DNA from: Streptomyces lycii | GTDB lineage: Bacteria; Actinomycetota; Actinomycetes; Streptomycetales; Streptomycetaceae | Direction of reading: 5' to 3' | Assembly: GCF_009735685.1 (NCBI RefSeq) | Contig: NZ_WHPN01000262.1 | Location: forward strand, 1 to 53,630 | Length of the DNA stretch: 53,630 bases | Part shown: positions 1 to 53,630 of the stretch, in pieces | Layout of the letters: each line of letters starts with the position of its first letter | Numbering within the stretch: the first letter of the stretch is position 1 | The notes under the pieces: generated by a model | The model's database searches: none | What the model was told of the DNA's origin: nothing | What the model saw: the letters and a program-made list of their open reading frames with translations, nothing else | Made by a program: the position numbers and the translations under genes

Positions 1-607
1 CCTCCCGGTCGAAGAACGTCTTGGCGCGGGCCATGGCCCGCTCGTCGTTCCGTACCTGCCCGGGACCCGAGCCGTTGCCGAGCAGCAGCCCGCCGAAGCG
101 CATGCCCAGATACGCCGCCGAGTTGTTCAGCGTCGTCTCCAGCCCGTCGGCGACGGCCTCGTTGCGGTCCGCCATGGCCGAGACGCCCCACAGGGTCCGG
201 CCCGCCATGCGCGGCCCGAAGTCGAGCCCGGGCACCTTCAGCCAGCCCGACCAGTAGTCCAGATAGCGCTTCGTCTGCGCGGACAGCGTGTACCAGTACA
301 GCGGCGAGGCGAGCACGATGTCGGTGGCCTCCAGTGTGGCCCGCCGCAGCTCCGCCTCGGTGTCCCCGGCCCCGGTCCCGGCCCCGGTTTCGGTCTCGGT
401 CTCGGTCTCGTGCCGGCCGTCCCGGAAGTCGGGCAGCGGCAGCGGAGCCAGGTCCACCCAGCGCTGCGAGACGTCCGGGGGAAGCTGCTCGGCGGCGGCC
501 CGGGCCAGGATCTCCGTATTGCCGTCCGGCCGTGAACTGCCGAGCACGAACAGGAAGGACCGGCCGGTCGCCGCCCCGTCGCTGCTGCGGGTGTCGAGTG
601 AGGTCAT
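1..607 (-). CDS. NADPH-dependent FMN reductase / flavodoxin-fold oxidoreductase (3' end cut by window edge)
   Basis: The reading frame starts at an ATG whose complement is at 605-607 and runs off the left edge, so the C-terminus is missing. The N-terminal FLFVLGSSRPDGNTEILARA is the phosphate-binding loop of flavodoxin-like NADPH-dependent FMN reductases, and ASPLYWYTLSAQTKRYLDYW is the conserved second flavin-contact segment. Such enzymes pass electrons from NAD(P)H to flavin or quinones in the cytoplasm. A short Glu-Thr/Gly-Ala repeat (about 364-412) is inserted after the first strand-helix unit. It is divergent from the MerR gene at 742, with a MerR-type promoter between, so MerR control is likely. 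The substrate is unknown. Confidence 0.85.
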   Translation of the reverse strand, partial: MTSLDTRSSDGAATGRSFLFVLGSSRPDGNTEILARAAAEQLPPDVSQRWVDLAPLPLPDFRDGRHETETETETGAGTGAGDTEAELRRATLEATDIVLASPLYWYTLSAQTKRYLDYWSGWLKVPGLDFGPRMAGRTLWGVSAMADRNEAVADGLETTLNNSAAYLGMRFGGLLLGNGSGPGQVRNDERAMARAKTFFDRE

Positions 608-690
608 GGGTCACTCCAGCGGTAGGTGATCGAACGAGCAGGCCGGGTATGGGCCCGGCCGAGCCGCGCGGAATGTCCGCGCCGAGAGCG

Positions 691-724
691 ACGTTAAGGC
701 TTGACATCAATGGCAACGTCAAGC
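691..724 (-). promoter_or_regulatory. MerR-type operator/promoter for the leftward FMN reductase gene
   Basis: A dyad with perfect 7-base arms, GCTTGAC at 699-705 and GTCAAGC at 718-724, is centred at 711.5. On the minus strand a -35 TTGACG (717-722) and a -10 TAACGT (691-696) are 20 bases apart. MerR-family activators are known to act on promoters with over-long 19-20 base spacers by binding a dyad in the spacer and untwisting it. The arrangement therefore fits activation of the reductase gene by the product of the adjacent MerR gene. Its inducer cannot be read from the sequence. Confidence 0.65.
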
Positions 725-741
725 TGTTACGGGTGGCCCAC

Positions 742-1086
742 ATGCTGATCGGGGAGTTGTCACGGCGCACCGGAGTCAGCTCACGGCTGCTGCGGTACTA
801 CGAGTCCCAGGGGCTGCTCGAGGCCGGCCGCTGCCCCAACGGCTACCGCGACTACGGCGAGGACTCGGTCGTCACGGTGCGGCGGATCCGTACCCTGCTG
901 GCGGCGGGCCTGACCACCGAGGTGATCCGTCAACTGCTGCCGTACACGCGGGGCGACGGGACGGAGGTCGACCTCTGCGCGGAGCTGAGGGCCCTCCTGG
1001 ACCAGGAGCTGGCGGCCACGGAGGCCCGCATCATCGATCTCCAGCGCAGCCGCAGCGCTCTCGTCGGCTATCTGTCCCAGACCTGA
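742..1086 (+). CDS. MerR family transcriptional regulator
   Basis: The 114-aa protein begins MLIGELSRRTGVSSRLLRYY, the MerR winged helix-turn-helix with its RYYE signature, followed by GLLEAGRCPNGYRDY and a C-terminal dimerisation coiled coil (about residues 78-112, LCAELRALLDQELAATEARI). I chose the ATG at 742 because MLIGEL is the canonical family start; the frame stays open upstream but encodes only Arg/Pro-rich noise. There is no Cys cluster, so a metal sensor is unlikely. The short effector region resembles redox- or drug-responsive members. It is divergent from the flavin reductase and probably controls it through the 691-724 site. Confidence 0.9.
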   Translation: MLIGELSRRTGVSSRLLRYYESQGLLEAGRCPNGYRDYGEDSVVTVRRIRTLLAAGLTTEVIRQLLPYTRGDGTEVDLCAELRALLDQELAATEARIIDLQRSRSALVGYLSQT

Positions 1087-1154
1087 GGCGAAGCGTGGCC
1101 CGTGCCCGGGTGGGGGCGCTGCGTGGCCCGTGCCCGGCCCGGGGGTTGCCGTCC

Positions 1155-1244
1155 CGGCTCGGGGGTCCGTCACGGCTCGGGGGCCCGTCACGGCTCGGGG
1201 GCCCGTCCTCGCTCGGGGTTCCGTCCCCGCTCGGGGCGAACAGG
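1155..1244. repeat. 18-bp tandem repeat in the 1087-1572 gap
   Basis: Five degenerate copies of an 18-base unit beginning CGGCTCGGGGGYCCGTC lie downstream of the MerR stop. The rest of the 486-base gap is GC-rich and I see no gene in it. Upstream of it GCGTGGCCCGTGCCCGG also occurs twice (about 1092 and 1122). Confidence 0.8.
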
Positions 1245-1560
1245 CGCCCGTCCTCCGGCCCGGAGCGGAGTGACTCCGTCCCCGCCCGGGGCTGAGTGGC
1301 CCCGTCCCCGGCCCGAGGCGGAGCAGCCCGGCCCCGGCCCGAGGCGCGGTGTGACGGTCCGCCCGCGACGGCGCCTTCCCCCACCGGAGGCGCACCGGCG
1401 GCCCATCGGCGGCGCACGGCGGCCGTGCCGGGGCCCTGAGAACACTCGGAGGACAGCCGGAGGACACCGCGGAGGACAGCCGGAGAACACCCCAGCGGCC
1501 ACCGCGGCGGGACATGCCCGCGGCCCGGCGAAACTCTCCACAGAGCGCCCGCGGGCCCCG

Positions 1561-1572
1561 TACGCTCCTGTC
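1561..1572 (+). promoter_or_regulatory. Possible leaderless-transcript -10 box for the 1573 gene
   Basis: TACGCT at 1561-1566 lies exactly six bases before the ATG at 1573. There is no ribosome-binding site in front of that ATG, so a leaderless mRNA is plausible. No convincing -35 is visible. Confidence 0.4.
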
Positions 1573-2841
1573 ATGTTCTCGGGATCAGGGGGGCTTCGGC
1601 GCTGCGCCGGAGCGTGTTCCGTGCGGCGGGCCGCAGTGACGGCGGCTGTCCTGCTGCTGACGGTGACCGGATGCGGCAGCGGGGACAGTGACGGTGACGA
1701 GGACGCCGCGCGCTGGCGGCTCGACCACGTCAGCGAATCCCTCGACACACAGGTGCACGCCGTGGCCGCCGTTTCCGCCGACGAGGGCTGGGCCCTGGCC
1801 ACGGAAAAGGGTGCGGGCGACGACGGCCGCGACATCCTGCTGCACCGCGAGGGCGGCGACTGGCGGCCGGTCCGGCTGCCGGCGGCGATGCGTCACGAGA
1901 AGGGCGCCGAGCTGGCCGCCGCCCAGTTGGAGGCGTCGGCCCCCGACAACGTGTGGCTGTTCGCCGGTTCGCTGGGCGGCGACGGCAGCGACACGGCCGG
2001 CCTGCCCGGGGCGATGCGCTGGGACGGCCGGCAGTGGCACCGGAACGCCACGGGCTTCATCGCGCGCGACGCCGTCGTCCTGGCGCCCGACGACGTGTGG
2101 GCGCTGGACGCGTCGACGCCCGAGGCCACGGCGCACCACTGGGACGGCGAGCGCTGGTCCGACCACCGGCTGCCCGACGTCTACGTCAACTGGCTCTCCG
2201 CGAGCGGCCCCGACGACGTGTGGGCGGTGGGCAACCGCAAGACCGGCCCCGGCGACCGCTCGCAGCCCGCGGCCGTGCACTTCGACGGGGAGAAGTGGCG
2301 GCTGGTGCCGACGCCCGAGTACGGCTCCGCCGAGCCGAAGCCGGACGAGAAGGTCATGCTGACCGAGATCCTCGCCCTGGCCCCGGACGACGCCTGGGCG
2401 TTCGGGCAGCACACGTACGCCGTCAAGTCCGGGGCCGAGACGCACCACACCCCGATCGCGCTGCACTGGGACGGCTCGCGCTGGCGGAAGGCCCCGGAGG
2501 CCGTCCGCGCCCCGGGCGGGAACGCCGCGCCCGCCCATTCCGTGCTGGCGGCCGGGGACGGCGCGGGCGGACTGGTGCTGAACGACGCCCACGGCAGGGA
2601 GCAGCACCGTCCGGCCGGCGGTGAGCCCTATGCCGTCGAGGAGCCCGAACCGGTCCCCGGCCGCTCCGACGAGGTCACCGAGGAAGAGCGGGACCAGCAG
2701 TTCGACGTGCTCGACCTGGAACACGTGCCCGGCACCCGCGAGATCTGGGCCGTCGGGTCCGTCGGCATCCCGCCGCTCCGGGGCGACGCGGCGTTCTCGC
2801 GCGGGGCGATCGCCTCGTACTCCCCCGCGAAGGACGGCTGA
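1573..2841 (+). CDS. Secreted lipoprotein with repeated DDVWA (propeller-like) motifs
   Basis: This 422-aa protein starts MFSGSGGLRRC and has a signal peptide ending in a lipobox, LTVTGC, with lipidated Cys34. The mature part carries recurring blades: APDNVWLFAG, APDDVWALDAS, GPDDVWAVGN, APDDAWAFGQ and TREIWAVGS, each followed by a W-D-G-x-x-W strand (MRWDGRQWHR, HHWDGERWSD, LHWDGSRWRK). Spacing of about 45-60 residues suggests a beta-propeller anchored outside the membrane. No catalytic motif is visible and I do not know its ligand. It is convergent with the YqeY-like gene, 54 bases away. Confidence 0.8.
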   Translation: MFSGSGGLRRCAGACSVRRAAVTAAVLLLTVTGCGSGDSDGDEDAARWRLDHVSESLDTQVHAVAAVSADEGWALATEKGAGDDGRDILLHREGGDWRPVRLPAAMRHEKGAELAAAQLEASAPDNVWLFAGSLGGDGSDTAGLPGAMRWDGRQWHRNATGFIARDAVVLAPDDVWALDASTPEATAHHWDGERWSDHRLPDVYVNWLSASGPDDVWAVGNRKTGPGDRSQPAAVHFDGEKWRLVPTPEYGSAEPKPDEKVMLTEILALAPDDAWAFGQHTYAVKSGAETHHTPIALHWDGSRWRKAPEAVRAPGGNAAPAHSVLAAGDGAGGLVLNDAHGREQHRPAGGEPYAVEEPEPVPGRSDEVTEEERDQQFDVLDLEHVPGTREIWAVGSVGIPPLRGDAAFSRGAIASYSPAKDG

Positions 2842-2895
2842 CCGGCGCCCGGCCCGGCCACCTTCAGGGCCGCCGCCCCCGTCGTCGACCATTCC

Positions 2896-3258
2896 CTACG
2901 CGGCGCTGTCCCGTTCGTCCAGGAACCCCGTCAGCACGGCGGCCTCCGCGCGGAGCCGTGCCACCCGCTCCGCGTGCGCGGGCGCGGTCAACTGCCGCGC
3001 CGCGTCCAGCCGTTCGGTGACCTCGGCCCGTACGATCTCCGCCTCGCCGTGCTCGGTCAGCTCGCGCCGTACCGCCTCCGTTGTGCCCGCCCCGACCGGT
3101 GAATCCTCGAGGGCCGCGCCCTGCCGCCCGGCGTCGACCGGCACCGCCTCGGCGTTCTCCAGCGCCGCGAGCGCCGCACGCAGCGCGCTCACCGCCGCCT
3201 TGTCACGGGAACGCATGGCTTCGGGCAGGGCTTGGCGCATACGGAGACGCAGGGACAT
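2896..3258 (-). CDS. GatB/YqeY-like domain protein
   Basis: The product is 120 aa and starts MSLRLRMRQALPEAMRSRDK, with RSRDKAAVSALRAALAALENAEAV matching the YqeY N-terminal helices, and ends in a helical C-terminal part (LRAEAAVLTGFLDE). YqeY domains are related to the tRNA-binding tail of GatB amidotransferase; their own role is unclear. It is shorter than the usual ~150 aa. I chose this ATG because a minus-strand -10 TAGGGT (3266-3271) lies seven bases before it, the arrangement of a leaderless message. A GTG three codons upstream is possible. Confidence 0.75.
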   Translation of the reverse strand: MSLRLRMRQALPEAMRSRDKAAVSALRAALAALENAEAVPVDAGRQGAALEDSPVGAGTTEAVRRELTEHGEAEIVRAEVTERLDAARQLTAPAHAERVARLRAEAAVLTGFLDERDSAA

Positions 3259-3467
3259 GCCGGTGACCCTACGGTCGTACCGCCGACGCGGGCGACCGCT
3301 TTTCCCGGAAGGCCCGCCGCCGTGGCGGTGGCGAGCCGGGGCCCGGCCCGTCCCGACCTGCCCTCCCCCCGCGCCCCACGCGAACCGGGGCCCGGCGCGC
3401 GTACGCACGCCGGGCCCCGGGGCTTGCCGCAAGGTCGGTCGGTCAATCAGCTCAGGCAGTCAACGCG

Positions 3468-3507
3468 GTCAGCCGGTCAGCCGGTCAGCCGGTCAGCCGG
3501 TCAGCCG
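3468..3507. repeat. 8-bp tandem repeat GTCAGCCG x5
   Basis: Five perfect copies of GTCAGCCG lie downstream of the CE15 esterase gene, with one more partial copy near 3512-3521. They form direct repeats with no spacers. Confidence 0.9.
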
Positions 3508-3530
3508 ACGGTCGGTCAGCCGGCCCGGCC

Positions 3531-3562
3531 ACTCAGTCACTCAGTCACTCAGTCACTCAGTC
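3531..3562. repeat. 8-bp tandem repeat ACTCAGTC x4 that includes the stop codon of the CE15 gene
   Basis: Four perfect 8-base copies occur. The last copy (3555-3562) contains the TGA (minus strand, 3557-3559) of the esterase gene, so the array is a reiteration of the gene's own 3' end outward from the stop. Confidence 0.9.
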
Positions 3563-4819
3563 AGTGAGCGTCGGCGTCTGCCAGTTCCTCCACTCGGCGA
3601 GGTTGCCGGCCTTCTTGCCGGAGATGCGGAACTGGCCCGGAGCGGTGCCGGAGCCCAGCATGAACTTCTGGATGCTCTGCGTTATCGGGCCCCGCCACTC
3701 GGAGCGGTTGGCACAGTGGGTGCCGTCCTGGACGTCGGACCAGTAGGTGATGTTCTCGCCCGCGCCGAGCGCCTTGTAGATCTCCGCGCCGCCGAGCGCC
3801 GCCACGCTGCCGGACTTGGCGCCCAGCCAGTCGATGTGCGGGTTGTCCATGATGAGCAGGCCGCGCGGCGCGATCATGCCGACGATCTCATGGGTGTCCA
3901 CCGGCAGCCCGGCGGGGTTGCCCGTGTACGAGCCGAACGGGTCGCCCAGCCAGGGCTGCTCCCCGTAGGCGCTGCTCAGCGGCTGGGCGCCGCTCTCCGA
4001 GGCGATCGAACGGAAGGCACCGACACCGCCGCTGCCCGACTCGATCGGCATGGTCAGGGCGACGCGCTGGTCGAAGGCGCCGGCCACGAACGCGCCCTTG
4101 CCGTACCGCGAGCAGCCCGTGACGCCGGTCCCTTCGGCGCTGAGCACGCTGCCGCCCGACTGCTCGATGACGTCGATGATCCGGCTCACGCCCCAGGCCC
4201 AGGCCATGAGGAGTCCGGTGTCGCTGCTGCCGCCGTAGATGCTGTAGTAGGCGCCCTGCTTGTTGTTGCGGGGCGTGCCCTCCTTGCCCACCGCGAACGG
4301 GTCGTAGCTGATGACGGCGGCGCCGGCGGCCTTGATGGCGGCCGTGTCGGCGCCGAATCCGCCGTAGACGATGACGGCCGGGAAGGGGCCGGAGCCGCTC
4401 GGCAGGTCGACCGACGCCGAGAAGCCGGCGCTCTTGCCCTGGTCGCTGACGTTCACCGAGATGCTGCTGCTGGAGACGGAGCCGGTGACGCTCTCCGGCT
4501 TGTCGGGCTTGTTCCCGTACACGGAGCCCTCGGCCAGCTCCTTGATCTCGGCCCGGCGGCAGCGCCAGTCGGACTTGGCGGAGACGCGCGAACCGTCCGC
4601 CTTCGTGAACGGGTCCGGCAGCCGGGAGTTCGAGGTGGAGCCCGGCGAGCCGACCTCGCAGTCGGCGCCGTCGTGCTCGTCGGCGGGGGCGAGCTGAACG
4701 GCCGCTCCGGCGGCGCCGGTGGTGTCGGCCTGAGCGGTGAACGTGGTGACCGTCAGGCTGGCCGCCGCCACGAAGACCGTGGCGACCCAGACCCGGGGCC
4801 GGAATCGATGAAAGCGCAT
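3557..4819 (-). CDS. Secreted CE15 glucuronoyl (4-O-methyl-glucuronate) methylesterase
   Basis: The 420-aa protein has a Sec signal peptide (MRFHRFRPRVWVATVFVAAA..., probable cleavage near AQA-D). The CE15 signature GCSRYGKG is at residues 235-242 with nucleophile Ser237. Glu260 (PIESGSGG) and His368 (DGTHCA) fit the other triad positions; the Ser-Glu spacing of 23 residues matches characterised bacterial glucuronoyl esterases. CE15 enzymes cut the ester between lignin and the 4-O-methyl-glucuronic acid side chains of xylan, outside the cell. The ATG has a GGAGGT ribosome site. A promoter and a CebR-like box lie upstream (4961-5028). Confidence 0.9.
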   Translation of the reverse strand: MRFHRFRPRVWVATVFVAAASLTVTTFTAQADTTGAAGAAVQLAPADEHDGADCEVGSPGSTSNSRLPDPFTKADGSRVSAKSDWRCRRAEIKELAEGSVYGNKPDKPESVTGSVSSSSISVNVSDQGKSAGFSASVDLPSGSGPFPAVIVYGGFGADTAAIKAAGAAVISYDPFAVGKEGTPRNNKQGAYYSIYGGSSDTGLLMAWAWGVSRIIDVIEQSGGSVLSAEGTGVTGCSRYGKGAFVAGAFDQRVALTMPIESGSGGVGAFRSIASESGAQPLSSAYGEQPWLGDPFGSYTGNPAGLPVDTHEIVGMIAPRGLLIMDNPHIDWLGAKSGSVAALGGAEIYKALGAGENITYWSDVQDGTHCANRSEWRGPITQSIQKFMLGSGTAPGQFRISGKKAGNLAEWRNWQTPTLTD

Positions 4820-4960
4820 GTGGGGACCTCCATAGGGAGGCGCGCAGCCGAATGCGGTGGCCCCCGCCTCACGGCATGAGGTCACATGTTTTCCGGTGCA
4901 CGCCGGATGGCGGATGTGCGCCGGACCTTGATGTCATCGAAGCTGCCCCCAGACCTCAAA

Positions 4961-5028
4961 CCGGTCCAGTGACCGGCACGTTACAAGGCGGCAATGGAAC
5001 ACACAAGACCGCTTTGGAATCGCTCCCA
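4961..5028 (-). promoter_or_regulatory. Promoter region of the CE15 gene with CebR-like box and TSS-proximal dyad
   Basis: Reading leftward: TGGAATCGCTCCCA (plus strand, 5015-5028) matches 12 of 14 bases of the CebR operator TGGGAGCGCTCCCA known from Streptomyces cellulose utilisation. Next come a -35 TTGTGT (5001-5006) and a -10 TAACGT (4978-4983) with a 17-base spacer. Then CCGGTC-N4-GACCGG, a perfect dyad at 4961-4976, overlaps the expected start of transcription. The leader to the ATG would be about 150 bases. The rest of the 4820-5161 gap holds no gene. Confidence 0.5.
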
Positions 5029-5106
5029 CGGCAGGAGCCGCGCCCGCCCGGGACGCCGGACCGGACGCAACCCGGGTGGCTGAAGAACGAGTTGACGGGC
5101 GGTCGA

Positions 5107-5160
5107 TTGACAAGCATCTCGCCACCCACCACCATCATTCCACTAACTAACTAGCTAAAG
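5107..5160 (+). promoter_or_regulatory. Putative promoter/operator of the GntR-ABC operon
   Basis: TTGACA at 5107-5112 is a consensus -35. No clean -10 follows at 17-18 bases; CATCAT (5133-5138) would need a 20-base spacer. Just before the start lies an unusual AT-rich stretch of four CTAA/CTAG units (5143-5158), containing the palindrome TAGCTA. YtrA-type GntR regulators are usually autoregulated from sites beside their own start, so this is a candidate operator. Confidence 0.4.
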
Positions 5161-5161
5161 G

Positions 5162-5605
5162 GTGGTGAAGGAGATCGAGTTCCGCATCGACAGACGCAGC
5201 GGGACCGCCGCCTACCAGCAGATCGTCCTGCAGACCAAGCAGGCGCTGCGGCTCGGTGTCCTGCTTCCCGGCGACCGGCTGCCGACGGCCAAGGAGGTCG
5301 CGGAGACCTGCGCGGTCAACCCCAACACGACCCTCAAGGCGTACCGGGAGCTGGAGCGGGAGGGGCTGGTCGAACCGCGCCCGGGCCTGGGGACGTTCGT
5401 ACGCCGGTCACTGGCCAGGCCGCAGACCGCCGCCGGCGCCCCGCTGCGCGGCGAGCTGGCGGCGTGGATGGACCGGGCCCGCGCGGCGGGACTGGAGCGC
5501 GACGACGTGACCGCGCTGGTCGCGTCGGTCATGGAGGAGCGGTACGCCGGCACCACGGCTGCCGCCGGAGACAGTCACAGCGGTGAAGGCAGGGAGCACA
5601 CGTGA
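5162..5605 (+). CDS. GntR family regulator, YtrA subfamily
   Basis: The 147-aa protein has a wHTH domain in residues 1-80 (RSGTAAYQQIVLQTKQALRLG, LPTAKEVAETCAVNPNTTLKAYRELEREGLVEPRPGLGTFV) and a short helical tail without a large effector domain, which defines the YtrA subfamily. These repress the ABC transporter genes that follow them and are typically relieved by cell-envelope-active compounds. It starts GTG GTG AAG; either GTG could be used and no ribosome site is obvious. The ATPase gene overlaps its stop by 4 bases. Confidence 0.88.
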   Translation: MVKEIEFRIDRRSGTAAYQQIVLQTKQALRLGVLLPGDRLPTAKEVAETCAVNPNTTLKAYRELEREGLVEPRPGLGTFVRRSLARPQTAAGAPLRGELAAWMDRARAAGLERDDVTALVASVMEERYAGTTAAAGDSHSGEGREHT

Positions 5606-6543
5606 GCACGGTCATCGACAACGGGGGGACAGCGGGAACGTCCGCGATCGAGGCGTACGGCCTGGGGAAGCGGTACCGCCGTGGCTGGGCGCTCCAGGAC
5701 TGCACGTTCCGGCTGCCGGCCGGGCGGATCTGCGGGCTCGTCGGCCCGAACGGCTCCGGCAAGACCACGCTGATGGGACTGGTGACACATCTGCTCAAGC
5801 CGACGACCGGCAGCGTCCGGGTCTTCGGCGCGCTCCCCGGCTCCGAGGAGGCCCGCCGGCGCACCGCCTTCCTCGCCCAGGAGAAGCCGCTGTTCCGCCG
5901 GTTCACCGTCGCCGAGACGCTGCGGCTGGGCCGCGAGCTGAACCCGCGCTGGGAGCAGCAGACCGCTGAGGACATCGTCCGCGCCGGTGACATTCCCCTC
6001 GGCGCGCGGATCGGCGCCCTCTCCGGCGGCCAGCGCACCCGGGTCGCCTTCGCCCTCGCCTTCGGCCGGCGCCCCGACCTGCTGGTGCTCGACGAGCCGA
6101 TGTCCGACCTCGACCCGCTCGTACGGCACGAACTCACGTCCGTCCTGATGGCCGAGGCCGCCGAGCACGGCACCACCGTGCTGATGTCCTCCCACCACCT
6201 CACGGACCTGGAGAACAGCTGCGACTACCTCCTCGTCATCGCCTCCGGCGGCGTCCGCCTGGCCGGTGAGGTCGACGAAATCCTCACCGCGCACACCCTG
6301 CTCACCGGCGCCCGCACCGGCCGGGGCGGTCCGCCCCGCCTCGACCGGCACACGGTCGTCGAGTCCCGGGTCAGCGGCCGGCAGGTCACCGCACTGGTAC
6401 GGCCCGACGGCCCCGTCGCCGGCGACTGGCAGGCCGACAGCCCCAACCTCGAAGAGGTCCTCCTCGCCTACCTCCGCTCCCCCGGCACCCCACCCCTGGT
6501 CAGCCCCAGCGCCCAGGCCGACCCGAAGGCGGCAGCAGCATGA
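5602..6543 (+). CDS. ABC transporter ATP-binding protein (ABC-2 type)
   Basis: This is a 313-aa cytoplasmic ATPase. Walker A GPNGSGKTT is at residues 48-56, the signature LSGGQRTRVAFALAFG follows, then Walker B LLVLDEPMSDLDP and the switch His in MSSHHLTDLE. The C-terminal ~90 residues form the extra domain common in drug or bacteriocin exporters. It starts with GTG inside GTGA of the GntR gene and ends in ATGA shared with the permease, so the three genes are translationally coupled. It powers export by the following membrane protein; the substrate is unknown. Confidence 0.92.
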   Translation: MSTVIDNGGTAGTSAIEAYGLGKRYRRGWALQDCTFRLPAGRICGLVGPNGSGKTTLMGLVTHLLKPTTGSVRVFGALPGSEEARRRTAFLAQEKPLFRRFTVAETLRLGRELNPRWEQQTAEDIVRAGDIPLGARIGALSGGQRTRVAFALAFGRRPDLLVLDEPMSDLDPLVRHELTSVLMAEAAEHGTTVLMSSHHLTDLENSCDYLLVIASGGVRLAGEVDEILTAHTLLTGARTGRGGPPRLDRHTVVESRVSGRQVTALVRPDGPVAGDWQADSPNLEEVLLAYLRSPGTPPLVSPSAQADPKAAAA

Positions 6544-7529
6544 GCAGTACGGCCACCGCGTCCGCCCCGGCGCCCACGACCGCCCGCGGCGGCCCGCGGC
6601 TGCGCGGACTGGCCTGGCTGGTCTGGCGCCAGCACCGGGCCGCGTTCCGCACCGGGATCGTCCTCACCGTCCTCTGCGCCGCCTGGTTCGCGTACCGGCG
6701 CTGGGCCATGCTCGACTTCCTCCGCGGCGCCGGCTGGCCCGAGGTGCCGTACGCGGACTACATGGACGGCTTCGTCCCGTACATGTCCCGGCTGATGGAG
6801 AGCGCCACCACGCTCGGTGTCTTCGTGCCCGCGCTGGTGGGTGTCTTCGTGGGGGCCCCGCTGTTCGCCCACGACCTGGAACACGGCACCGGCAAGCTCG
6901 TCCTGTCGCAGACGGTCGGCCGCGGCCGGTGGGTCGCCACGAAACTCGGCATGCCCCTGCTCCTGGCGGCCGTCTGCACGGCGCTGCTCTCCGCCGTGTA
7001 CGGCTGGTGGCTGGCCCCGGTCGCCGAGGCGGACAGCACCCTCTACTGGGAGACGGGCGCCGCGGCGGGGCCGGTGCCGGTGGCGCTCACCCTCTTCACC
7101 CTGACCGCCGGGGCGGCGATCGGCATGGTGCTGCGCCGGACACTGCTGTCCATGGTCGTCTCCTTCGGTTTCGCCACGGCGGTGCAGTACGCCTGGAGCA
7201 GCTTCTGGACGGACCTCGGCGATCCGGTGTCGGTGACCAGCCGGGCGGGCGTGGACGCCTTCCCCGACATCCCCGCGGCCGCGAACCAGTTGGAGCAGTG
7301 GTACCTCACCGGCTCCGGGGAGCGCATCGGCTGGGGCTCCTGCGCCGAGGCGACCGAGAAGGCGACCGACGCGTGCCTGGCGGAGAAGGACGTCGTCGGC
7401 TGGGCCGTGGACTACCTGCCCGCGTCGGAGCTGACCCCCGTGCTGTGGACGGGCTCGGCGATCCTGTTCGCGCTCACGGCCGCCGTCGCGGCGTTCGTCG
7501 TCCTGTGGGGCCGCAAGCGGCTGTTCTGA
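6540..7529 (+). CDS. ABC transporter permease
   Basis: The 329-aa integral membrane protein has an N-terminal cytoplasmic part and about six hydrophobic segments: GIVLTVLCAAWFAY, TLGVFVPALVGVFVGAPLFA, LLLAAVCTALLSAVYGWWL, VPVALTLFTLTAGAAIGMVL, LLSMVVSFGFATAVQ and a last one before GRKRLF. The DLEHGTGKLVLSQTVGRGRWV loop is typical of ABC-2 permeases that pair with YtrA-linked ATPases. The final codons and the stop are repeated three more times downstream (7511-7612). Confidence 0.88.
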   Translation: MSSTATASAPAPTTARGGPRLRGLAWLVWRQHRAAFRTGIVLTVLCAAWFAYRRWAMLDFLRGAGWPEVPYADYMDGFVPYMSRLMESATTLGVFVPALVGVFVGAPLFAHDLEHGTGKLVLSQTVGRGRWVATKLGMPLLLAAVCTALLSAVYGWWLAPVAEADSTLYWETGAAAGPVPVALTLFTLTAGAAIGMVLRRTLLSMVVSFGFATAVQYAWSSFWTDLGDPVSVTSRAGVDAFPDIPAAANQLEQWYLTGSGERIGWGSCAEATEKATDACLAEKDVVGWAVDYLPASELTPVLWTGSAILFALTAAVAAFVVLWGRKRLF

Positions 7530-7612
7530 CGGCCGCGAACGGCTGTTCGTGAGGCGGCGGCCGCGAGCGGCTGTTCGCGACGGGACCGCAGACGGTTGTT
7601 CGCGACGGGGCC
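7511..7612. repeat. Degenerate tandem array starting in the last codons of the permease gene
   Basis: Copy 1 (7511-7532, CCGCAAGCGGCTGTTCTGAC...) is the gene's own end including TGA. Copies follow at 7533, 7561 and 7586 with periods of 22, 28 and 25 bases; in them the stop is changed to GTGA or CGCGA. Confidence 0.8.
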
Positions 7613-7653
7613 GCCGGCCGGGCACGCGGGTGCGCGATCCGGCCGGCGGTTCG

Positions 7654-7698
7654 TCAGCGGGTGAACGGTCAGCGGATGAACGGTCAGCGGTCGATCAA
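7654..7698. repeat. 15-bp tandem array containing the stop codon of the 7684-9165 gene
   Basis: Units at 7654-7668 and 7669-7683 (TCAGCGGRTGAACGG) repeat the end of the leftward gene (7684-7698). Because the period is 15, the stop TGA recurs in frame at 7684, 7669 and 7654. Confidence 0.85.
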
Positions 7699-9165
7699 GG
7701 ACTCGAAGCCGGCCCGTACGTCACCCTTCGACGCCTCGACCTGGATGTCCGAGGGCGGGCCGATGTCGGCGGAGATGATCGTCTCGTACTCCAGGACCGC
7801 GGGGCAGCTGGTGCCGCTGATCTGCACCGTGCGGTCGGCGACCTTCTTGCCGGTGCGCAGCTCGTACACCTGCACCGGTATGTCGATCTTGTGGAACGTC
7901 ACGTCCTGGACGCCGCCGATGGCGAGCTTGTGCTCGTACGGGCAGGTCCGCACGGCGTCCCCGTCCTCGGCCTCGCCCGCGCACACCACCAGCACGGCCT
8001 TGGCCGGGTCGGTGGTCCGCCAGCCGCCGGGCAGTTGGTCCGTGTACTCGGCGTTGCCGAAGAACATCGCGCGGTTCGTTCCCTTGCCGTAGGCCTTGGC
8101 CCCGCTGTACTTGGCCGGCTTGTCGCAGTATTCCGGCCGGTGGCCGGTCCCGCCCTCCAGCAGCTCGGTGACGTTCTCCAGCTCGATGGTCTGCGTCGCC
8201 TCCCTGGCGCCCTTGCGGGCGGCGTCCGCGCGGCTGTCGTCGGGATACTGGTCGAGCAACTGCTCGTAGCGCGCCCGGGCCTTCTTCCACTCCTCGGCCA
8301 CCATGTGGTCGTCGGCGCATTCGACGAGCGCTCCGGGCGCGGCCTGCCGCACGGTCTCCTCCGACCGGTCCAGCGCCGGGTGGCCGGGCGTGTGGTCCCG
8401 GAGCCAGTCGGTGACCTTCGCGGTGGGGCAGGGATTCCTGGTGGGCAGGCTGTCGAGGAAGCCGTTCAGGACCACGTCCACGGTCTTCTCGTTGCCCGGC
8501 TGCGCGCGGACCTCGGCGAGCAGGTCGAACCCGGCCCGCAGCGCGTCGGTGTCCCCGACCAGCCCGGACGTCAGCTTGGCGGCGGCCCGCTCCAGCCGCT
8601 CGCAGGTCTCGGCCATCCGCTCGCCCCGCGCGGCCAGCGGTGCGTCGGCGAGGCGGTTCCCGAACCAGGTCTTCTCCTGGGCGCTCACCACTCCGGCGCA
8701 GTCGCCGCTCGCCCGCGCCCCGGTCATGTCGCCGTCGATCACGGACGTGTCGTACCGCAGGAGTGCGGTGGCCAGCAGCACCGGCACCGTGACGCCCAGC
8801 GCGACGACGCGTTCCCGGCGGACCGCCAACCGCCGGCCGCGCCCGCCCGCGAGGAACCAGCCGTGCCCGACACCGGCCGCCCACCACAGCAGGAGCAGCA
8901 CCTCGCACCACGGTTCGGCGTACGAGAGCAGCACGAAGACGAGCACGACGGTGCCCGCGAGCGCGGCGGCGGCCCACCGGTACCGCCGCATCAGCAGATA
9001 ACCGGCGCCGAGGAACGAGGCGTTGCCGAGCGCTACGGCCAGCGGGTCGTGCGGACGGGGCGGCGGCGCGGGCGGTGCGGGCGGTACGGGCGGCATCGGC
9101 GGTACGGGCGGTGGTGCGGGCTGCGGCTCGGGCTGCGACATGGCGTACGCCCGGTCGTCGTCCAT
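7684..9165 (-). CDS. Pro-rich N-terminus membrane protein with TPR-like soluble domain, unknown function
   Basis: This 493-aa protein starts with a Pro/Val/Met-rich cytoplasmic tail (residues ~10-38). Three or four hydrophobic helices follow between ~45 and 130 (LAVALGNASFLGAGYLLM, AAAALAGTVVLVFVLLSYA, CEVLLLLWWAAGVGHGWFLA, VVALGVTVPVLLATALL). The long outer domain contains a TPR-like repeat (EEWKKARARYEQLLDQYPDDSRADAARKGA). The C-terminal ~150 residues carry several cysteines that could form disulfides (CDKPAKY, VVCAGE, RTCPYEH, GTSCPAVLEYE). I do not recognise a named family. The ATG has a GGGGGAG ribosome site 8-9 bases upstream. Its stop lies in a 15-base tandem array. Confidence 0.75.
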   Translation of the reverse strand: MDDDRAYAMSQPEPQPAPPPVPPMPPVPPAPPAPPPRPHDPLAVALGNASFLGAGYLLMRRYRWAAAALAGTVVLVFVLLSYAEPWCEVLLLLWWAAGVGHGWFLAGGRGRRLAVRRERVVALGVTVPVLLATALLRYDTSVIDGDMTGARASGDCAGVVSAQEKTWFGNRLADAPLAARGERMAETCERLERAAAKLTSGLVGDTDALRAGFDLLAEVRAQPGNEKTVDVVLNGFLDSLPTRNPCPTAKVTDWLRDHTPGHPALDRSEETVRQAAPGALVECADDHMVAEEWKKARARYEQLLDQYPDDSRADAARKGAREATQTIELENVTELLEGGTGHRPEYCDKPAKYSGAKAYGKGTNRAMFFGNAEYTDQLPGGWRTTDPAKAVLVVCAGEAEDGDAVRTCPYEHKLAIGGVQDVTFHKIDIPVQVYELRTGKKVADRTVQISGTSCPAVLEYETIISADIGPPSDIQVEASKGDVRAGFESLIDR

Positions 9166-9457
9166 CCCTTTCTCCCCCTGTTACGGAATGCGCTTGCGCG
9201 ATCCCCCATTGTCGCCCGCGGCGCGCGGAAAGGGCCAGACGCGGAGGAGACCGTGACGCGTGCGGTGCCGCGATGCTTCCGTTGACCGACGGGCCGGCGG
9301 ACCGGCGGGCGCTCCGCACCGAGGACCACCACCGGCCCCGCCACGAAACCCACCGCTCCACGGAAACCGGCCCCGCCACGGAAACCACCGCTGCACAGAG
9401 AACCGCCGGCGCCCGGCCACGGAAACCGCCGCCGCACAGAAGAGAAAGGTGCCCCGC

Positions 9458-10090
9458 GTGCCCACCGAGCCCACCGAGCCCACCGGTCCCGCCACCCGTC
9501 CCGCCGATTCCACCGCTCCCGCCGCTCCCGCCCGGACTGCCCGGACTGCCCGGACTGCCCGGCCCAACCCTGCTGCCCAGTCCGCCCAGATGCCGGACCG
9601 GCCCGCGGCAGGGAGCCCGGACGGGCAACCGTCCGGGATCCCTGCCGAGATCCCGGACGGACTGCGGCAGCTCGTCGCCGCCATGCCGTACGCCGAACGC
9701 CTCGGCCTGACCCTGGAGGAGGCCTCCGCCGACCGGGTGCGCGGCACCCTCGACTGGGCCGAGGACCTGTGCACCCTGGGCGGCGTGCTGCACGGCGGGG
9801 TGCTGATGTCGCTGGCCGACACGGTCGGAGCCGTCTGCGCGTATCTGAATCTGCCCGCGGGCGCGAGCACCGCGACCGTCGAGTCGAAGAGCAACCTGTT
9901 CCGGGCGGTGCGCTCCGGGACGGTCCGCGCGACGGCCGGACCGCTGCACGTCGGGCGGTCCCTCATCGTCGTCCAGACCTCGCTGGAGGACGACCGGGGA
10001 CGCGCCGTGGCCCACACCGTGCAGACCCAGACCGTGCAGATCCCGACCGCGCAGGCCCGGACCGTGCCGGCCTCCGGTCCCGCCCGCTGA
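9458..10090 (+). CDS. PaaI-family hotdog-fold thioesterase
   Basis: The hotdog domain occupies about residues 70-190 of 210: MPYAERLGLTLEEASADRVRGTLDW, then LCTLGGVLHGGVLMSLADTVGAVCAYLNLPAG with the HGG-x6-D motif of PaaI thioesterases, and SNLFRAVRSGTVRATAGPLHVGRSLIVVQT. Such enzymes hydrolyse acyl- or aryl-CoA thioesters in the cytoplasm. The GTG at 9458 is preceded by AGAAAGG at 8 bases. The first 65 residues are a Thr/Pro/Ala-rich, low-complexity extension encoded by short repeats such as CCGGACTGC; a later ATG near 9588 would remove most of it. The 9166-9457 gap holds only CCACGGAAACC repeats. Confidence 0.82.
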   Translation: MPTEPTEPTGPATRPADSTAPAAPARTARTARTARPNPAAQSAQMPDRPAAGSPDGQPSGIPAEIPDGLRQLVAAMPYAERLGLTLEEASADRVRGTLDWAEDLCTLGGVLHGGVLMSLADTVGAVCAYLNLPAGASTATVESKSNLFRAVRSGTVRATAGPLHVGRSLIVVQTSLEDDRGRAVAHTVQTQTVQIPTAQARTVPASGPAR

Positions 10091-10293
10091 TGGAGCCGTA
10101 CACCGGTGCCGGGGCGCGCCCGCCGGTGCCCCCGGAGGCAGTTGTGAGAGCACACAGCAGGCATGTCACTCACTTCACCCGGAACGGAATCTTCTGCGCG
10201 TGCGGCCCGTTGGCCCGGCAAAGTCCGGGCCGCGGGTCCGCCGCCGTCCGGTCCGCCGACGCCCGCTCCGGGCGAGAAGAGAAGGGCGAGACC

Positions 10294-11276
10294 TTGAACG
10301 GCATGCGCGCCGCTCTGGACGACAGCTTCGGCCCGCCCGAGGTGCTCTGCGAGGGCCGGGTGCCCGTGCCGTCCCCGGGTCCGGACGAGGTGCTGGTCAG
10401 GGTCCTTGCCGCGAGCGTCAACGGCGGTGAGGCGTACGGACGTCCGGGACGGGTGCGCCTGGTGACCGGGCGGCGCTTCCCGCTCCGTACGGGCATCGAC
10501 TTCGTCGGCGAGGTCACCGGGATCGGCGCGGCCGTCGCGGAACCGGGGCCAAGACCGGGTGACCGGGTGCAGGGGGCGCTGCCGCGCGGCACCTTCGGCA
10601 GTGCCGCCGAGTACGTGGCCGTCCGCCCGCGGCAGATCTCGCGGGCACCGGCCGGCTCGACCCGGTGGAGCCGCGGCCCTCCCGGCGACCGGGACCACCG
10701 CGATCACCGCGCTGCGCGACAAGGCCCGGCTGCGCCCCGGCGAACGCCTGCTGGTGCGCGGCGCCTCGGGCGGAGTCGGCAGCGTCGCCGTACAGCTGGG
10801 CCGGGCGCTCGGCGCGCACGTCACCGCGCCGACGGACCCGAAGAGCCTCGAATTCGTACGCGAACTGGGCGACGCCCCGTGCGCCTGCGCAGGGGGGTGC
10901 CCACAGCTACACCACCACCGGCCCCGCCGACCTCGCGCCGTTCGATGCCGTCCTGGACACCGTGGGAACCGGACACGCCGACTGGCGGCGGCTGCTGGCG
11001 CCGGGCGGGCGGATGGTCGCCATCGCCTTCGACCTCGAGAACGCCCTCCCCAGCCTGTTCCTCATGCTCGCCTCCGCCCGGTACGGCTCGCGCCGGGTGC
11101 GGTTCTTCAGCGGCAATGCGCGCCACGAGCTGTCCGCCGAACTCAGCCGGTACGCCGAGGCCGGGGTGATCCGGCCGGTGGTGGACACCGTGCACCCGCT
11201 CGCGGGCATCGCCGCCGCGCACCGGGCCCTGGAGGCCGGCGGCGTGCGCGGGAAGCACGTCATCCGGATCGACTGA
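10294..11276 (+). pseudogene. Zinc-independent alcohol dehydrogenase / quinone oxidoreductase, broken by frameshifts
   Basis: The frame starts at TTG 10294 (GAAGG eight bases upstream) with NGMRAALDDSFGPPEVLCEG and FPLRTGIDFVGEVTGIG, typical of the MDR family. After about 10656 a missing base shifts the frame for DPVE. A second missing base near 10670 moves it to the frame with ALPATGTTAITALRDKA and the NADPH loop RGASGGVGSVAVQLG. Between 10880 and 10905 an insert with palindrome CCTGCGCAGG and six Gs moves it to the frame ending GVRGKHVIRID. All expected domains are present, so either the gene is freshly dead or the assembly has errors. Confidence 0.8.
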
Positions 11277-11403
11277 GCGCACCTCCGCGCCCGCCGGGGT
11301 CCGGCCGGCCCCCGGGGGTCCCCGGCCGCGACCCGGGCGGACCTCGGGACGGCTCCGGCGTACGGACCCGGCGGACCCCGGACGGGCCACCGCACGGCGC
11401 CCC

Positions 11404-11443
11404 TCCGGTGATCTTTACTGCGTTCCGGTGATCTTTACTACGT
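11404..11443 (+). promoter_or_regulatory. Two 20-bp direct repeats upstream of the symporter gene
   Basis: TCCGGTGATCTTTACT occurs at 11404 and again at 11424, with the 20-base units differing at one base. Repeats spaced by two helical turns upstream of a -35-like TTGACG (11454-11459) are what a tandem-binding activator, such as a response regulator, would use. Next to it, GCCACTT-N6-AAGTGGC (11468-11487) is an inverted repeat with a possible TAAAGA -10 inside. The 11277-11829 gap is clearly more AT-rich than its surroundings and holds no gene. Confidence 0.5.
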
Positions 11444-11631
11444 GCCGGACCGGTTGACGTCGCACTTGCCACTTGTAAAGAAGTGGCCGCAAACGGGCAG
11501 TACGGGCAACACGAACCCGACAAAGCGATCATTGAATACACAACTATCCAGCACATAGCGCCCGAACGACCCGATAAGCCATCTCAACCCTGGCGGGACG
11601 CTCCAACATCATCATCCTGTGAAGAAGCTGT

Positions 11632-11647
11632 TAACGTGCCTCACGTT
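11632..11647 (+). promoter_or_regulatory. Dyad AACGTG-N3-CACGTT overlapping a -10-like TAACGT
   Basis: A perfect 6-base-arm palindrome (11633-11647) overlaps TAACGT at 11632-11637, about 190 bases before the symporter start. It may be a repressor or activator site for a second promoter. Confidence 0.4.
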
Positions 11648-11829
11648 TGCGGGCTCAAACAGTCCGCTTTTCTGTGAACGCCCCTGGGCCCACGCGACGA
11701 CAGCGAGGCGCGCCGGGGACGGAGCCTCTGCCCGCGCCCGGCGCGCGGGACACGACCGCGGGGTCCTCGGTCGGCACGCCGGATCCCGCGGCCGTTCGCG
11801 GGCTCCACGAGTCGAAGGAGGTGGCGCGC

Positions 11830-13626
11830 GTGGACGGCGTGGAAACAGCCCAGTTCAGCGCCGTGGTGGTAGTGGGTCTGCTGGTGTTCTTCTACGGAGG
11901 CACCTTCCTGATCTCGACCCGCATCGGCAAGAAGGACGAGAACGCCGACGGGTACATGACCGGCGGCAACAACATCGGCTTCGGCATCTCCGCCGCGAGC
12001 ATGACGGCGACGTGGATCTGGGCGTCCTCGATGTACGCGTCCGCCACCTCGGGCTACACCTACGGCATATCGGGCCCCATCCACTACGGGCTCTGGGGCG
12101 CCCTGATGATCCTCTTCATCTACCCCTTCGGTAAGCGCATCCGCGCCGTCGCGCCCAAGGCGCACACGCTGGCCGAGGTCATGTACGTCCGCCACGGCCG
12201 TTCCAGCCAGCTGATGCTCGCCGGCTCCAACATCGTCGGCAGCCTCATCAGCCTGATGTCGAACTTCATCGCCGGCGGCGTGCTGATCTCGCTGCTGTCG
12301 CCCTTCAACTTCACCCAGGGCGTCTTCGCCGTCGCCGCGGGCGTGCTCCTCTACACCCTGTGGTCCGGGTTCCGGGCCTCCGTGCTGACCGACTTCGTAC
12401 AGGTCGTGGCGATGCTGGGCGCGGTCGCCGTGATCGTTCCGTTCATCTTCTTCGCGGCCGGGTTCCCGGCCGCGTTCGAGACGGGCGCCGGGAACCTGAC
12501 GCCGCAGCAGGGCGACTTCTTCTCCAGCGACGCGTTCATGCAGCAGGGCGCCCCGTACATCGCCGCGGTGCTCGCCTACGCCATCGGCAACCAGACCATC
12601 GCGCAGCGGCTCTTCGCCGTGAAGCAGTCCCTGATCAAGCCGACCTTCGTCACCGCGACGATCGGCTACGGCGCCATGGTCATCGGCGTCGGCATGCTCG
12701 GCGTGCTCGCCCTCTACCTCGGCTTCGAGCCGGCCGGCGGCGACCTGAACAACCTCATCCCCGGGATGGCCGCGGAGTACCTGCCCACGGCGCTGCTGGC
12801 CGTCTTCTTCATCATGATCATCGGCGCGTTGTCCTCCACGGCCGACTCGGACCTCTCGGCCCTCTCGTCGATCATGATGGCCGACGTCTACGGGCAGAAC
12901 GTGGCGGGCAAGGAGAAGGCCGACCCCCGCACGATGCTGCTGATCGGCCGGATCACGATGGTCCTGGCGACCGCGGCGGCCGTGGCCTTCGCCAGTCTCC
13001 AGCTGAGCATCCTCGATCTGCTGGTGTTCGTCGGCGCCCTCTGGGGCGCCCTCGTCTTCCCGGTGCTGGCCAGCTTCTACTGGGAGAAGGTCACCGGCAG
13101 GGCGTTCACCACGTCGGTGCTCGTGGCGCTCGCGGTGTTCCTGCCGGTCCGCTTCGGCTGGATCTCCGTGGACGGCCCGTTCGGCATCGTCGTCGACGTG
13201 CTGTCCGTCATCGGCATCGGCGTCGTCCTCGGCCTGATGGCGTTCGGCTTCTTCGGCGCCGGGGTGGCGAAGATCGTCGGTGTGCTCGCCACGCTGGTGT
13301 CCGCGCCGTTCGCCATCGGCTCGCTCCACGAGTACGCGACTCTCTGCGGCTCGCTCGTCGCCTACTCCGTGAGCACCGTCATCTGCTGGGCGATGTCCGC
13401 CGGGCAGAAGGAGCGCTTCGACTTCGCCGTCATCGCACAGCGCACCGGTGACTTCGACGACGGCTCCGCCGCGCGGGCGGCCCGCGACGACGCCGGCGCC
13501 GCTGTCCCGCGGCAGGCGGCGGACACCGGGACCGGTGCCCCGGACCGGGCGGGTGACGCCAGGACCGGTGCCCCGGGGCGGGCGGGCGACGCCGACGGAG
13601 AACCCGAGCCCGCCGCGAGGAAGTGA
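11830..13626 (+). CDS. Sodium:solute symporter (SSS family)
   Basis: The 598-aa membrane protein has about 13 hydrophobic helices, beginning VVVVGLLVFFYGGTFLIS. SSTADSDLSALSSIMMADVY is the SSS-family signature around helix 8 that helps bind sodium. ADGYMTGGNNIGFGISAASMTATWIWASS and QTIAQRLFAVK are also conserved in SSS transporters. The GTG start at 11830 has GAAGGAGG 8 bases upstream; the open frame further upstream has no coding character. The ~60-residue C-terminal tail is low-complexity Ala/Asp/Gly repeats. It is followed by a 43-aa partner gene, a pairing seen for transporters of small organic solutes. The substrate is not readable. Confidence 0.9.
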   Translation: MDGVETAQFSAVVVVGLLVFFYGGTFLISTRIGKKDENADGYMTGGNNIGFGISAASMTATWIWASSMYASATSGYTYGISGPIHYGLWGALMILFIYPFGKRIRAVAPKAHTLAEVMYVRHGRSSQLMLAGSNIVGSLISLMSNFIAGGVLISLLSPFNFTQGVFAVAAGVLLYTLWSGFRASVLTDFVQVVAMLGAVAVIVPFIFFAAGFPAAFETGAGNLTPQQGDFFSSDAFMQQGAPYIAAVLAYAIGNQTIAQRLFAVKQSLIKPTFVTATIGYGAMVIGVGMLGVLALYLGFEPAGGDLNNLIPGMAAEYLPTALLAVFFIMIIGALSSTADSDLSALSSIMMADVYGQNVAGKEKADPRTMLLIGRITMVLATAAAVAFASLQLSILDLLVFVGALWGALVFPVLASFYWEKVTGRAFTTSVLVALAVFLPVRFGWISVDGPFGIVVDVLSVIGIGVVLGLMAFGFFGAGVAKIVGVLATLVSAPFAIGSLHEYATLCGSLVAYSVSTVICWAMSAGQKERFDFAVIAQRTGDFDDGSAARAARDDAGAAVPRQAADTGTGAPDRAGDARTGAPGRAGDADGEPEPAARK

Positions 13627-13660
13627 CCGGACCGCAACCGGACAACCAGCAGGAGGCACA

Positions 13661-13792
13661 GTGACCACCGTCGCTCTCAGCGCGTACATCTTGATGTGGC
13701 CCGTCGTCGTGGCCGTCGTCCTGTTCGTGATCAGCCGTGCGTTCTTCCGCGAGTGGGCGGAGGCCCGCCGCAACGGGCGCGGCCTGATCTGA
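13661..13792 (+). CDS. Small membrane subunit of the SSS transporter
   Basis: This 43-aa protein consists of one hydrophobic helix (LSAYILMWPVVVAVVLFVISRAFF) and a basic end (REWAEARRNGRGLI). Proteins of this type (putative transporter small subunit) follow SSS symporter genes in actinomycetes and are thought to be accessory subunits. The GTG start has AGGAGG four bases upstream and the gene is 34 bases after the symporter stop, so one operon is clear. Confidence 0.85.
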   Translation: MTTVALSAYILMWPVVVAVVLFVISRAFFREWAEARRNGRGLI

Positions 13793-13796
13793 GCAC

Positions 13797-13844
13797 CCAC
13801 CGGCGCCGCGGACCGGCCGCACGGCCGGCCCGCTGCGCCGGTGG
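13797..13844 (+). terminator. Strong hairpin terminator after the symporter operon
   Basis: CCACCGGCGC (13797-13806) pairs with GCGCCGGTGG (13835-13844), and inside it CCGGCCG pairs with CGGCCGG (13813-13828). There is no U tract, as is common in Streptomyces. The rest of the 13793-14168 gap shows no gene. Confidence 0.75.
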
Positions 13845-14168
13845 ATCACCCGCGTCCCCGGTCACCGGCGGGCAACGGCCTCCCCGGCGAGTCCGGGCCG
13901 CGGGTCCGCCCTCCGCTTCCCCGGCCGTGCCGTACGACCTGGTGGCGTACGCCGTGCTGGTGACCGTGGCCGTCGCGGCCGCCGGGCCGCCCGGAGCGCG
14001 GTGCCTGCCGGCGTGCGGCCCGTGGCCCGGAGCGGAGCGCCGTCGGTGTCCGGGGCCCGTGAAAACCGGTGGCCGGACGGCCGCGCCGGGTGCCGTCGCC
14101 ATGCGAGCGGGCCGCCGCCGGGTTTGAATGGCCCGAGTAGCGTCGCACGTCCGGAGCGAGGCAGCCGA

Positions 14169-16718
14169 GTGGATCCGACCCTGCAGGTGCACGAGCCCGA
14201 CCAGCCGTCGGGCGGCGTCGTCGTGCTGCTGCTGGACGAGGACGGGACCGTGCTCCAGTGCCCGTCCGCGGCCTTCGGCCTCACCGGTCGCACCGCCTCC
14301 GAGCTGCGCGGACGCCCGTTCACGGAGCTGGTTCCGGACTCGGACCGGCAACCCGGGCGACGCGGCGGCCCCGGAGAGATGCAGCAGCTGCGGACGGTCC
14401 TGCTGCACCGGGACGGCACCGAGGTTCCGGTCGACGCCGCGATGGTGCCGCTGCCCGACGGCTGCCCGGCCCGCCACGTGGTGTGCCTGAGCCCCGCCCC
14501 GACCGACGACAACCCGCGGCACCCGGCGAAGGACCGGGCGCTGCTCCGAGCGATGTTCGAGCAGAACCACTTCGGCCTGGTGGTCCACGGCACCGACCTG
14601 GGGATCGAGCGCGGCACGCTGAACTCCTGCCTCCCCGGCGGCTTCGTGACCGACCGGCCGCCACCGGGTGCCCGGCTCTCGGACGCCGTCCTGGACGAGG
14701 ACGCCGCGGCGATCGAGGAACAGCTCCGCCGGGTCCTGGAGACCGGCGAGCCGGTGATCGACTGGGAGCAGTCCGCCCGGCCGCGGCGGAATCCGGGTGA
14801 GGAGCGGATGCTGTCGATGTCGGTGTTCCGGCTCCACGACGGGCACGGCCGCGCACTCGGCGTCGCTGCGGTCTACACCGACGTCACCACCGAGCACGCG
14901 GCCCGGCGGCGGCTCCGGCTCCTCCAGGCCGCCGCCGAGCGGCTCGGCCAGAACCTGGACGTCACCGGCAACGCCGAGGAGCTGGCCGAGATCCTCGTAC
15001 CGTCCTTCGCGGACCTGGTGAGCGTGGACCTGTCCGACTCGGTGTTCGAAGGTCAGGAGACCGGCGCGTTCGTCCCCGGGACCCGGCTGCGCCGGATCGC
15101 GGTCGCCTCCGCGGACGGCCGGTGGCCCGCGGAGATCGACCAGCTCGGCGACGTCGTGCGCGCCAGGGAGCAGGAGAGCTTCAACCTCCGCGAGGGTACG
15201 AGCCTGCGGGTGGAGGATCTGGAGTCCTGGCGGGACGAGCTGGACCCGGACGAGGAGCGGCGCCGGCTGCTGTTTCCCGACGGCGCGACCTCGGCGATGT
15301 TCGTGCCGCTGCACGCCCGGGGCGCGGTGCTCGGGGTGATGGGCCTGTGGCGGCGGGGCGAGCGGGCCCGGTTCGCCGAGGACGATGTGTCACTGATCGA
15401 GGAGATCGCCTCCCGGGCCGCCCTGAGCCTGGAGAACGCCCGGCGCTACACGACCGAGCTGCGCACCGTGGAGATGCTGCAACGCAGCCTGCTGCCACCG
15501 GCCGGGGTGGACCTGAGCGCGGCGGAGACCGCGGGGACGTACATCCCGGCGAGCACGGCGGCGGGCATGGGCGGCAGCTGGTACGACGTCATCCCGCTGT
15601 CCTCGGCCCGGGTCGCGTTCGTCATCGGTGACGTCGTCGGCCACGGCCTGGGGGCGACGGCCACCATGGGCCGGCTGCGGACCGCGGTGCAGACCCTCGC
15701 CGACCTGGACATGGCCCCCGAGGAGCTGCTCACCCACCTGGACGACCTCGTCATCCGGCTGGGCTCCACCGAGCCGCAGCCCGGCAACGGCGGGGTGCTC
15801 GGCACGACCTGTCTGTACTGCGTGTACGACCCGGTCACCGGACGGTGCAGCATGGCCAGCGCGGGCCACCCGCCGCCCCTGCTGACGTGCCCCGGCGGGC
15901 CCACCCACTACGCGGACCTGAAACCGGGACCCGCCCTGGGTTCGGGCGGCATGCCGTTCGAGCCGCTCGACCTGCACCTCACACCCGGGAGCGTACTGGC
16001 GTTCTACACCAACAAGCTGGTGGTCCACGGCGGCCGGCCGGCCGGAGCGGAGGAGTCCGGCGGGGGCCGGGCGGGCGCGGAGTCCGGCGAAGGCCGGGAG
16101 AGGGCGGAGTCCGGCGGGGGCCGGGCGGGGGACGCGCCGGAGGAGCCCGACGGCTGCGGCGAGCAGCCGTTGCGGCCGCTCGTCGAGGGCGTGGCCACCG
16201 CGGTGGAGCGCGGCGGCAGCCCCGCCGAGATCGGGCGGGCGGCGCTCGACCAGGTGCTGACCGAGGTGCCGGCCGACGACGTGGCCCTGCTGGTGGCCCG
16301 GGTCCGGGCGCTGGACGAGGGGTCCACCGCAGCCTGGCGGTTCACCGACGACCCCGCCGTCGTCTCCGAGGCGCGCGAACTCGTCATCAACCAGCTGACC
16401 ACCTGGGGCCTGGACCAGCTGACGTTCACCACCGAACTGATCGTCAGCGAGCTGATCACCAACGCGATCCGCTACGCCGGGGCTCCCATCGGCCTCCGTT
16501 TGATCAAGGACCGGACGCTGATCTGCGAGGTCTCCGACCCCAGCCAGACGCAGCCGCACCTGCGCCGGGCCCGGCTCACCGACGAGGGCGGGCGCGGCCT
16601 GTTCCTGATCGCCCAGCTGGCCCACCGGTGGGGCAGCCGGTACACGCACTCCGGCAAGACCATCTGGACCGAACAACCCCTGAACGGCGTCCCGGAAGTG
16701 CCGCTGGACCTGTTCTGA
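14169..16718 (+). CDS. PAS-GAF-SpoIIE phosphatase-HATPase multidomain signalling protein
   Basis: 849 aa. A PAS domain (about 12-120) and a second PAS-like part (to ~235) come first. A GAF domain (about 247-425) follows, then a SpoIIE/RsbU-type PP2C phosphatase (435-640; GDVVGHG at ~487). The C-terminal GHKL ATPase domain (about 715-849) has an N-box in ELIVSELITNAIRYA and a G box DEGGRGLFLIAQLA. Such proteins switch sigma factors through anti-sigma antagonists and anti-sigma kinase activity. The usual GGDWYD metal motif reads GGSWYD here (Ser470). A 27-base repeat encodes the linker between phosphatase and kinase. Start GTG follows GGAGCGAGG. Confidence 0.88.
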   Translation: MDPTLQVHEPDQPSGGVVVLLLDEDGTVLQCPSAAFGLTGRTASELRGRPFTELVPDSDRQPGRRGGPGEMQQLRTVLLHRDGTEVPVDAAMVPLPDGCPARHVVCLSPAPTDDNPRHPAKDRALLRAMFEQNHFGLVVHGTDLGIERGTLNSCLPGGFVTDRPPPGARLSDAVLDEDAAAIEEQLRRVLETGEPVIDWEQSARPRRNPGEERMLSMSVFRLHDGHGRALGVAAVYTDVTTEHAARRRLRLLQAAAERLGQNLDVTGNAEELAEILVPSFADLVSVDLSDSVFEGQETGAFVPGTRLRRIAVASADGRWPAEIDQLGDVVRAREQESFNLREGTSLRVEDLESWRDELDPDEERRRLLFPDGATSAMFVPLHARGAVLGVMGLWRRGERARFAEDDVSLIEEIASRAALSLENARRYTTELRTVEMLQRSLLPPAGVDLSAAETAGTYIPASTAAGMGGSWYDVIPLSSARVAFVIGDVVGHGLGATATMGRLRTAVQTLADLDMAPEELLTHLDDLVIRLGSTEPQPGNGGVLGTTCLYCVYDPVTGRCSMASAGHPPPLLTCPGGPTHYADLKPGPALGSGGMPFEPLDLHLTPGSVLAFYTNKLVVHGGRPAGAEESGGGRAGAESGEGRERAESGGGRAGDAPEEPDGCGEQPLRPLVEGVATAVERGGSPAEIGRAALDQVLTEVPADDVALLVARVRALDEGSTAAWRFTDDPAVVSEARELVINQLTTWGLDQLTFTTELIVSELITNAIRYAGAPIGLRLIKDRTLICEVSDPSQTQPHLRRARLTDEGGRGLFLIAQLAHRWGSRYTHSGKTIWTEQPLNGVPEVPLDLF
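16053..16133. repeat. Intragenic 27-bp repeat x3 in the SpoIIE-HATPase linker
   Basis: Three tandem 27-base units starting GAGTCCGGCG encode ESGGGRAGA, ESGEGRERA and ESGGGRAGD (residues about 629-655). The period keeps the frame. Confidence 0.88.
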
Positions 16719-16925
16719 GCCCCGCTGTCCGGTCGCCCGGGCGCGCCTTCCCGGCCCCGCTGTCCGGTCGCCCGGGCGTGCATTCCGAGCCCCGCTGCCC
16801 GGTGGCCCGGGGGCGCCTTCCGTGCCCTGCTGCCCCGGCTGCCCGGCTGCACCCGATGGCCCGCTGCCCGGTGGCCCGCTTGCGCCCGATGGCCCGTTGC
16901 CCGGCTGCCCCGCTGCCGGAGCGCG
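16719..16925. repeat. 35-bp degenerate tandem array beginning at the stop codon of the SpoIIE gene
   Basis: Units starting GCCCCGCTGYCCGG lie at 16719, 16754, 16789, 16824 and 16859 (period 35), with a sixth near 16892. The first follows the TGA directly. The array fills the space up to the convergent PadR gene. Confidence 0.8.
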
Positions 16926-16953
16926 CCGTGTCGCCGACCGCCGCTCCAGCGGC

Positions 16954-17523
16954 TCAGCCCCCGGCGCGGGCGGCCCGCCGCTCCCGGAGCACCGCGATCG
17001 TCCGTTCGCACCAGTCGTGGTTGCCCTGCTCGAACGCGAGACCGCGCAGACACGTCAGATACGGGCCGATGCGCTCGCCGTGCCGCAGGAACTCCTCCTC
17101 GCTCCGGTCACCGCGCATGGTGCGCAGCAGCGTGCCGAACAGCTCCGTCTTGGCCCGGGCGACGGCGGCCCGCTCGGTGAGCCGCTCGATCAGCCGGCCG
17201 GCGTCGACGTGGTCGGCGGCCTGCACCATGACCGCCAGGTCGTCCCGCAGGAAGGAGGGCTTGGACGCGGAGGCCGTGAACCGGTCCAGTTCGGCCAGCC
17301 CGGCGCCGGTGACGCGGAACAGGCGCTTGGTGGGCCGGGTGTCCTGGACGACGTCCCGGCCCGTGACCAGGCCGTCCCGCTCCAGCCGGGCCAGTTCGGC
17401 GTAGAGCTGCTGCGGCAGCGCGTGCCAGAAGTTGGCCACCCCGAGATCGAAGGCCTTGGCGAGCTGGTACCCGCTCAACTCCTCGTCCAGCAGCGCCGCC
17501 AGTACGGCATGCCGCAACGCCAT
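16954..17523 (-). CDS. PadR family transcriptional regulator
   Basis: The 189-aa protein starts MALRHAVLAALLDEELSGYQLAKAFDLGVANFWHALPQQLYAELARLERDGLV, the PadR winged-helix domain (residues 1-85). A C-terminal helical dimerisation domain follows, as in the VirR/AphA-like group. The ATG has GGAGG eight to ten bases upstream. It is divergent from the SnoaL-like gene, and an 18-base inverted repeat between them (17585-17602) is the probable operator. Confidence 0.9.
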   Translation of the reverse strand: MALRHAVLAALLDEELSGYQLAKAFDLGVANFWHALPQQLYAELARLERDGLVTGRDVVQDTRPTKRLFRVTGAGLAELDRFTASASKPSFLRDDLAVMVQAADHVDAGRLIERLTERAAVARAKTELFGTLLRTMRGDRSEEEFLRHGERIGPYLTCLRGLAFEQGNHDWCERTIAVLRERRAARAGG

Positions 17524-17584
17524 GGGGCCGCCTCCGTCTCTCCCGTCCCGGCTCACCCTTGCTCCCCGGAGCCTCCTCCCACCA

Positions 17585-17602
17585 TACTCAAAAAAGTGAG
17601 TA
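17585..17602. promoter_or_regulatory. Candidate PadR operator TACTCA-N6-TGAGTA
   Basis: A perfect inverted repeat with 6-base arms and an A-rich spacer (AAAAAG) lies in the 108-base divergent region between the PadR and SnoaL-like genes, 30 bases before the latter's start. The AT-rich setting stands out from the surrounding DNA. Confidence 0.6.
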
Positions 17603-17631
17603 GTCATATTCATGACCGTGGAGGAGCAGCC

Positions 17632-18099
17632 GTGACCGCAGCCGAGTCCGTTCGCGAGCCGGGGCCCGGTGCCACGGCCGACCGTTTCCGCACCGCCGTC
17701 CACGACGGCGACCTCGCCGCCCTGGACGCCCTGTTCACCGACGACATCCGCTTCTACAGCCCGGTGAAGTTCACCCCCTTCGAGGGCAAGCCGCTGGTGC
17801 TCGGGCTCTTCCGGGTGCTGCTGCGCACCTTCGAGGACATCCGCTACGTCGGGCACCACGACGGCAGCTCCGGGACGAGCACCGACGGCACCGAGGCCCC
17901 CTCGGCGGCCCTGATCTTCCGCGCGAACGTCAACGGCAAGCAGATCCACGGCCTGGACCTGCTGCACCTCGACGAGGACGGCCGGATCAAGGAGTTCACG
18001 GTGATGGTCCGGCCGCAGTCCGCCGTGCAGGCACTGGGCGAGGCGGTACTGGCCGGGCTGGTCGCGGACGGCCTGGTCCCGGCACCGCCCGGGCACTGA
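17632..18099 (+). CDS. SnoaL-like / NTF2-fold protein
   Basis: The 155-aa protein has the NTF2-like pattern: DRFRTAVHDGDLAALDALFTDDIRFYSPVKFTPFEGKPLVLGLFRVLLRTFEDIRYVG, then a strand pair LIFRANVNGKQIHGLDLLHLDEDGRIKEFTVMVRP. Members are cyclases, isomerases or small-molecule-binding proteins. No clear catalytic Asp-His pair can be assigned. The GTG at 17632 has GGAGGAG upstream; the nearer ATG at 17612 soon meets a stop. It is probably repressed by the divergent PadR protein. Confidence 0.82.
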   Translation: MTAAESVREPGPGATADRFRTAVHDGDLAALDALFTDDIRFYSPVKFTPFEGKPLVLGLFRVLLRTFEDIRYVGHHDGSSGTSTDGTEAPSAALIFRANVNGKQIHGLDLLHLDEDGRIKEFTVMVRPQSAVQALGEAVLAGLVADGLVPAPPGH

Positions 18100-18116
18100 C
18101 GACTCCCGGCCACACG

Positions 18117-18140
18117 CCCCGGCCCCGGCTCGGGCCGGGG
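18117..18140 (+). terminator. Hairpin terminator after the SnoaL-like gene
   Basis: CCCCGGCCC (18117-18125) pairs with GGGCCGGGG (18132-18140) across a 6-base loop, 18 bases after the stop. Confidence 0.65.
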
Positions 18141-18245
18141 ACGGGATCGCGCCGGATCGCGCCGGATCGGGCCGGGCCGGGGGCGGGATCGGGCGAGGCC
18201 GGGTCGGGGCCGGGCCGGTCAGATCGGTTCGAGTCGGGTCCGGGT

Positions 18246-18283
18246 CCGGACCCCGGCCCAGGAGCCCCGGGGCCGGGGTCCGG
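18246..18283 (-). terminator. Hairpin terminator after the TetR gene
   Basis: Perfect 14-base arms (CCGGACCCCGGCCC and its complement) with a 10-base loop lie 17 bases beyond the TetR stop. The interval 18140-18245 between the two hairpins is low-complexity GC-rich repeats without a gene. Confidence 0.65.
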
Positions 18284-18302
18284 TCCGGTCCGGTCCGGTT
18301 CA
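18282..18302. repeat. 5-bp repeat GTCCG abutting the TetR stop
   Basis: GTCCG repeats run into GTTCAGG, where TCA (18300-18302) is the complement of the TetR stop codon. Confidence 0.7.
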
Positions 18303-19091
18303 GGCCTGGACTTCAGTCCCGGCATCCCTCCCGGGCCCGGTTTCGGCTTCCGCCCCGGGCCCGGTTTCGGCTTCCGCCCCGGTCTCGGTGCCGGGCAGGA
18401 ACGTCGCGACGTAGGCGGCCAGTCGGGCCCGGAGTTCGTCTACCGGCATCCGCTCCACCCCCGTGAGATGCGTGATCAGATCCGCGCGAACCGCCGCCAG
18501 CAGCGCGTGCGCGGTGAAGCCGGCGCCTTCCGGGTCGACGACGCGGGCCAGCGACTCGCGCAGCGTCGCGTGCCACCAGGTGTACGACGGGCTCTGGTAC
18601 GGGCTCGCCGCACCCGCCTCCTCCAGGGCGAGGTGCAGCGCGCCGTTGTCGACCTTGTGGCGGACGGCGGCGTCCAGCAGCGCCGGGACGCGCTCGCGCG
18701 GCGGAGTGCCCGGACCCAGTGGCGCCGGGCCCTCCGCGACGGCCCGGCGCAGCGGGGCGGACCGCCGCTCGGCCAGGGCCTGGAGCAGCCCGGTGCGGTC
18801 CGTGAAGGCGCGGAAGACGGTGCCCTTGCCGACCCCCGCCGCCGCCGCGACGGAACTCATGCTGACCCCGGCCGGACCACTGCGGGTGAAGAGGGCCTCG
18901 GCGGCGTCCAGCACGGCTTCACGGTTGCGTACGGCATCGGCCCGCCGCCTCGGCTCCGGCGCCGCACCCGCCCGGTCCGGTGTCACGCCCGCCCGGCCCG
19001 GCGCCGCGTCCGCCCGGTCCGGTGTCACACCCGCCCGGTCCGGTGTCGCACCCGCGCGCCCCGGCGCGGTTCCCGGCGTCGACTCCGCCAT
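18300..19091 (-). CDS. TetR family regulator with repetitive N-terminal extension
   Basis: 263 aa. The HTH domain is at about residues 48-105 (RNREAVLDAAEALFTRSGPAGVSMSSVAAAAGVGKGTVFRAFTDRTGLLQALAER). The ligand domain follows. Residues 12-46 are five heptads of the RAGxTPD type encoded by a 21-base repeat (18954-19058), and the C-terminal ~25 residues are AETGPGAE repeats; both tails are unusual for TetR proteins. The ATG has AGGAGG six bases upstream. Two palindromic operators lie in the divergent region with the SnoaL-NmrA operon. Confidence 0.85.
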   Translation of the reverse strand: MAESTPGTAPGRAGATPDRAGVTPDRADAAPGRAGVTPDRAGAAPEPRRRADAVRNREAVLDAAEALFTRSGPAGVSMSSVAAAAGVGKGTVFRAFTDRTGLLQALAERRSAPLRRAVAEGPAPLGPGTPPRERVPALLDAAVRHKVDNGALHLALEEAGAASPYQSPSYTWWHATLRESLARVVDPEGAGFTAHALLAAVRADLITHLTGVERMPVDELRARLAAYVATFLPGTETGAEAETGPGAEAETGPGRDAGTEVQA

Positions 19092-19112
19092 CCATGGCCT
19101 CCTCTTGCAAAG

Positions 19113-19154
19113 CGGACCGTCGGTCCGTATCTTCATTAGCGGACCGGCGGTCCA
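19113..19154. promoter_or_regulatory. Double TetR operator
   Basis: CGGACCG-T-CGGTCCG (19113-19127) is a perfect palindrome. CGGACCG-G-CGGTCCA (19140-19154) is the same site with one end mismatch. Centres are 27 bases apart and both are followed by a similar ATCTT. Their position between the TetR gene and the operon at 19215 fits repression of both. Confidence 0.72.
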
Positions 19155-19214
19155 CATCTTAACGGACGACCGCGCCTGTCACGCCCCTGCCCGTACCCAC
19201 CGCGAGGAGCCCCC

Positions 19215-19673
19215 ATGACCCGTCCCACCAGCCCGGAACAGTTGTTCCGCCACGGGCTGCGCCTGCTGCTCGACAAGGACACCGACGGCTGGGTCGGTCT
19301 GTGCGCCGACTCGTGCGTCTTCGAATTCCCCTACGCCCCCGAGGGCTTCCCGCGCCGCCTGGAGGGCCGGGCCGCCGTGGCCGACTACATGCGGGGCTAT
19401 ACGGACCACATCGACCTGCGGGAGATCCCCGAAACGACGGTCCACCGGACGGAGGATCCGCGCACGATCGTCGCCGAGTTCCGCGCCACCGGGCGCCTGG
19501 TCGCCACGGACGAGCCGTACGCGATGTCGTACGTCATGGTGCTCACCGTCGAGCAGGGCAGCATCGTCCACTGCCGCGACTACTGGAACCCGCTGGGCCT
19601 GCCCGGCTCCGCGCACGGCGGCCTTTCGCCCTTCGCGTCCGCCACCGGAACGTCCGCCGGAACGTCCGCGTGA
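19215..19673 (+). CDS. SnoaL-like / NTF2-fold protein
   Basis: The 152-aa protein (MTRPTSPEQLFRHGLRLLLDKDTDGWVGLCADSCVFEFPYAPEGFPRRLEGRAAVADYM) has the N-terminal helices and strands of the SnoaL-like fold and the typical end IVHCRDYWNPLG. GAGGAG precedes the ATG. It overlaps the next gene by four bases (GTGA) and is under the double TetR operator. Pairs of this protein with an NmrA-type protein are common TetR targets in actinomycetes. Confidence 0.85.
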   Translation: MTRPTSPEQLFRHGLRLLLDKDTDGWVGLCADSCVFEFPYAPEGFPRRLEGRAAVADYMRGYTDHIDLREIPETTVHRTEDPRTIVAEFRATGRLVATDEPYAMSYVMVLTVEQGSIVHCRDYWNPLGLPGSAHGGLSPFASATGTSAGTSA

Positions 19674-20746
19674 CCGCCCGCACGACCGCTCGCACGACCG
19701 CCAGCGGCGAGATCTTGGTGACCGGCGCCACCGGCACGACGGGCAGCCGCCTGGTGAGCCGGCTGACGCGGGCGGGGCACCCCGTCCGGGCCGCGAGCCG
19801 CACGGCCGGACGGTCCGCCACCGCGAGCGCGACAGCCGGACGGACCACCGCCGTCACCACGGCCGGACGGACCACCACAGCGGCCACAGTCACCGCAGCC
19901 ACGAGCACGGCAGCCACCGCCACCGCCACCGGGGGCACCCGGACCACCGAGGACACCGGGGCCACCGAGGACACCCGGGCCACCGCGCCCGGACGGACGG
20001 CCGCCCCCGTCGCCGCCGCAGCCGTACCCGTGACGTTCGACTGGTACGACCCCGCCACCCACGACGCGGCCCTCGACGGCGCCACCGGCGTCTACCTCGT
20101 ACCGCCCGTCGGATCCGCCGACCCGGCCGCCGTCATGCTGCCCTTCCTCGACCGGGCCCGGCGCGCCGGAGTGCGCCGGGCGGTGCTGCTCAGCTCGTCC
20201 CAGGTCGCCCGCGGCGGGCCGCTCACCGGGATCGTGCACCGGGGCGTGACCGAGCTGTTCGGGGAGTGGGCGGTGCTGCGCCCGTCCTGGTTCATGCAGA
20301 ACTTCACCGGCCGGCACCTCCACGCCGACAGCATCCGCGCCACCGGCGTCCTCACGACCGCGACCGGCGACGGCCGGGTGGCGTTCGTCGACGCGGAGGA
20401 CATCGCCGCCGTCGCCGCCCAGGCCCTCACCGACCCGGCACCGCACAACACGGACTGGGTCCTCACCGGCCCGGAAGCCCTGTCGTACGACGCCGTCGCG
20501 GCGGTCGTCACCGGGGTCACCGGCCGCCCCGTACGCCATGACGCCGTGCCGGAGGAGGAGATGCGCGCACGTCTCGCCCGGGAGATGCCGGCGGAATTCG
20601 CGGCCGTGCTCGCGGGCCTGGACCGGCTGATCGCGGGCGGAGCGGAGGACCGGGTCACGGACGCGGTGGAGCGGGTCACGGGACGGCGGCCGCGGTCCTT
20701 CGCCGACCATGCCGCGGCCCACGCCGAGGCGTTCACGGCGGGCTGA
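19670..20746 (+). CDS. NmrA-like NAD(P)-binding protein with Thr/Ala-rich insertion
   Basis: The Rossmann motif VTGATGTTGSRLVSRLTRAGHPVRAASRT occupies about residues 17-45. GVYLVPPVG, FLDRARRAGVRRAVLLSSSQVA, RPSWFMQNF and VDAEDIAAVAAQAL are standard for atypical short-chain dehydrogenases of the NmrA/SDR_a8 group, redox sensors or quinone reductases. Between strands 2 and 3 about 75 residues of Thr/Ala/Gly repeats (residues ~46-118) are inserted where relatives have a short loop. It is coupled to the SnoaL-like gene and overlaps the convergent MerR gene end by 14 bases. Confidence 0.85.
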   Translation: MTARTTARTTASGEILVTGATGTTGSRLVSRLTRAGHPVRAASRTAGRSATASATAGRTTAVTTAGRTTTAATVTAATSTAATATATGGTRTTEDTGATEDTRATAPGRTAAPVAAAAVPVTFDWYDPATHDAALDGATGVYLVPPVGSADPAAVMLPFLDRARRAGVRRAVLLSSSQVARGGPLTGIVHRGVTELFGEWAVLRPSWFMQNFTGRHLHADSIRATGVLTTATGDGRVAFVDAEDIAAVAAQALTDPAPHNTDWVLTGPEALSYDAVAAVVTGVTGRPVRHDAVPEEEMRARLAREMPAEFAAVLAGLDRLIAGGAEDRVTDAVERVTGRRPRSFADHAAAHAEAFTAG

Positions 20747-21529
20747 CCGCCGCCCCGATCCCCGTCCGGTCGAGGTAGGCGTACAGGGCGGCGGATGCCC
20801 TCAGCCTGCGCAGACTGCGGCGGCGCAGGTCCTGTTCGTGCTCGGCGAGGGCTTCCCGTACGCGCTCCGGGTCACCGGTCGCGCGGAGTTCGTCGAGGAC
20901 GGCGCGGACCGCGTCGAGCCGGTGGAGGCGGCGCCGCAGCAGCGCGGCGAGGTGCGCCATCCGGACCTCCGGCCCGGGGTAACGGCGGTATCCCGTCGGC
21001 GCTTCGCGTTCCGGCCGCAGCAGCCCCCGGTCCTCCCAGAGCCGCAGCACCGGCGTCGCCACACCCACCTCCTCGGCCACCTCGCCGATACGCAGTCCGC
21101 GCCGGGCCCCGGCCGCCCGGGAACGGTCACGGGCCGGGTGGTGGCCGCGGGCCCCGGCTCGTTCGCGGGCCCGGGAGGCGGACTCGGCCTCGTCCAGGAT
21201 CGCGCCGAGCGCCTCCTCGGCCTTCGCCAGCTCGGCCCGTTCCCGGGCCAGTTCGGCGTGGCTCGCGTCGAGGGCGGCGAGCGCGGTGCCGGGGTCGCCC
21301 GCGTGGACGGCGCGCAGGACGGCGCCGGTGGTCGGCCAGCCGTGCCCGAGGGCCGCTTCCCGGGCGGCCAGGAGGGCTTCGGCGTGGACCCGGGTGTAGA
21401 CCCGGTAGCCGCTCGCCGTCCGTTCGACCGGCGGCAGGATTCCCGTGTCGGCGTAGTTGCGGATCTGCTGGACGGAGATGCCCGCCAGTCGGGCGAGGTC
21501 GGCGGCGTTCGCAGCCGGTCTGTCGTCAC
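20733..21529 (-). pseudogene. TioE-type MerR regulator with two HTH domains, start region frameshifted
   Basis: One frame encodes AADLARLAGISVQQIRNYADTGILPPVERTASGYRVYT (first MerR HTH), a helical linker, and LRIGEVAEEVGVATPVLRLWEDRGLLRPE (second HTH), ending AALYAYLDRTGIGAAVSPP. That frame has no ATG, GTG or TTG upstream of 21080 and a stop just before. The GTG at 21529 gives MTTD and would continue correctly into the domain frame if one base were added near 21516. So a single-base deletion, real or from sequencing, has separated start and body. A truncated product from 21080 would keep only the second HTH. Confidence 0.7.
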
Positions 21530-21703
21530 CCGGTCACGTTAACGCGGTGGCGCGGCGATGCGGTTTGAGACTTTTCCGGTCTTCGAAGCGTCTTCTCCAG
21601 TGCTTTTCTGCGGAAAGTCCCCAGTAGCACTTGAATGAGACGATTGAAGCCCGAGCCGGTGGCCCCACCGGCGGTGCCGGCAGCAGCGGATACGGAGGCG
21701 GGC

Positions 21704-21901
21704 GTGAAATTCGTTCTCGAGGTCGACATGGGCGACACGGCGTTCGGCGGTGAGGCGGCCGCTGAACTCGGCCGGATCCTGCGGTACTGGGGCGGCAATC
21801 TGCACCACTACGACCTGAAGCCCGGCGACGGCTCCGCGCTCTACGACTCGGCCCACCGCGAGGTCGGGAGCTGGCGGGTGACCGCGGCCGGGGAGTCCTG
21901 A
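21704..21901 (+). CDS. Small conserved-looking protein of unknown function
   Basis: The 65-aa protein starts at GTG 21704 (GGAGG at 21694-21698) with KFVLEVDMGDTAFGGEAAAELGRILRYWGGNLHHYDLKPGD. Beta-alpha-beta character and the compact acidic composition resemble small proteins found singly in many Streptomyces genomes. No function is known to me. The region upstream (21530-21703) is less GC-rich and probably holds its promoter. Confidence 0.65.
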   Translation: MKFVLEVDMGDTAFGGEAAAELGRILRYWGGNLHHYDLKPGDGSALYDSAHREVGSWRVTAAGES

Positions 21902-22048
21902 CCGCGCCCCCCGGATTTGCCGGAACGGCAACAACAGTGGTGGTGAGGGGCCGTACCGCGCATGCTCGGTCACAGCCGCTGTGCGCGGGGTGCACGTCGA
22001 GGACGAGCCACGGGCCGTCCGCCGGTGACTCCATGGACGATCCTGTGA

Positions 22049-22078
22049 GTGATCCGCGGTGATCCACGGTGATCCGCG
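22049..22078. repeat. 10-bp tandem repeat GTGATCCRCG x3
   Basis: Three copies occur, followed by degenerate GGTGGTCCT units. They lie in the 21902-22213 gap, which holds no other feature. Confidence 0.75.
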
Positions 22079-22213
22079 GTTGGTTCACGGGTGGTCCTGG
22101 GTGGTCCTCGGACGGTTTCCGGACCGTCGGCGGGACCGTCCCGGGCACGGCGCACTCGCAAGCACCGGCACCCGGAGAGCCCGCGGTGCCGCCCGGAGAG
22201 CCCCGGAGGATCC

Positions 22214-23218
22214 ATGCCGCAGCAGCCCGCCGCCCCGCCCGCCCTCGACGTCATCCACCGGCTGGTTCCCTCCCCCGCCGGCCGCGTCCATCTGGTCGAG
22301 CAGGGCTCCGGGCCCCTGGTGCTGCTCGTGCACGGGTTCCCGGAGTCCTGGTACTCCTGGCGGCACCAGCTTCCCGTGCTGGCCGCCGCCGGTTATCGCG
22401 CCGTGGCCGTCGACGTACGGGGCTACGGGCGCTCCTCCCGGCCCGAGGGCGCCGACGCGTACCGTATGCGCGAACTCGTCGAGGACGCCGCCGCCGTCGT
22501 ACGGGCCCTCGGCGAGGAGTCCGCGGTGGTCGTCGGCCACGACTGGGGTTCGGGCATCGCCGCCCACTCGGCCCTCCTGCGGCCGGACGTCTTCCGCGCC
22601 GCCGGACTGCTCAGCGTGCCGTACGCCCCGCCCGGCGGCCCCCGTCCCAGCGATCTCTTCGCGGAGTTGGGCGGCGGGGACGCGGAGTTCTACGTCAGCT
22701 ACTTCCAGGAGCCCGGCCGGGCCGAGGCCGAGATCGAGCCCGACGTGCGCGGCTGGCTCGCGGGCTTCTACGCGGCCCTGTCCGCCGACACCATGCCCGC
22801 ACCGGACGCGCCGGACCCGCACTTCGTGAGCCGCGGCGGGACGCTGCGCGACCGGTTCCCCGGCGGGCGGCTTCCCGGCTGGCTCGGAGCGGGCGATCTC
22901 GACGTCTACGCCGGAGAGTTCGAGCGCACCGGCATGACCGGCGCGCTCAACCGCTACCGCGCCCTCGACCGCGACTGGGAGGACCTGGCCGGTCACGCCG
23001 GTGCCCCGGTGCGGCAGCCGTCCCTGTTCATCGGCGGCGCCCTGGACGCCTCCACCGTCTGGATGAGCGATGCCGTCAAGGCGTTCCCGGACACCCTGCC
23101 CGGGCTGGTGTCCTCGCACATCCTCGACGGCTGCGGGCACTGGGTGCAGCAGGAACGCCCCGAGGACGTCAACCGGTTGCTGACCGAGTGGCTGGCCGCG
23201 CTGCCGGCCGCCGACTGA
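22214..23218 (+). CDS. Alpha/beta hydrolase, epoxide-hydrolase type
   Basis: 334 aa. HGFPESWYSWRHQLP is the HGxP oxyanion motif and VVGHDWGSG the nucleophile elbow with Asp110, as in epoxide hydrolases and haloacid dehalogenases. The catalytic His is His309 in DGCGHWVQQERPED. A lid domain fills residues ~135-235. Asp at the nucleophile and the E-R-P-E end favour epoxide hydrolysis over esterase activity. The ATG has CGGAGGA upstream. It stands alone, with repeats on both sides. Confidence 0.87.
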   Translation: MPQQPAAPPALDVIHRLVPSPAGRVHLVEQGSGPLVLLVHGFPESWYSWRHQLPVLAAAGYRAVAVDVRGYGRSSRPEGADAYRMRELVEDAAAVVRALGEESAVVVGHDWGSGIAAHSALLRPDVFRAAGLLSVPYAPPGGPRPSDLFAELGGGDAEFYVSYFQEPGRAEAEIEPDVRGWLAGFYAALSADTMPAPDAPDPHFVSRGGTLRDRFPGGRLPGWLGAGDLDVYAGEFERTGMTGALNRYRALDRDWEDLAGHAGAPVRQPSLFIGGALDASTVWMSDAVKAFPDTLPGLVSSHILDGCGHWVQQERPEDVNRLLTEWLAALPAAD

Positions 23219-23250
23219 CGGCGGGAGCGGCGGCGGGCGGCGGGCGGCAG

Positions 23251-23291
23251 GCAGCGGGCAGCGGGCAGCGGGCAGCGGGCAGCGGGCAGCG
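23251..23291. repeat. 7-bp tandem repeat GCAGCGG (5 full copies plus one partial)
   Basis: A near-perfect array starts 33 bases after the hydrolase stop and lies in the gap before the aldo/keto reductase gene. Confidence 0.85.
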
Positions 23292-23473
23292 TAGACGAGA
23301 CGGAACCGGGGAGGGCTTGGGAACGGCGGGAAGGGGCGGGAAGAAGCCACCCCGGACGGGGCCCGGAAAGGGGTCGCCTCGGGGCGGGCCGGAAGCGAAC
23401 GGCCGCGGCGACCCGTGGTGTTGCTCCGCGAAAAGCCCCGCGTCGCCCACCGGCCCGGTGAGACCATCACCGG

Positions 23474-24460
23474 ATGAGGGCTAATCGGCTCGGACGCAGC
23501 GCGGTGGAGGTCACGGAGCTGGGCTTCGGCGGCGGATCGATCGGCGGGCTCTACGCCCCGCTGGACGACGCCACCGCCGCGGGCGCGCTGGCCGCCGCCT
23601 GGGACGCCGGCATCCGCTACTTCGACACCGCCCCGCACTACGGCATCGGGCACTCCGAGCGCCGCACCGGGGGCCTGCTGCGCGGCAAGCGGCGCGAGGA
23701 GTTCACCCTGTCGACCAAGGTCGGGCGGCTGCTCGTGGAGCAGGACCCGGCGGGCCGTACGGACGAGAGCTTCGAGGTGCCCGCGACGCACCGCCGGGTG
23801 TGGGACTTCACCCGTGACGGCGTCCTGCGCAGTGTCGAGGACTCACTGGACCGGATGGGCCTCGACCGCGTCGACGTGCTGTTCCTGCACGACGCGGAGA
23901 ACCACTTCGAGGAGGCGCTGCGCGAGGGATTCCCGGCGCTCGCCGAGTTGCGCGCGCAGGGCGTGGTCGGGACAGTCGGGGCGGGCATGAACCACACCGC
24001 CGAACTGGCCCGGCTCGTACGGGAGACGGACGCCGACGTGGTGATGCTGGCCGGCCGCTACACCCTGCTGGAGCACGGCGACCCCCTCGACGACCTGCTG
24101 CCCGCCTGCGTCGAACGCGGCGTCTCCGTGCTGGCCGCCTCCGTGTTCAACTCCGGCCTGCTCGCCGCCGAACGGCCCGCCGAGGGGGCCCGCTACGACT
24201 ACGCCCCCGCCCCGGACGGCCTGCTGCGGCGCGCGCACCGCCTCGCCGACGTCTGCGAGTCCCACGGCGTGACGCTCCCGCAGGCGGCGATGGCGTTCCC
24301 CCTGCGGCACCCCGCCGTCGCGGGCGTGGTGCTGGGGATGCGCACGGCCGAGGAGGTGCGGCGCAATGTCGCGGCGTTCGACACGGCCCTCCCGGGCGGG
24401 CTGTGGGACGACCTGCGCGGCGAGGGCCTGCTGGACGAGCGGGCCCCGGCCGCCGGCTGA
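23474..24460 (+). CDS. Aldo/keto reductase
   Basis: This 328-aa protein folds as a (beta/alpha)8 barrel. The catalytic set is visible: FDTAPHYGIGHSERRTG (Asp and Tyr), STKVGR (Lys) and LFLHDAEN (His). The C-terminal GVVLGMRTAEEV binds NADPH. The layout resembles the D-threo-aldose (L-fucose) 1-dehydrogenase group, so oxidation of a free sugar is possible, but the substrate cannot be read. No strong ribosome site precedes the ATG at 23474. Confidence 0.88.
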   Translation: MRANRLGRSAVEVTELGFGGGSIGGLYAPLDDATAAGALAAAWDAGIRYFDTAPHYGIGHSERRTGGLLRGKRREEFTLSTKVGRLLVEQDPAGRTDESFEVPATHRRVWDFTRDGVLRSVEDSLDRMGLDRVDVLFLHDAENHFEEALREGFPALAELRAQGVVGTVGAGMNHTAELARLVRETDADVVMLAGRYTLLEHGDPLDDLLPACVERGVSVLAASVFNSGLLAAERPAEGARYDYAPAPDGLLRRAHRLADVCESHGVTLPQAAMAFPLRHPAVAGVVLGMRTAEEVRRNVAAFDTALPGGLWDDLRGEGLLDERAPAAG

Positions 24461-24527
24461 ACGACCGCGGCGGGCCGGCCCGGGCTGCGTCCCCGGGTCG
24501 GCCGCCGGGCCGTCCCCGATCCGCTCC

Positions 24528-24637
24528 GGTCCGTCCTCGGTCCGTCGTGGGTCCGTCCTCGGTCCGTCGTGGGTCCGTCCTCGGTCCGTCGCCGGTCCGC
24601 CCTCGGTCCGTCCCTGGCCGGTCGCCGGTCCGTCCCT
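24528..24637. repeat. 11-bp tandem repeat GGTCCGTCSTS, ten copies
   Basis: Units alternate GGTCCGTCCTC and GGTCCGTCGTG at first, giving a 22-base higher-order period, then decay. They occupy most of the 24461-24851 gap, in which I see no gene. Confidence 0.85.
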
Positions 24638-24851
24638 GAGCCGCCGTACGTCCGTGCCGCGTGCCCGCGGTCGGCCTCCGCGGCTCCTCCGTGCCGCCTG
24701 CGTGCCTCCTCCGGACCATCCGAGAGCGCCCCGGGACCGCGCCTGGGCCACCCGATACCGACCGGCGGCGGAAAACCGGTGCGCGCGGCGAGCCGCGCCC
24801 CTACCGTCGCAGTGTCCGACAGATGAGACCAGTGACAGCGGAGGGCGGAAA

Positions 24852-25193
24852 GTGGCCGGGGAGAGACCGCGCGTGTACGAGATCCGGGTGCAGGGGTGCG
24901 CCGGGACGGATGAAGCGCTCGCGCTCCAGGAGCCGATCGCGCGGACGCTGTGCCCGGAACCGGAACACGCGGGCCCGTGCGCCGTGCCGTGGGACATCAC
25001 GCTCGGCGACACGGACGAGCCCGTGCTCGTCGTGGGCGTCTACACGACCCGCGAACGGGCGGCGGAAGCCGCTGGACAGGTGCGCGAGGTGGTGGGCGGC
25101 ACGCTGTCGGTGGTACTGGGCGAGGGAGACCCGGGGCGGTTCGAGACCCTGGTCGAGCAGTACCGGATCGAACACGGGACCGGCCTGGTGTGA
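24852..25193 (+). CDS. Hypothetical protein (CPEPEHAGPC)
   Basis: The 113-aa protein starts at GTG 24852, with GGAGG seven bases upstream; a second GTG at 24873 is possible. VYEIRVQGCAGTDEALALQEPIARTLCPEPEHAGPCAVPWDITL contains three Cys. The fold looks like an alpha/beta sandwich (VLVVGVYTTRERAAEAAGQVREVVG). No family known to me. The codon bias is that of a real gene. Confidence 0.72.
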   Translation: MAGERPRVYEIRVQGCAGTDEALALQEPIARTLCPEPEHAGPCAVPWDITLGDTDEPVLVVGVYTTRERAAEAAGQVREVVGGTLSVVLGEGDPGRFETLVEQYRIEHGTGLV

Positions 25194-25249
25194 CACCCCG
25201 CCGGACCCGGCGTCCCGCCCGCGCATCGCCCGCCCTCCTGCCCGCCTCG

Positions 25250-25625
25250 GCCGTACGGACACCGCGACCGGGAGCGGGCCCGGACCCCCGGGAGCGGGAG
25301 CGCGACCGGGTCCGGGAGCGGGTCCGGGTCCGGGTCCGCAAACGGCATCGGCCCGGGAACGGGAAGCGGGTCCGCAAACGGCACCGGCGGGGAACGGGAA
25401 CGGGTCCGGGAGCAGGCCCGCAAAGGCACCGGCCCGGGAGCGAGTCCGGGACCCGTTCGTCAACGGCACCGGCCCGGGAGCGGGTCCGGGAGCGCGCCCG
25501 CAAACGGCACCGGGTCCGGGAACGGCCCGGCCCCGAGAGCACGGCCGGGGCCGAGAACGGCACGGGGCCGAGAACGGGACGGGCCCGGGAGCAGGCCGGT
25601 TCGACAGCGGCACCGGGCCGACGTC
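25250..25625. repeat. Degenerate GC minisatellite
   Basis: Interleaved repeats of CGGGTCCGGGAGCGG and of CGCAAACGGCACCGG (copies near 25337, 25370, 25459 and 25499) fill the region after the 24852 gene. No coding character is seen in any frame. Confidence 0.7.
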
Positions 25626-25676
25626 GACTCGGCACCGGGGGAGAACGGCCGCGTGCCGACGACTCGTCACAGCCAC

Positions 25677-25920
25677 GCTCCCCGCGAGGTTCCCCCGCCC
25701 CGGCTTGTCTCGCCTCCCGCGAGGTTTCCCTGCCCGGGGCTTCCCCCCGCCCCGAGGCTTCCCCCGCCTCGGGTCCCGCCCGCCGCCGGGTTTCACCCGA
25801 CCCGGGCGCACGCCCGGGTTTCGCCGCCCCGGGGTTTCACTCGGCGCCAGGTAGCGCTCGCCACAGGGCTTCACCCGCCCCGGCTCTCGCCCGCCACCAC
25901 CCCGGGTTTCATGCCCCGCC
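25677..25920. repeat. Degenerate ~20-25 bp array ending in the SET gene stop
   Basis: A unit of the type CGRGGYTTCMCCCGCCCC recurs about nine times. The last one (CCCGGGTTTCATGCCCCGCC) contains TCA at 25909-25911, the stop of the leftward SET gene. Confidence 0.7.
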
Positions 25921-26472
25921 GGGCGTCCACGTCTCTCCGTACGTCCTCCGGATACGGGTCAGGAGGGCCGGGGTCCAGTGGTCGCCGTAGCGCCGTCGCA
26001 GTTCCGGCAGGCGCCAGTCCGCCCCGGTCACGGTGCCCCGGCACAGGCCGCCCGGGGCACCGCAGGCGCAGTCGACGGTGAAGTCCGGGTCGGCGGTGCT
26101 GGTGGCGTAGTCGCTGGTCACCTCGGCACCGGCCGGGATGTCACGGCGCGCCGCGAGGGTGTACGGGCCGGTCCACCACAGGTTCGGGTCGCAGCTGTGA
26201 TTGCTGTAGCCGGCGGTGCGCCGGGCCGGCAGCACCAGGTGCCATGCCTCCGTGACGGCGATGGTGTCGACGTACGGGCGGTCCGGCTGCCGGGCGGCCT
26301 CGGCGAACAGCTCCTGGAGTTCGGCCCAGGTGACGAGTCTCCCGCCGAACCGGATGACGACCGTCCCGGCCGCGACGGGGTCACGGGTGAACAGTCCCGT
26401 GCCCGCGATCGGTGACGGGCGGGCTTCCAGCGCGGGGTGCAGCCGGCAGTCCGGCTCGGGGGGCTCCAGCAC
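25909..26472 (-). CDS. SET-domain protein (putative protein-lysine methyltransferase)
   Basis: 187 aa. PSPIAGTGLFTRDPVAAGTVVIRFGG is the SET N-terminal strand with the SAM-contact G-x-G. YSNHSCDPNLWW and VTSDYATS are the pseudoknot motifs NHSC and DY. CACGAPGGLCRG is a post-SET Cys cluster that could bind zinc. SET enzymes use S-adenosylmethionine to methylate lysines; bacterial targets are mostly unknown. The GTG at 26472 gives the usual MLEPPEPDCRLHPALEARPS start. There is only a weak ribosome site. The frame remains open upstream but as repeats. Confidence 0.82.
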   Translation of the reverse strand: MLEPPEPDCRLHPALEARPSPIAGTGLFTRDPVAAGTVVIRFGGRLVTWAELQELFAEAARQPDRPYVDTIAVTEAWHLVLPARRTAGYSNHSCDPNLWWTGPYTLAARRDIPAGAEVTSDYATSTADPDFTVDCACGAPGGLCRGTVTGADWRLPELRRRYGDHWTPALLTRIRRTYGETWTPGGA

Positions 26473-27052
26473 CCGTCCAGCATGCACGGCACGGTGCGGG
26501 CGCGGCAGTCCTTCACCGGCCGCACCGGTACCGCACGCCCGGACGGAGCCCGGCGTTCCGTCCGCGGTGTCCCGCCCCGGCGGCGGCCCGTCCGCAAGCC
26601 GGACCACACCGTCCGGCCGGCGCCCGGCCCGCACGCCCGCCCGCCCGGTCCGCACCCCCGAACAGCCGACACCCCCCGACCCGGCCGCACCACCCGAACA
26701 GTCCGCATCCGCCGAACAGATCCCACAGCCCGCACAGTTCACACGTCCCGCACAGTTCACACAGTCCGGAACAGACCGCACACGCCCACCCCCCGTTTCA
26801 CTCGTCCGCACGACCCACCAGCTCGCACGGTCCCCGCCGCCCACCCGTTCGACCGCGCCGCGCGGTCCGTACGCCTCGCACGCCTCCGGGGCGTACGGAC
26901 CGCCGGCCCCGCTGCGGCGCCGGGCGCCCGGGGGCGGAGCAGCCCGCGGCCGGGGGCGGCGGGAAACCGGTCGCGGCCGCTCCCCCGTCCCCGCCGCCGG
27001 GCGCCCGGCCCGCCCGTACCGCAAGCGCCCGTCCCCTGAGCACCCCCGCCCG
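26473..27052. other. Gap of about 580 bases with no supported gene
   Basis: Proline/arginine-rich open frames exist on both strands but lack codon bias, ribosome sites and family motifs. Short repeats (CCGCACAGTTCACAC near 26730-26760) are the only structure seen. Confidence 0.6.
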
Positions 27053-27187
27053 GAGCCCCCCGTACCGCACGCGCCCGCCCCCGGAGCACCCGTACCGCAA
27101 GCCCCCGTGCCGCAAGCCCCCGTGCCGTACGCACCCGTGCCGTGAACGCCAGGGCGGTAAGCGTCGGGGCCGTAAGCGTCAGGGCCG
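27053..27187. repeat. 15-bp tandem array, nine copies, containing the lipase stop codon
   Basis: Units at 27053, 27068, 27083, 27098, 27113, 27128, 27143, 27158 and 27173 decay gradually leftward. The unit 27173-27187 (TAAGCGTCAGGGCCG) includes the complement of the gene's final CGG CCC TGA. The next (27158-27172) differs by one base that turns TGA into CGA. Confidence 0.88.
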
Positions 27188-28528
27188 GTGGAACCCGACC
27201 TCCGGGTTCTCCGGTGTCGGGCCGTCCAGCAGCGGCTGCGGCACGCCCCGCAGGTGCTGGTCGAAGAAGGCCGCGACATAGTCGCGGGTGATCTGCTGCG
27301 AACGCTCCCCGGACAGCGACGCCTCCGGGTCGGTGATGCCCAGCTGGTCGCCGAACACGGGGAAGTCCGTGAACGTCATGTGGCCGGAGCCGGTGACGGT
27401 CAGCCAGCGCTTCCAGCCGTCCAGCCGCGCCCAGTCGCGCGGCCAGCTCTCGTCCCCGGTGTCCGGGCCGTGCGACGCGGCGGTGCCGAGCAGCATGAAG
27501 GGACGGCCGTCGAGCCCGGTGGCCGGGACCGGGTCGAAGAAGGTCCCGTCCATGTTGACGCCCGCCCGCACCCGGTCGTCGGCGGCCATGGTGGACGCGG
27601 TGCTGTTGCCGCCGATGGAGTGCCCGGCCATGCCGATCCGCCGCCGGTCGATCATGCGGGCGTGCGGCCAGGGCGAACGATGACCCGTCAGCCGGTCGAG
27701 GACGAAGGAGAGGTCCTCGGCACGGCCGCGGGCGACCGCGTCGTAGCCGGTCTGCTCGGCCTTCTCGCAGGCGACGCAGGTCAGCGTCCGGCCGCCGGGA
27801 AACGCCGTGCCGAAGGACTCGTACGCGTGGTCGACCGTCGCGACGACATAGCCGCGGCTCGCCAGGTCCTCGGCGAGGGTCGTCAGGGTGGCACGGTTCA
27901 GCGAGAAGCCGGGCGAGAGGACGACCAGGGGGTGTTGGCCGGGCGCGGGGCGGGCGCCCGGGCGGGCGTGGGTGCGGGTGCCGGCGAGGGACTGGGCGGG
28001 TACCGAGTCCGCCAGGTCGTTGGCCTCCAGCAGGAGCCGGGCCTCCTCGGCCGTCATGTACGGCGCCGGGGCACCGCCGCTGCCCGGGCGCGCCGGGTGA
28101 TGCACGGTCACCATGAGTTCCCGGGGGCCCGACCCCGGCACCCAGGGGTCGCGGCGGTCGGTGTCGGTGAGGTGCAGGGTGTCGTGGCCGACCGCGTACG
28201 GGCCGGTCGGCGCGGGCAGCCGGAGGCGGGCGCTGCGCCGGTCCGGGGCGTCGTCGCGCACGGCGGTGACCGCGGCGTCCGGCCACGCGGACACGGGCGC
28301 GGGCAGGTGCGCGGTTCCGCGCGCGGGCGCCGGCACGGGCGGGGCCGGAGCCCCGGCCCCGGAGGCAGCGGACGCGGACCCGGACACAGCGGATCCCGGC
28401 GCGAACGCGGCCGCGGCGGGAACCGGCGCGGACACGGGCGCGGCGACGGCACCTGCCGCTCCCAGGGCGGGCAGTGACACGGTCAGTGCGAGCACGGTGG
28501 CTGCGGCAACACAGCGGCTCTTGTCCAT
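27179..28528 (-). CDS. Secreted alpha/beta hydrolase (PAF-acetylhydrolase/lipase type)
   Basis: 449 aa with a signal peptide (KSRCVAAATVLALTVSLPAL) and an Ala/Pro-rich segment to ~residue 90. The nucleophile elbow GHSIGG has Ser304; HPLVVLSPGFSLNRAT supplies the oxyanion region and TVTGSGHMTFTDFP carries the likely catalytic His. This pattern is that of the platelet-activating-factor acetylhydrolase isoform II/polyester-lipase family, acting extracellularly on lipid or polyester esters. The ATG has no ribosome site but TAACGT (minus strand, 28537-28542) lies eight bases upstream, suggesting a leaderless message. Confidence 0.83.
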   Translation of the reverse strand: MDKSRCVAAATVLALTVSLPALGAAGAVAAPVSAPVPAAAAFAPGSAVSGSASAASGAGAPAPPVPAPARGTAHLPAPVSAWPDAAVTAVRDDAPDRRSARLRLPAPTGPYAVGHDTLHLTDTDRRDPWVPGSGPRELMVTVHHPARPGSGGAPAPYMTAEEARLLLEANDLADSVPAQSLAGTRTHARPGARPAPGQHPLVVLSPGFSLNRATLTTLAEDLASRGYVVATVDHAYESFGTAFPGGRTLTCVACEKAEQTGYDAVARGRAEDLSFVLDRLTGHRSPWPHARMIDRRRIGMAGHSIGGNSTASTMAADDRVRAGVNMDGTFFDPVPATGLDGRPFMLLGTAASHGPDTGDESWPRDWARLDGWKRWLTVTGSGHMTFTDFPVFGDQLGITDPEASLSGERSQQITRDYVAAFFDQHLRGVPQPLLDGPTPENPEVGFHRP

Positions 28529-28747
28529 GTCCGGGAACGTTAGCCAGCGGGGCCGGGCGGCCGCGTCGCTTCCCGGTCGGAGCCGGAGATCCGCCGCGCA
28601 GCCGATGCCCTGCCGCCCCCTCCTCCCGGCGAGTGATCCGCGACCCGGACCCCGGCAGCCCCGCCCGGCCCCGGTGACCGCGCTGACGTGCCGCTTCACG
28701 GCCCGCCCGGCCGCCCGCGGACATCAGGGCCGGTGGAGACTGGCGGC

Positions 28748-30154
28748 ATGGAACCGACCTGTGACGCGGCAACCGCCCACGCCTGGACCGCTCTCGGCGG
28801 CCGCGGGGACCCGGCGGCGCACGTGGCCCACGACGAGGTGCGCGGCGCGCTGCCCGCCCGGCTCCCGGTGCGGGAACTGGCGCGGGCGACCGTCGGCGCG
28901 TGCTCCCTGGCGGCGGCGGAGCTGCTGGCCCTGCGCAACGGCGGGCCCGTCCCGCCGGTACGGGTGCACGAAGGAGCGGTGGCCACGGCCTTCGTCAGCG
29001 AACGGCACCTGCGGATCGACGGCCGCGCCCCGCGGTCGTTCGCGCCGCTGTCCGGCTTCTGGCGGGCGTCCGACGGCTGGGTGCGCACCCACGCCAACTA
29101 CCCGCACCACCGGGCCCGGCTGCTCGCCGCCCTGGGCATTCCGGACCACGGCGGCGGGAGCGCCGCGGACCGGGGGCTGACGGAGCGGTTCGCGCAGGAG
29201 CTGGCCTCCCGCCCCGCGTGGACAGTGCAGGAGACCGTCCACGCGGCGGGCGGCCTGGCGGTGGCGGTCGCCCCGGCCCCCGGTCCGGCGGTTGCCGCCG
29301 GGACGCGGCCCCCGCTCGTCGAGCGGCTGCCCGTCCCGCCCGCCGCAGGGCCCGCCGGCTCCCGGACGCTGCGTCCCGCGCCGTTGCCGGCCGAGGGGGT
29401 GCGGGTCCTCGACCTGACCCGGGTCATCGCCGGGCCCGTCGCCACCCGCACGCTCGCGCTGCTCGGCGCCGACGTGCTGCGCGTCGACTCCCCGCGGCTG
29501 CCCGAGGACCCGGACGCCCACGCCGACACCGGCGCGGGCAAGCGTTCGACGCTGCTGGACCTCGCGGCCCCGGCGGGGCGGCGCGCGTTCGAGGCGCTGC
29601 TGGACTCGGCCGATGTCGTCGTCACCGGTTACCGGCCGGGCTCCCTGGATCCGCTCGGCCTGTCCCCGGAGGAGCTGCTCGAACGGCGCCCGGATCTGGT
29701 CGTCGCGCAGCTCCGCGCCTGGGACCCGGCGGGTCCGTGGGCGGACCGGCGGGGCTTCGACAGCCTCGTGCAGGCCGCGACCGGCATCGCCGCGATCGAG
29801 GCCGCCCCGGACGGCACCCCGGGCGTGCTGCCCGCGCAGGCCCTGGACCACGGCACGGGGTATCTGCTCGCGGGGGCGGTGCTGCGCGCCCTGAGCGACC
29901 GTCACTCCGGCGGCGGCGGGCACCTGCTGCGGCTGTCCCTGGCGGGCACCGCGTCCTGGCTGCTGCACGGCATCACCCCGGCGCCGCCGCCGGCCGGGGT
30001 CGAGCCCTGTTCCGCCGGGCCGTGGCTCGCCCGGACGGCCTCGCCGTACGGAATCCTGCGCCACGCCCTCCCGCCGGTGCACTACCAGGGCGCCCCCGCC
30101 AACTGGGCCCGTCCGCCCTCCCGCTGGGGCACGGACGAGCCGCGCTGGCTCTGA
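28748..30154 (+). CDS. CoA transferase family III (CaiB/BaiF) with extra N-terminal half
   Basis: 468 aa. The C-terminal half (about 215-460) is a family III CoA transferase: VRVLDLTRVIAGPVATRTLALLGADVLRVDSP, GKRSTLLDLAAPAGRRAFEALLDSADVVVTGYRPGSLDPLGLSPEEL, then WADRRGFDSLVQAATG with Asp338 at the position of the conserved catalytic Asp. The first ~200 residues look like a degenerate copy of the same fold (FWRASDGWVRTHANYPHHRARLLAALG). The enzyme would move CoA between carboxylic acids. The stop lies in the first copy of a repeat array. Confidence 0.85.
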   Translation: MEPTCDAATAHAWTALGGRGDPAAHVAHDEVRGALPARLPVRELARATVGACSLAAAELLALRNGGPVPPVRVHEGAVATAFVSERHLRIDGRAPRSFAPLSGFWRASDGWVRTHANYPHHRARLLAALGIPDHGGGSAADRGLTERFAQELASRPAWTVQETVHAAGGLAVAVAPAPGPAVAAGTRPPLVERLPVPPAAGPAGSRTLRPAPLPAEGVRVLDLTRVIAGPVATRTLALLGADVLRVDSPRLPEDPDAHADTGAGKRSTLLDLAAPAGRRAFEALLDSADVVVTGYRPGSLDPLGLSPEELLERRPDLVVAQLRAWDPAGPWADRRGFDSLVQAATGIAAIEAAPDGTPGVLPAQALDHGTGYLLAGAVLRALSDRHSGGGGHLLRLSLAGTASWLLHGITPAPPPAGVEPCSAGPWLARTASPYGILRHALPPVHYQGAPANWARPPSRWGTDEPRWL

Positions 30155-30261
30155 CGGCCGGTGCTGCCCGGGCTCCCGCTGCGGGGTGCTGCCGGCTCCG
30201 GCGGCCGGTGCTGCCGGGCTCCCGCGGCCGGTGCTGCCCGGCTCCGGCGGCCGGTGTTCAG
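30147..30261. repeat. ~22-bp array bridging the stop codons of two convergent genes
   Basis: Copies GGCTCTGACGGCCGGTGCTG (30147), GGCTCCGGCGGCCGGTGCTG (30194), GGCTCCCGCGGCCGGTGCTG (30217) and GGCTCCGGCGGCCGGTGTTC (30240). Copy 1 contains the TGA of the CoA transferase (30152-30154). Copy 4 contains the stop of the NB-ARC gene (30258-30260). Confidence 0.88.
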
Positions 30262-33092
30262 GCCGTGCCCAGTGCCTCCAGCCGCCGCGTCACCGCTTCC
30301 GACTCCGGCGTGCCCAGGTCGGTGAAGAGGCCCAGGGCCCGGTGCCAGTGGGTACGCGCCGCGTTCAGATCACCCAGGACGGCGTGGCAGTGCGCGATGC
30401 CGTCCTGGGCGCGGGCCTGCTGGTAACGGTCGCCGAGGTCGGCGGCGAGTGCCGCGGCCTGCCGGTGGTAGCGCAGCGCCCGGGTGGGGGCGGATTCCTC
30501 GGCCATGGCCTGCGCGGTCTGTCCCAGCTCGATCAGCACGTCCGTCTCGCCGGTGTAGTTGCCGGTCTCACGGGCGAGGGCCAGCGCCTGCCGCAGATGG
30601 GCCAGCGCCTCCTGATGACCGCCCGACTGCCGGTGCACGGAGCCCAGGCTGCCCAGCAACCGTCCCTCGCCGACCCGGTCACCGGTGCGGCGGATGCAGG
30701 CCAACAGCTCCAGCCCGAGGGCGATGATCTGCTCCGGCTGCTCGTAGACCTTCTCGTAACGGCCCAGCGGCTCGTACAGCACGGCCCGTCTGCCGGTCCG
30801 CGCCGGACCGGCGGCGGACGAGCCGTGGGCGTCGGCCACGGCGCGGGCCGTCGCCAGGGCGGCGGTGAAGTGCTCACCGGTCTCCGCGCGGTGGCCGAGG
30901 AACTGGTGGACCTCGCCGATGCAGCCCAGCGAGCGGCACTCGCCGATCCGGTCACCGATCACCCGGTACTGCTCCAGGGCCCGGCCCAGCGCGTCGAGGG
31001 TGTCGGGGCAGCGGCCCAGCCGCCAGTACGTGAGGCCGAGGTTGGTGAGCGCCCAGGCCCGGTCGTCGGGGTCCGGGGTGCGGGCGCCGTGGGTGTGCAG
31101 GACCTCGGCCTCCTTGTAGTGGCCGCAGGTGTCGAGGTAGCGGAAGAGGATGGCCGACAGCCGCCCGGCGTGACGCGGGTCGCCGTGGTCGGCCGCGCTC
31201 GCGGCGGTGGCGATGAGCCCGGCCCACTCGGCGGCCAGCCACGCGGTGGCGGCGGAACGGTCGGGGAGAACGGGCGCCGGTGCGCCCTGCTCCGGCAGGA
31301 GGCCGCGCGCGTCTGCGGCTGCGGCCGCAGACGGGACAGGGGCAGCGGCAGGGACAGGGGCAGGAGCTGGGTCCCGAGTCGCCGGACCGCGAGCATCCGG
31401 ATCGTGGGCCGTCGGCGGATCCGCCGCCGCCCCGGCCCGCCGTTGCGCACCGCCCGGCGCCCCGCCGTCCCGTGCCCCTTCGACCCGCACCCCGCCGTCC
31501 AGCGACTCCCCGCCCCGTGCCGCACCCCCGCCTGCCGCGATCGTGTCGCCTGCCGCGCCCGCCCGCGCCGGGTCCGCGCCGCCCGCTGTCCCGGCCGGCC
31601 GGCCGTGCGGCGCCTCGTGCGGGGCGTAACGGTCCATGGCCCGCGCCGCCGTGTCCCAGTAGTGCTCCACCAGCCGGGTGAACGCGGCGCGGCGGGCCTG
31701 GCCCGGGTCCTCGTCGTGGGCGCGGCCGGTGGCGTAGATGCGCACCAGGTCGTGGAACTCGTACCGCCCGGGGGCCGGTCTGCGCAGCAGGTTGGCGGCG
31801 AGCAGGGTGCCGAGGTGACGCCGGGTCGTCTCCAGGCCGGAGCCCGCGAGCGCGGCGGCCGCGTACGCGTCGGTGTCCTGGCCGGGGTGCAGGGACAGCA
31901 GGCGGAACACGCGGCGGCAGTCCTCGTCCAGCCCCTCGTAGGAGAGACCGAGCGCCAGCTCGACCCGGTCGTCGAACTTGAGCTGCGAACGGTGTCCCCG
32001 GAGGCGTTCCAGGTGATCGGCCAGCGTCCAGCCGTGACTGGACCTGATGCGGCTGGCCACCACGCCCAGCGCCAGCGGGAGATGACCGACGGAGTCCGCG
32101 ATCTGTCCGGCGGTGGCCAGGTCGGTGTCGATACGGTCCGCGCCCGTCATCTCGCGCAGGAGTTGCAGGGCCTCGCCGGGCGTGAACACGTCCAGCCGCA
32201 GCCGCCGGGCTTCGGCGAGACCGGACATGGCGTGCCGGCTGGTGACGAGCGTCAGCGCGGACCGCGGACCGGGGAGCAGGTGGCGCACCTGGTCCTCGTC
32301 CACGGCGTTGTCCAGCACGACGAGCGTGCGCCGGCCGGACAGCCGGGAACGGAACTCGCGGGCGCGGGAGGGCGTATCGAGCAGCCGGATGCGGTCCGGC
32401 GACATGCCGAGGCGACGCAGGAACCCCTCCAGTACGGCGGCCGGGTCGGCGGGCGGCGCGTCGGCCGCGTAGCCGCGCAGGTTGACCCAGAGGACGGTGT
32501 CGAGGCGGTGCTGCCGCCGGAGCCGGTGGGCGGCGTGCACGGCGAGGGTGGTCTTGCCGACGCCCGCCATGCCCTCGATGACGGATATCGGCGGCGGGGC
32601 GGGGACGCCGGTGGTCCCGGGAGGGGCAGCGGCGGCGTCCGGGCCGCCGGCCGCGGCCGGGGTGTCCTCGGGAGCGGTGCGCGGGCCGGGCAGGACCCGG
32701 GCGTCGAGGAGCCGTGCCAGCTCGGCGCTCCGTCCGGTGAACGCCGTTGGTTCGTCCGGCAGCGTGCCGGACACCGTGACGACGGCGGCCTCGGCGGCCT
32801 CGCCGACGATCCTCGCGTACGCCGTCCGCCACCGCACGGCGGCCGTCTCGTCGCCGCGCAGGACCCGGGCGATGTCGACGACGAGGTCCACGTTCAGCCG
32901 GGAGCGGCCGAGCTGGAAGCAGCGGTGCACGGTGTCGTAGCTCGGCAGCTCCGGGATGCCCCGGGCCTTGCGGGACCGGACGACCTGACGGTGCACCTCG
33001 CGCTCCGACAGGCCCGACCAGCCGCGCAACTCCCTGAGCCGGCAGACCAGTTCGTCGACGGACCGTGCGCCACTCGGTACCGGCGGCTCCAT
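30258..33092 (-). CDS. NB-ARC ATPase regulator with HTH-like N-terminus and TPR C-terminus
   Basis: 944 aa. Residues ~8-95 are a helical region of the kind preceding NB-ARC in actinomycete regulators (SVDELVCRLRELRGWSGLSEREVHRQV, SYDTVHRCFQLGRSRLNVDLVVDIARVL). The NB-ARC ATPase has P-loop GMAGVGKTTLA (174-184), LRGYAADAPP, Walker B LVVLDNAVDE, a TSR motif and GLPL-like GHLPLALGV. TPR repeats fill about 730-944. Between lie ~130 Gly/Ala/Pro-rich low-complexity residues (~555-685). The ATG has GGGAGGGGAAG upstream. It is a STAND-type signal-integrating switch; the ligand and targets are unknown. Confidence 0.87.
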   Translation of the reverse strand: MEPPVPSGARSVDELVCRLRELRGWSGLSEREVHRQVVRSRKARGIPELPSYDTVHRCFQLGRSRLNVDLVVDIARVLRGDETAAVRWRTAYARIVGEAAEAAVVTVSGTLPDEPTAFTGRSAELARLLDARVLPGPRTAPEDTPAAAGGPDAAAAPPGTTGVPAPPPISVIEGMAGVGKTTLAVHAAHRLRRQHRLDTVLWVNLRGYAADAPPADPAAVLEGFLRRLGMSPDRIRLLDTPSRAREFRSRLSGRRTLVVLDNAVDEDQVRHLLPGPRSALTLVTSRHAMSGLAEARRLRLDVFTPGEALQLLREMTGADRIDTDLATAGQIADSVGHLPLALGVVASRIRSSHGWTLADHLERLRGHRSQLKFDDRVELALGLSYEGLDEDCRRVFRLLSLHPGQDTDAYAAAALAGSGLETTRRHLGTLLAANLLRRPAPGRYEFHDLVRIYATGRAHDEDPGQARRAAFTRLVEHYWDTAARAMDRYAPHEAPHGRPAGTAGGADPARAGAAGDTIAAGGGAARGGESLDGGVRVEGARDGGAPGGAQRRAGAAADPPTAHDPDARGPATRDPAPAPVPAAAPVPSAAAAADARGLLPEQGAPAPVLPDRSAATAWLAAEWAGLIATAASAADHGDPRHAGRLSAILFRYLDTCGHYKEAEVLHTHGARTPDPDDRAWALTNLGLTYWRLGRCPDTLDALGRALEQYRVIGDRIGECRSLGCIGEVHQFLGHRAETGEHFTAALATARAVADAHGSSAAGPARTGRRAVLYEPLGRYEKVYEQPEQIIALGLELLACIRRTGDRVGEGRLLGSLGSVHRQSGGHQEALAHLRQALALARETGNYTGETDVLIELGQTAQAMAEESAPTRALRYHRQAAALAADLGDRYQQARAQDGIAHCHAVLGDLNAARTHWHRALGLFTDLGTPESEAVTRRLEALGTA

Positions 33093-33123
33093 AGGACTTC
33101 CCCTCCCGCGCTGGTAATCGACC

Positions 33124-33140
33124 GGACACGAAGAGTGTCC
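33124..33140. promoter_or_regulatory. Inverted repeat GGACAC-N5-GTGTCC before the NB-ARC gene
   Basis: A perfect 6-base dyad lies 32 bases upstream of the NB-ARC start. It is either an operator, perhaps for autoregulation, or a leader hairpin. Confidence 0.45.
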
Positions 33141-33173
33141 ATCCCCGGTCAGGAGAGTAGTGCATATTCCACC

Positions 33174-33432
33174 CTGACCGGGTTTGCACGGGAAACGGGA
33201 CGCCGTCGTACGGGCGGCCGCATGCTGGGCGGGCACCGGCCGACGGCATTGCGTGGTCCGCACACGCGGGGGAATGCCCGGCCGACCGGTGACCGGGGCC
33301 CGGGGAGGCGGCGTGGCAGCGTCGCGGGCCCCGGCCGCCGGCAGCGTCCGGGCCGCGGGGGACCGGCCCGTCCGCTGCCGTCAGCGGTGCGAACGGGCTG
33401 GCGGCTGACCGGGTTTGCACGGAAAGCGGGAC
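33174..33432. repeat. Pair of 28-bp direct repeats 231 bases apart
   Basis: CTGACCGGGTTTGCACGG occurs at 33174 and at 33405, followed by near-identical sequence to AGCGGGAC/AACGGGAC (28 bases, few mismatches). It is not tandem, unlike other repeats here. The remainder of the 33093-33717 gap has no gene, and 33600-33716 holds degenerate GCGGTTCGCCGCC units. Confidence 0.7.
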
Positions 33433-33717
33433 CCGGCGGCACCACCGGCCGCACCGTTGAACCGGCGCCCTCCGACGGGCGCCGCGAGGCCGGAAGCACT
33501 GGGGGGTGCCCATGGCCACCGGTGGCAGGGGGTTTCGGGGAGGCGGCCTGGTCAGCCGTGGGACCCCCCGCCACCGGGCCGATCCGGGCCGCCCCGATCC
33601 GCCCTCTCCCGTCGCGGATTCGCCGCTTACCGCCGCTTCCCCCGCTTACCGTCGCGGTTCGCCGCCTTCCCGCCCGGTTCGCCGCCGGGGCCCGGCCGGG
33701 GCCGCCGCGGCTCCTGC

Positions 33718-34143
33718 TCAGACCTGGCCGAGGTCGGACGTGACCCAGCGCTGCGGACGCATGTGGAGGACGATCTGCTCCCCGTGGTCCTTCCAGGCGA
33801 ACTCGACGTACGGCTCGACCTTCTCGGCGGGCAGGTAGCGCGCCGAGATCTGCCGCAGCCCCTCCAGGGTCGCGGGCTCGGTGCCGGTGACCGGGCCCTC
33901 CACCGACACGTAACGGATCGTCGGCTCCAGCCGGTCCACCATCAGCGAGAAACGGCCCGCCCGGGCGATCAGTTCCGCCTTGCGGGAGTCCTTCGCCGTC
34001 ATGATCCAGATGTCGCCGCCGGGCTCGTACCAGTACCAGATGGGGACGGTCAGCGGAGCCCGTCCCTCCCCCGCGTCCACCGCCAGCGCGGCGATGTGCG
34101 GCTCGGCCAGGAACTCTTCGCGCTCTTCTCGGGTCAGTGCCAC
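33718..34143 (-). CDS. PPOX-class (pyridoxamine 5'-phosphate oxidase-like) flavin protein
   Basis: The 141-aa protein starts MALTREEREEFLAEPHIAALAVDAGEGRAPLTVPIWYWYEPGGDIWIMTAKDSRKAELIARAGRFSLMVD, the split-barrel fold of the PPOX/F420 family. VSVEGPVTGTEPATLEGLRQISARYL is the second half. Such small proteins bind FMN, F420 or heme products; which cofactor is not clear. GTG start with AAGGAG upstream. Confidence 0.85.
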   Translation of the reverse strand: MALTREEREEFLAEPHIAALAVDAGEGRAPLTVPIWYWYEPGGDIWIMTAKDSRKAELIARAGRFSLMVDRLEPTIRYVSVEGPVTGTEPATLEGLRQISARYLPAEKVEPYVEFAWKDHGEQIVLHMRPQRWVTSDLGQV

Positions 34144-34232
34144 CTGTACTCCTTCGTACGGCTCCGTGCGACGGGCCTGCCTCGTGTGGACACTCGCACA
34201 CAGCCTCGGCGGCGGCCACGATATTCCGCCTC

Positions 34233-34311
34233 CGGCGGCGCGCCCGTCCCCGTCCGGCGGCGCGCCCGTCCCCGTCCGGCGGCGCGCCCGTCCTCCTCCG
34301 GCGGCGCGCCC
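34233..34311. repeat. 22-bp tandem repeat, 3.6 copies
   Basis: Units starting CGGCGGCGCGCCCGTCC lie at 34233, 34255, 34277 and 34299, between the methyltransferase 3' end and the PPOX start. Confidence 0.88.
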
Positions 34312-34346
34312 GCGTCACCGCGCAGGCCGCCGCCCCGCGCGCAGGC

Positions 34347-35834
34347 TCAGACCGCGGCCAGCTCCAGAAGGGCGACCGCGCCCGCGCGGTGCACCCCCAG
34401 GACCGTCAGACCGGCCGTCCGGGCGAGATCCGTCAGCGCGGGGACGTCGCGTTCCCGGCCGCCGAGGTACATGAGCATCCACATGTCCATCTCGGTGCTC
34501 GGCTCCTCGCCCTCGGCCCCGATGCGCTCCGCGACGAAGACCGAACCGCCCCGGCCCGCCGCCTCCGCGCAGCGGCGCAGGATCCGTACCGCGTCCCGGT
34601 CGTTCCAGTCGTGCAGCACCGACGACAGCAGATACCCGCCCGCACCCGCCGGGACCTCCTCGAAGAAGTCGCCCGCCACGGCGTCCGCGCGGTCCGCCAG
34701 CCCGGCCTCGGCCAGCTTCCTCCGGGCCCCCTCCACGGGGCCGGGCAGGTCGAACACGGTGCCCCGCAGGCCGGGATGGGCGCGCAGCACCGCGCCGAGC
34801 AGGGCGCCGCTGCCGCCGCCCACGTCGACGAGGTGCCCGGTCCGCCCCCAGTCGTACGCCGTCGCGACCAGCTGCGCCATCTCGCCGGTGAAGAACGCCA
34901 TCGCCGCGTCGAACGACGCCGAGCGCTCCGGGTCGGCGGCCAGGTCCTCCCAGAAGGTCCGGCCGAAGTACGCGCTGAAAGCCGTCTCGCCCGTACGGAT
35001 CGTGTGCGGCATCTCGACGACGGACAGCACGGCGCGCCCGACGGCGTTCGTGACGTCCAGCCGGGCGCGCACCATGTCCGGATGGTCGTCACGCAGGGCC
35101 TCGCCCTGCTCGGTGAGGGCGTACCGGTCGGGATCCGTGCCGACCCGGTCGAGGACACCGGCGTACGCCAGATGCCGCAGCATCCGGGCGAGGGCGTCGG
35201 GGTGCGCTTCCACGGCGGCGGCGAGCGCCGGCGCGGTGTCGGTGCCGGCCGCGATGTGGTCGGCCAGGCGGAGCGTCGCGGCGACGCGCACCGTCATGGG
35301 GGTGAGGATGTCCGCGGTCTCCCAGATCCCGGAGCCCCAGATCCCGGGGGTGCGGCCCTTGGACTCCGGCTCCGCCCTGTCCGGTACGGCTTCGCCCGGG
35401 GTGGCGGGGTCCGGGGCTGCGGGGTCGGGAGTCGCGGGGTCGGGGGATGCGGGATCGGGGGATGCGGGATCGGGGGTTGCGGGATCGGGGGTTGCCGGGT
35501 CCGGGGTCGCCGGGGTGGGGGGTGCGGGGTCCGGGGCCGCGGGATCGGGGGCCGCCGGTTCCGGAGTCCCCGGGGCCGGGACTGCCGGATCCGGGGTCGT
35601 CGGGCCCGGGACTGCCGGATCCGGGACTGCCGGGTCCGGGGCGTCTTCGTCCCGGGCCGCTTCGTCACCGGCTGCCGTTCGGGCCGGTATCGCCCGGTCC
35701 CCGGCGGCTCGGGCCGGGGGCGGTTCGGGCCGGGACCCTCGCCCGGCAGTTGATCCGGCCCCGGCTCCCCGGACCGGTATCGCTCCGTCCCCCTCCGAGG
35801 GCTCGTTCCCCGGCGCCTGCTGGGTTTCCGTCAC
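34347..35834 (-). CDS. SAM-dependent O-methyltransferase with long PDPAx repeat N-terminus
   Basis: 495 aa. The C-terminal ~330 residues form a plant-type O-methyltransferase: dimerisation helices (DILTPMTVRVAATLRLADHIAAG), SAM loop LVDVGGGSGALLGAVL (~335-350), acidic loop FDLPGPVEGA and general base His408 in SSVLHDWNDRDAVRILRR. It would methylate a hydroxyl of a small aromatic or polyketide-like compound. Residues ~66-146 are sixteen pentapeptides of the PDPAT/PDPAV type, encoded by a 15-base repeat (35397-35639). The GTG at 35834 has GGGGAG upstream, so the repeat is translated if that start is right. Confidence 0.85.
   Translation of the reverse strand: MTETQQAPGNEPSEGDGAIPVRGAGAGSTAGRGSRPEPPPARAAGDRAIPARTAAGDEAARDEDAPDPAVPDPAVPGPTTPDPAVPAPGTPEPAAPDPAAPDPAPPTPATPDPATPDPATPDPASPDPASPDPATPDPAAPDPATPGEAVPDRAEPESKGRTPGIWGSGIWETADILTPMTVRVAATLRLADHIAAGTDTAPALAAAVEAHPDALARMLRHLAYAGVLDRVGTDPDRYALTEQGEALRDDHPDMVRARLDVTNAVGRAVLSVVEMPHTIRTGETAFSAYFGRTFWEDLAADPERSASFDAAMAFFTGEMAQLVATAYDWGRTGHLVDVGGGSGALLGAVLRAHPGLRGTVFDLPGPVEGARRKLAEAGLADRADAVAGDFFEEVPAGAGGYLLSSVLHDWNDRDAVRILRRCAEAAGRGGSVFVAERIGAEGEEPSTEMDMWMLMYLGGRERDVPALTDLARTAGLTVLGVHRAGAVALLELAAV
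35397..35639. repeat. Intragenic 15-bp repeat encoding PDPAx
   Basis: About 16 in-frame units of the type GCGGGATCGGGGGTT on the plus strand (gene on minus). A proline at every fifth residue predicts an extended, rod-like tether. Confidence 0.88.
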
Positions 35835-35984
35835 CGCGCGCTCCCCTCGCTGGTCGATGTGGAGCCAAGCTAACCGGGCTGCCGGTGACCACAAGCCCGG
35901 GCGGACGGGCGGATCCGGCGGCGTACGCCAATGTGCGTAGGCGGAGACGAGGAGCGGTGGGTCCCAACCCCCGGGGGCGGGCCC

Positions 35985-36262
35985 GGTTCTCAGGAGCCGC
36001 GAGCCCCGGCCCCAGGGGCGGCGGCCCCGATCTCAGGGGCGGCGGGACCCGGCTCCAGAGCGGCGGGCCCGGTCTCAGGAGCCGCGGACCCCCGGCTCCA
36101 GGACGGCGGGCTCCGGGCTCAAGGGCGGCGGGCCCCGCTCTCAGGAGCGGCGGAGCCCCGGCTCCAGGACGGCGGGCTCCGGGCTCAAGGGCGGCGGGCC
36201 CCGCTCTCAGGGGCGGCGAGTCCCAACCCCGGCGGCGGGGCCCGGTTCTCAGGGGCGGCGGC
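35985..36262. repeat. Degenerate ~22-bp array with a 66-bp higher-order unit, ending in the cupin stop
   Basis: CTCAGGRGCSGCG units recur about ten times. A 56-base segment is identical at 36090-36145 and 36156-36211. The last unit (TTCTCAGGGGCGGCGG) contains the cupin stop (complement at 36249-36251). The array occupies most of the 35835-36248 gap. Confidence 0.85.
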
Positions 36263-36647
36263 CGATGCGCATCCCCGGACGGCGGCGGTGCACCGTCAGA
36301 TACGACAGGCCGGCCTCTCCCGCGGTGAGGCTGCGGCTCGAACCGTGCGGCAGCCAGATCAGCCTGCCCTCGGCGAGACGGTGCGGGCCGTCCGAGCCGT
36401 CCAGCGTGCCGTCGCCCGCGACGACCAGGAACAGCACGTCCAGGTCCGGCTCGGCGTGCGTGTCCACCCGCTGCCGCGGCGGCAGGCGCACGACGTTGGC
36501 GTCGAGCTGGCGGCCGGGCTCGGCCAGCTTCCACAGGGCACCGGCGGCCGTTTCGTCCGCTCCGCCCCCGGTCGGCTCACGGATGTCGCACAGGTCGCGC
36601 GGTACGGGCGTCTCAGCCGGGTCCGGCTGCTCGGACGACGAGGTCAC
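36249..36647 (-). CDS. Cupin-domain protein
   Basis: 132 aa. WKLAEPGRQLDANVVRLPPRQRVDTHAEPDLDVLFLVVAGDGTLDGSDGPHRLAEGRLIWLPHGSSRSLTAG is a single cupin barrel; the first motif (H-x-E-x-D) and second motif (L-P-H-x-S) suggest one metal site with partial ligands. Function is unknown. GTG start with AAGGAG eight bases upstream. It lies 64 bases downstream of the DUF488 gene on the same strand, so they may be co-transcribed. Confidence 0.85.
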   Translation of the reverse strand: MTSSSEQPDPAETPVPRDLCDIREPTGGGADETAAGALWKLAEPGRQLDANVVRLPPRQRVDTHAEPDLDVLFLVVAGDGTLDGSDGPHRLAEGRLIWLPHGSSRSLTAGEAGLSYLTVHRRRPGMRIGRRP

Positions 36648-36711
36648 GGTGCTGCTCCTTCTCGCGCTTCATCCGGTGCCGGCCGCGTCGTTGCCGCCGC
36701 CGCCGGCCCCG

Positions 36712-37296
36712 TCATTGTCTCCTCCGGCCGCCGCGGTCCCCGCCACCGGGCCCGCCGGTCCCCTCGAGTACGTCGTAGACGAGCAGGCCGTCGTCCCGTA
36801 CCCGGGCTCCGGGGGTCGGCGGATGGGCGGTCAGTCGCCCGTCGTGCGCCAGGTGGAGGGCCTCGGATCCCCGTGCGAGCACGGCGAAGTCGGCGATCAG
36901 CCGCCGGTGGCAGCGCCACCACACCGCCTCACCGCACATGACGGCCGTCCGGGCGGTGCCGGCCTGCCGCAGCAGCTCGTCCATGGCGGCGACGAAATCC
37001 GGGTCCCGGGTGTGGCCCGCGTAGCCGCGGAAGGAGGCGTTCTCCCAGAAGACGTCGGGTGAGTCCGGTGCCGCCTTGCGGAAGCCGCCGAGCCGCTTCT
37101 CCCACCGGTAGCCGAGGCCCTGCTCCGGCATCCACCGGCTCAGCGCCTCGCGGGCCACGTCCGGGTTCCGCCGGCTGCCGGGCGCGGTGCGGACGTCGAC
37201 GACGGCCTCGACACCGGCGCCGTGCAGCAGCTCGGTCAGTTCCCCGCGCGCCAGGGTGCCGTGCCCGAAGGTCAGCAGCGGTGTGATCTTCTGCAT
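36712..37296 (-). CDS. DUF488 family protein
   Basis: 194 aa. ITPLLTFGHGTLARGELTELLHGAGVEAVVDVRTAPGSRRNP is the DUF488 start (the FGHGT/S...DVR pattern). GYRWEKRLGGFRK, WENASFRGYAGH and AVMCGEAVWWRCHRRLIAD with the conserved CGE..CHR motif complete it. The biochemical role is not established. A minus-strand CACACT seven bases before the ATG may be a leaderless -10. Confidence 0.87.
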   Translation of the reverse strand: MQKITPLLTFGHGTLARGELTELLHGAGVEAVVDVRTAPGSRRNPDVAREALSRWMPEQGLGYRWEKRLGGFRKAAPDSPDVFWENASFRGYAGHTRDPDFVAAMDELLRQAGTARTAVMCGEAVWWRCHRRLIADFAVLARGSEALHLAHDGRLTAHPPTPGARVRDDGLLVYDVLEGTGGPGGGDRGGRRRQ

Positions 37297-37675
37297 GCCT
37301 GCCAGTGTGCCGCCGGCCCGGTCCGCCGCCGGGTCACCGTGCGGCCACCGGTGCGGCGAGTCGCCGTGGACCGTGCCCACCGCGGGTCGGCGACGGGCTG
37401 TTCCCACCCGGTCGGCGACGGGCCGCGGCACCGGTCGGGCACCGGTCCGCCGGGGCACCGTGGCGGGCTCCGCGTCGCCTGCGGCGGCCCCCGCTCCCGG
37501 GTCGGCGGGGCACCGGGTCGGTGAGGCTCGCACCCGGGTCGGTGAGGCTCGCCCCCGGGACGGCGGGGCCCTGGGTTGGCCCGGGCGCAGGTCGGCCCGG
37601 ATCCCAGGTCGGCCGGATCCCAGGTCGGCCCGGTCCCGTGTCGGCGAGCCCCGCGTGCGGCCCCGCGTGCGCCCC

Positions 37676-37763
37676 CGTGGACGGGGCCCGTGGGCTGCCC
37701 CGTGGACGGGGCCCGTGGACGGGGCCCGTGGACGAAGCCCGTGGACGAAGCCCGTGGGCTGCG
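37676..37763. repeat. 13-bp tandem repeat CGTGGACGGGGCC in the 37297-37882 gap
   Basis: Units occur at 37676, 37689 (12 bases), 37701, 37714, 37727 and 37740. Other short repeats (GTCGGTGAGGCTCGC at ~37519 and ~37540; CCCAGGTCGGCC near 37590-37635) fill the rest of the gap. No gene is seen. Confidence 0.82.
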
Positions 37764-37882
37764 CGCCGTGGACGGGCCCGCTGCGGACAGCCCCGGGACG
37801 GGCCCCGAGTACGCTTCCTGCGGACTGCCTCCGAGAACGGCCCTCGCGCCCGCGCGAACGGCCCGCCGAGCCGAACGGCCGT

Positions 37883-38314
37883 CTACAGCGGCTGCCAGGT
37901 CCCGTCGCAGCACATGTAGAGCTTCTCCCGCACCGATCGCCCGAAGGCCGGTTCCGTACAGGTCTCGCTCGGGTCGATGGTCTCCACCTCCTCGCCCCCG
38001 ATGGCGTACGCGGTGAGCGTGGAGTCCCCCGTGTCCCTGATCTCCCCCTGGTGCGAGTCGCAGGAGTCCGCCCACGCGTCCTCGAACTCGCCGACCGGCC
38101 CGGGGGACCGCTCCGCCACCGGCTCGTCCTCCGGCGCGGCCGCCGCGGCGTCGGGGGGCGGTGTCGTGTCGTACGGCACCGTGTTGGTGGCGCAGGCCCC
38201 CGTCAGCAGCACGGCGGCACAGACCGCCGACAGCAAAGCGGCCGCCCGCCCCGCGCGCCCGGCCGCTGACCGCCCCGCGCGCCCGGCCCTCGGTCCGCCG
38301 ATTCCGCCCGTCAT
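37883..38314 (-). CDS. Small lipoprotein, unknown function
   Basis: 143 aa. Arg-rich N-region, a hydrophobic stretch (AAALLSAVCAAVLLTGAC) and a lipobox with Cys41. The mature part is acidic and has six further Cys (ADSCDSHQGE, ETCTEPAF, MCCDGTWQPL), implying disulfides. I do not recognise the family. The ATG has GGAGGGGGAG upstream. Three GGCCGTTC units follow the TAG stop. Confidence 0.75.
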   Translation of the reverse strand: MTGGIGGPRAGRAGRSAAGRAGRAAALLSAVCAAVLLTGACATNTVPYDTTPPPDAAAAAPEDEPVAERSPGPVGEFEDAWADSCDSHQGEIRDTGDSTLTAYAIGGEEVETIDPSETCTEPAFGRSVREKLYMCCDGTWQPL

Positions 38315-38397
38315 CCGTTCAACTCCCCCTCCGACGCCCCTCCGGACGCCTCTCCGGACGTCCGTTCCGCACGCCCTGCCTACGGCCTGTCGACGCG

Positions 38398-38516
38398 CCG
38401 TCCGTACGGCAACCCGTACGCGCCGTCCGTACGCCGCCACCCGTACGCGCCGGTACGCGCCGCCTTCCGTACCCGCCACCTTCCGTACGCGCCAAATCCG
38501 TACGCGCCGTCCTGGC
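38398..38516. repeat. Interspersed CCGTACGCGCC repeats
   Basis: At least six degenerate copies of an 11-20 base unit with core CCGTACGCGCC lie between the lipoprotein start and the glutaredoxin-like gene end. Confidence 0.75.
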
Positions 38517-38578
38517 GGCCCTCCCGGTGAACGGAGCCTGCGCGGGCCCGGCCCGCGCGGTCCCGCGCTTGGTGTCCT

Positions 38579-38848
38579 TCAGCTCCGGGCCTGCGGGGCA
38601 CGTTCGCGCACGGCCCGCAGCAGCCGCCGGATCGACGGGTTCACCATCGCCTCACCGGCGACGGTCACCGTCGGCACGGTCTCGTTCCCGTCCGCGACCG
38701 AACGGACGAACGCCGCCGCGTCGGGGTCCTTCCAGATGTTCCTCTCGGTGCGCCGCACCCGCAGCAGCCGCAGTTGGAGCCGCAGCTTCATGCAGAAGGG
38801 GCAGCCGGGCCGCCAGTAGACGACCACACCGTCGCGATTCTCGTTCAC
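38579..38848 (-). CDS. Glutaredoxin-like protein (mycoredoxin type)
   Basis: This 89-aa protein contains VVVYWRPGCPFCMKLRLQLRLLRV with a CPFC redox centre, then NETVPTVTVAGEAMVNPS with the cis-Pro of the thioredoxin fold. Mycoredoxins reduce mixed disulfides of mycothiol in actinomycetes. GTG start with a weak GGGTGGG site. The gene stands alone between repeats. Confidence 0.85.
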   Translation of the reverse strand: MNENRDGVVVYWRPGCPFCMKLRLQLRLLRVRRTERNIWKDPDAAAFVRSVADGNETVPTVTVAGEAMVNPSIRRLLRAVRERAPQARS

Positions 38849-39099
38849 AGTCCCACCCGTCTCCGGAAGCCGGGGTCCAGCGTAAGGGCGCCGGCTGCCC
38901 GGACGGGCCGGACGGCCCTGCCCGGCCGGGCCGAACGGCAGGCCCCGGGGCCGGGCGTGCGGGCCCGCAGGGTCCGGCCCTCCCCCTCTCGGGCCGGACC
39001 CGTCGGTCCCGTTCTCATCGGCCCGGCACTCCGTCCCCCGTACGGGTCCCGGTCCGTGTCCCGGATCGCGGCCCCTCCGCCGCCCCCGGAACCGTGCCG

Positions 39100-39585
39100 T
39101 CAGGTGCGTCCGGACGCGACCGTGACCGCGGCGGCGACAGTCAGCCCCGCGGTCGCGGCCGTGGCCACGATCCCCGTTTTCACCAGCCCCGGTCCGGGAC
39201 CGGGCTCCCCCCGTGCGTCAACGCGCCGCGGCCTGACGAAGGCCGCCGCCTCCGACCCGAACGCGGCGACGATGAGCACGGCACCGAGCAGCACGCCCCA
39301 GGCGGAGCGCACCAGCGCGATGCCGGCGGTACCGGCGGCGACCGCCACCAGCGAGAGCAGCCTGGGCACCAGGCCCGGGGCCGGTGACGGGCCGCCGCCG
39401 GCCACCGTACGGTCGTCCGAGGGCTCCCCCGAGTCCTCGTCCGCGACCGCCAGCCTCAGGATCGCGGCCTTGGTGGCCGCCCAGTCCTCCTCGTCCCCCG
39501 TCTGGTGTTCGACTATGTCCGCGTCTGCTTTCCTCAGGTGCTGCACGAGGGCGTGATCCGTCCCCCGGCTCGGCACATTCGACAT
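39100..39585 (-). CDS. Small membrane protein of unknown function
   Basis: 161 aa. The N-terminal ~60 residues are soluble and acidic (HALVQHLRKADADIVEHQTGDEEDWAATKAAILRLA). Two adjacent hydrophobic helices follow (LVPRLLSLVAVAAGTAGIAL, AWGVLLGAVLIVAAFGSEAAAF), then a third (GIVATAATAGLTVAAAVTVA). GGAGGAAG precedes the ATG. It is next to the sigma factor gene but separated by a strong terminator. No zinc-anti-sigma HxxxCxxC motif is present, so a role as anti-sigma factor is only speculation. Confidence 0.75.
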   Translation of the reverse strand: MSNVPSRGTDHALVQHLRKADADIVEHQTGDEEDWAATKAAILRLAVADEDSGEPSDDRTVAGGGPSPAPGLVPRLLSLVAVAAGTAGIALVRSAWGVLLGAVLIVAAFGSEAAAFVRPRRVDARGEPGPGPGLVKTGIVATAATAGLTVAAAVTVASGRT

Positions 39586-39631
39586 GCTTCCTCCGTGTAT
39601 GGCAGCAGTGGGATCCCGATAGACCCCGGCC

Positions 39632-39667
39632 CGGGGTCACGGGCGGCCGGCGCCGCCCGTGACCCCG
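39632..39667 (-). terminator. Very strong hairpin terminator after the sigma factor gene
   Basis: A perfect 16-base stem (CGGGGTCACGGGCGGC at 39632-39647 and its complement at 39652-39667) with a 4-base loop lies 10 bases after the sigma gene stop. Confidence 0.85.
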
Positions 39668-39676
39668 AAGCACGGC

Positions 39677-40289
39677 CTACCCGAAAGCGCCGTCGGCACG
39701 GTGCCGCTCGACCTTGGCCCTCGCGTTGCTGAAGGTGCCCCTCGCGTTGCTCACGCTGATGCCCAGGGCCACGGCTATCTCGGCATGGGGAAGTAACCAG
39801 ACCTCGCGCAGCACGAACACGTCGAACTCCCGGGGCCCCAGCACCGACCGGAGGATCTCGACCGCGCTGCGGGCCTCGGCCGTCGTGACGGCCTTGAGTT
39901 CGGTGTCCTCGGCGAACAGCAGTTCGCTGTGCGCCGGGAGTTCCGCCACGGTGATCTCGCGTTTCCGCGCGCGGTAGTGGTTGACGATGTGGTTCCGGAC
40001 GACACGCAGCCCGTAGCGGAGCGCCTCCTCCTCCGTGAGCCCCGACTTCTGCCACACCGCGACACAGCCGGTCTGGGCGATGTCCCGCGCGTCCGGCTCG
40101 TTCATGCCGCGGAACCGCGCGAAGCGCTGGAAGCGGGAGTAGAGCGTCTTGAAGCCCTGTTCCGAGATGCCCGGCGGCCCTGCCGGGCGGTGGGGCCCGG
40201 TGCGCCGCCGGAGCCGGCACCTTCACCGCCGGCGGGGGCGCCTCGCCCGATGCGTCGTCAGCCGGATCCGGTACCAGTTCTGTGGTCAT
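39677..40289 (-). CDS. ECF-like sigma-70 family factor, apparently frameshifted near 40171
   Basis: The ATG at 40289 has AGGAGG seven bases upstream and begins MTTELVPDPADDASGEAPPP. The sigma domains are in another frame: FKTLYSRFQRFARFRGMNEPDARDIAQTGCVAVWQKSG (region 2) and LGPREFDVFVLREVWLLPHAEIAVALGISVSNARGTFSNARAKVERH (region 4 HTH). Removing one G from the run at 40170-40172 joins the frames. The sigma frame has no start codon before 40105, which would cut into region 2. Either the assembly has an extra base or the gene is damaged. It is translationally coupled to the gene upstream. Confidence 0.7.
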
Positions 40290-40665
40290 GTGCGGTCCTC
40301 CTAGGTGCCGGAACGACGGGAATTCCGGCCTGACGGGAGGTACTCGTACGAGAGGGCGGAAACGCTCGGTCGGACACGCCCGCCGACTCGTCGCGCCAGG
40401 CGTCCGCGCGCGCCCTCCTGCGCTTCCGGACCTTCTTGGCGATCCAGCCGGTGGCCGCGTAGAGCGCGGTGGCGAGCGCGGCCCCGGCCGTGGTCATCGG
40501 TCCGTCCTGCACCATGCCGTACTGGTAGAGGGCCGTGACCAGACTGCCGGTCCCCAGGGCGGCCGTGACGGCCGCCCCGGTGGCGCAGCAGGCGTCGACG
40601 CGCCGGTCGATCCGGTCGAGCCGCCGTTCCATGGCTGCGTGCTCCGGGCGGGGGCAGAGGGACAT
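40258..40665 (-). CDS. Small two-helix membrane protein, coupled to the sigma gene
   Basis: 135 aa as read. PRPEHAAMERRLDRIDRRVDACCATGAAVTAALGTGSLVTALYQYGMVQDGPMTTAGAALATALYAATGWIAKKVRKRRRARADAWRDE has a short coiled coil and two membrane helices. CAGGAG precedes the ATG. The final ~45 residues have poor codon bias. The next frame over reads SVSALSYEYLPSGRNSRRSGT and stops at 40301, inside the sigma gene's ribosome site, which looks like the natural end. A single-base indel near 40385 is therefore possible. Function is unknown. Confidence 0.68.
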   Translation of the reverse strand: MSLCPRPEHAAMERRLDRIDRRVDACCATGAAVTAALGTGSLVTALYQYGMVQDGPMTTAGAALATALYAATGWIAKKVRKRRRARADAWRDESAGVSDRAFPPSRTSTSRQAGIPVVPAPRRTAHDHRTGTGSG

Positions 40666-40791
40666 CGCTACTCCTGGACTGTCTCGGTCCTGTGCGTCCG
40701 GCTCGGCTCGCCGGTTGCCCGGGAGATCGGTGCCGGAGCCCGAAGTGCGCAGTGGCGGCGCCAGGTGTGCTCCATGTCACGGCGGGAGGGT

Positions 40792-41472
40792 TCAGCCGGG
40801 GACGATCTCGCCGTTCTCGATGTGGAAGCGGTGGACGTCCGAGCAGCCGATGGACGGGGTGATCAGCAGGCTGACCGCGATCGGCGCGTCGCCCGCACTC
40901 GACGTGGAGAACTCGCAGACCGCGCCGCTGCCGGTCAGCGGGTACCAGAACCAGCCGCCGCGCTCGCCCACGACCACCCGGTCCTCCGGGATCCAGCCGC
41001 CGCCGTCGTGGACGAAGGTCGCGAGCCGGACCGTGGCGGCGGTCCCGTCCCCGGCGGAGCGGACGGCGGTCAGGGTGATGCGGCGGTCCTCGCCGAGGGT
41101 CGACGAGGCGATCAACTGCCGCTCCGGGGCGGCGGCGGGGCGCTGGTGGTCCGTCGCGGCCGCCGTCGGGGCGCCCGGCAGTAAGGTGGCGCCGCACAGC
41201 GCGGCCCCGGCGAGCGCGGTGAACAGCGGCCGGCGGGCCGCGGTGCGCATGGCGCGGCCGGCGAGCGGGGTACGGGCCGCCGCTCCACCGGGGGCCGGGG
41301 TGCCGGGGTTCGCCGTCGCGGTGCGGGAGTCCGCCGTGCCGGTGCCGGAGTTCGCCCTCGCGGTGCGGGAGTCCGCGCCGGCAGTGCGGGAATTCGGTGC
41401 TGTGGTCCGCGAGTTCGTCGTCGCGGTCCGGGCGTTCGTCGTGCCGGTGCGGGAGTTCGTCGTCGTCCTCAT
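40792..41472 (-). CDS. Putative exported protein with heptapeptide-repeat N-terminus
   Basis: 226 aa from the ATG at 41472 (GAAGGA seven bases upstream). Residues ~6-61 are eight heptads such as NSRTGTT, NARTATT, DSRTARA (21-base repeat at 41290-41457). Then comes what looks like an ordinary signal peptide (MRTAARRPLFTALAGAALCGATLLPGAPTAAA) and a ~105-residue mature domain with two Cys (GAVCEFS, SIGCSDVHRFHIENGEIVPG). This end resembles subtilisin-inhibitor-like secreted proteins. An internal ATG at 41250 without ribosome site would give just the export form. Confidence 0.7.
   Translation of the reverse strand: MRTTTNSRTGTTNARTATTNSRTTAPNSRTAGADSRTARANSGTGTADSRTATANPGTPAPGGAAARTPLAGRAMRTAARRPLFTALAGAALCGATLLPGAPTAAATDHQRPAAAPERQLIASSTLGEDRRITLTAVRSAGDGTAATVRLATFVHDGGGWIPEDRVVVGERGGWFWYPLTGSGAVCEFSTSSAGDAPIAVSLLITPSIGCSDVHRFHIENGEIVPG
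41290..41457. repeat. Intragenic 21-bp repeat x8 right after a start codon
   Basis: In-frame units encode N/D-S-R-T-x-x-x heptads in the N-terminus of the exported protein. The minus strand is coding. Confidence 0.82.
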
Positions 41473-41659
41473 CGGTCTGTCCTTCCGGTGCGGGAGCGGC
41501 GGCACGGGCGGACGCATGTCCGTTCCGCCGGTAAAGCGCGCCTTTGCGCTCCTCCTCCGGGGAGACCCGCGGCGGACCGGTTCGGTTGCACGGACTCACC
41601 CGTCCGGCCCCGCGGCCGGCGCGCGGGGAGAGTCCCCGGAATCGACGCTGTTCGAACCG

Positions 41660-41688
41660 TTGACCCGCCCGCACACCACTCCTAGTGT
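41660..41688 (+). promoter_or_regulatory. Promoter of the MFS transporter gene
   Basis: TTGACC (41660-41665) and TAGTGT (41683-41688) with a 17-base spacer give a good Streptomyces housekeeping promoter, about 95 bases before the MFS start. Confidence 0.65.
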
Positions 41689-41702
41689 TTCCGCCGTTCG
41701 GC

Positions 41703-41737
41703 GTTCGATATAGCAGATGTCATTCGCAATACCGAAC
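41703..41737 (+). promoter_or_regulatory. Candidate operator in the MFS leader
   Basis: GTTCGATAT (41703-41711) and ATACCGAAC (41729-41737) form an inverted repeat with 8 of 9 matched bases; TTCG-N6-CGAA (41723-41736) is a nested dyad. Their position just downstream of the expected transcription start fits a repressor, such as an IclR- or GntR-type protein, none of which is adjacent. Confidence 0.45.
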
Positions 41738-41783
41738 AACGTACGGGGCGTCAGAGCACAGGGAACGTCGAGGGAGCCGCGCG

Positions 41784-43124
41784 ATGGAACAGGCAGTGAT
41801 CCGCAAACTGACCTGGAGGTTGCTGCCGTTCCTCGGCCTGCTCTATGTGATCGCCTACATCGACCGGTCCAACGTCGGTTTCGCCAAGCTGGAGCTCCAG
41901 GCCGAACTCGGCGTCAGCGCCACCGCCTTCACCCTCGGGCAGGTCTTCTTCTTCACCGCGTACGCCATCTTCGAGGTGCCCAGCAACCTCGTCCTGCACC
42001 GGGTCGGCGCCCCGCGGTGGATCGCGCGCATCCTGCTCACCTGGGGCCTGATCACCATGGCCACCGCGCTGGTCACCACCACCTGGCAGTTCTACGCCGC
42101 CCGCTTCCTGCTCGGCGCCGCCGAGGCCGGTTTCTTCCCCGGCGTGCTCTACTACCTCGCGCGCTGGTTCCCGGGCAACCACCGGGCCCGCGCCATCGGC
42201 TTCTTCATGCTCGCCGCCCCCGTGTCGTTCATCCTCGGCAACCCGGTCATGGGGCTGCTGACGGACCTCGGCGGCACCTGGGGCATGGCGGGCTGGCAGT
42301 GGGTGTTCGTCGCCACCGGGCTGCCCGCCGTGCTGATCGTGCCCGCCGTGCTGACCCTGCTGCCGCGCGACCCGCACTCCGCGGGCTGGCTGACCGCGCC
42401 CGAACGCTCCTGGCTGACCGGGGCCCTGGCCGACGGCGAAGCCGCCGCGGGCCGCCAGCCGCACAGCACCCTCGCCGTGCTCCGCGACCGGCGGGTGCTG
42501 ACCGCCGCCGTCTTCTTCCTCGCCTTCCCGCTGTCCACCTACGGGCTGTCCTTCTGGCTGCCCAGCATCATCGACGCCTTCGGCGGCCTGTCCGGCGCCG
42601 CTGTCGGGCTGATCTCGGCGCTGCCGTACGTCTGTGTGGCGGCCGGACTCGTCGTCGTTCCCCGGCTGGTGGCCCGGCACGACGCGCCGTACGCCTGGCT
42701 CGCCGCGATGCTCGCCCTCACGGTCGCCGGCCTGGCGGTCACCACGCTGGCCTCGTCGCCCGTCGTCCAGATGCTCGGGCTGTGCGCCGCCGCGGTCGGC
42801 GGCTTCGCGGCGCAGCCCGCCTTCTGGGCACTGATCCCCCGCTTCCTCGCGGGTGCGGCCGCGGCGGCCGGGATCGCGGCGGTGAACGCGATCGGCAACC
42901 TGGGCGGCGGCTTCGGACCGCTGGGCATCGCCGCCGTCGTGGACCGTACGGGCAACGCGCTGACCGGAATGCTGTTCCTGCTCGCGGTGGCGGCGGCGGG
43001 CCTGGCCGCGGTGCCGGTGCTGCGCCGGGTCCTCGGCGACGGTCCCGCCCGTGCGGACCGGGCGGACCGGGCGGACCGGGCGGCGGGCACGGAGACCTCG
43101 GCCGGGACCCCGGCCGAACACTGA
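41784..43124 (+). CDS. MFS transporter, anion:cation symporter (ACS) family
   Basis: 446 aa with 12 membrane helices. LLPFLGLLYVIAYIDRSNVGFAKLELQAELGVSATAFTLGQVFFFTAYAIFEVPSNLVLHRVGAPRWIARILLTWG is the ACS (tartrate/4-hydroxyphenylacetate/phthalate) signature, and FLLGAAEAGFFPGVLYYLARWFPGNHRARA follows. These carry organic anions in with protons. GAGGGAG precedes the ATG. The C-terminal tail ends in a 9-base repeat (RADRADRA). No catabolic genes are beside it, so the substrate is open. Confidence 0.9.
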   Translation: MEQAVIRKLTWRLLPFLGLLYVIAYIDRSNVGFAKLELQAELGVSATAFTLGQVFFFTAYAIFEVPSNLVLHRVGAPRWIARILLTWGLITMATALVTTTWQFYAARFLLGAAEAGFFPGVLYYLARWFPGNHRARAIGFFMLAAPVSFILGNPVMGLLTDLGGTWGMAGWQWVFVATGLPAVLIVPAVLTLLPRDPHSAGWLTAPERSWLTGALADGEAAAGRQPHSTLAVLRDRRVLTAAVFFLAFPLSTYGLSFWLPSIIDAFGGLSGAAVGLISALPYVCVAAGLVVVPRLVARHDAPYAWLAAMLALTVAGLAVTTLASSPVVQMLGLCAAAVGGFAAQPAFWALIPRFLAGAAAAAGIAAVNAIGNLGGGFGPLGIAAVVDRTGNALTGMLFLLAVAAAGLAAVPVLRRVLGDGPARADRADRADRAAGTETSAGTPAEH

Positions 43125-43252
43125 CCCGGTTCCGGCCCCGCGCGTCCGGCGCGCGGGGCCGGGGCCGGCACCACCGCCGAGGCAGGCGCCTCCGCCGAGG
43201 CCGGGCCACCACCGCCGGGGCCAGCGCCGCCGCCGCGGACCACAGGGACCAA

Positions 43253-43328
43253 CGGCACGGCCGGGGACCAGCGGCACGGCCGGGAACCAACGGCACGGCC
43301 GGGAACCAACGGCACGGCCGGGAACCAC
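43253..43328. repeat. 19-bp tandem repeat, four copies
   Basis: Units of CGGCACGGCCGGGRACCAR lie at 43253, 43272, 43291 and 43310. Looser GGGGACAGACCCGGGCC units follow (43360-43410). These fill the 43125-43591 gap, with no gene seen. Confidence 0.9.
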
Positions 43329-43527
43329 CGTCACGAACGCGGGCCGCCGCCCCGGACCGGGGGACAGACCCGGGCCAGGGGACAGACCCGGGCCGGGGGA
43401 CAGACCCGCATCGGGAGCATGCCCGGACCGTGGGGCAAGCCGGGATCGGGAGCAGATCCGGACCGGGGAGCAGACCCGGCCCGTGGGGCAGACCCGGCCC
43501 GGGGAGCAGGCCCCGGGCCCCCTTCGG

Positions 43528-43562
43528 CCACGAGTCGCCACGAGTCGCCACGAGTCGAGTCG
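43528..43562. repeat. 10-bp tandem repeat CCACGAGTCG x3
   Basis: Three perfect copies plus a half copy (AGTCG) lie 30 bases from the stop of the 43592 gene. Confidence 0.9.
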
Positions 43563-43591
43563 CCGGGCGGGCCCGCGGAGCCGCCCGGGGC

Positions 43592-44182
43592 TCAGACCGC
43601 GGCCGGCCGCCAGCCCGGGTCACGCCCGATGAACCCCAGCAGCCGGTCGAAGCGCGGCGCGCTCTCGGGCACCGGTACGGGCTCACCGAAGGCGCCCCTC
43701 TTCCGCCCCGTCGGCGCCATCGTCGCGGCCAGCGCCTCCACGTCGTCCAGGACCGCGGGGTCCGGCTCCTCGAAGTCCAGGCCGGTGGCCCGTGACAGGT
43801 CCCAGGCGTGCACCGTCAGGTCGATCACGGCCATCGAGCCGACCGTACGGGCCGGAAGCTGGAGGGAGCCGATCCGGCCGTCCTCGGCGCCGGGCTCCGA
43901 CCACGCCGCCGCCAGCCGCTTCGACTCCTCCTCGAAACGGGCGCGCCAGTCACCTCCCGCGCCCAGATGGTCGGGGGTGGCGGAGAAGTCCGCCTCCCGC
44001 TTCGCGGCCAGGTCCTGGAAGCTGACGACCACATGCGTCAGATGGTTCAGCAGCGCCCGCACGTCGTACTCGGCGCAGGGCGTCGGCAGCCCGAGCATGT
44101 CGTCGCGCACTCCGCGCACCACCGGTACGGCGCGCGCGGCCGCCCGTTCGATGAGTTCGCCGGTCCTCGTCGTCGTAGTCAT
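43592..44182 (-). CDS. TIGR03086-family (DinB/maleylpyruvate isomerase-like) protein
   Basis: 196 aa. LPTPCAEYDVRALLNHLTHVVVSFQDLAA is the metal-binding N-terminal helix pair (His in NHLTH). SMAVIDLTVHAWDLSRATGL supplies the further His. It belongs to the four-helix DinB-like superfamily in which some members use mycothiol. The function of this subgroup is not known. The ATG is seven bases after a minus-strand TAGCGT, so the mRNA is probably leaderless. It is divergent from the AraC gene. Confidence 0.85.
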   Translation of the reverse strand: MTTTTRTGELIERAAARAVPVVRGVRDDMLGLPTPCAEYDVRALLNHLTHVVVSFQDLAAKREADFSATPDHLGAGGDWRARFEEESKRLAAAWSEPGAEDGRIGSLQLPARTVGSMAVIDLTVHAWDLSRATGLDFEEPDPAVLDDVEALAATMAPTGRKRGAFGEPVPVPESAPRFDRLLGFIGRDPGWRPAAV

Positions 44183-44189
44183 GTGCGCG

Positions 44190-44249
44190 ACGCTACGCAG
44201 ACGGGGCGGGCCGCGGCTTGAAAAAACGCGACACGCGACGGCTTAGGAT
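44190..44249. promoter_or_regulatory. Back-to-back leaderless promoters between TIGR03086 and AraC genes
   Basis: Leftward: TAGCGT (44190-44195, minus strand) with seven bases to the ATG at 44182. Rightward: TAGGAT (44244-44249) with seven bases to the ATG at 44257. CTTGAAAAAACGCG in the middle (44217-44230) could supply both -35 contacts, though spacers of 20-21 are long. The gap is only 74 bases. Confidence 0.6.
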
Positions 44250-44256
44250 CGGCGCC

Positions 44257-45060
44257 ATGGCAGGTCCGCGGCGCGACACGCGGGGCATCGTCGACGCCCC
44301 GGAACTCTTCGCGCGGGTCCGCTTCCGGCGCCGCGAGCCGGCGGTGCCGCTGCGGCCGTATGTGGAGCTGTACTGGCTGATCGACTGGGACCTGCCAGAG
44401 CCGTACGTCACGCACGTGGTGCCGCACCCCAGCGTGAACCTGGTCTTCCAGCGCCACGGTGCCGCCGCCCCGGCGTCCGGCGAGGTCGCGGGCATCGGGC
44501 TGGAGCTGTTCACGCAGAAGCTGGCGGACGCCGGGCGGGTGTGCGGTGTGCAGTTCCGGCCGGGCGGCTTCCGCCCGTTCGCGCCGGACGCGCCGGTGTC
44601 CCGGTGGACCGGCCGGCGGCTGCCGCACACCCACGTCTTCCCCGGTACGGACGCCGCCCCGGCGGACGTCCTCGAACCGGCGGACGAGGACGAGCGGGTC
44701 GCCGCCCTGGACGCCTTCCTGCTGGCGCACGGCCCGGTCCCGGACCCGCGGGCGGAACTGGCGGTGGAGCTGGTGCAGCGGATCCGCACCGACCGCACGA
44801 TCCGCCGGGTCGCGGACTTCGCCCGCACGGAGGGCGTGTCGGTGCGCTCGCTCCAGCGCCTCTTCGCGGCGTACGTCGGCGTGAGCCCGAAGTGGGTCCT
44901 GCTGCGCTACCGGATCCACGAGGCCATGGAGCGGGCGGAGTCCGGCACGGAGGTGGACTGGCCGGAACTCGCGGCGGAACTCGGCTACAGCGACCAGGCC
45001 CACCTGGTCCGCGACTTCACGGCGACGGTCGGCGTCCCGCCGACGGCCTACGCCCGCTGA
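44257..45060 (+). CDS. AraC family regulator (DUF6597-like N-terminus)
   Basis: 267 aa. An N-terminal sensor domain (LRPYVELYWLIDWDLPEPYVTHVVPHPSVNLVFQ, VQFRPGGFRPF) precedes the AraC double HTH (about 170-267: RIRTDRTIRRVADFARTEGVSVRSLQRLFAAYVGVSPKWVLLRYRIHEAMERA, LAAELGYSDQAHLVRDFTATVGVPPTAYAR). I chose the ATG at 44257 because of the TAGGAT box placed for a leaderless transcript. It may control the divergent TIGR03086 gene. Confidence 0.88.
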   Translation: MAGPRRDTRGIVDAPELFARVRFRRREPAVPLRPYVELYWLIDWDLPEPYVTHVVPHPSVNLVFQRHGAAAPASGEVAGIGLELFTQKLADAGRVCGVQFRPGGFRPFAPDAPVSRWTGRRLPHTHVFPGTDAAPADVLEPADEDERVAALDAFLLAHGPVPDPRAELAVELVQRIRTDRTIRRVADFARTEGVSVRSLQRLFAAYVGVSPKWVLLRYRIHEAMERAESGTEVDWPELAAELGYSDQAHLVRDFTATVGVPPTAYAR

Positions 45061-45074
45061 CACCGATCCTCCCC

Positions 45075-45185
45075 GTGCCGTCGTCGGGCACCTTCCCCTG
45101 CCGTCGCCGGGCGCCTTCCCGTGCCGTCGTCGGGCACCTTCCCCTGCCGTCGCCGGGCGCCTTCCCGTGCCGTCGCCGGGCGCTT
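45075..45185. repeat. 46-bp tandem repeat, 2.4 copies
   Basis: GTGCCGTCGTCGGGCACC starts at 45075 and 45121, with a third partial copy at 45167; each 46-base unit is itself two ~23-base halves. CACGCCCCACGGTTC is repeated at about 45212 and 45237. These fill most of 45061-45354. Confidence 0.9.
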
Positions 45186-45354
45186 CGCGTTCCGCGGTGA
45201 CGACCGCGGTCACGCCCCACGGTTCACGGCCGCTGTCACGCCCCACGGTTCGCAGCCACGTTCGCGGCCGCGGTCCGCGGCCGCGAACACCCTGCCCGGC
45301 GCCCGGACTCCGGCACCGGCCCCGGCGCGCACGGCGGCTTCGACAACCGGCCCC

Positions 45355-45414
45355 AGGATGCAAAGACTTCATTGCACAGAACCCCTTGCAAAGCAGTCTT
45401 TGCATCCTTAGTCT
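45355..45414 (+). promoter_or_regulatory. Autoregulated leaderless promoter with 14-base inverted repeat
   Basis: AGGATGCAAAGACT (45355-45368) and AGTCTTTGCATCCT (45395-45408) are perfect complements 26 bases apart. Between them lie TTGCA (45372-45376) and a -35 TTGCAA (45386-45391). The -10 TAGTCT (45409-45414) follows a 17-base spacer and ends six bases before the ATG at 45421. So the right arm fills the spacer and the gene is probably leaderless. The region is also unusually AT-rich here. Confidence 0.75.
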
Positions 45415-45420
45415 GACCGC

Positions 45421-46107
45421 ATGAGCGAGCGCGAAGCCGAGTCCGGCACCCACGACGGACACACGACCGGGGGCCGGGCGGAGGCCGAGGAGGTCCTGTC
45501 ACTCGACCCCCGGTCGCTGCGCGGACTGGCCCACCCGCTGCGGATCAGGCTGCTCGAAGCGCTGCGCGAGCACGGCCCGGCCACCGCGTCCCGGCTCGCC
45601 GCCCGGCTCGGCGAGTCCAGCGGCGCGACCAGCTACCATCTGCGGCAGCTCGCCGCGCACGGCTTCGTCGTGGACGACCCGGAGCGGGGCACCGGCCGTG
45701 AGCGGTGGTGGAAGGCGGCCCACCGGGGCACGAAGATCGACCGGCTCGACGCGTTCATGCGGCACACCGACCCGGCGGTGCGCGGAGCGATCAGCACGCT
45801 GATGCACGAAGTGGCGACCATCCACGCGCAGGAGCTGAACACCTGGCTCGGCACGATGCACGACTGGCCCGAGGAGTGGCGCAGCGTCTGGGAGTTGAGC
45901 GACTACTCGCTGCGGCTCACCCCGGACCTGGCCCGGGAGATGGCGGCGGAGCTGCACAACGTCGTCGAGGGCTACCGGGCCAGGGCGGTGACGCGCGAGG
46001 AGACGGGGTCGGCGCCGGTCCGGGTCCATGTGCACGCCTTCCCGCGCGCGGAGGGGCAGCAGGCCACACCGGACCGCGGCACCGTCCGGCCCCCGGAAGC
46101 GGACTGA
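45421..46107 (+). CDS. ArsR-like winged-helix regulator
   Basis: 228 aa. The HTH domain is at about residues 25-105: LDPRSLRGLAHPLRIRLLEALREHGPATASRLAARLGESSGATSYHLRQLAAHGFVVDDPERGTGRERWWKAA. The remaining ~120 residues are helical (ALISTLMHEVA-like, AQELNTWLGTMHDWPEEWRSVWELSDYSLRLTPDLAREMAAELHNVV) and typical of the larger ArsR-type regulators of actinomycetes. No metal-binding Cys motif. The operator over its own promoter implies autorepression. No transporter gene follows; the next gene is a 74-aa unknown. Confidence 0.87.
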   Translation: MSEREAESGTHDGHTTGGRAEAEEVLSLDPRSLRGLAHPLRIRLLEALREHGPATASRLAARLGESSGATSYHLRQLAAHGFVVDDPERGTGRERWWKAAHRGTKIDRLDAFMRHTDPAVRGAISTLMHEVATIHAQELNTWLGTMHDWPEEWRSVWELSDYSLRLTPDLAREMAAELHNVVEGYRARAVTREETGSAPVRVHVHAFPRAEGQQATPDRGTVRPPEAD

Positions 46108-46174
46108 CCCCGCGACAGCACCCGGCCCGCGGGCGTGCGACCGCCGCCGGCCCGACATCCCTGGAGGCCCCGCC

Positions 46175-46399
46175 ATGCACAGCGACATTCATCTGCACTT
46201 GCACCGCTTGCGAGCCGCCGAACTCCGGCACGAGGCGCGGACCGCCGCCCGCCCGGACCGCCGCCCGCACGCCGCACGCCCCCGCCCCCACGCCCCGTTG
46301 CTCGCGCTGCGGCACCGCCTCGGCTGGGCCCTGGTCGAGGCCGGTCTGCGGCTCGTACAGCCGGCGGGGCGGCGGATTGCCCGGCGCGCGCTGCCCTGA
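46175..46399 (+). CDS. Small basic protein of unknown function
   Basis: The 74-aa protein starts MHSDIHLHLHRLRAAELRHEARTAARPDRR, with GGAGG eight bases upstream. His- and Arg-rich; a possible amphipathic C-terminal helix (LLALRHRLGWALVEAGLRLVQPAGRRIARRAL). It lies 67 bases after the ArsR-like gene on the same strand, so it may be in its operon. No family known to me. Confidence 0.65.
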   Translation: MHSDIHLHLHRLRAAELRHEARTAARPDRRPHAARPRPHAPLLALRHRLGWALVEAGLRLVQPAGRRIARRALP

Positions 46400-46486
46400 C
46401 GCCGCCCCGCCGGTTCGGGTCCCGGGGCGGGCGGATCGCCCCCGCACGCCGCCCGGGCGCGCCAGGGGCGGGGCGTTCTCCGCCGG

Positions 46487-47467
46487 TCACCCGCCCACAG
46501 CCGCCGCCTCCGCCGGGCCGCGGAAGGTGCGGCGGTAGCTGTGCGGTGTGGTGCCGAGCCGGCGCAGGAAGTGGTGGCGCAGCGCCGGCGCGTCACCGAA
46601 GCCCGCGCGGGCCGCGACGGCGTCCACCGTCAGGTCCGTGTCCTCCAGCAGGTGCTGGGCGTGCAGCAGCCGCTGGCCCAGCATCCACTGGTACGGGGTC
46701 GTACCCGTCTCCTGCCGGAAGCGGCGCGCGAAGGTGCGGGCCGACATGTGGGCGCGCTCGGCGAGGCGGCCCACGGTGACCTCCTCCTCCAGGTTTTCCT
46801 GCATCCAGCGCAGCGAGTCGCCGATGGCGTCACCGGTCTCCTCGCGGGGCAGCGGGTGTTCGACGTACTGGGCCTGCCCGCCCTCCCGGTGCGGCGGCAC
46901 GACCATGCGCCGGGCGATGGCGTTGGCCACCTTGCTGCCCTGTTCGCGGCGGACCAGGTGCAGGCAGGCGTCGATGCCGGCCGCCGTGCCGGCGGAGGTG
47001 ACGACCGGGCCGTCCTCGACGTACAGCACGTCGGGCTCCAGCCGGGCGGCCGGGTACCGCCGGGCCAGTTCGTCCGTGTGGAACCAGTGCGTGGTGCAGC
47101 GCCGCCCGTCGAGCAGTCCGGCGGCCGCGAGCACGAACGCGCCCGAGCACACGCTGAGCACCCAGGCGCCGCGGTCCACGGCCCGGCGCAGCGCGTCGAG
47201 CAGTTCGCCGGAGAACTCCCGGCCGGCGTAGTCGCGGCCCGCCGGGACGGCGATGAGGTCCGCGGTCTCCAGCCGGTCGAGACCGTGCGGGGCGCCGATG
47301 GTGAAGCCGGGGTTGGCCCGGACGGGGCCCGGTTCGGCGGCGACCATGGCGAAGTCGTACACAGGGAGCCCCTGCTCGCTGCGGTCCATGCCGAAGACCT
47401 CGGCGACCACTCCGAGTTCGAAGGCGTTGACCCCGTGGGTGAGCGGGACGGCCACGTTCTTCAGCAT
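46487..47467 (-). CDS. GlxA-family regulator (DJ-1/PfpI domain plus AraC HTH)
   Basis: 326 aa. The DJ-1/PfpI-like domain spans about 1-185 (VAVPLTHGVNAFELGVVAEVFGMDR, WVLSVCSGAFVLAAAGLLDGRRCTTHW; the nucleophile-elbow Cys is present in SVCSGAF). The AraC HTH spans about 225-320 (LEEEVTVGRLAERAHMSARTFARRFRQETGTTPYQWMLGQRLLHAQHLLEDTDLTVDAVAARAGFGDAPALRHHFLRRLGTTPHSYRRTF). Relatives activate genes for amine or amide degradation. No such target is beside it except the small divergent gene. Confidence 0.9.
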   Translation of the reverse strand: MLKNVAVPLTHGVNAFELGVVAEVFGMDRSEQGLPVYDFAMVAAEPGPVRANPGFTIGAPHGLDRLETADLIAVPAGRDYAGREFSGELLDALRRAVDRGAWVLSVCSGAFVLAAAGLLDGRRCTTHWFHTDELARRYPAARLEPDVLYVEDGPVVTSAGTAAGIDACLHLVRREQGSKVANAIARRMVVPPHREGGQAQYVEHPLPREETGDAIGDSLRWMQENLEEEVTVGRLAERAHMSARTFARRFRQETGTTPYQWMLGQRLLHAQHLLEDTDLTVDAVAARAGFGDAPALRHHFLRRLGTTPHSYRRTFRGPAEAAAVGG

Positions 47468-47512
47468 GCTGACAGTGTGGCACCGATCTGGCAGTAATTC
47501 GATGGTGGGCGA

Positions 47513-47526
47513 CAGTGCTGCCACTG
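47513..47526. promoter_or_regulatory. Dyad CAGTG-N4-CACTG between the GlxA-type gene and the small divergent gene
   Basis: A perfect 5-base-arm dyad lies 46 bases upstream of the GlxA-type start, with a related CAGTGTGGCAC at 47473-47483. It is a candidate AraC-type binding region. Confidence 0.4.
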
Positions 47527-47554
47527 CCGGGCGGCTCCCGGGGCGGCCAGAATT

Positions 47555-47827
47555 ATGGACATGGAAACAGCACTCAGCACATTCCTGGACATTGTCGCCC
47601 TCGTCTCCCTGCTGGCCCTCTTCCTCCTCCCGGCGCTCGTCGGGGCGGTCCGCGACCACCGCGTCGACCGGCAACTGCGGGACGCCGAGCAGGGCCGGGA
47701 CCGCCGCACCGGCGTCCTGGTCACGTACGACCTGGCGTACGGGCCGCACCGGGACCGGGTGCGCCGGGCCGGCACCCGCCGCACCCGCCGCCCCACGCCG
47801 CCGGCGCGCGGTCCCCGCGCCGCCTGA
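47555..47827 (+). CDS. Small single-helix membrane protein
   Basis: 90 aa (88 if the second ATG at 47561 is used). One N-terminal membrane helix (ALSTFLDIVALVSLLALFLLPALVGAV) is followed by a basic tail rich in Arg and Pro. There is no ribosome site; CAGAAT (47548-47553), seven bases before the second ATG, could make it leaderless. Unknown function. It is divergent from the GlxA-type gene. Confidence 0.68.
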   Translation: MDMETALSTFLDIVALVSLLALFLLPALVGAVRDHRVDRQLRDAEQGRDRRTGVLVTYDLAYGPHRDRVRRAGTRRTRRPTPPARGPRAA

Positions 47828-47863
47828 ACACCCGGGGCGCCGGGGACGCCGGACGGAATCCCC

Positions 47864-49252
47864 CTACGCCCCGAGCGCCCGGCTCACCGTGTGGATCAGC
47901 AGCCCGGCCAGCGCCCCGACCACCGTGCCGTTGATCCGGATGAACTGGAGGTCCCGCCCGATGTGCGCCTCGATCTTCTTCGAGGTGTGCTCGGCGTCCC
48001 AGCCCGCGACGGTCTCCGTGATCAGTGACGTGATCTCGTCCCGGTACGTCGTCACCACGTGCACCGCCGCGTCCTCCAGCCAGCCGTCGACCTTGCCCTG
48101 GAGCCGTTCGTCCGACGCCATCCGGCGGCCCAGCGACAGCAGGCCGGCGCGGGCGCGGGTGCGCAGCTCGCTGCGCTCGTCCTCCGCCGCCGACACGACC
48201 ATCCGGCGCACCGCGTTCCAGGCGGATGCGATCAGGTCCTGCACCTCGTCCCGGTTCAGGACCTCCGTCTTCAGCCGCTCGACCCGGGCGCGGGTGTCCG
48301 TGTCGGACTGGAGGTCCTGCGCGAAGTCGGTCAGGAAGCGGTCGACGGCACCGCGCGCCGGGTGGTCGGGGACGTCCCGCATCTCGGTGACGAAGCGCAG
48401 CAGCTCCTTGTAGACCCGGTCACCGACCTTGCGGTCCACGAAGCGCGGGGTCCAGCCGGGCGCGCCGCCGGTCACCGCGTCCATCACCGAGTCGCTGTGC
48501 TCGACGAGCCAGTCGTGCGCCCGGACGCACACCAGGTCGACGACCTTGCGGTGCCCGCCGTCCGCGACGATCTTGTCGAGCATGCCGCCGATGCCCGGCG
48601 CGATCTCCTGCGCCTCGGCGCGCCGCGTCACCGCCTCGCCGACGACGGCCTGCACGTCCGCGTCGCGCAGCACGGTCAGCGCGCCCCGCAGCGCGGTGGA
48701 CAGCTCGGCCGTGACGCGTTCGGCGTTGGCGGGCTCGGCCAGCCAGCCGCCGAGCCGGCTGCCGATGCCGACGGCGCGCAGCCGCTCCCGTACGACGTCG
48801 GAGGAGAGAAAGTTCTCCCCGACGAAGTCGCCGAGGCTGCGGCCGAGCGTGTCCTTCTTCGTCGGGATGATCGCGGTGTGCGGGATCGGCAGGCCCAGCG
48901 GGTGCCGGAAGAGCGCCGTCACCGCGAACCAGTCGGCGAGCGCGCCGACCATGCCGGCCTCGGCCGCCGCCGCGACATAACCCGCCCACGCCCCGGCGCC
49001 GGCGCTGCCCGCCCACTCCGCGAGCGCGTAGACGACCGCGACCAGGACGAGCATCCCGGTCGCGATCGTCTTCATCTGCCGTACGCCGCGCCGCTTCTCC
49101 TCGTCGGCGAGGCTGAACACACCGGGCCCGCGCGCCCCCCTCGGCGCCTTCTGCCCGGCGGGCGCGGCGGTGTCGGCGGCCGTTCCCGCCGGGCCGGGCC
49201 GCCGGGGGCCCGGCCGGCCGGACGCCGGTTCATCCACGTTCGTACGTTCCAT
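47864..49252 (-). CDS. DUF445 family membrane protein
   Basis: 462 aa. A cytoplasmic tail of ~58 residues, then a membrane helix (MKTIATGMLVLVAVVYALAEW) and the DUF445 block GAWAGYVAAAAEAGMVGALADWFAVTALFRHPLGLPIPHTAIIPTKKDTLGRSLGDFVGENFL. A long helical, repeat-like middle follows, with a C-terminal helix (GTVVGALAGLLIHTVSRALG). Role is unknown; relatives (YjiN/YheB) are inner-membrane proteins. GGGTGGAG precedes the ATG. Confidence 0.87.
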   Translation of the reverse strand: MERTNVDEPASGRPGPRRPGPAGTAADTAAPAGQKAPRGARGPGVFSLADEEKRRGVRQMKTIATGMLVLVAVVYALAEWAGSAGAGAWAGYVAAAAEAGMVGALADWFAVTALFRHPLGLPIPHTAIIPTKKDTLGRSLGDFVGENFLSSDVVRERLRAVGIGSRLGGWLAEPANAERVTAELSTALRGALTVLRDADVQAVVGEAVTRRAEAQEIAPGIGGMLDKIVADGGHRKVVDLVCVRAHDWLVEHSDSVMDAVTGGAPGWTPRFVDRKVGDRVYKELLRFVTEMRDVPDHPARGAVDRFLTDFAQDLQSDTDTRARVERLKTEVLNRDEVQDLIASAWNAVRRMVVSAAEDERSELRTRARAGLLSLGRRMASDERLQGKVDGWLEDAAVHVVTTYRDEITSLITETVAGWDAEHTSKKIEAHIGRDLQFIRINGTVVGALAGLLIHTVSRALGA

Positions 49253-49496
49253 CCACTCCACCCGTTCGCGCCGGTCCCCCACTGCATTGTCCCTGAGTGC
49301 CGCGTCGATGGAACGAACAGCGCCCGCACCGCGTCCTGAAGTGCGGGGCCGGTACCCGGCCGCCCGCCGGGCCTTGATCCCAGCATGGGACCATGGAAGT
49401 GTCCGCCGAGTGCGCCGACGTCGCCGCCGCCGGCCGGACCCCTTCGCGTCGTACCCCGGAGCCTTGGGCTCCCCTGTCCGAGGAGACAATCCGAGC

Positions 49497-50801
49497 GTGG
49501 CCAAGCGGAACGGTTATGCCCTGCTCGCCGCGCTGGCGGCCGTGGTGGTGCTCGTCTCCACCGCGATCTTCGTCAGTGCCGGCGGCAGGGCCTCGGGCGG
49601 CAGCGACGACAGCTCCCGGCGGCCCGGTGAGCAGCAGGGCGGCGCGGCACCCGCCGTCACCGGCAACTGGGTCGGCACCTGGGCGGCGTCGGCGGCCGCT
49701 CCCGAGCCCAACACCCTGAACGGCTGGACCGGGATGTCGATCCGGAACGTCGTCCACACCAGCATCGGCGGCACCGCGGCACGCGTCCGGCTCTCGAACC
49801 TCTTCGGCACCCGGCCGCTCGTCATCAGCCACGCCACCATCGCGCTCGCGTCGGCGCCCAGCAGCCCGACGGCGGAGCCCGGCACCATGCACCGGCTGAC
49901 GTTCTCCGGACGCACCACGGTGCGCATCCCCGCCGGCCGGCACGTCGTCAGCGACGCGGCGCGGCTGACCGTGCCGCCCACCGCCGACCTCCTCGTGACG
50001 ACGTATTCACCGTCCCCGTCGGGACCGGCCACCTACCACCCGACGGCGCGGCAGACCTCGTACGTCGCGAAGGGCGACCGGGCCGGCGACATGGCGGGCA
50101 CCGCCTACACGGGGCAGAGCCCGTACTGGCGCTACGTCACCGCCGTCGACGTCCGCAACAGCGAGGCGCAGGGAGCGGTCGTCACCCTCGGCGACTCCAT
50201 CACCGACGGCGTCACCTCCACCACCGGGGCCAACCGCCGCTGGCCGGACTTCCTGGCGCAGCGGCTGCGCGACGAGCAGGGGGCGCCGTACTACGGCGTG
50301 CTGAACGAGGGCATCAGCGGCAACCGGATCCTCGTCGACGGCAGCGGTCCGAGCGGGCTGTCCCGGATCGACCGGGACGTGCTGTCGCACAGCGGGGTGC
50401 GGGCCGTGGTCATCCAGCTCGGCGTCAACGACATCCTGAGGCTGCCGCACCAGCTCGACGCGGACCGGATCGTCGAGGGTCTGCGGCAGCTGACGCAGAA
50501 GGCGCACGGGCGGGGCCTGAAGGTCGTCGGCGGCACGCTGATGCCGTTCGGCGGGCACCGCGGTTTCAGCGAGCGGACCGAGGCCACCCGGCAGCAGGTC
50601 AACGCGCAGATCCGGGCGGGCGGGGTGTTCGACGCGGTCGTCGACTTCGACGAGGCCCTGCGCGACCCGTCCGCGCCGCACCGGCTGCTGCCCGAATACG
50701 ACTCCGGGGACCATCTGCACCCGAGCGACGAGGGCTACCGCGCGATGGCCCACGCCCTGGACCTGGACATGCTGAAGGGCTCGGCTCCGGCCAAGCTCTG
50801 A
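49497..50801 (+). CDS. Secreted SGNH/GDSL hydrolase
   Basis: 434 aa. Signal or anchor helix (YALLAALAAVVVLVSTAIFVSAG). An N-terminal beta domain (WVGTWAASAAAPEP...IRNVVHTSIGGTAARVRLSNLFGTRPLVI) precedes the SGNH core: block I VVTLGDSITDGV with Ser234, block II Gly in LNEGISGNRI, block III LGVNDI, block V DHLHPSDEGY with Asp405 and His408. Such proteins are extracellular lipases or esterases. Start GTG 49497 after AGGAG, at rather wide spacing. Confidence 0.9.
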   Translation: MAKRNGYALLAALAAVVVLVSTAIFVSAGGRASGGSDDSSRRPGEQQGGAAPAVTGNWVGTWAASAAAPEPNTLNGWTGMSIRNVVHTSIGGTAARVRLSNLFGTRPLVISHATIALASAPSSPTAEPGTMHRLTFSGRTTVRIPAGRHVVSDAARLTVPPTADLLVTTYSPSPSGPATYHPTARQTSYVAKGDRAGDMAGTAYTGQSPYWRYVTAVDVRNSEAQGAVVTLGDSITDGVTSTTGANRRWPDFLAQRLRDEQGAPYYGVLNEGISGNRILVDGSGPSGLSRIDRDVLSHSGVRAVVIQLGVNDILRLPHQLDADRIVEGLRQLTQKAHGRGLKVVGGTLMPFGGHRGFSERTEATRQQVNAQIRAGGVFDAVVDFDEALRDPSAPHRLLPEYDSGDHLHPSDEGYRAMAHALDLDMLKGSAPAKL

Positions 50802-50853
50802 CCGCCGGGGGCCGGCGGGCGTCGGTGGTCCGGGGCGGGGACCGCGGACCGCG

Positions 50854-51606
50854 TCAGTGCGGCTCCCCGCGGTCCCGCTTCTCCGGCCCGCGCTCCCCCT
50901 TGCCCTCCAGCTCCCGGCGCCTGCGCTCCTCCTTGAGCCGCTTGCGCTCCGCCTTCGGCAGCTTGCGGATCACGCCCACGCCGCCCCAGAAGGCGAACCC
51001 GGTGACCACGACGCGGGGCGCGCCCGGCACCGGAAGCTCGTGGTCGTCCGCACCGCTCTGGTCGAAGCCGCCCATGATCCCGATGCCCCGGACGTCGACC
51101 TCCACGCCCGGCGGGACGACGACCGAGGCCCCGCCCATGACCGCGAAACAGCGGATGACGACCTCGCGGTCCTCGAAGCGGGCGTCCCGCAGGTCGATTT
51201 CGCCGCCGCCCATCACGGTGACGGCCGTGAAGCGGCGCGGCACGACCCAGCCGCCCTTGCGCTGGAAGCCGCCCAGGATCCCGACGCCGTACGTGGAGCT
51301 GGGCCGGCCGCCGATCCGCTCGGACCAGCGCGCCGGGGAACCGGCGGCGCGCCGGTCGGCGGGCAGCGGCGGCGCGACGGGCGGGCCGCCCGGCACGGGC
51401 AGATCCCGGGTGAGCGGTTCCAGCTCGCCGTACGTCCGGGACGTGTAGGCGGCATCCAGACGCTGGTCGAACTCGTCCATGTCCAGCCGCCCCTCGGCCA
51501 GCGCCTCGCGGAGCACCTCGACGACCCGCTCACGATCGGCGTCCGAGGCCCGCAACTCGGGCAGTCCCAAGGGTTCGGCGGGTTCGGAGGGGGGTTCGCT
51601 CGTCAT
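50854..51606 (-). CDS. DUF1707 domain protein with LiaF-like C-terminal part
   Basis: 250 aa. LGLPELRASDADRERVVEVLREALAEGRLDMDEFDQRLDAAYTSRTYGELEPLTRDLP is DUF1707 (about 12-75). The second half (GVGILGGFQRKGGWVVPRRFTAVTVMGGGEIDLRDARFEDREVVIRCFAVMGGASVVVPPGVEVDVRG) is the LiaF/DUF2154-like beta helix. The C-terminus is a highly charged K/R/E tail. No membrane helix is seen. A minus-strand TAGGGT seven bases before the ATG indicates a leaderless transcript. The link to envelope-stress sensing is inferred from the LiaF similarity. Confidence 0.88.
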   Translation of the reverse strand: MTSEPPSEPAEPLGLPELRASDADRERVVEVLREALAEGRLDMDEFDQRLDAAYTSRTYGELEPLTRDLPVPGGPPVAPPLPADRRAAGSPARWSERIGGRPSSTYGVGILGGFQRKGGWVVPRRFTAVTVMGGGEIDLRDARFEDREVVIRCFAVMGGASVVVPPGVEVDVRGIGIMGGFDQSGADDHELPVPGAPRVVVTGFAFWGGVGVIRKLPKAERKRLKEERRRRELEGKGERGPEKRDRGEPH

Positions 51607-51753
51607 GGTCCACACCCTACGCAGCCGGCCCCGCCCCGGGGGGCGGGCTCGCGAGTCACAGCTCGGGCTCCGTGCGGGCGGATACGGGGCGTCCGGGGGC
51701 GGGTTCGAGCCTCGCCGGCCAGGGCCGGGCTCCGCCCGCGGCACCGAAAACGG

Positions 51754-51784
51754 TTGTCCGGCGGCCGGTTCGCGCGCGTACAGT
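51754..51784 (+). promoter_or_regulatory. Possible promoter of the VOC gene
   Basis: TTGTCC (51754-51759) and TACAGT (51779-51784) with a 19-base spacer lie ~77 bases before the VOC start. Confidence 0.4.
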
Positions 51785-51860
51785 CCGCCCCGTCGGCACG
51801 GCGGCCACCGGCCCGCGGTACCGGCCGCCGCAAGCGGGTCACCAGCCACGGGGAGAGCAC

Positions 51861-52298
51861 ATGACGTCGTTCGTCCGGCACATCACCTTCGACTGCGCAC
51901 CGCCCCACGAGCCGTACGACGTGGCCCGCTTCTGGAGCGGTGTGCTCGGCCGCCCGGTCGACCCGGTGGACGAACCGGGCGACGACGAGGTGGCCCTGGA
52001 GGTGCCGGAGGGGCAGCCGACGCTGCTGTTCGTGCGGGTGTCCGGGGAGAAGACGCTGAAGAACCGGGTCCACCTCGACCTGCGGCCGGACCGGCCGCGC
52101 GACGAGGAGGTGGAGCGCGTCGCGGCGCTGGGCGGCACGATCGTCGACGACCGCCGCAACCCGGAGGGCGGGGGCTGGGTGGTCTTCGCGGACCCGGCGG
52201 GCAACGAATTCTGCATCGAGGGCAGCGCGGAGGAGCACGCGGAGGCGGAACGCGCGTACTGGGCGGCACGCGCGGGAGAGCGCCCCGGCGACGCCTGA
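51861..52298 (+). CDS. VOC superfamily (glyoxalase-like) protein
   Basis: 145 aa with two beta-alpha-beta-beta-beta units: RHITFDCAPPHEPYDVARFWSGVLGRPVDPVDEPGDDEVALE and NRVHLDLRPDRPRDEEVERVAALGGTIVDDRRNPEGGGWVVFADPAGNEFCIE. His, Glu and related positions (RHITFD, VHLDL, EFCIE) could bind a metal. Many Streptomyces VOC proteins of this shape are unassigned. GGGGAGAG precedes the ATG. Confidence 0.87.
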   Translation: MTSFVRHITFDCAPPHEPYDVARFWSGVLGRPVDPVDEPGDDEVALEVPEGQPTLLFVRVSGEKTLKNRVHLDLRPDRPRDEEVERVAALGGTIVDDRRNPEGGGWVVFADPAGNEFCIEGSAEEHAEAERAYWAARAGERPGDA

Positions 52299-52309
52299 CC
52301 CGCCGGGCC

Positions 52310-52435
52310 GCCGGGCGCGACCGGCTTCCCGGTCTCCCGGCTTCCCGGCGCGGGACCGGCTTCCCGGCTGTTTCCCGGCTTCCCCGCCGTTGCCCGGCTG
52401 CTTCCCGGATTCCCGGAGCGCACCGCGTTCCCGCG
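52310..52435. repeat. GGCTTCCCGG-type short repeats
   Basis: About eight degenerate copies of GGCTTCCCGG follow the VOC gene. The rest of the gap to 52537 shows no gene. Confidence 0.7.
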
Positions 52436-52537
52436 GCTCACGCCGCCCCGTCGGCCCCGGCAGCGCGACGGCAACGGCTGCCGGTGATCCGGGCGTGCCA
52501 GACTCCGCCGCTGCGGCAGCGCCCCCGCCCCACCCCG

Positions 52538-53515
52538 TCAAAGGGCCGCCCCCTCCGCGTACATCTTCGCGATGACCTCCTCGATCGCCGGTTCCCGGAC
52601 CGACAGGTCCACCAGCGGGTAGTCCGCCGCCACCGCCGCGACGACCGGCGCCGCGCTGCCCGTCGCCGGGAACGCGAGCCACTGGCGCGGGCCCTCGGCC
52701 CGGGTCACCCGGACGTCCGGGAGCGCCGGGAGCGAGATCGGCGGCAGTTCCCGCTCCAGGTCGACGACCAGGACCCGTTCGCTGCCGCCGACCGCGTGCA
52801 GGCCGTCCAGCCCGCCGTCGTACATCACCCGCCCGTGGTCGATCACCATCACCCGGCGGCACAACTGCTCGATGTCGCTGAGGTCATGGGTGGTGAGCAG
52901 CACCGTGGTGCCGCGCTCGGTGTTGATGTCGGCGAGGAACTGCCGCACCTTCGCCTTGCTGATGACGTCCAAACCGATGGTCGGCTCGTCGAGGTAGAGC
53001 ACCTCCGGGTCGTGCAGCAGGGCCGCCGCGATGTCGCCGCGCATCCGCTGGCCCAGCGACAGCTGCCGTACGGGGACGTCCAGCAGCGCGCCCAGGTCCA
53101 GGAGTTCCACGCAGCGGTCGAGGTTCTCCCGGTAGCGGCGGTCCGCAATCCGGTACATCCTGCGCACCAGGGCGTACGAGTCGCGCAGCGGCAGGTCCCA
53201 CCAGAGCGTGGTGCGCTGGCCGAAGACGACGCCGATGCGGCGGGTGAGCCGGGTGCGGTCGCGCGAGGGGTCGATGCCCGCGACCCGCAGCCGGCCGCCG
53301 CTGGGCACCAGGATGCCGGTGAGCATCTTGATGGTGGTCGACTTCCCGGCCCCGTTCGGGCCGATGTAGCCGACCATCTCGCCGCGCGGCACGGTGAAGG
53401 AGATGCCGTCGACCGCACGCACCTCCCGCTTCTCGCGGCGCAGCAGGCCCGCGCGGCGGCGCACCTGGAAGACCTTCTCGACGTCCTCCAGTTCGATCAG
53501 ATGCGCGCTCTCCAC
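52538..53515 (-). CDS. ABC transporter ATP-binding protein (ABC-2 type, YadG-like)
   Basis: 325 aa. Walker A GPNGAGKST (52-60), Q-loop VVFGQRTTLWWDLPLRDSY, signature LSLGQRMRGDIAAALL, Walker B VLYLDEPTIGLD and switch LTTHDLSD. The FGQRTTLWWDLP segment marks the subgroup exporting with DUF990/ABC-2 permeases. GTG start with GGAGG ten bases upstream. No permease gene is in the window; downstream is a convergent VOC gene, so its partners must lie beyond the right edge or elsewhere. Confidence 0.9.
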   Translation of the reverse strand: MESAHLIELEDVEKVFQVRRRAGLLRREKREVRAVDGISFTVPRGEMVGYIGPNGAGKSTTIKMLTGILVPSGGRLRVAGIDPSRDRTRLTRRIGVVFGQRTTLWWDLPLRDSYALVRRMYRIADRRYRENLDRCVELLDLGALLDVPVRQLSLGQRMRGDIAAALLHDPEVLYLDEPTIGLDVISKAKVRQFLADINTERGTTVLLTTHDLSDIEQLCRRVMVIDHGRVMYDGGLDGLHAVGGSERVLVVDLERELPPISLPALPDVRVTRAEGPRQWLAFPATGSAAPVVAAVAADYPLVDLSVREPAIEEVIAKMYAEGAAL

Positions 53516-53588
53516 GGTCCCCGTCCCTCCGTCGGTTCGCCGCCCCGGTGTGAGGGCCCGTCCACGGGGCCGGTCCGGGCGGCACCGC

Positions 53589-53618
53589 ACATTGTTGCCG
53601 ACGGCCGGCCCGGCGCAA
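53589..53618 (-). promoter_or_regulatory. Possible promoter of the ABC ATPase gene
   Basis: On the minus strand TTGCGC (53613-53618) and CAATGT (53589-53594) are 18 bases apart, ~75 bases before the start. It is of moderate quality. Confidence 0.35.
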
Positions 53619-53630
53619 TCGATTACTTCC

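Follow-up and report, generated by a model that had tools for sequence, protein, structure and literature searches.

The tandem arrays downstream of genes in Streptomyces lycii are most probably ordinary minisatellites, formed by local tandem duplication throughout the genome and surviving mainly downstream of genes through selection, with stop codons contacted as often as under random placement. This is directly supported by the absence of a stop excess in 997 kb of the genome, by strong avoidance of starts, by units divisible by three in genes alone, and by a high array load. The first-pass annotation of the window (the whole stretch analysed, 53,630 nt of contig NZ_WHPN01000262.1, assembly GCF_009735685.1) had described arrays at about ten genes as anchored on stop codons through outward duplication of gene ends. 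Such stop-linked copying is set aside here, and a measured selective filter is offered instead.

The own-genome sample comprised 997 kb (13%) of the 7.65-Mb genome. Five of 61 own-genome stretches were dropped (four shorter than 2,000 bases, one all N), as was one of 60 congener stretches (more than 10% N), and two of 80 named loci were removed by the G+C or N filter, leaving 78, all around CE15 genes; the ends of CE15 genes were inspected in 18 of the original 80. Four extra stretches entered the density figures only. Gene boundaries came from a codon-score caller written for the analysis, with no annotation used, and placement tests considered gaps of 60-600 bp and TRF arrays scoring at least 50. 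The head-to-tail units fit the definition of minisatellites (about 6-100 bp), with a median unit of 19 bp and a median of 2.8 copies in gap arrays. When these gaps were simulated three times with a Markov model, 5, 12 and 7 arrays were found against 272 real ones at a score of at least 50, and none against 131 at a score of at least 80; since simulated gaps are almost free of arrays, the real ones are not chance sequence.

Within the window, seven of the ten named arrays include the stop codon and two abut it, as originally described, but the TRF array at the SET-protein gene ends 13 bp short, although related units can be followed by eye to the stop (Table 1). Match percentages in the listed arrays are mostly 70-95, so the units are imperfect. 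Their length and sequence vary from gene to gene, which bears out the earlier statement that units are unrelated between genes and that the process is local and recurrent instead of reflecting a dispersed element. In agreement, the one region searched against the own genome, the permease region at 7000-7700, returned itself and two weak matches, 51 and 57 bases long with 78-79% identity.

Table 1. Arrays and associated genes in the window. Extent is given relative to the final stop-codon base; all arrays with an entry under Basis were delineated by TRF.
Feature	Position	Strand	Gene	Extent	Basis and remarks
Second 8-bp array, beyond the CE15 array	3466-3523
8-bp array over CE15 stop	3530..3563	-	3557-4885 (-), PF22244	-6..+27	TRF; 4.2 copies, 100% match
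~25-bp units over ABC permease stop	7507..7614	+	6540-7529 (+)	-22..+85	TRF; 50-bp consensus of two ~25-bp units
15-bp array over stop	7653..7690	-	7684-9165 (-)	-6..+31	TRF
9-bp coding repeat inside gene	9051..9113	-	7684-9165 (-)		TRF and protein comparison
35-bp array over SpoIIE-protein stop	16713..16832	+	14001-16718 (+), PF07228	-5..+114	TRF
5-bp array abutting TetR stop	18277..18299	-	18300-19157 (-), PF00440	+1..+23	TRF; score only 46
Diffuse ~17-bp array near SET-protein stop	25690..25895	-	25909-27279 (-), PF00856		TRF
15-bp array over lipase-like gene stop	27139..27187	-	27179-28699 (-), PF03403	-8..+40	TRF
CoA transferase gene	28688-30154	+	PF02515
23/46-bp array filling the convergent gap of CoA transferase and NB-ARC genes	30147..30256	.		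-7..+102 (CoA transferase), +2..+111 (NB-ARC)	TRF
NB-ARC gene	30258-33263	-	PF00931
66-bp unit array (sub-units ~22 bp) at cupin-like gene stop	36040..36261	-	36249-36647 (-)	-12..+209	TRF; cupin match below Pfam cut-off

Contact with stops is at the level of random placement. The window itself has 7 contacts against 6.9±2.0 expected (score of at least 50, gaps of 60-600 bp), and the test of array and stop coincidence, which the first-pass annotation had itself named as able to refute its reading, gave no enrichment when run with TRF on the 997 kb sample: 30 contacts were counted against 33.3±5.0 by random placement. With overhangs of 6, 12, 20 and 30 bp allowed, the counts at a score of at least 50 were 14 against 13.7, 24 against 23.4, 30 against 33.3, and 33 against 43.7. 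Besides these uniform-centre and limited-overhang nulls, a start-excluded null, lacking the 80 bp upstream of starts, gave 30 against 35.3±5.3. The result was left unchanged by stricter gene calls (24 against 26.0 and 17 against 14.5), and in a test independent of TRF the 16-mer that ends in the stop recurred close by downstream in just 4.4% of 386 genes. Stop anchoring in this genome was rejected on these placement nulls, the stricter gene calls and the 16-mer test together. Because contact stays at the random level, the arrays are likely to be common copying slips, kept where the harm would be least.

It might still be supposed that tandem duplication running outward is favoured at gene ends, perhaps because polymerase pauses where the end resembles a terminator, so that the stop region seeds most 3' arrays. 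This reading is quite improbable, but it draws on the stop-including arrays of the window and on two genes in particular. The ends of the CE15 and permease genes are conserved in relatives that lack these arrays, so the gene end is the likely seed at both, and the permease units are likely to be copies of the conserved gene end; to that extent the outward duplication first described probably holds locally. A weak stop excess also appears outside the genome. In co-directional gaps of 33 congeners, 17 contacts were found against 9.7±2.7 under the simplest null (P 0.010), and later nulls gave 15 against 11.4 to 21 against 18.1 (P 0.13-0.22); the 78 loci of named relatives gave 8-12 against 4.3-8.1 expected (P 0.007-0.12; 23-35 arrays). 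Taken together, congeners and named relatives show an excess of about 1.2- to 1.5-fold, not significant when pooled with the own genome. Against gene-end seeding as the general rule stand the lack of any stop excess in this array-rich genome, the climb of array coverage with distance from the stop, and the 16-mer copies, which rise from the 4.4% at gene ends to 15-20% at +24..+48; where the 16-mer ends 48 bp past the stop, the share is 20.0% (335 genes).

For window positions 3400-9300, no near-identical sister-strain DNA was found among 389 congeners scored of 392, the best reaching 82-83% on parts, and the nearest genome by rpoB stands at 93% (265 scored of 392). A copy-number (VNTR) difference was seen for one 9-bp coding unit: a 99% identical protein lacks three residues at the repeat inside the 7684-9165 gene. 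At the CE15 stop, a 16-bp duplication distinguishes two other species. Both differences, like the conserved gene ends of relatives without the arrays, count in favour of ordinary tandem duplication.

The distribution of arrays around genes takes the form of a step. Coverage is about 2% in genes, 12% just past the stop and 34-38% beyond 75 bp, and in the sampled parts about a third of the DNA 60-150 bases past gene ends is tandem repeat. A peak at the stop was looked for in the coverage profile of the own-genome sample and none was found; array edges, however, are slightly commoner in the first 15-bp bin after the stop (26) than in later bins to 90 bp (13-25 each), which counts against the preferred reading. 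Starts are strongly avoided, with 2 contacts against 14.0±3.6 expected in the 997 kb. In divergent gaps, DNA lying 150-250 bp from both starts has 9.8% coverage, against 28.1% for co-directional DNA at equal start distance, which indicates that distance from promoters is not the whole explanation; a mutational or transcriptional bias toward 3' flanks may contribute.

Convergent gaps have the highest coverage of any gap orientation (31.6%), as would be expected if selection retained arrays because they terminate transcription or insulate neighbouring genes from each other. Furthermore, folding relative to shuffles is slightly stronger in 99 near-stop arrays (mean z -0.91) than in 125 array-free flanks (-0.64; P 0.016), and z is -0.82 for near-stop arrays, while the remaining gap arrays have -0.57 and in-gene arrays -0.44. 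The suggested selection for termination draws weak support from this slight folding excess. The effect is nevertheless small, since 19-23% of near-stop arrays have z below -2 against 17% of array-free flanks, and it is symmetric between strands (-0.82, -0.84). Intrinsic terminators are stable gene-strand hairpins with a T-run behind them. Moreover, co-directional 3' flanks whose next start is at least 250 bp away resemble convergent ones, with 13.8, 24.3 and 32.5% covered at <20, 20-60 and 60+ bp from the stop, against 15.4, 26.9 and 38.6%. Retention as terminators or insulators is thus very improbable.

Reading frame also bears on the preferred selective filter. Unit lengths modulo three are distributed 220/13/14 in genes, where 220 of 247 are divisible by three, and 102/91/89 in gaps, where 102 of 282 are. 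Frameshifting arrays are 46 times rarer in genes (0.037/kb) than in gaps (1.72/kb), and in-frame arrays occur at 0.302/kb and 0.975/kb, respectively. The suggested reservoir of C-terminal extensions does not agree with the 27 stop-crossing arrays of the own genome, whose unit lengths modulo three are 7/14/6; as a general role it was rejected, the 21 congener stop-crossing arrays giving 7/7/7. The frame preserved in 220 of the 247 in-gene arrays is also unlike the product of errors, and it counts against the scarcely credible idea that a short-read assembly invented or inflated the repeats. That idea draws on the 430 contigs of the assembly and on the share of arrays in their terminal 150 bp (13.1%, against 6.1% overall, in 21 contigs); however, an assembly broken at arrays would undercount them, and arrays are present in congeners with complete chromosomes too.

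Based on these placements, a model is proposed in which replication slippage would duplicate short segments anywhere in the genome. Selection, more probably than a mutational bias, would shape the map by purging arrays within reading frames or immediately upstream of starts, and arrays would persist downstream of genes, where they are least harmful. When a duplication straddles a stop, the in-gene copy would be held by selection while the outer copies drift, so that the gene end seems to have been copied outward. An array-rich genome could thereby serve as a natural probe of the intergenic DNA that tolerates insertion.

The load itself is high. At a TRF score of at least 80, array density is 32.8 per 100 kb, about three times the median of the 33 sampled congeners (10.0), and the mean length of convergent gaps is 235 bp, compared with 168 bp among congeners, arrays making up 56 of the 67 extra bases. 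It is possible, though doubtful, that this lineage is a duplication mutator, in which tandem duplication of 10-40-bp segments is unusually frequent and has swollen the gene-downstream DNA, the surviving arrays mapping promoter-free DNA genome-wide. Loss of NucS or SbcD as the source of the excess was rejected, both NucS (PF01939) and SbcD (TIGR00619) scoring above cut-off in the own genome and nine others. The RecG match of the own genome, at 638 bits, is below its cut-off of 659.4, as it is in three others of the ten genomes. NucS is described in PMC8228993 as unable to correct indels, and PMC11109965 reports that the indel rate of S. ambofaciens is not considerably affected by NucS loss and that MutS and MutL are absent from these bacteria. 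The roughly threefold excess is a lead on how duplication of 10-40-bp segments is controlled in bacteria reported to lack MutS and MutL.

Among known systems, the arrays are set apart from some and joined to others. MIRUs are also tandem units in gaps and able to run over a neighbouring stop codon, but they constitute one dispersed sequence family. The arrays described here are unrelated between genes and avoid starts, with no single unit family found at many loci among the listed arrays and in the one region searched against the own genome. In the literature searched, no paper was found on stop-anchored arrays or a 3'-side minisatellite bias in Streptomyces. The tandem repeats of archaeal Borgs, as described in PMC9879509, are similarly local, with independently arisen units whose lengths are multiples of three within genes but not between them; Borg units are, however, perfect (free of SNPs), A-enriched and extrachromosomal, whereas those studied here are imperfect, G+C-rich and located on the chromosome or its contigs. 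Closest are the bacterial minisatellites or VNTRs, treated as "satellites" in PMC6749651, which likewise occur both in gaps and within genes, their head-to-tail units measuring about 10-40 bp and being unrelated between loci; the 38 satellites given there for S. coelicolor follow a stricter definition (at least 4 regular repeats) and are not directly comparable with the array counts here. In conclusion, the arrays of S. lycii are best read as minisatellites, and differ in carrying a load that is high for the genus.

A first-pass annotation had proposed that tandem arrays downstream of about ten genes of the window consist of local, mutually unrelated repeats anchored on stop codons through outward duplication of gene ends. 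The repeats were borne out, as was their local and unrelated character: a TRF array lies over the stop codon in seven of the ten genes and against it in two, and at the SET gene it stops 13 bp short. These are true tandem repeats, since Markov-simulated gaps yield far fewer arrays: 272 real gap arrays at a TRF score of at least 50 versus 5, 12 and 7 in three simulations of the same gaps, and 131 at a score of at least 80 versus 0 in all three. The window, with 74.6% G+C, is the entire contig C26 of the source genome, G000 (7,653,333 bases, 430 contigs), taken here to be Streptomyces in the broad sense. Its gene names also held, with Pfam matches for glucuronoyl esterase, SpoIIE, TetR, CoA transferase, NB-ARC, SET and the lipase-like protein; the permease and cupin matches fell below the Pfam cut-off, and a Pfam search with the 7684 gene product found no match.

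Features with coordinates in the window
Feature	Position	Observation
7684 membrane protein gene	7684-9165	
9-bp coding repeat	9051-9113	at the start of the 7684 gene
Two overlapping tRNA-like matches (ARAGORN)	18212-18362	overlie the end of the TetR gene and the array there; look spurious
21-bp repeat	41299-41465	8 copies; competing plus- and minus-strand ORFs

Anchoring on stop codons was not found in G000. In a sample of 997,369 bases (56 stretches, the window among them), with genes called by a codon-score caller trained on G000, each gap array of score at least 50 was put randomly in its own gap of 60-600 bp and allowed to run into a gene by at most 20 bp; 30 stop contacts were observed against 33.3±5.0 expected. 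Other overhangs gave 14 versus 13.7 (6 bp), 24 versus 23.4 (12 bp) and 33 versus 43.7 (30 bp), exclusion of the 80 bp upstream of starts gave 30 versus 35.3±5.3, and stricter gene calls gave 24 versus 26.0±4.6 and 17 versus 14.5±3.2. The window on its own had 7 contacts for 6.9±2.0 expected. Start codons were contacted only twice, against 14.0±3.6 expected. Array edges numbered 26 in the first 15 bp past the stop versus 13-25 per later bin up to 90 bp, a mild surplus of the kind expected if the gene end acts as a barrier. In G000 the array-stop link follows only from which DNA tolerates arrays.

Unit lengths modulo 3 are evenly spread in gap arrays (102, 91, 89), whereas nearly all in-gene units are divisible by three (220, 13, 14). 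Genes hold 46-fold fewer frameshifting arrays per kilobase than gaps do (0.037 versus 1.72) and threefold fewer in-frame ones (0.302 versus 0.975). Tandem duplication everywhere followed by selection fits both the frame and the density data, and we infer a uniform duplication input across the genome.

A positional profile of coverage in G000 was drawn from 267 stop ends, in gaps 150-600 bp long, and from 293 start ends. Arrays cover 2.2% of the DNA 30-15 bp ahead of the gene end and 5.3% of the final 15 bp; past the end, coverage rises through 12.5, 19.6, 25.2, 29.4 and 32.0% in successive 15-bp bins and reaches 34-38% at 75 to 150 bp. Upstream of starts the figures are 1.0% for the nearest 15 bp and 8.4% for 90-105 bp. 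Convergent gaps are covered to 31.6%, co-directional gaps to 18.6% and divergent gaps to 5.2%. With the next start 250 bp or further off, co-directional flanks come near the convergent level at every distance from the stop, a pattern that points to promoter distance as the main variable. Coverage of divergent gaps is lower than this rule alone predicts, with 9.8% at 150-250 bp from both starts versus 28.1% for co-directional DNA equally far from a start. As for termination, near-stop arrays have a slight folding advantage over their shuffles, of equal size on the two strands, and only a small one over arrays elsewhere; because the gain is small and alike on both strands, the case for a terminator role is weak at best.

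A mild excess of stop contacts outside G000 is possible, since the congener and named-locus counts lean that way. Under the simplest null, co-directional gaps of 33 congeners gave 17 contacts versus 9.7±2.7 expected (P 0.010), and convergent gaps 9 versus 10.0; later nulls gave from 15 versus 11.4 to 21 versus 18.1 (P 0.13-0.22). The 78 named loci are not independent, each having been retrieved around a CE15 gene; they gave 8-12 contacts versus 4.3-8.1 (P 0.007-0.12, 23-35 arrays). Congeners and named loci combined stand about 1.2- to 1.5-fold above the null. Pooled with G000, the counts were 61 versus 60.7±6.6 with 20 bp overhang and the 80 bp start exclusion, and 48 versus 40.0±5.3 (P 0.077) at the least favourable setting.

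For two arrays a likely history emerges. A homologous tail was read in 12 of 18 CE15 loci, three of the 12 ending in the same TLTD and one having an array that touches the stop. Among 13 permease loci, five showed a homologous tail of the RKRL type in the frame that was read. All five are array-free at the stop; an unrelated array lies 30 bp downstream in one of them and 121 bp downstream in another. Because relatives keep homologous tails mostly without an array at the stop, these two gene ends are likely older than their arrays, and their seeds. A 16-bp duplication at the CE15 stop codon differs between loci of two other Streptomyces species (L112 versus L109). The 7684 gene product is identical at 489 of 493 aligned positions to a near-identical protein, which lacks three residues in the 9-bp repeat, has one substitution and shares the last residues; the repeat difference is likely a recent unit change, or possibly an assembly difference.

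The array load of G000 is high, at 32.8 arrays of score at least 80 per 100 kb; samples of 20-40 kb from each of 33 congeners have a median of 10.0. Two of these congeners matched the G000 level, on 20 kb; in further 20-kb samples congener G189 was still high (30) and G036 was down to 10 and 10. The window (65.3) has about twice the sample density. The load is patchy, with 70-80 per 100 kb, again at score at least 80, in the G000 stretches L022, L099 and L092 and none in L091 and L200. Arrays have 79% G+C versus 72.6% in array-free gaps. NucS, SbcD and a RecG match are all present in G000. Arrays make up 13.1% of the terminal 150 bp in 21 contigs of G000, versus 6.1% overall; they thus probably break the assembly, and the measured load is likely too low. 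Compared with congeners, G000 has longer convergent gaps (mean 235 bp, se 16, versus 168 bp, se 16; array bases 74 versus 18 per gap), co-directional gaps (231 versus 171 bp; 41 versus 10) and divergent gaps (277 versus 254 bp; 17 versus 9), so that arrays make up most of the extra convergent length and about half of the extra co-directional length. Of lasting interest are this load and the clean filter that it reveals.
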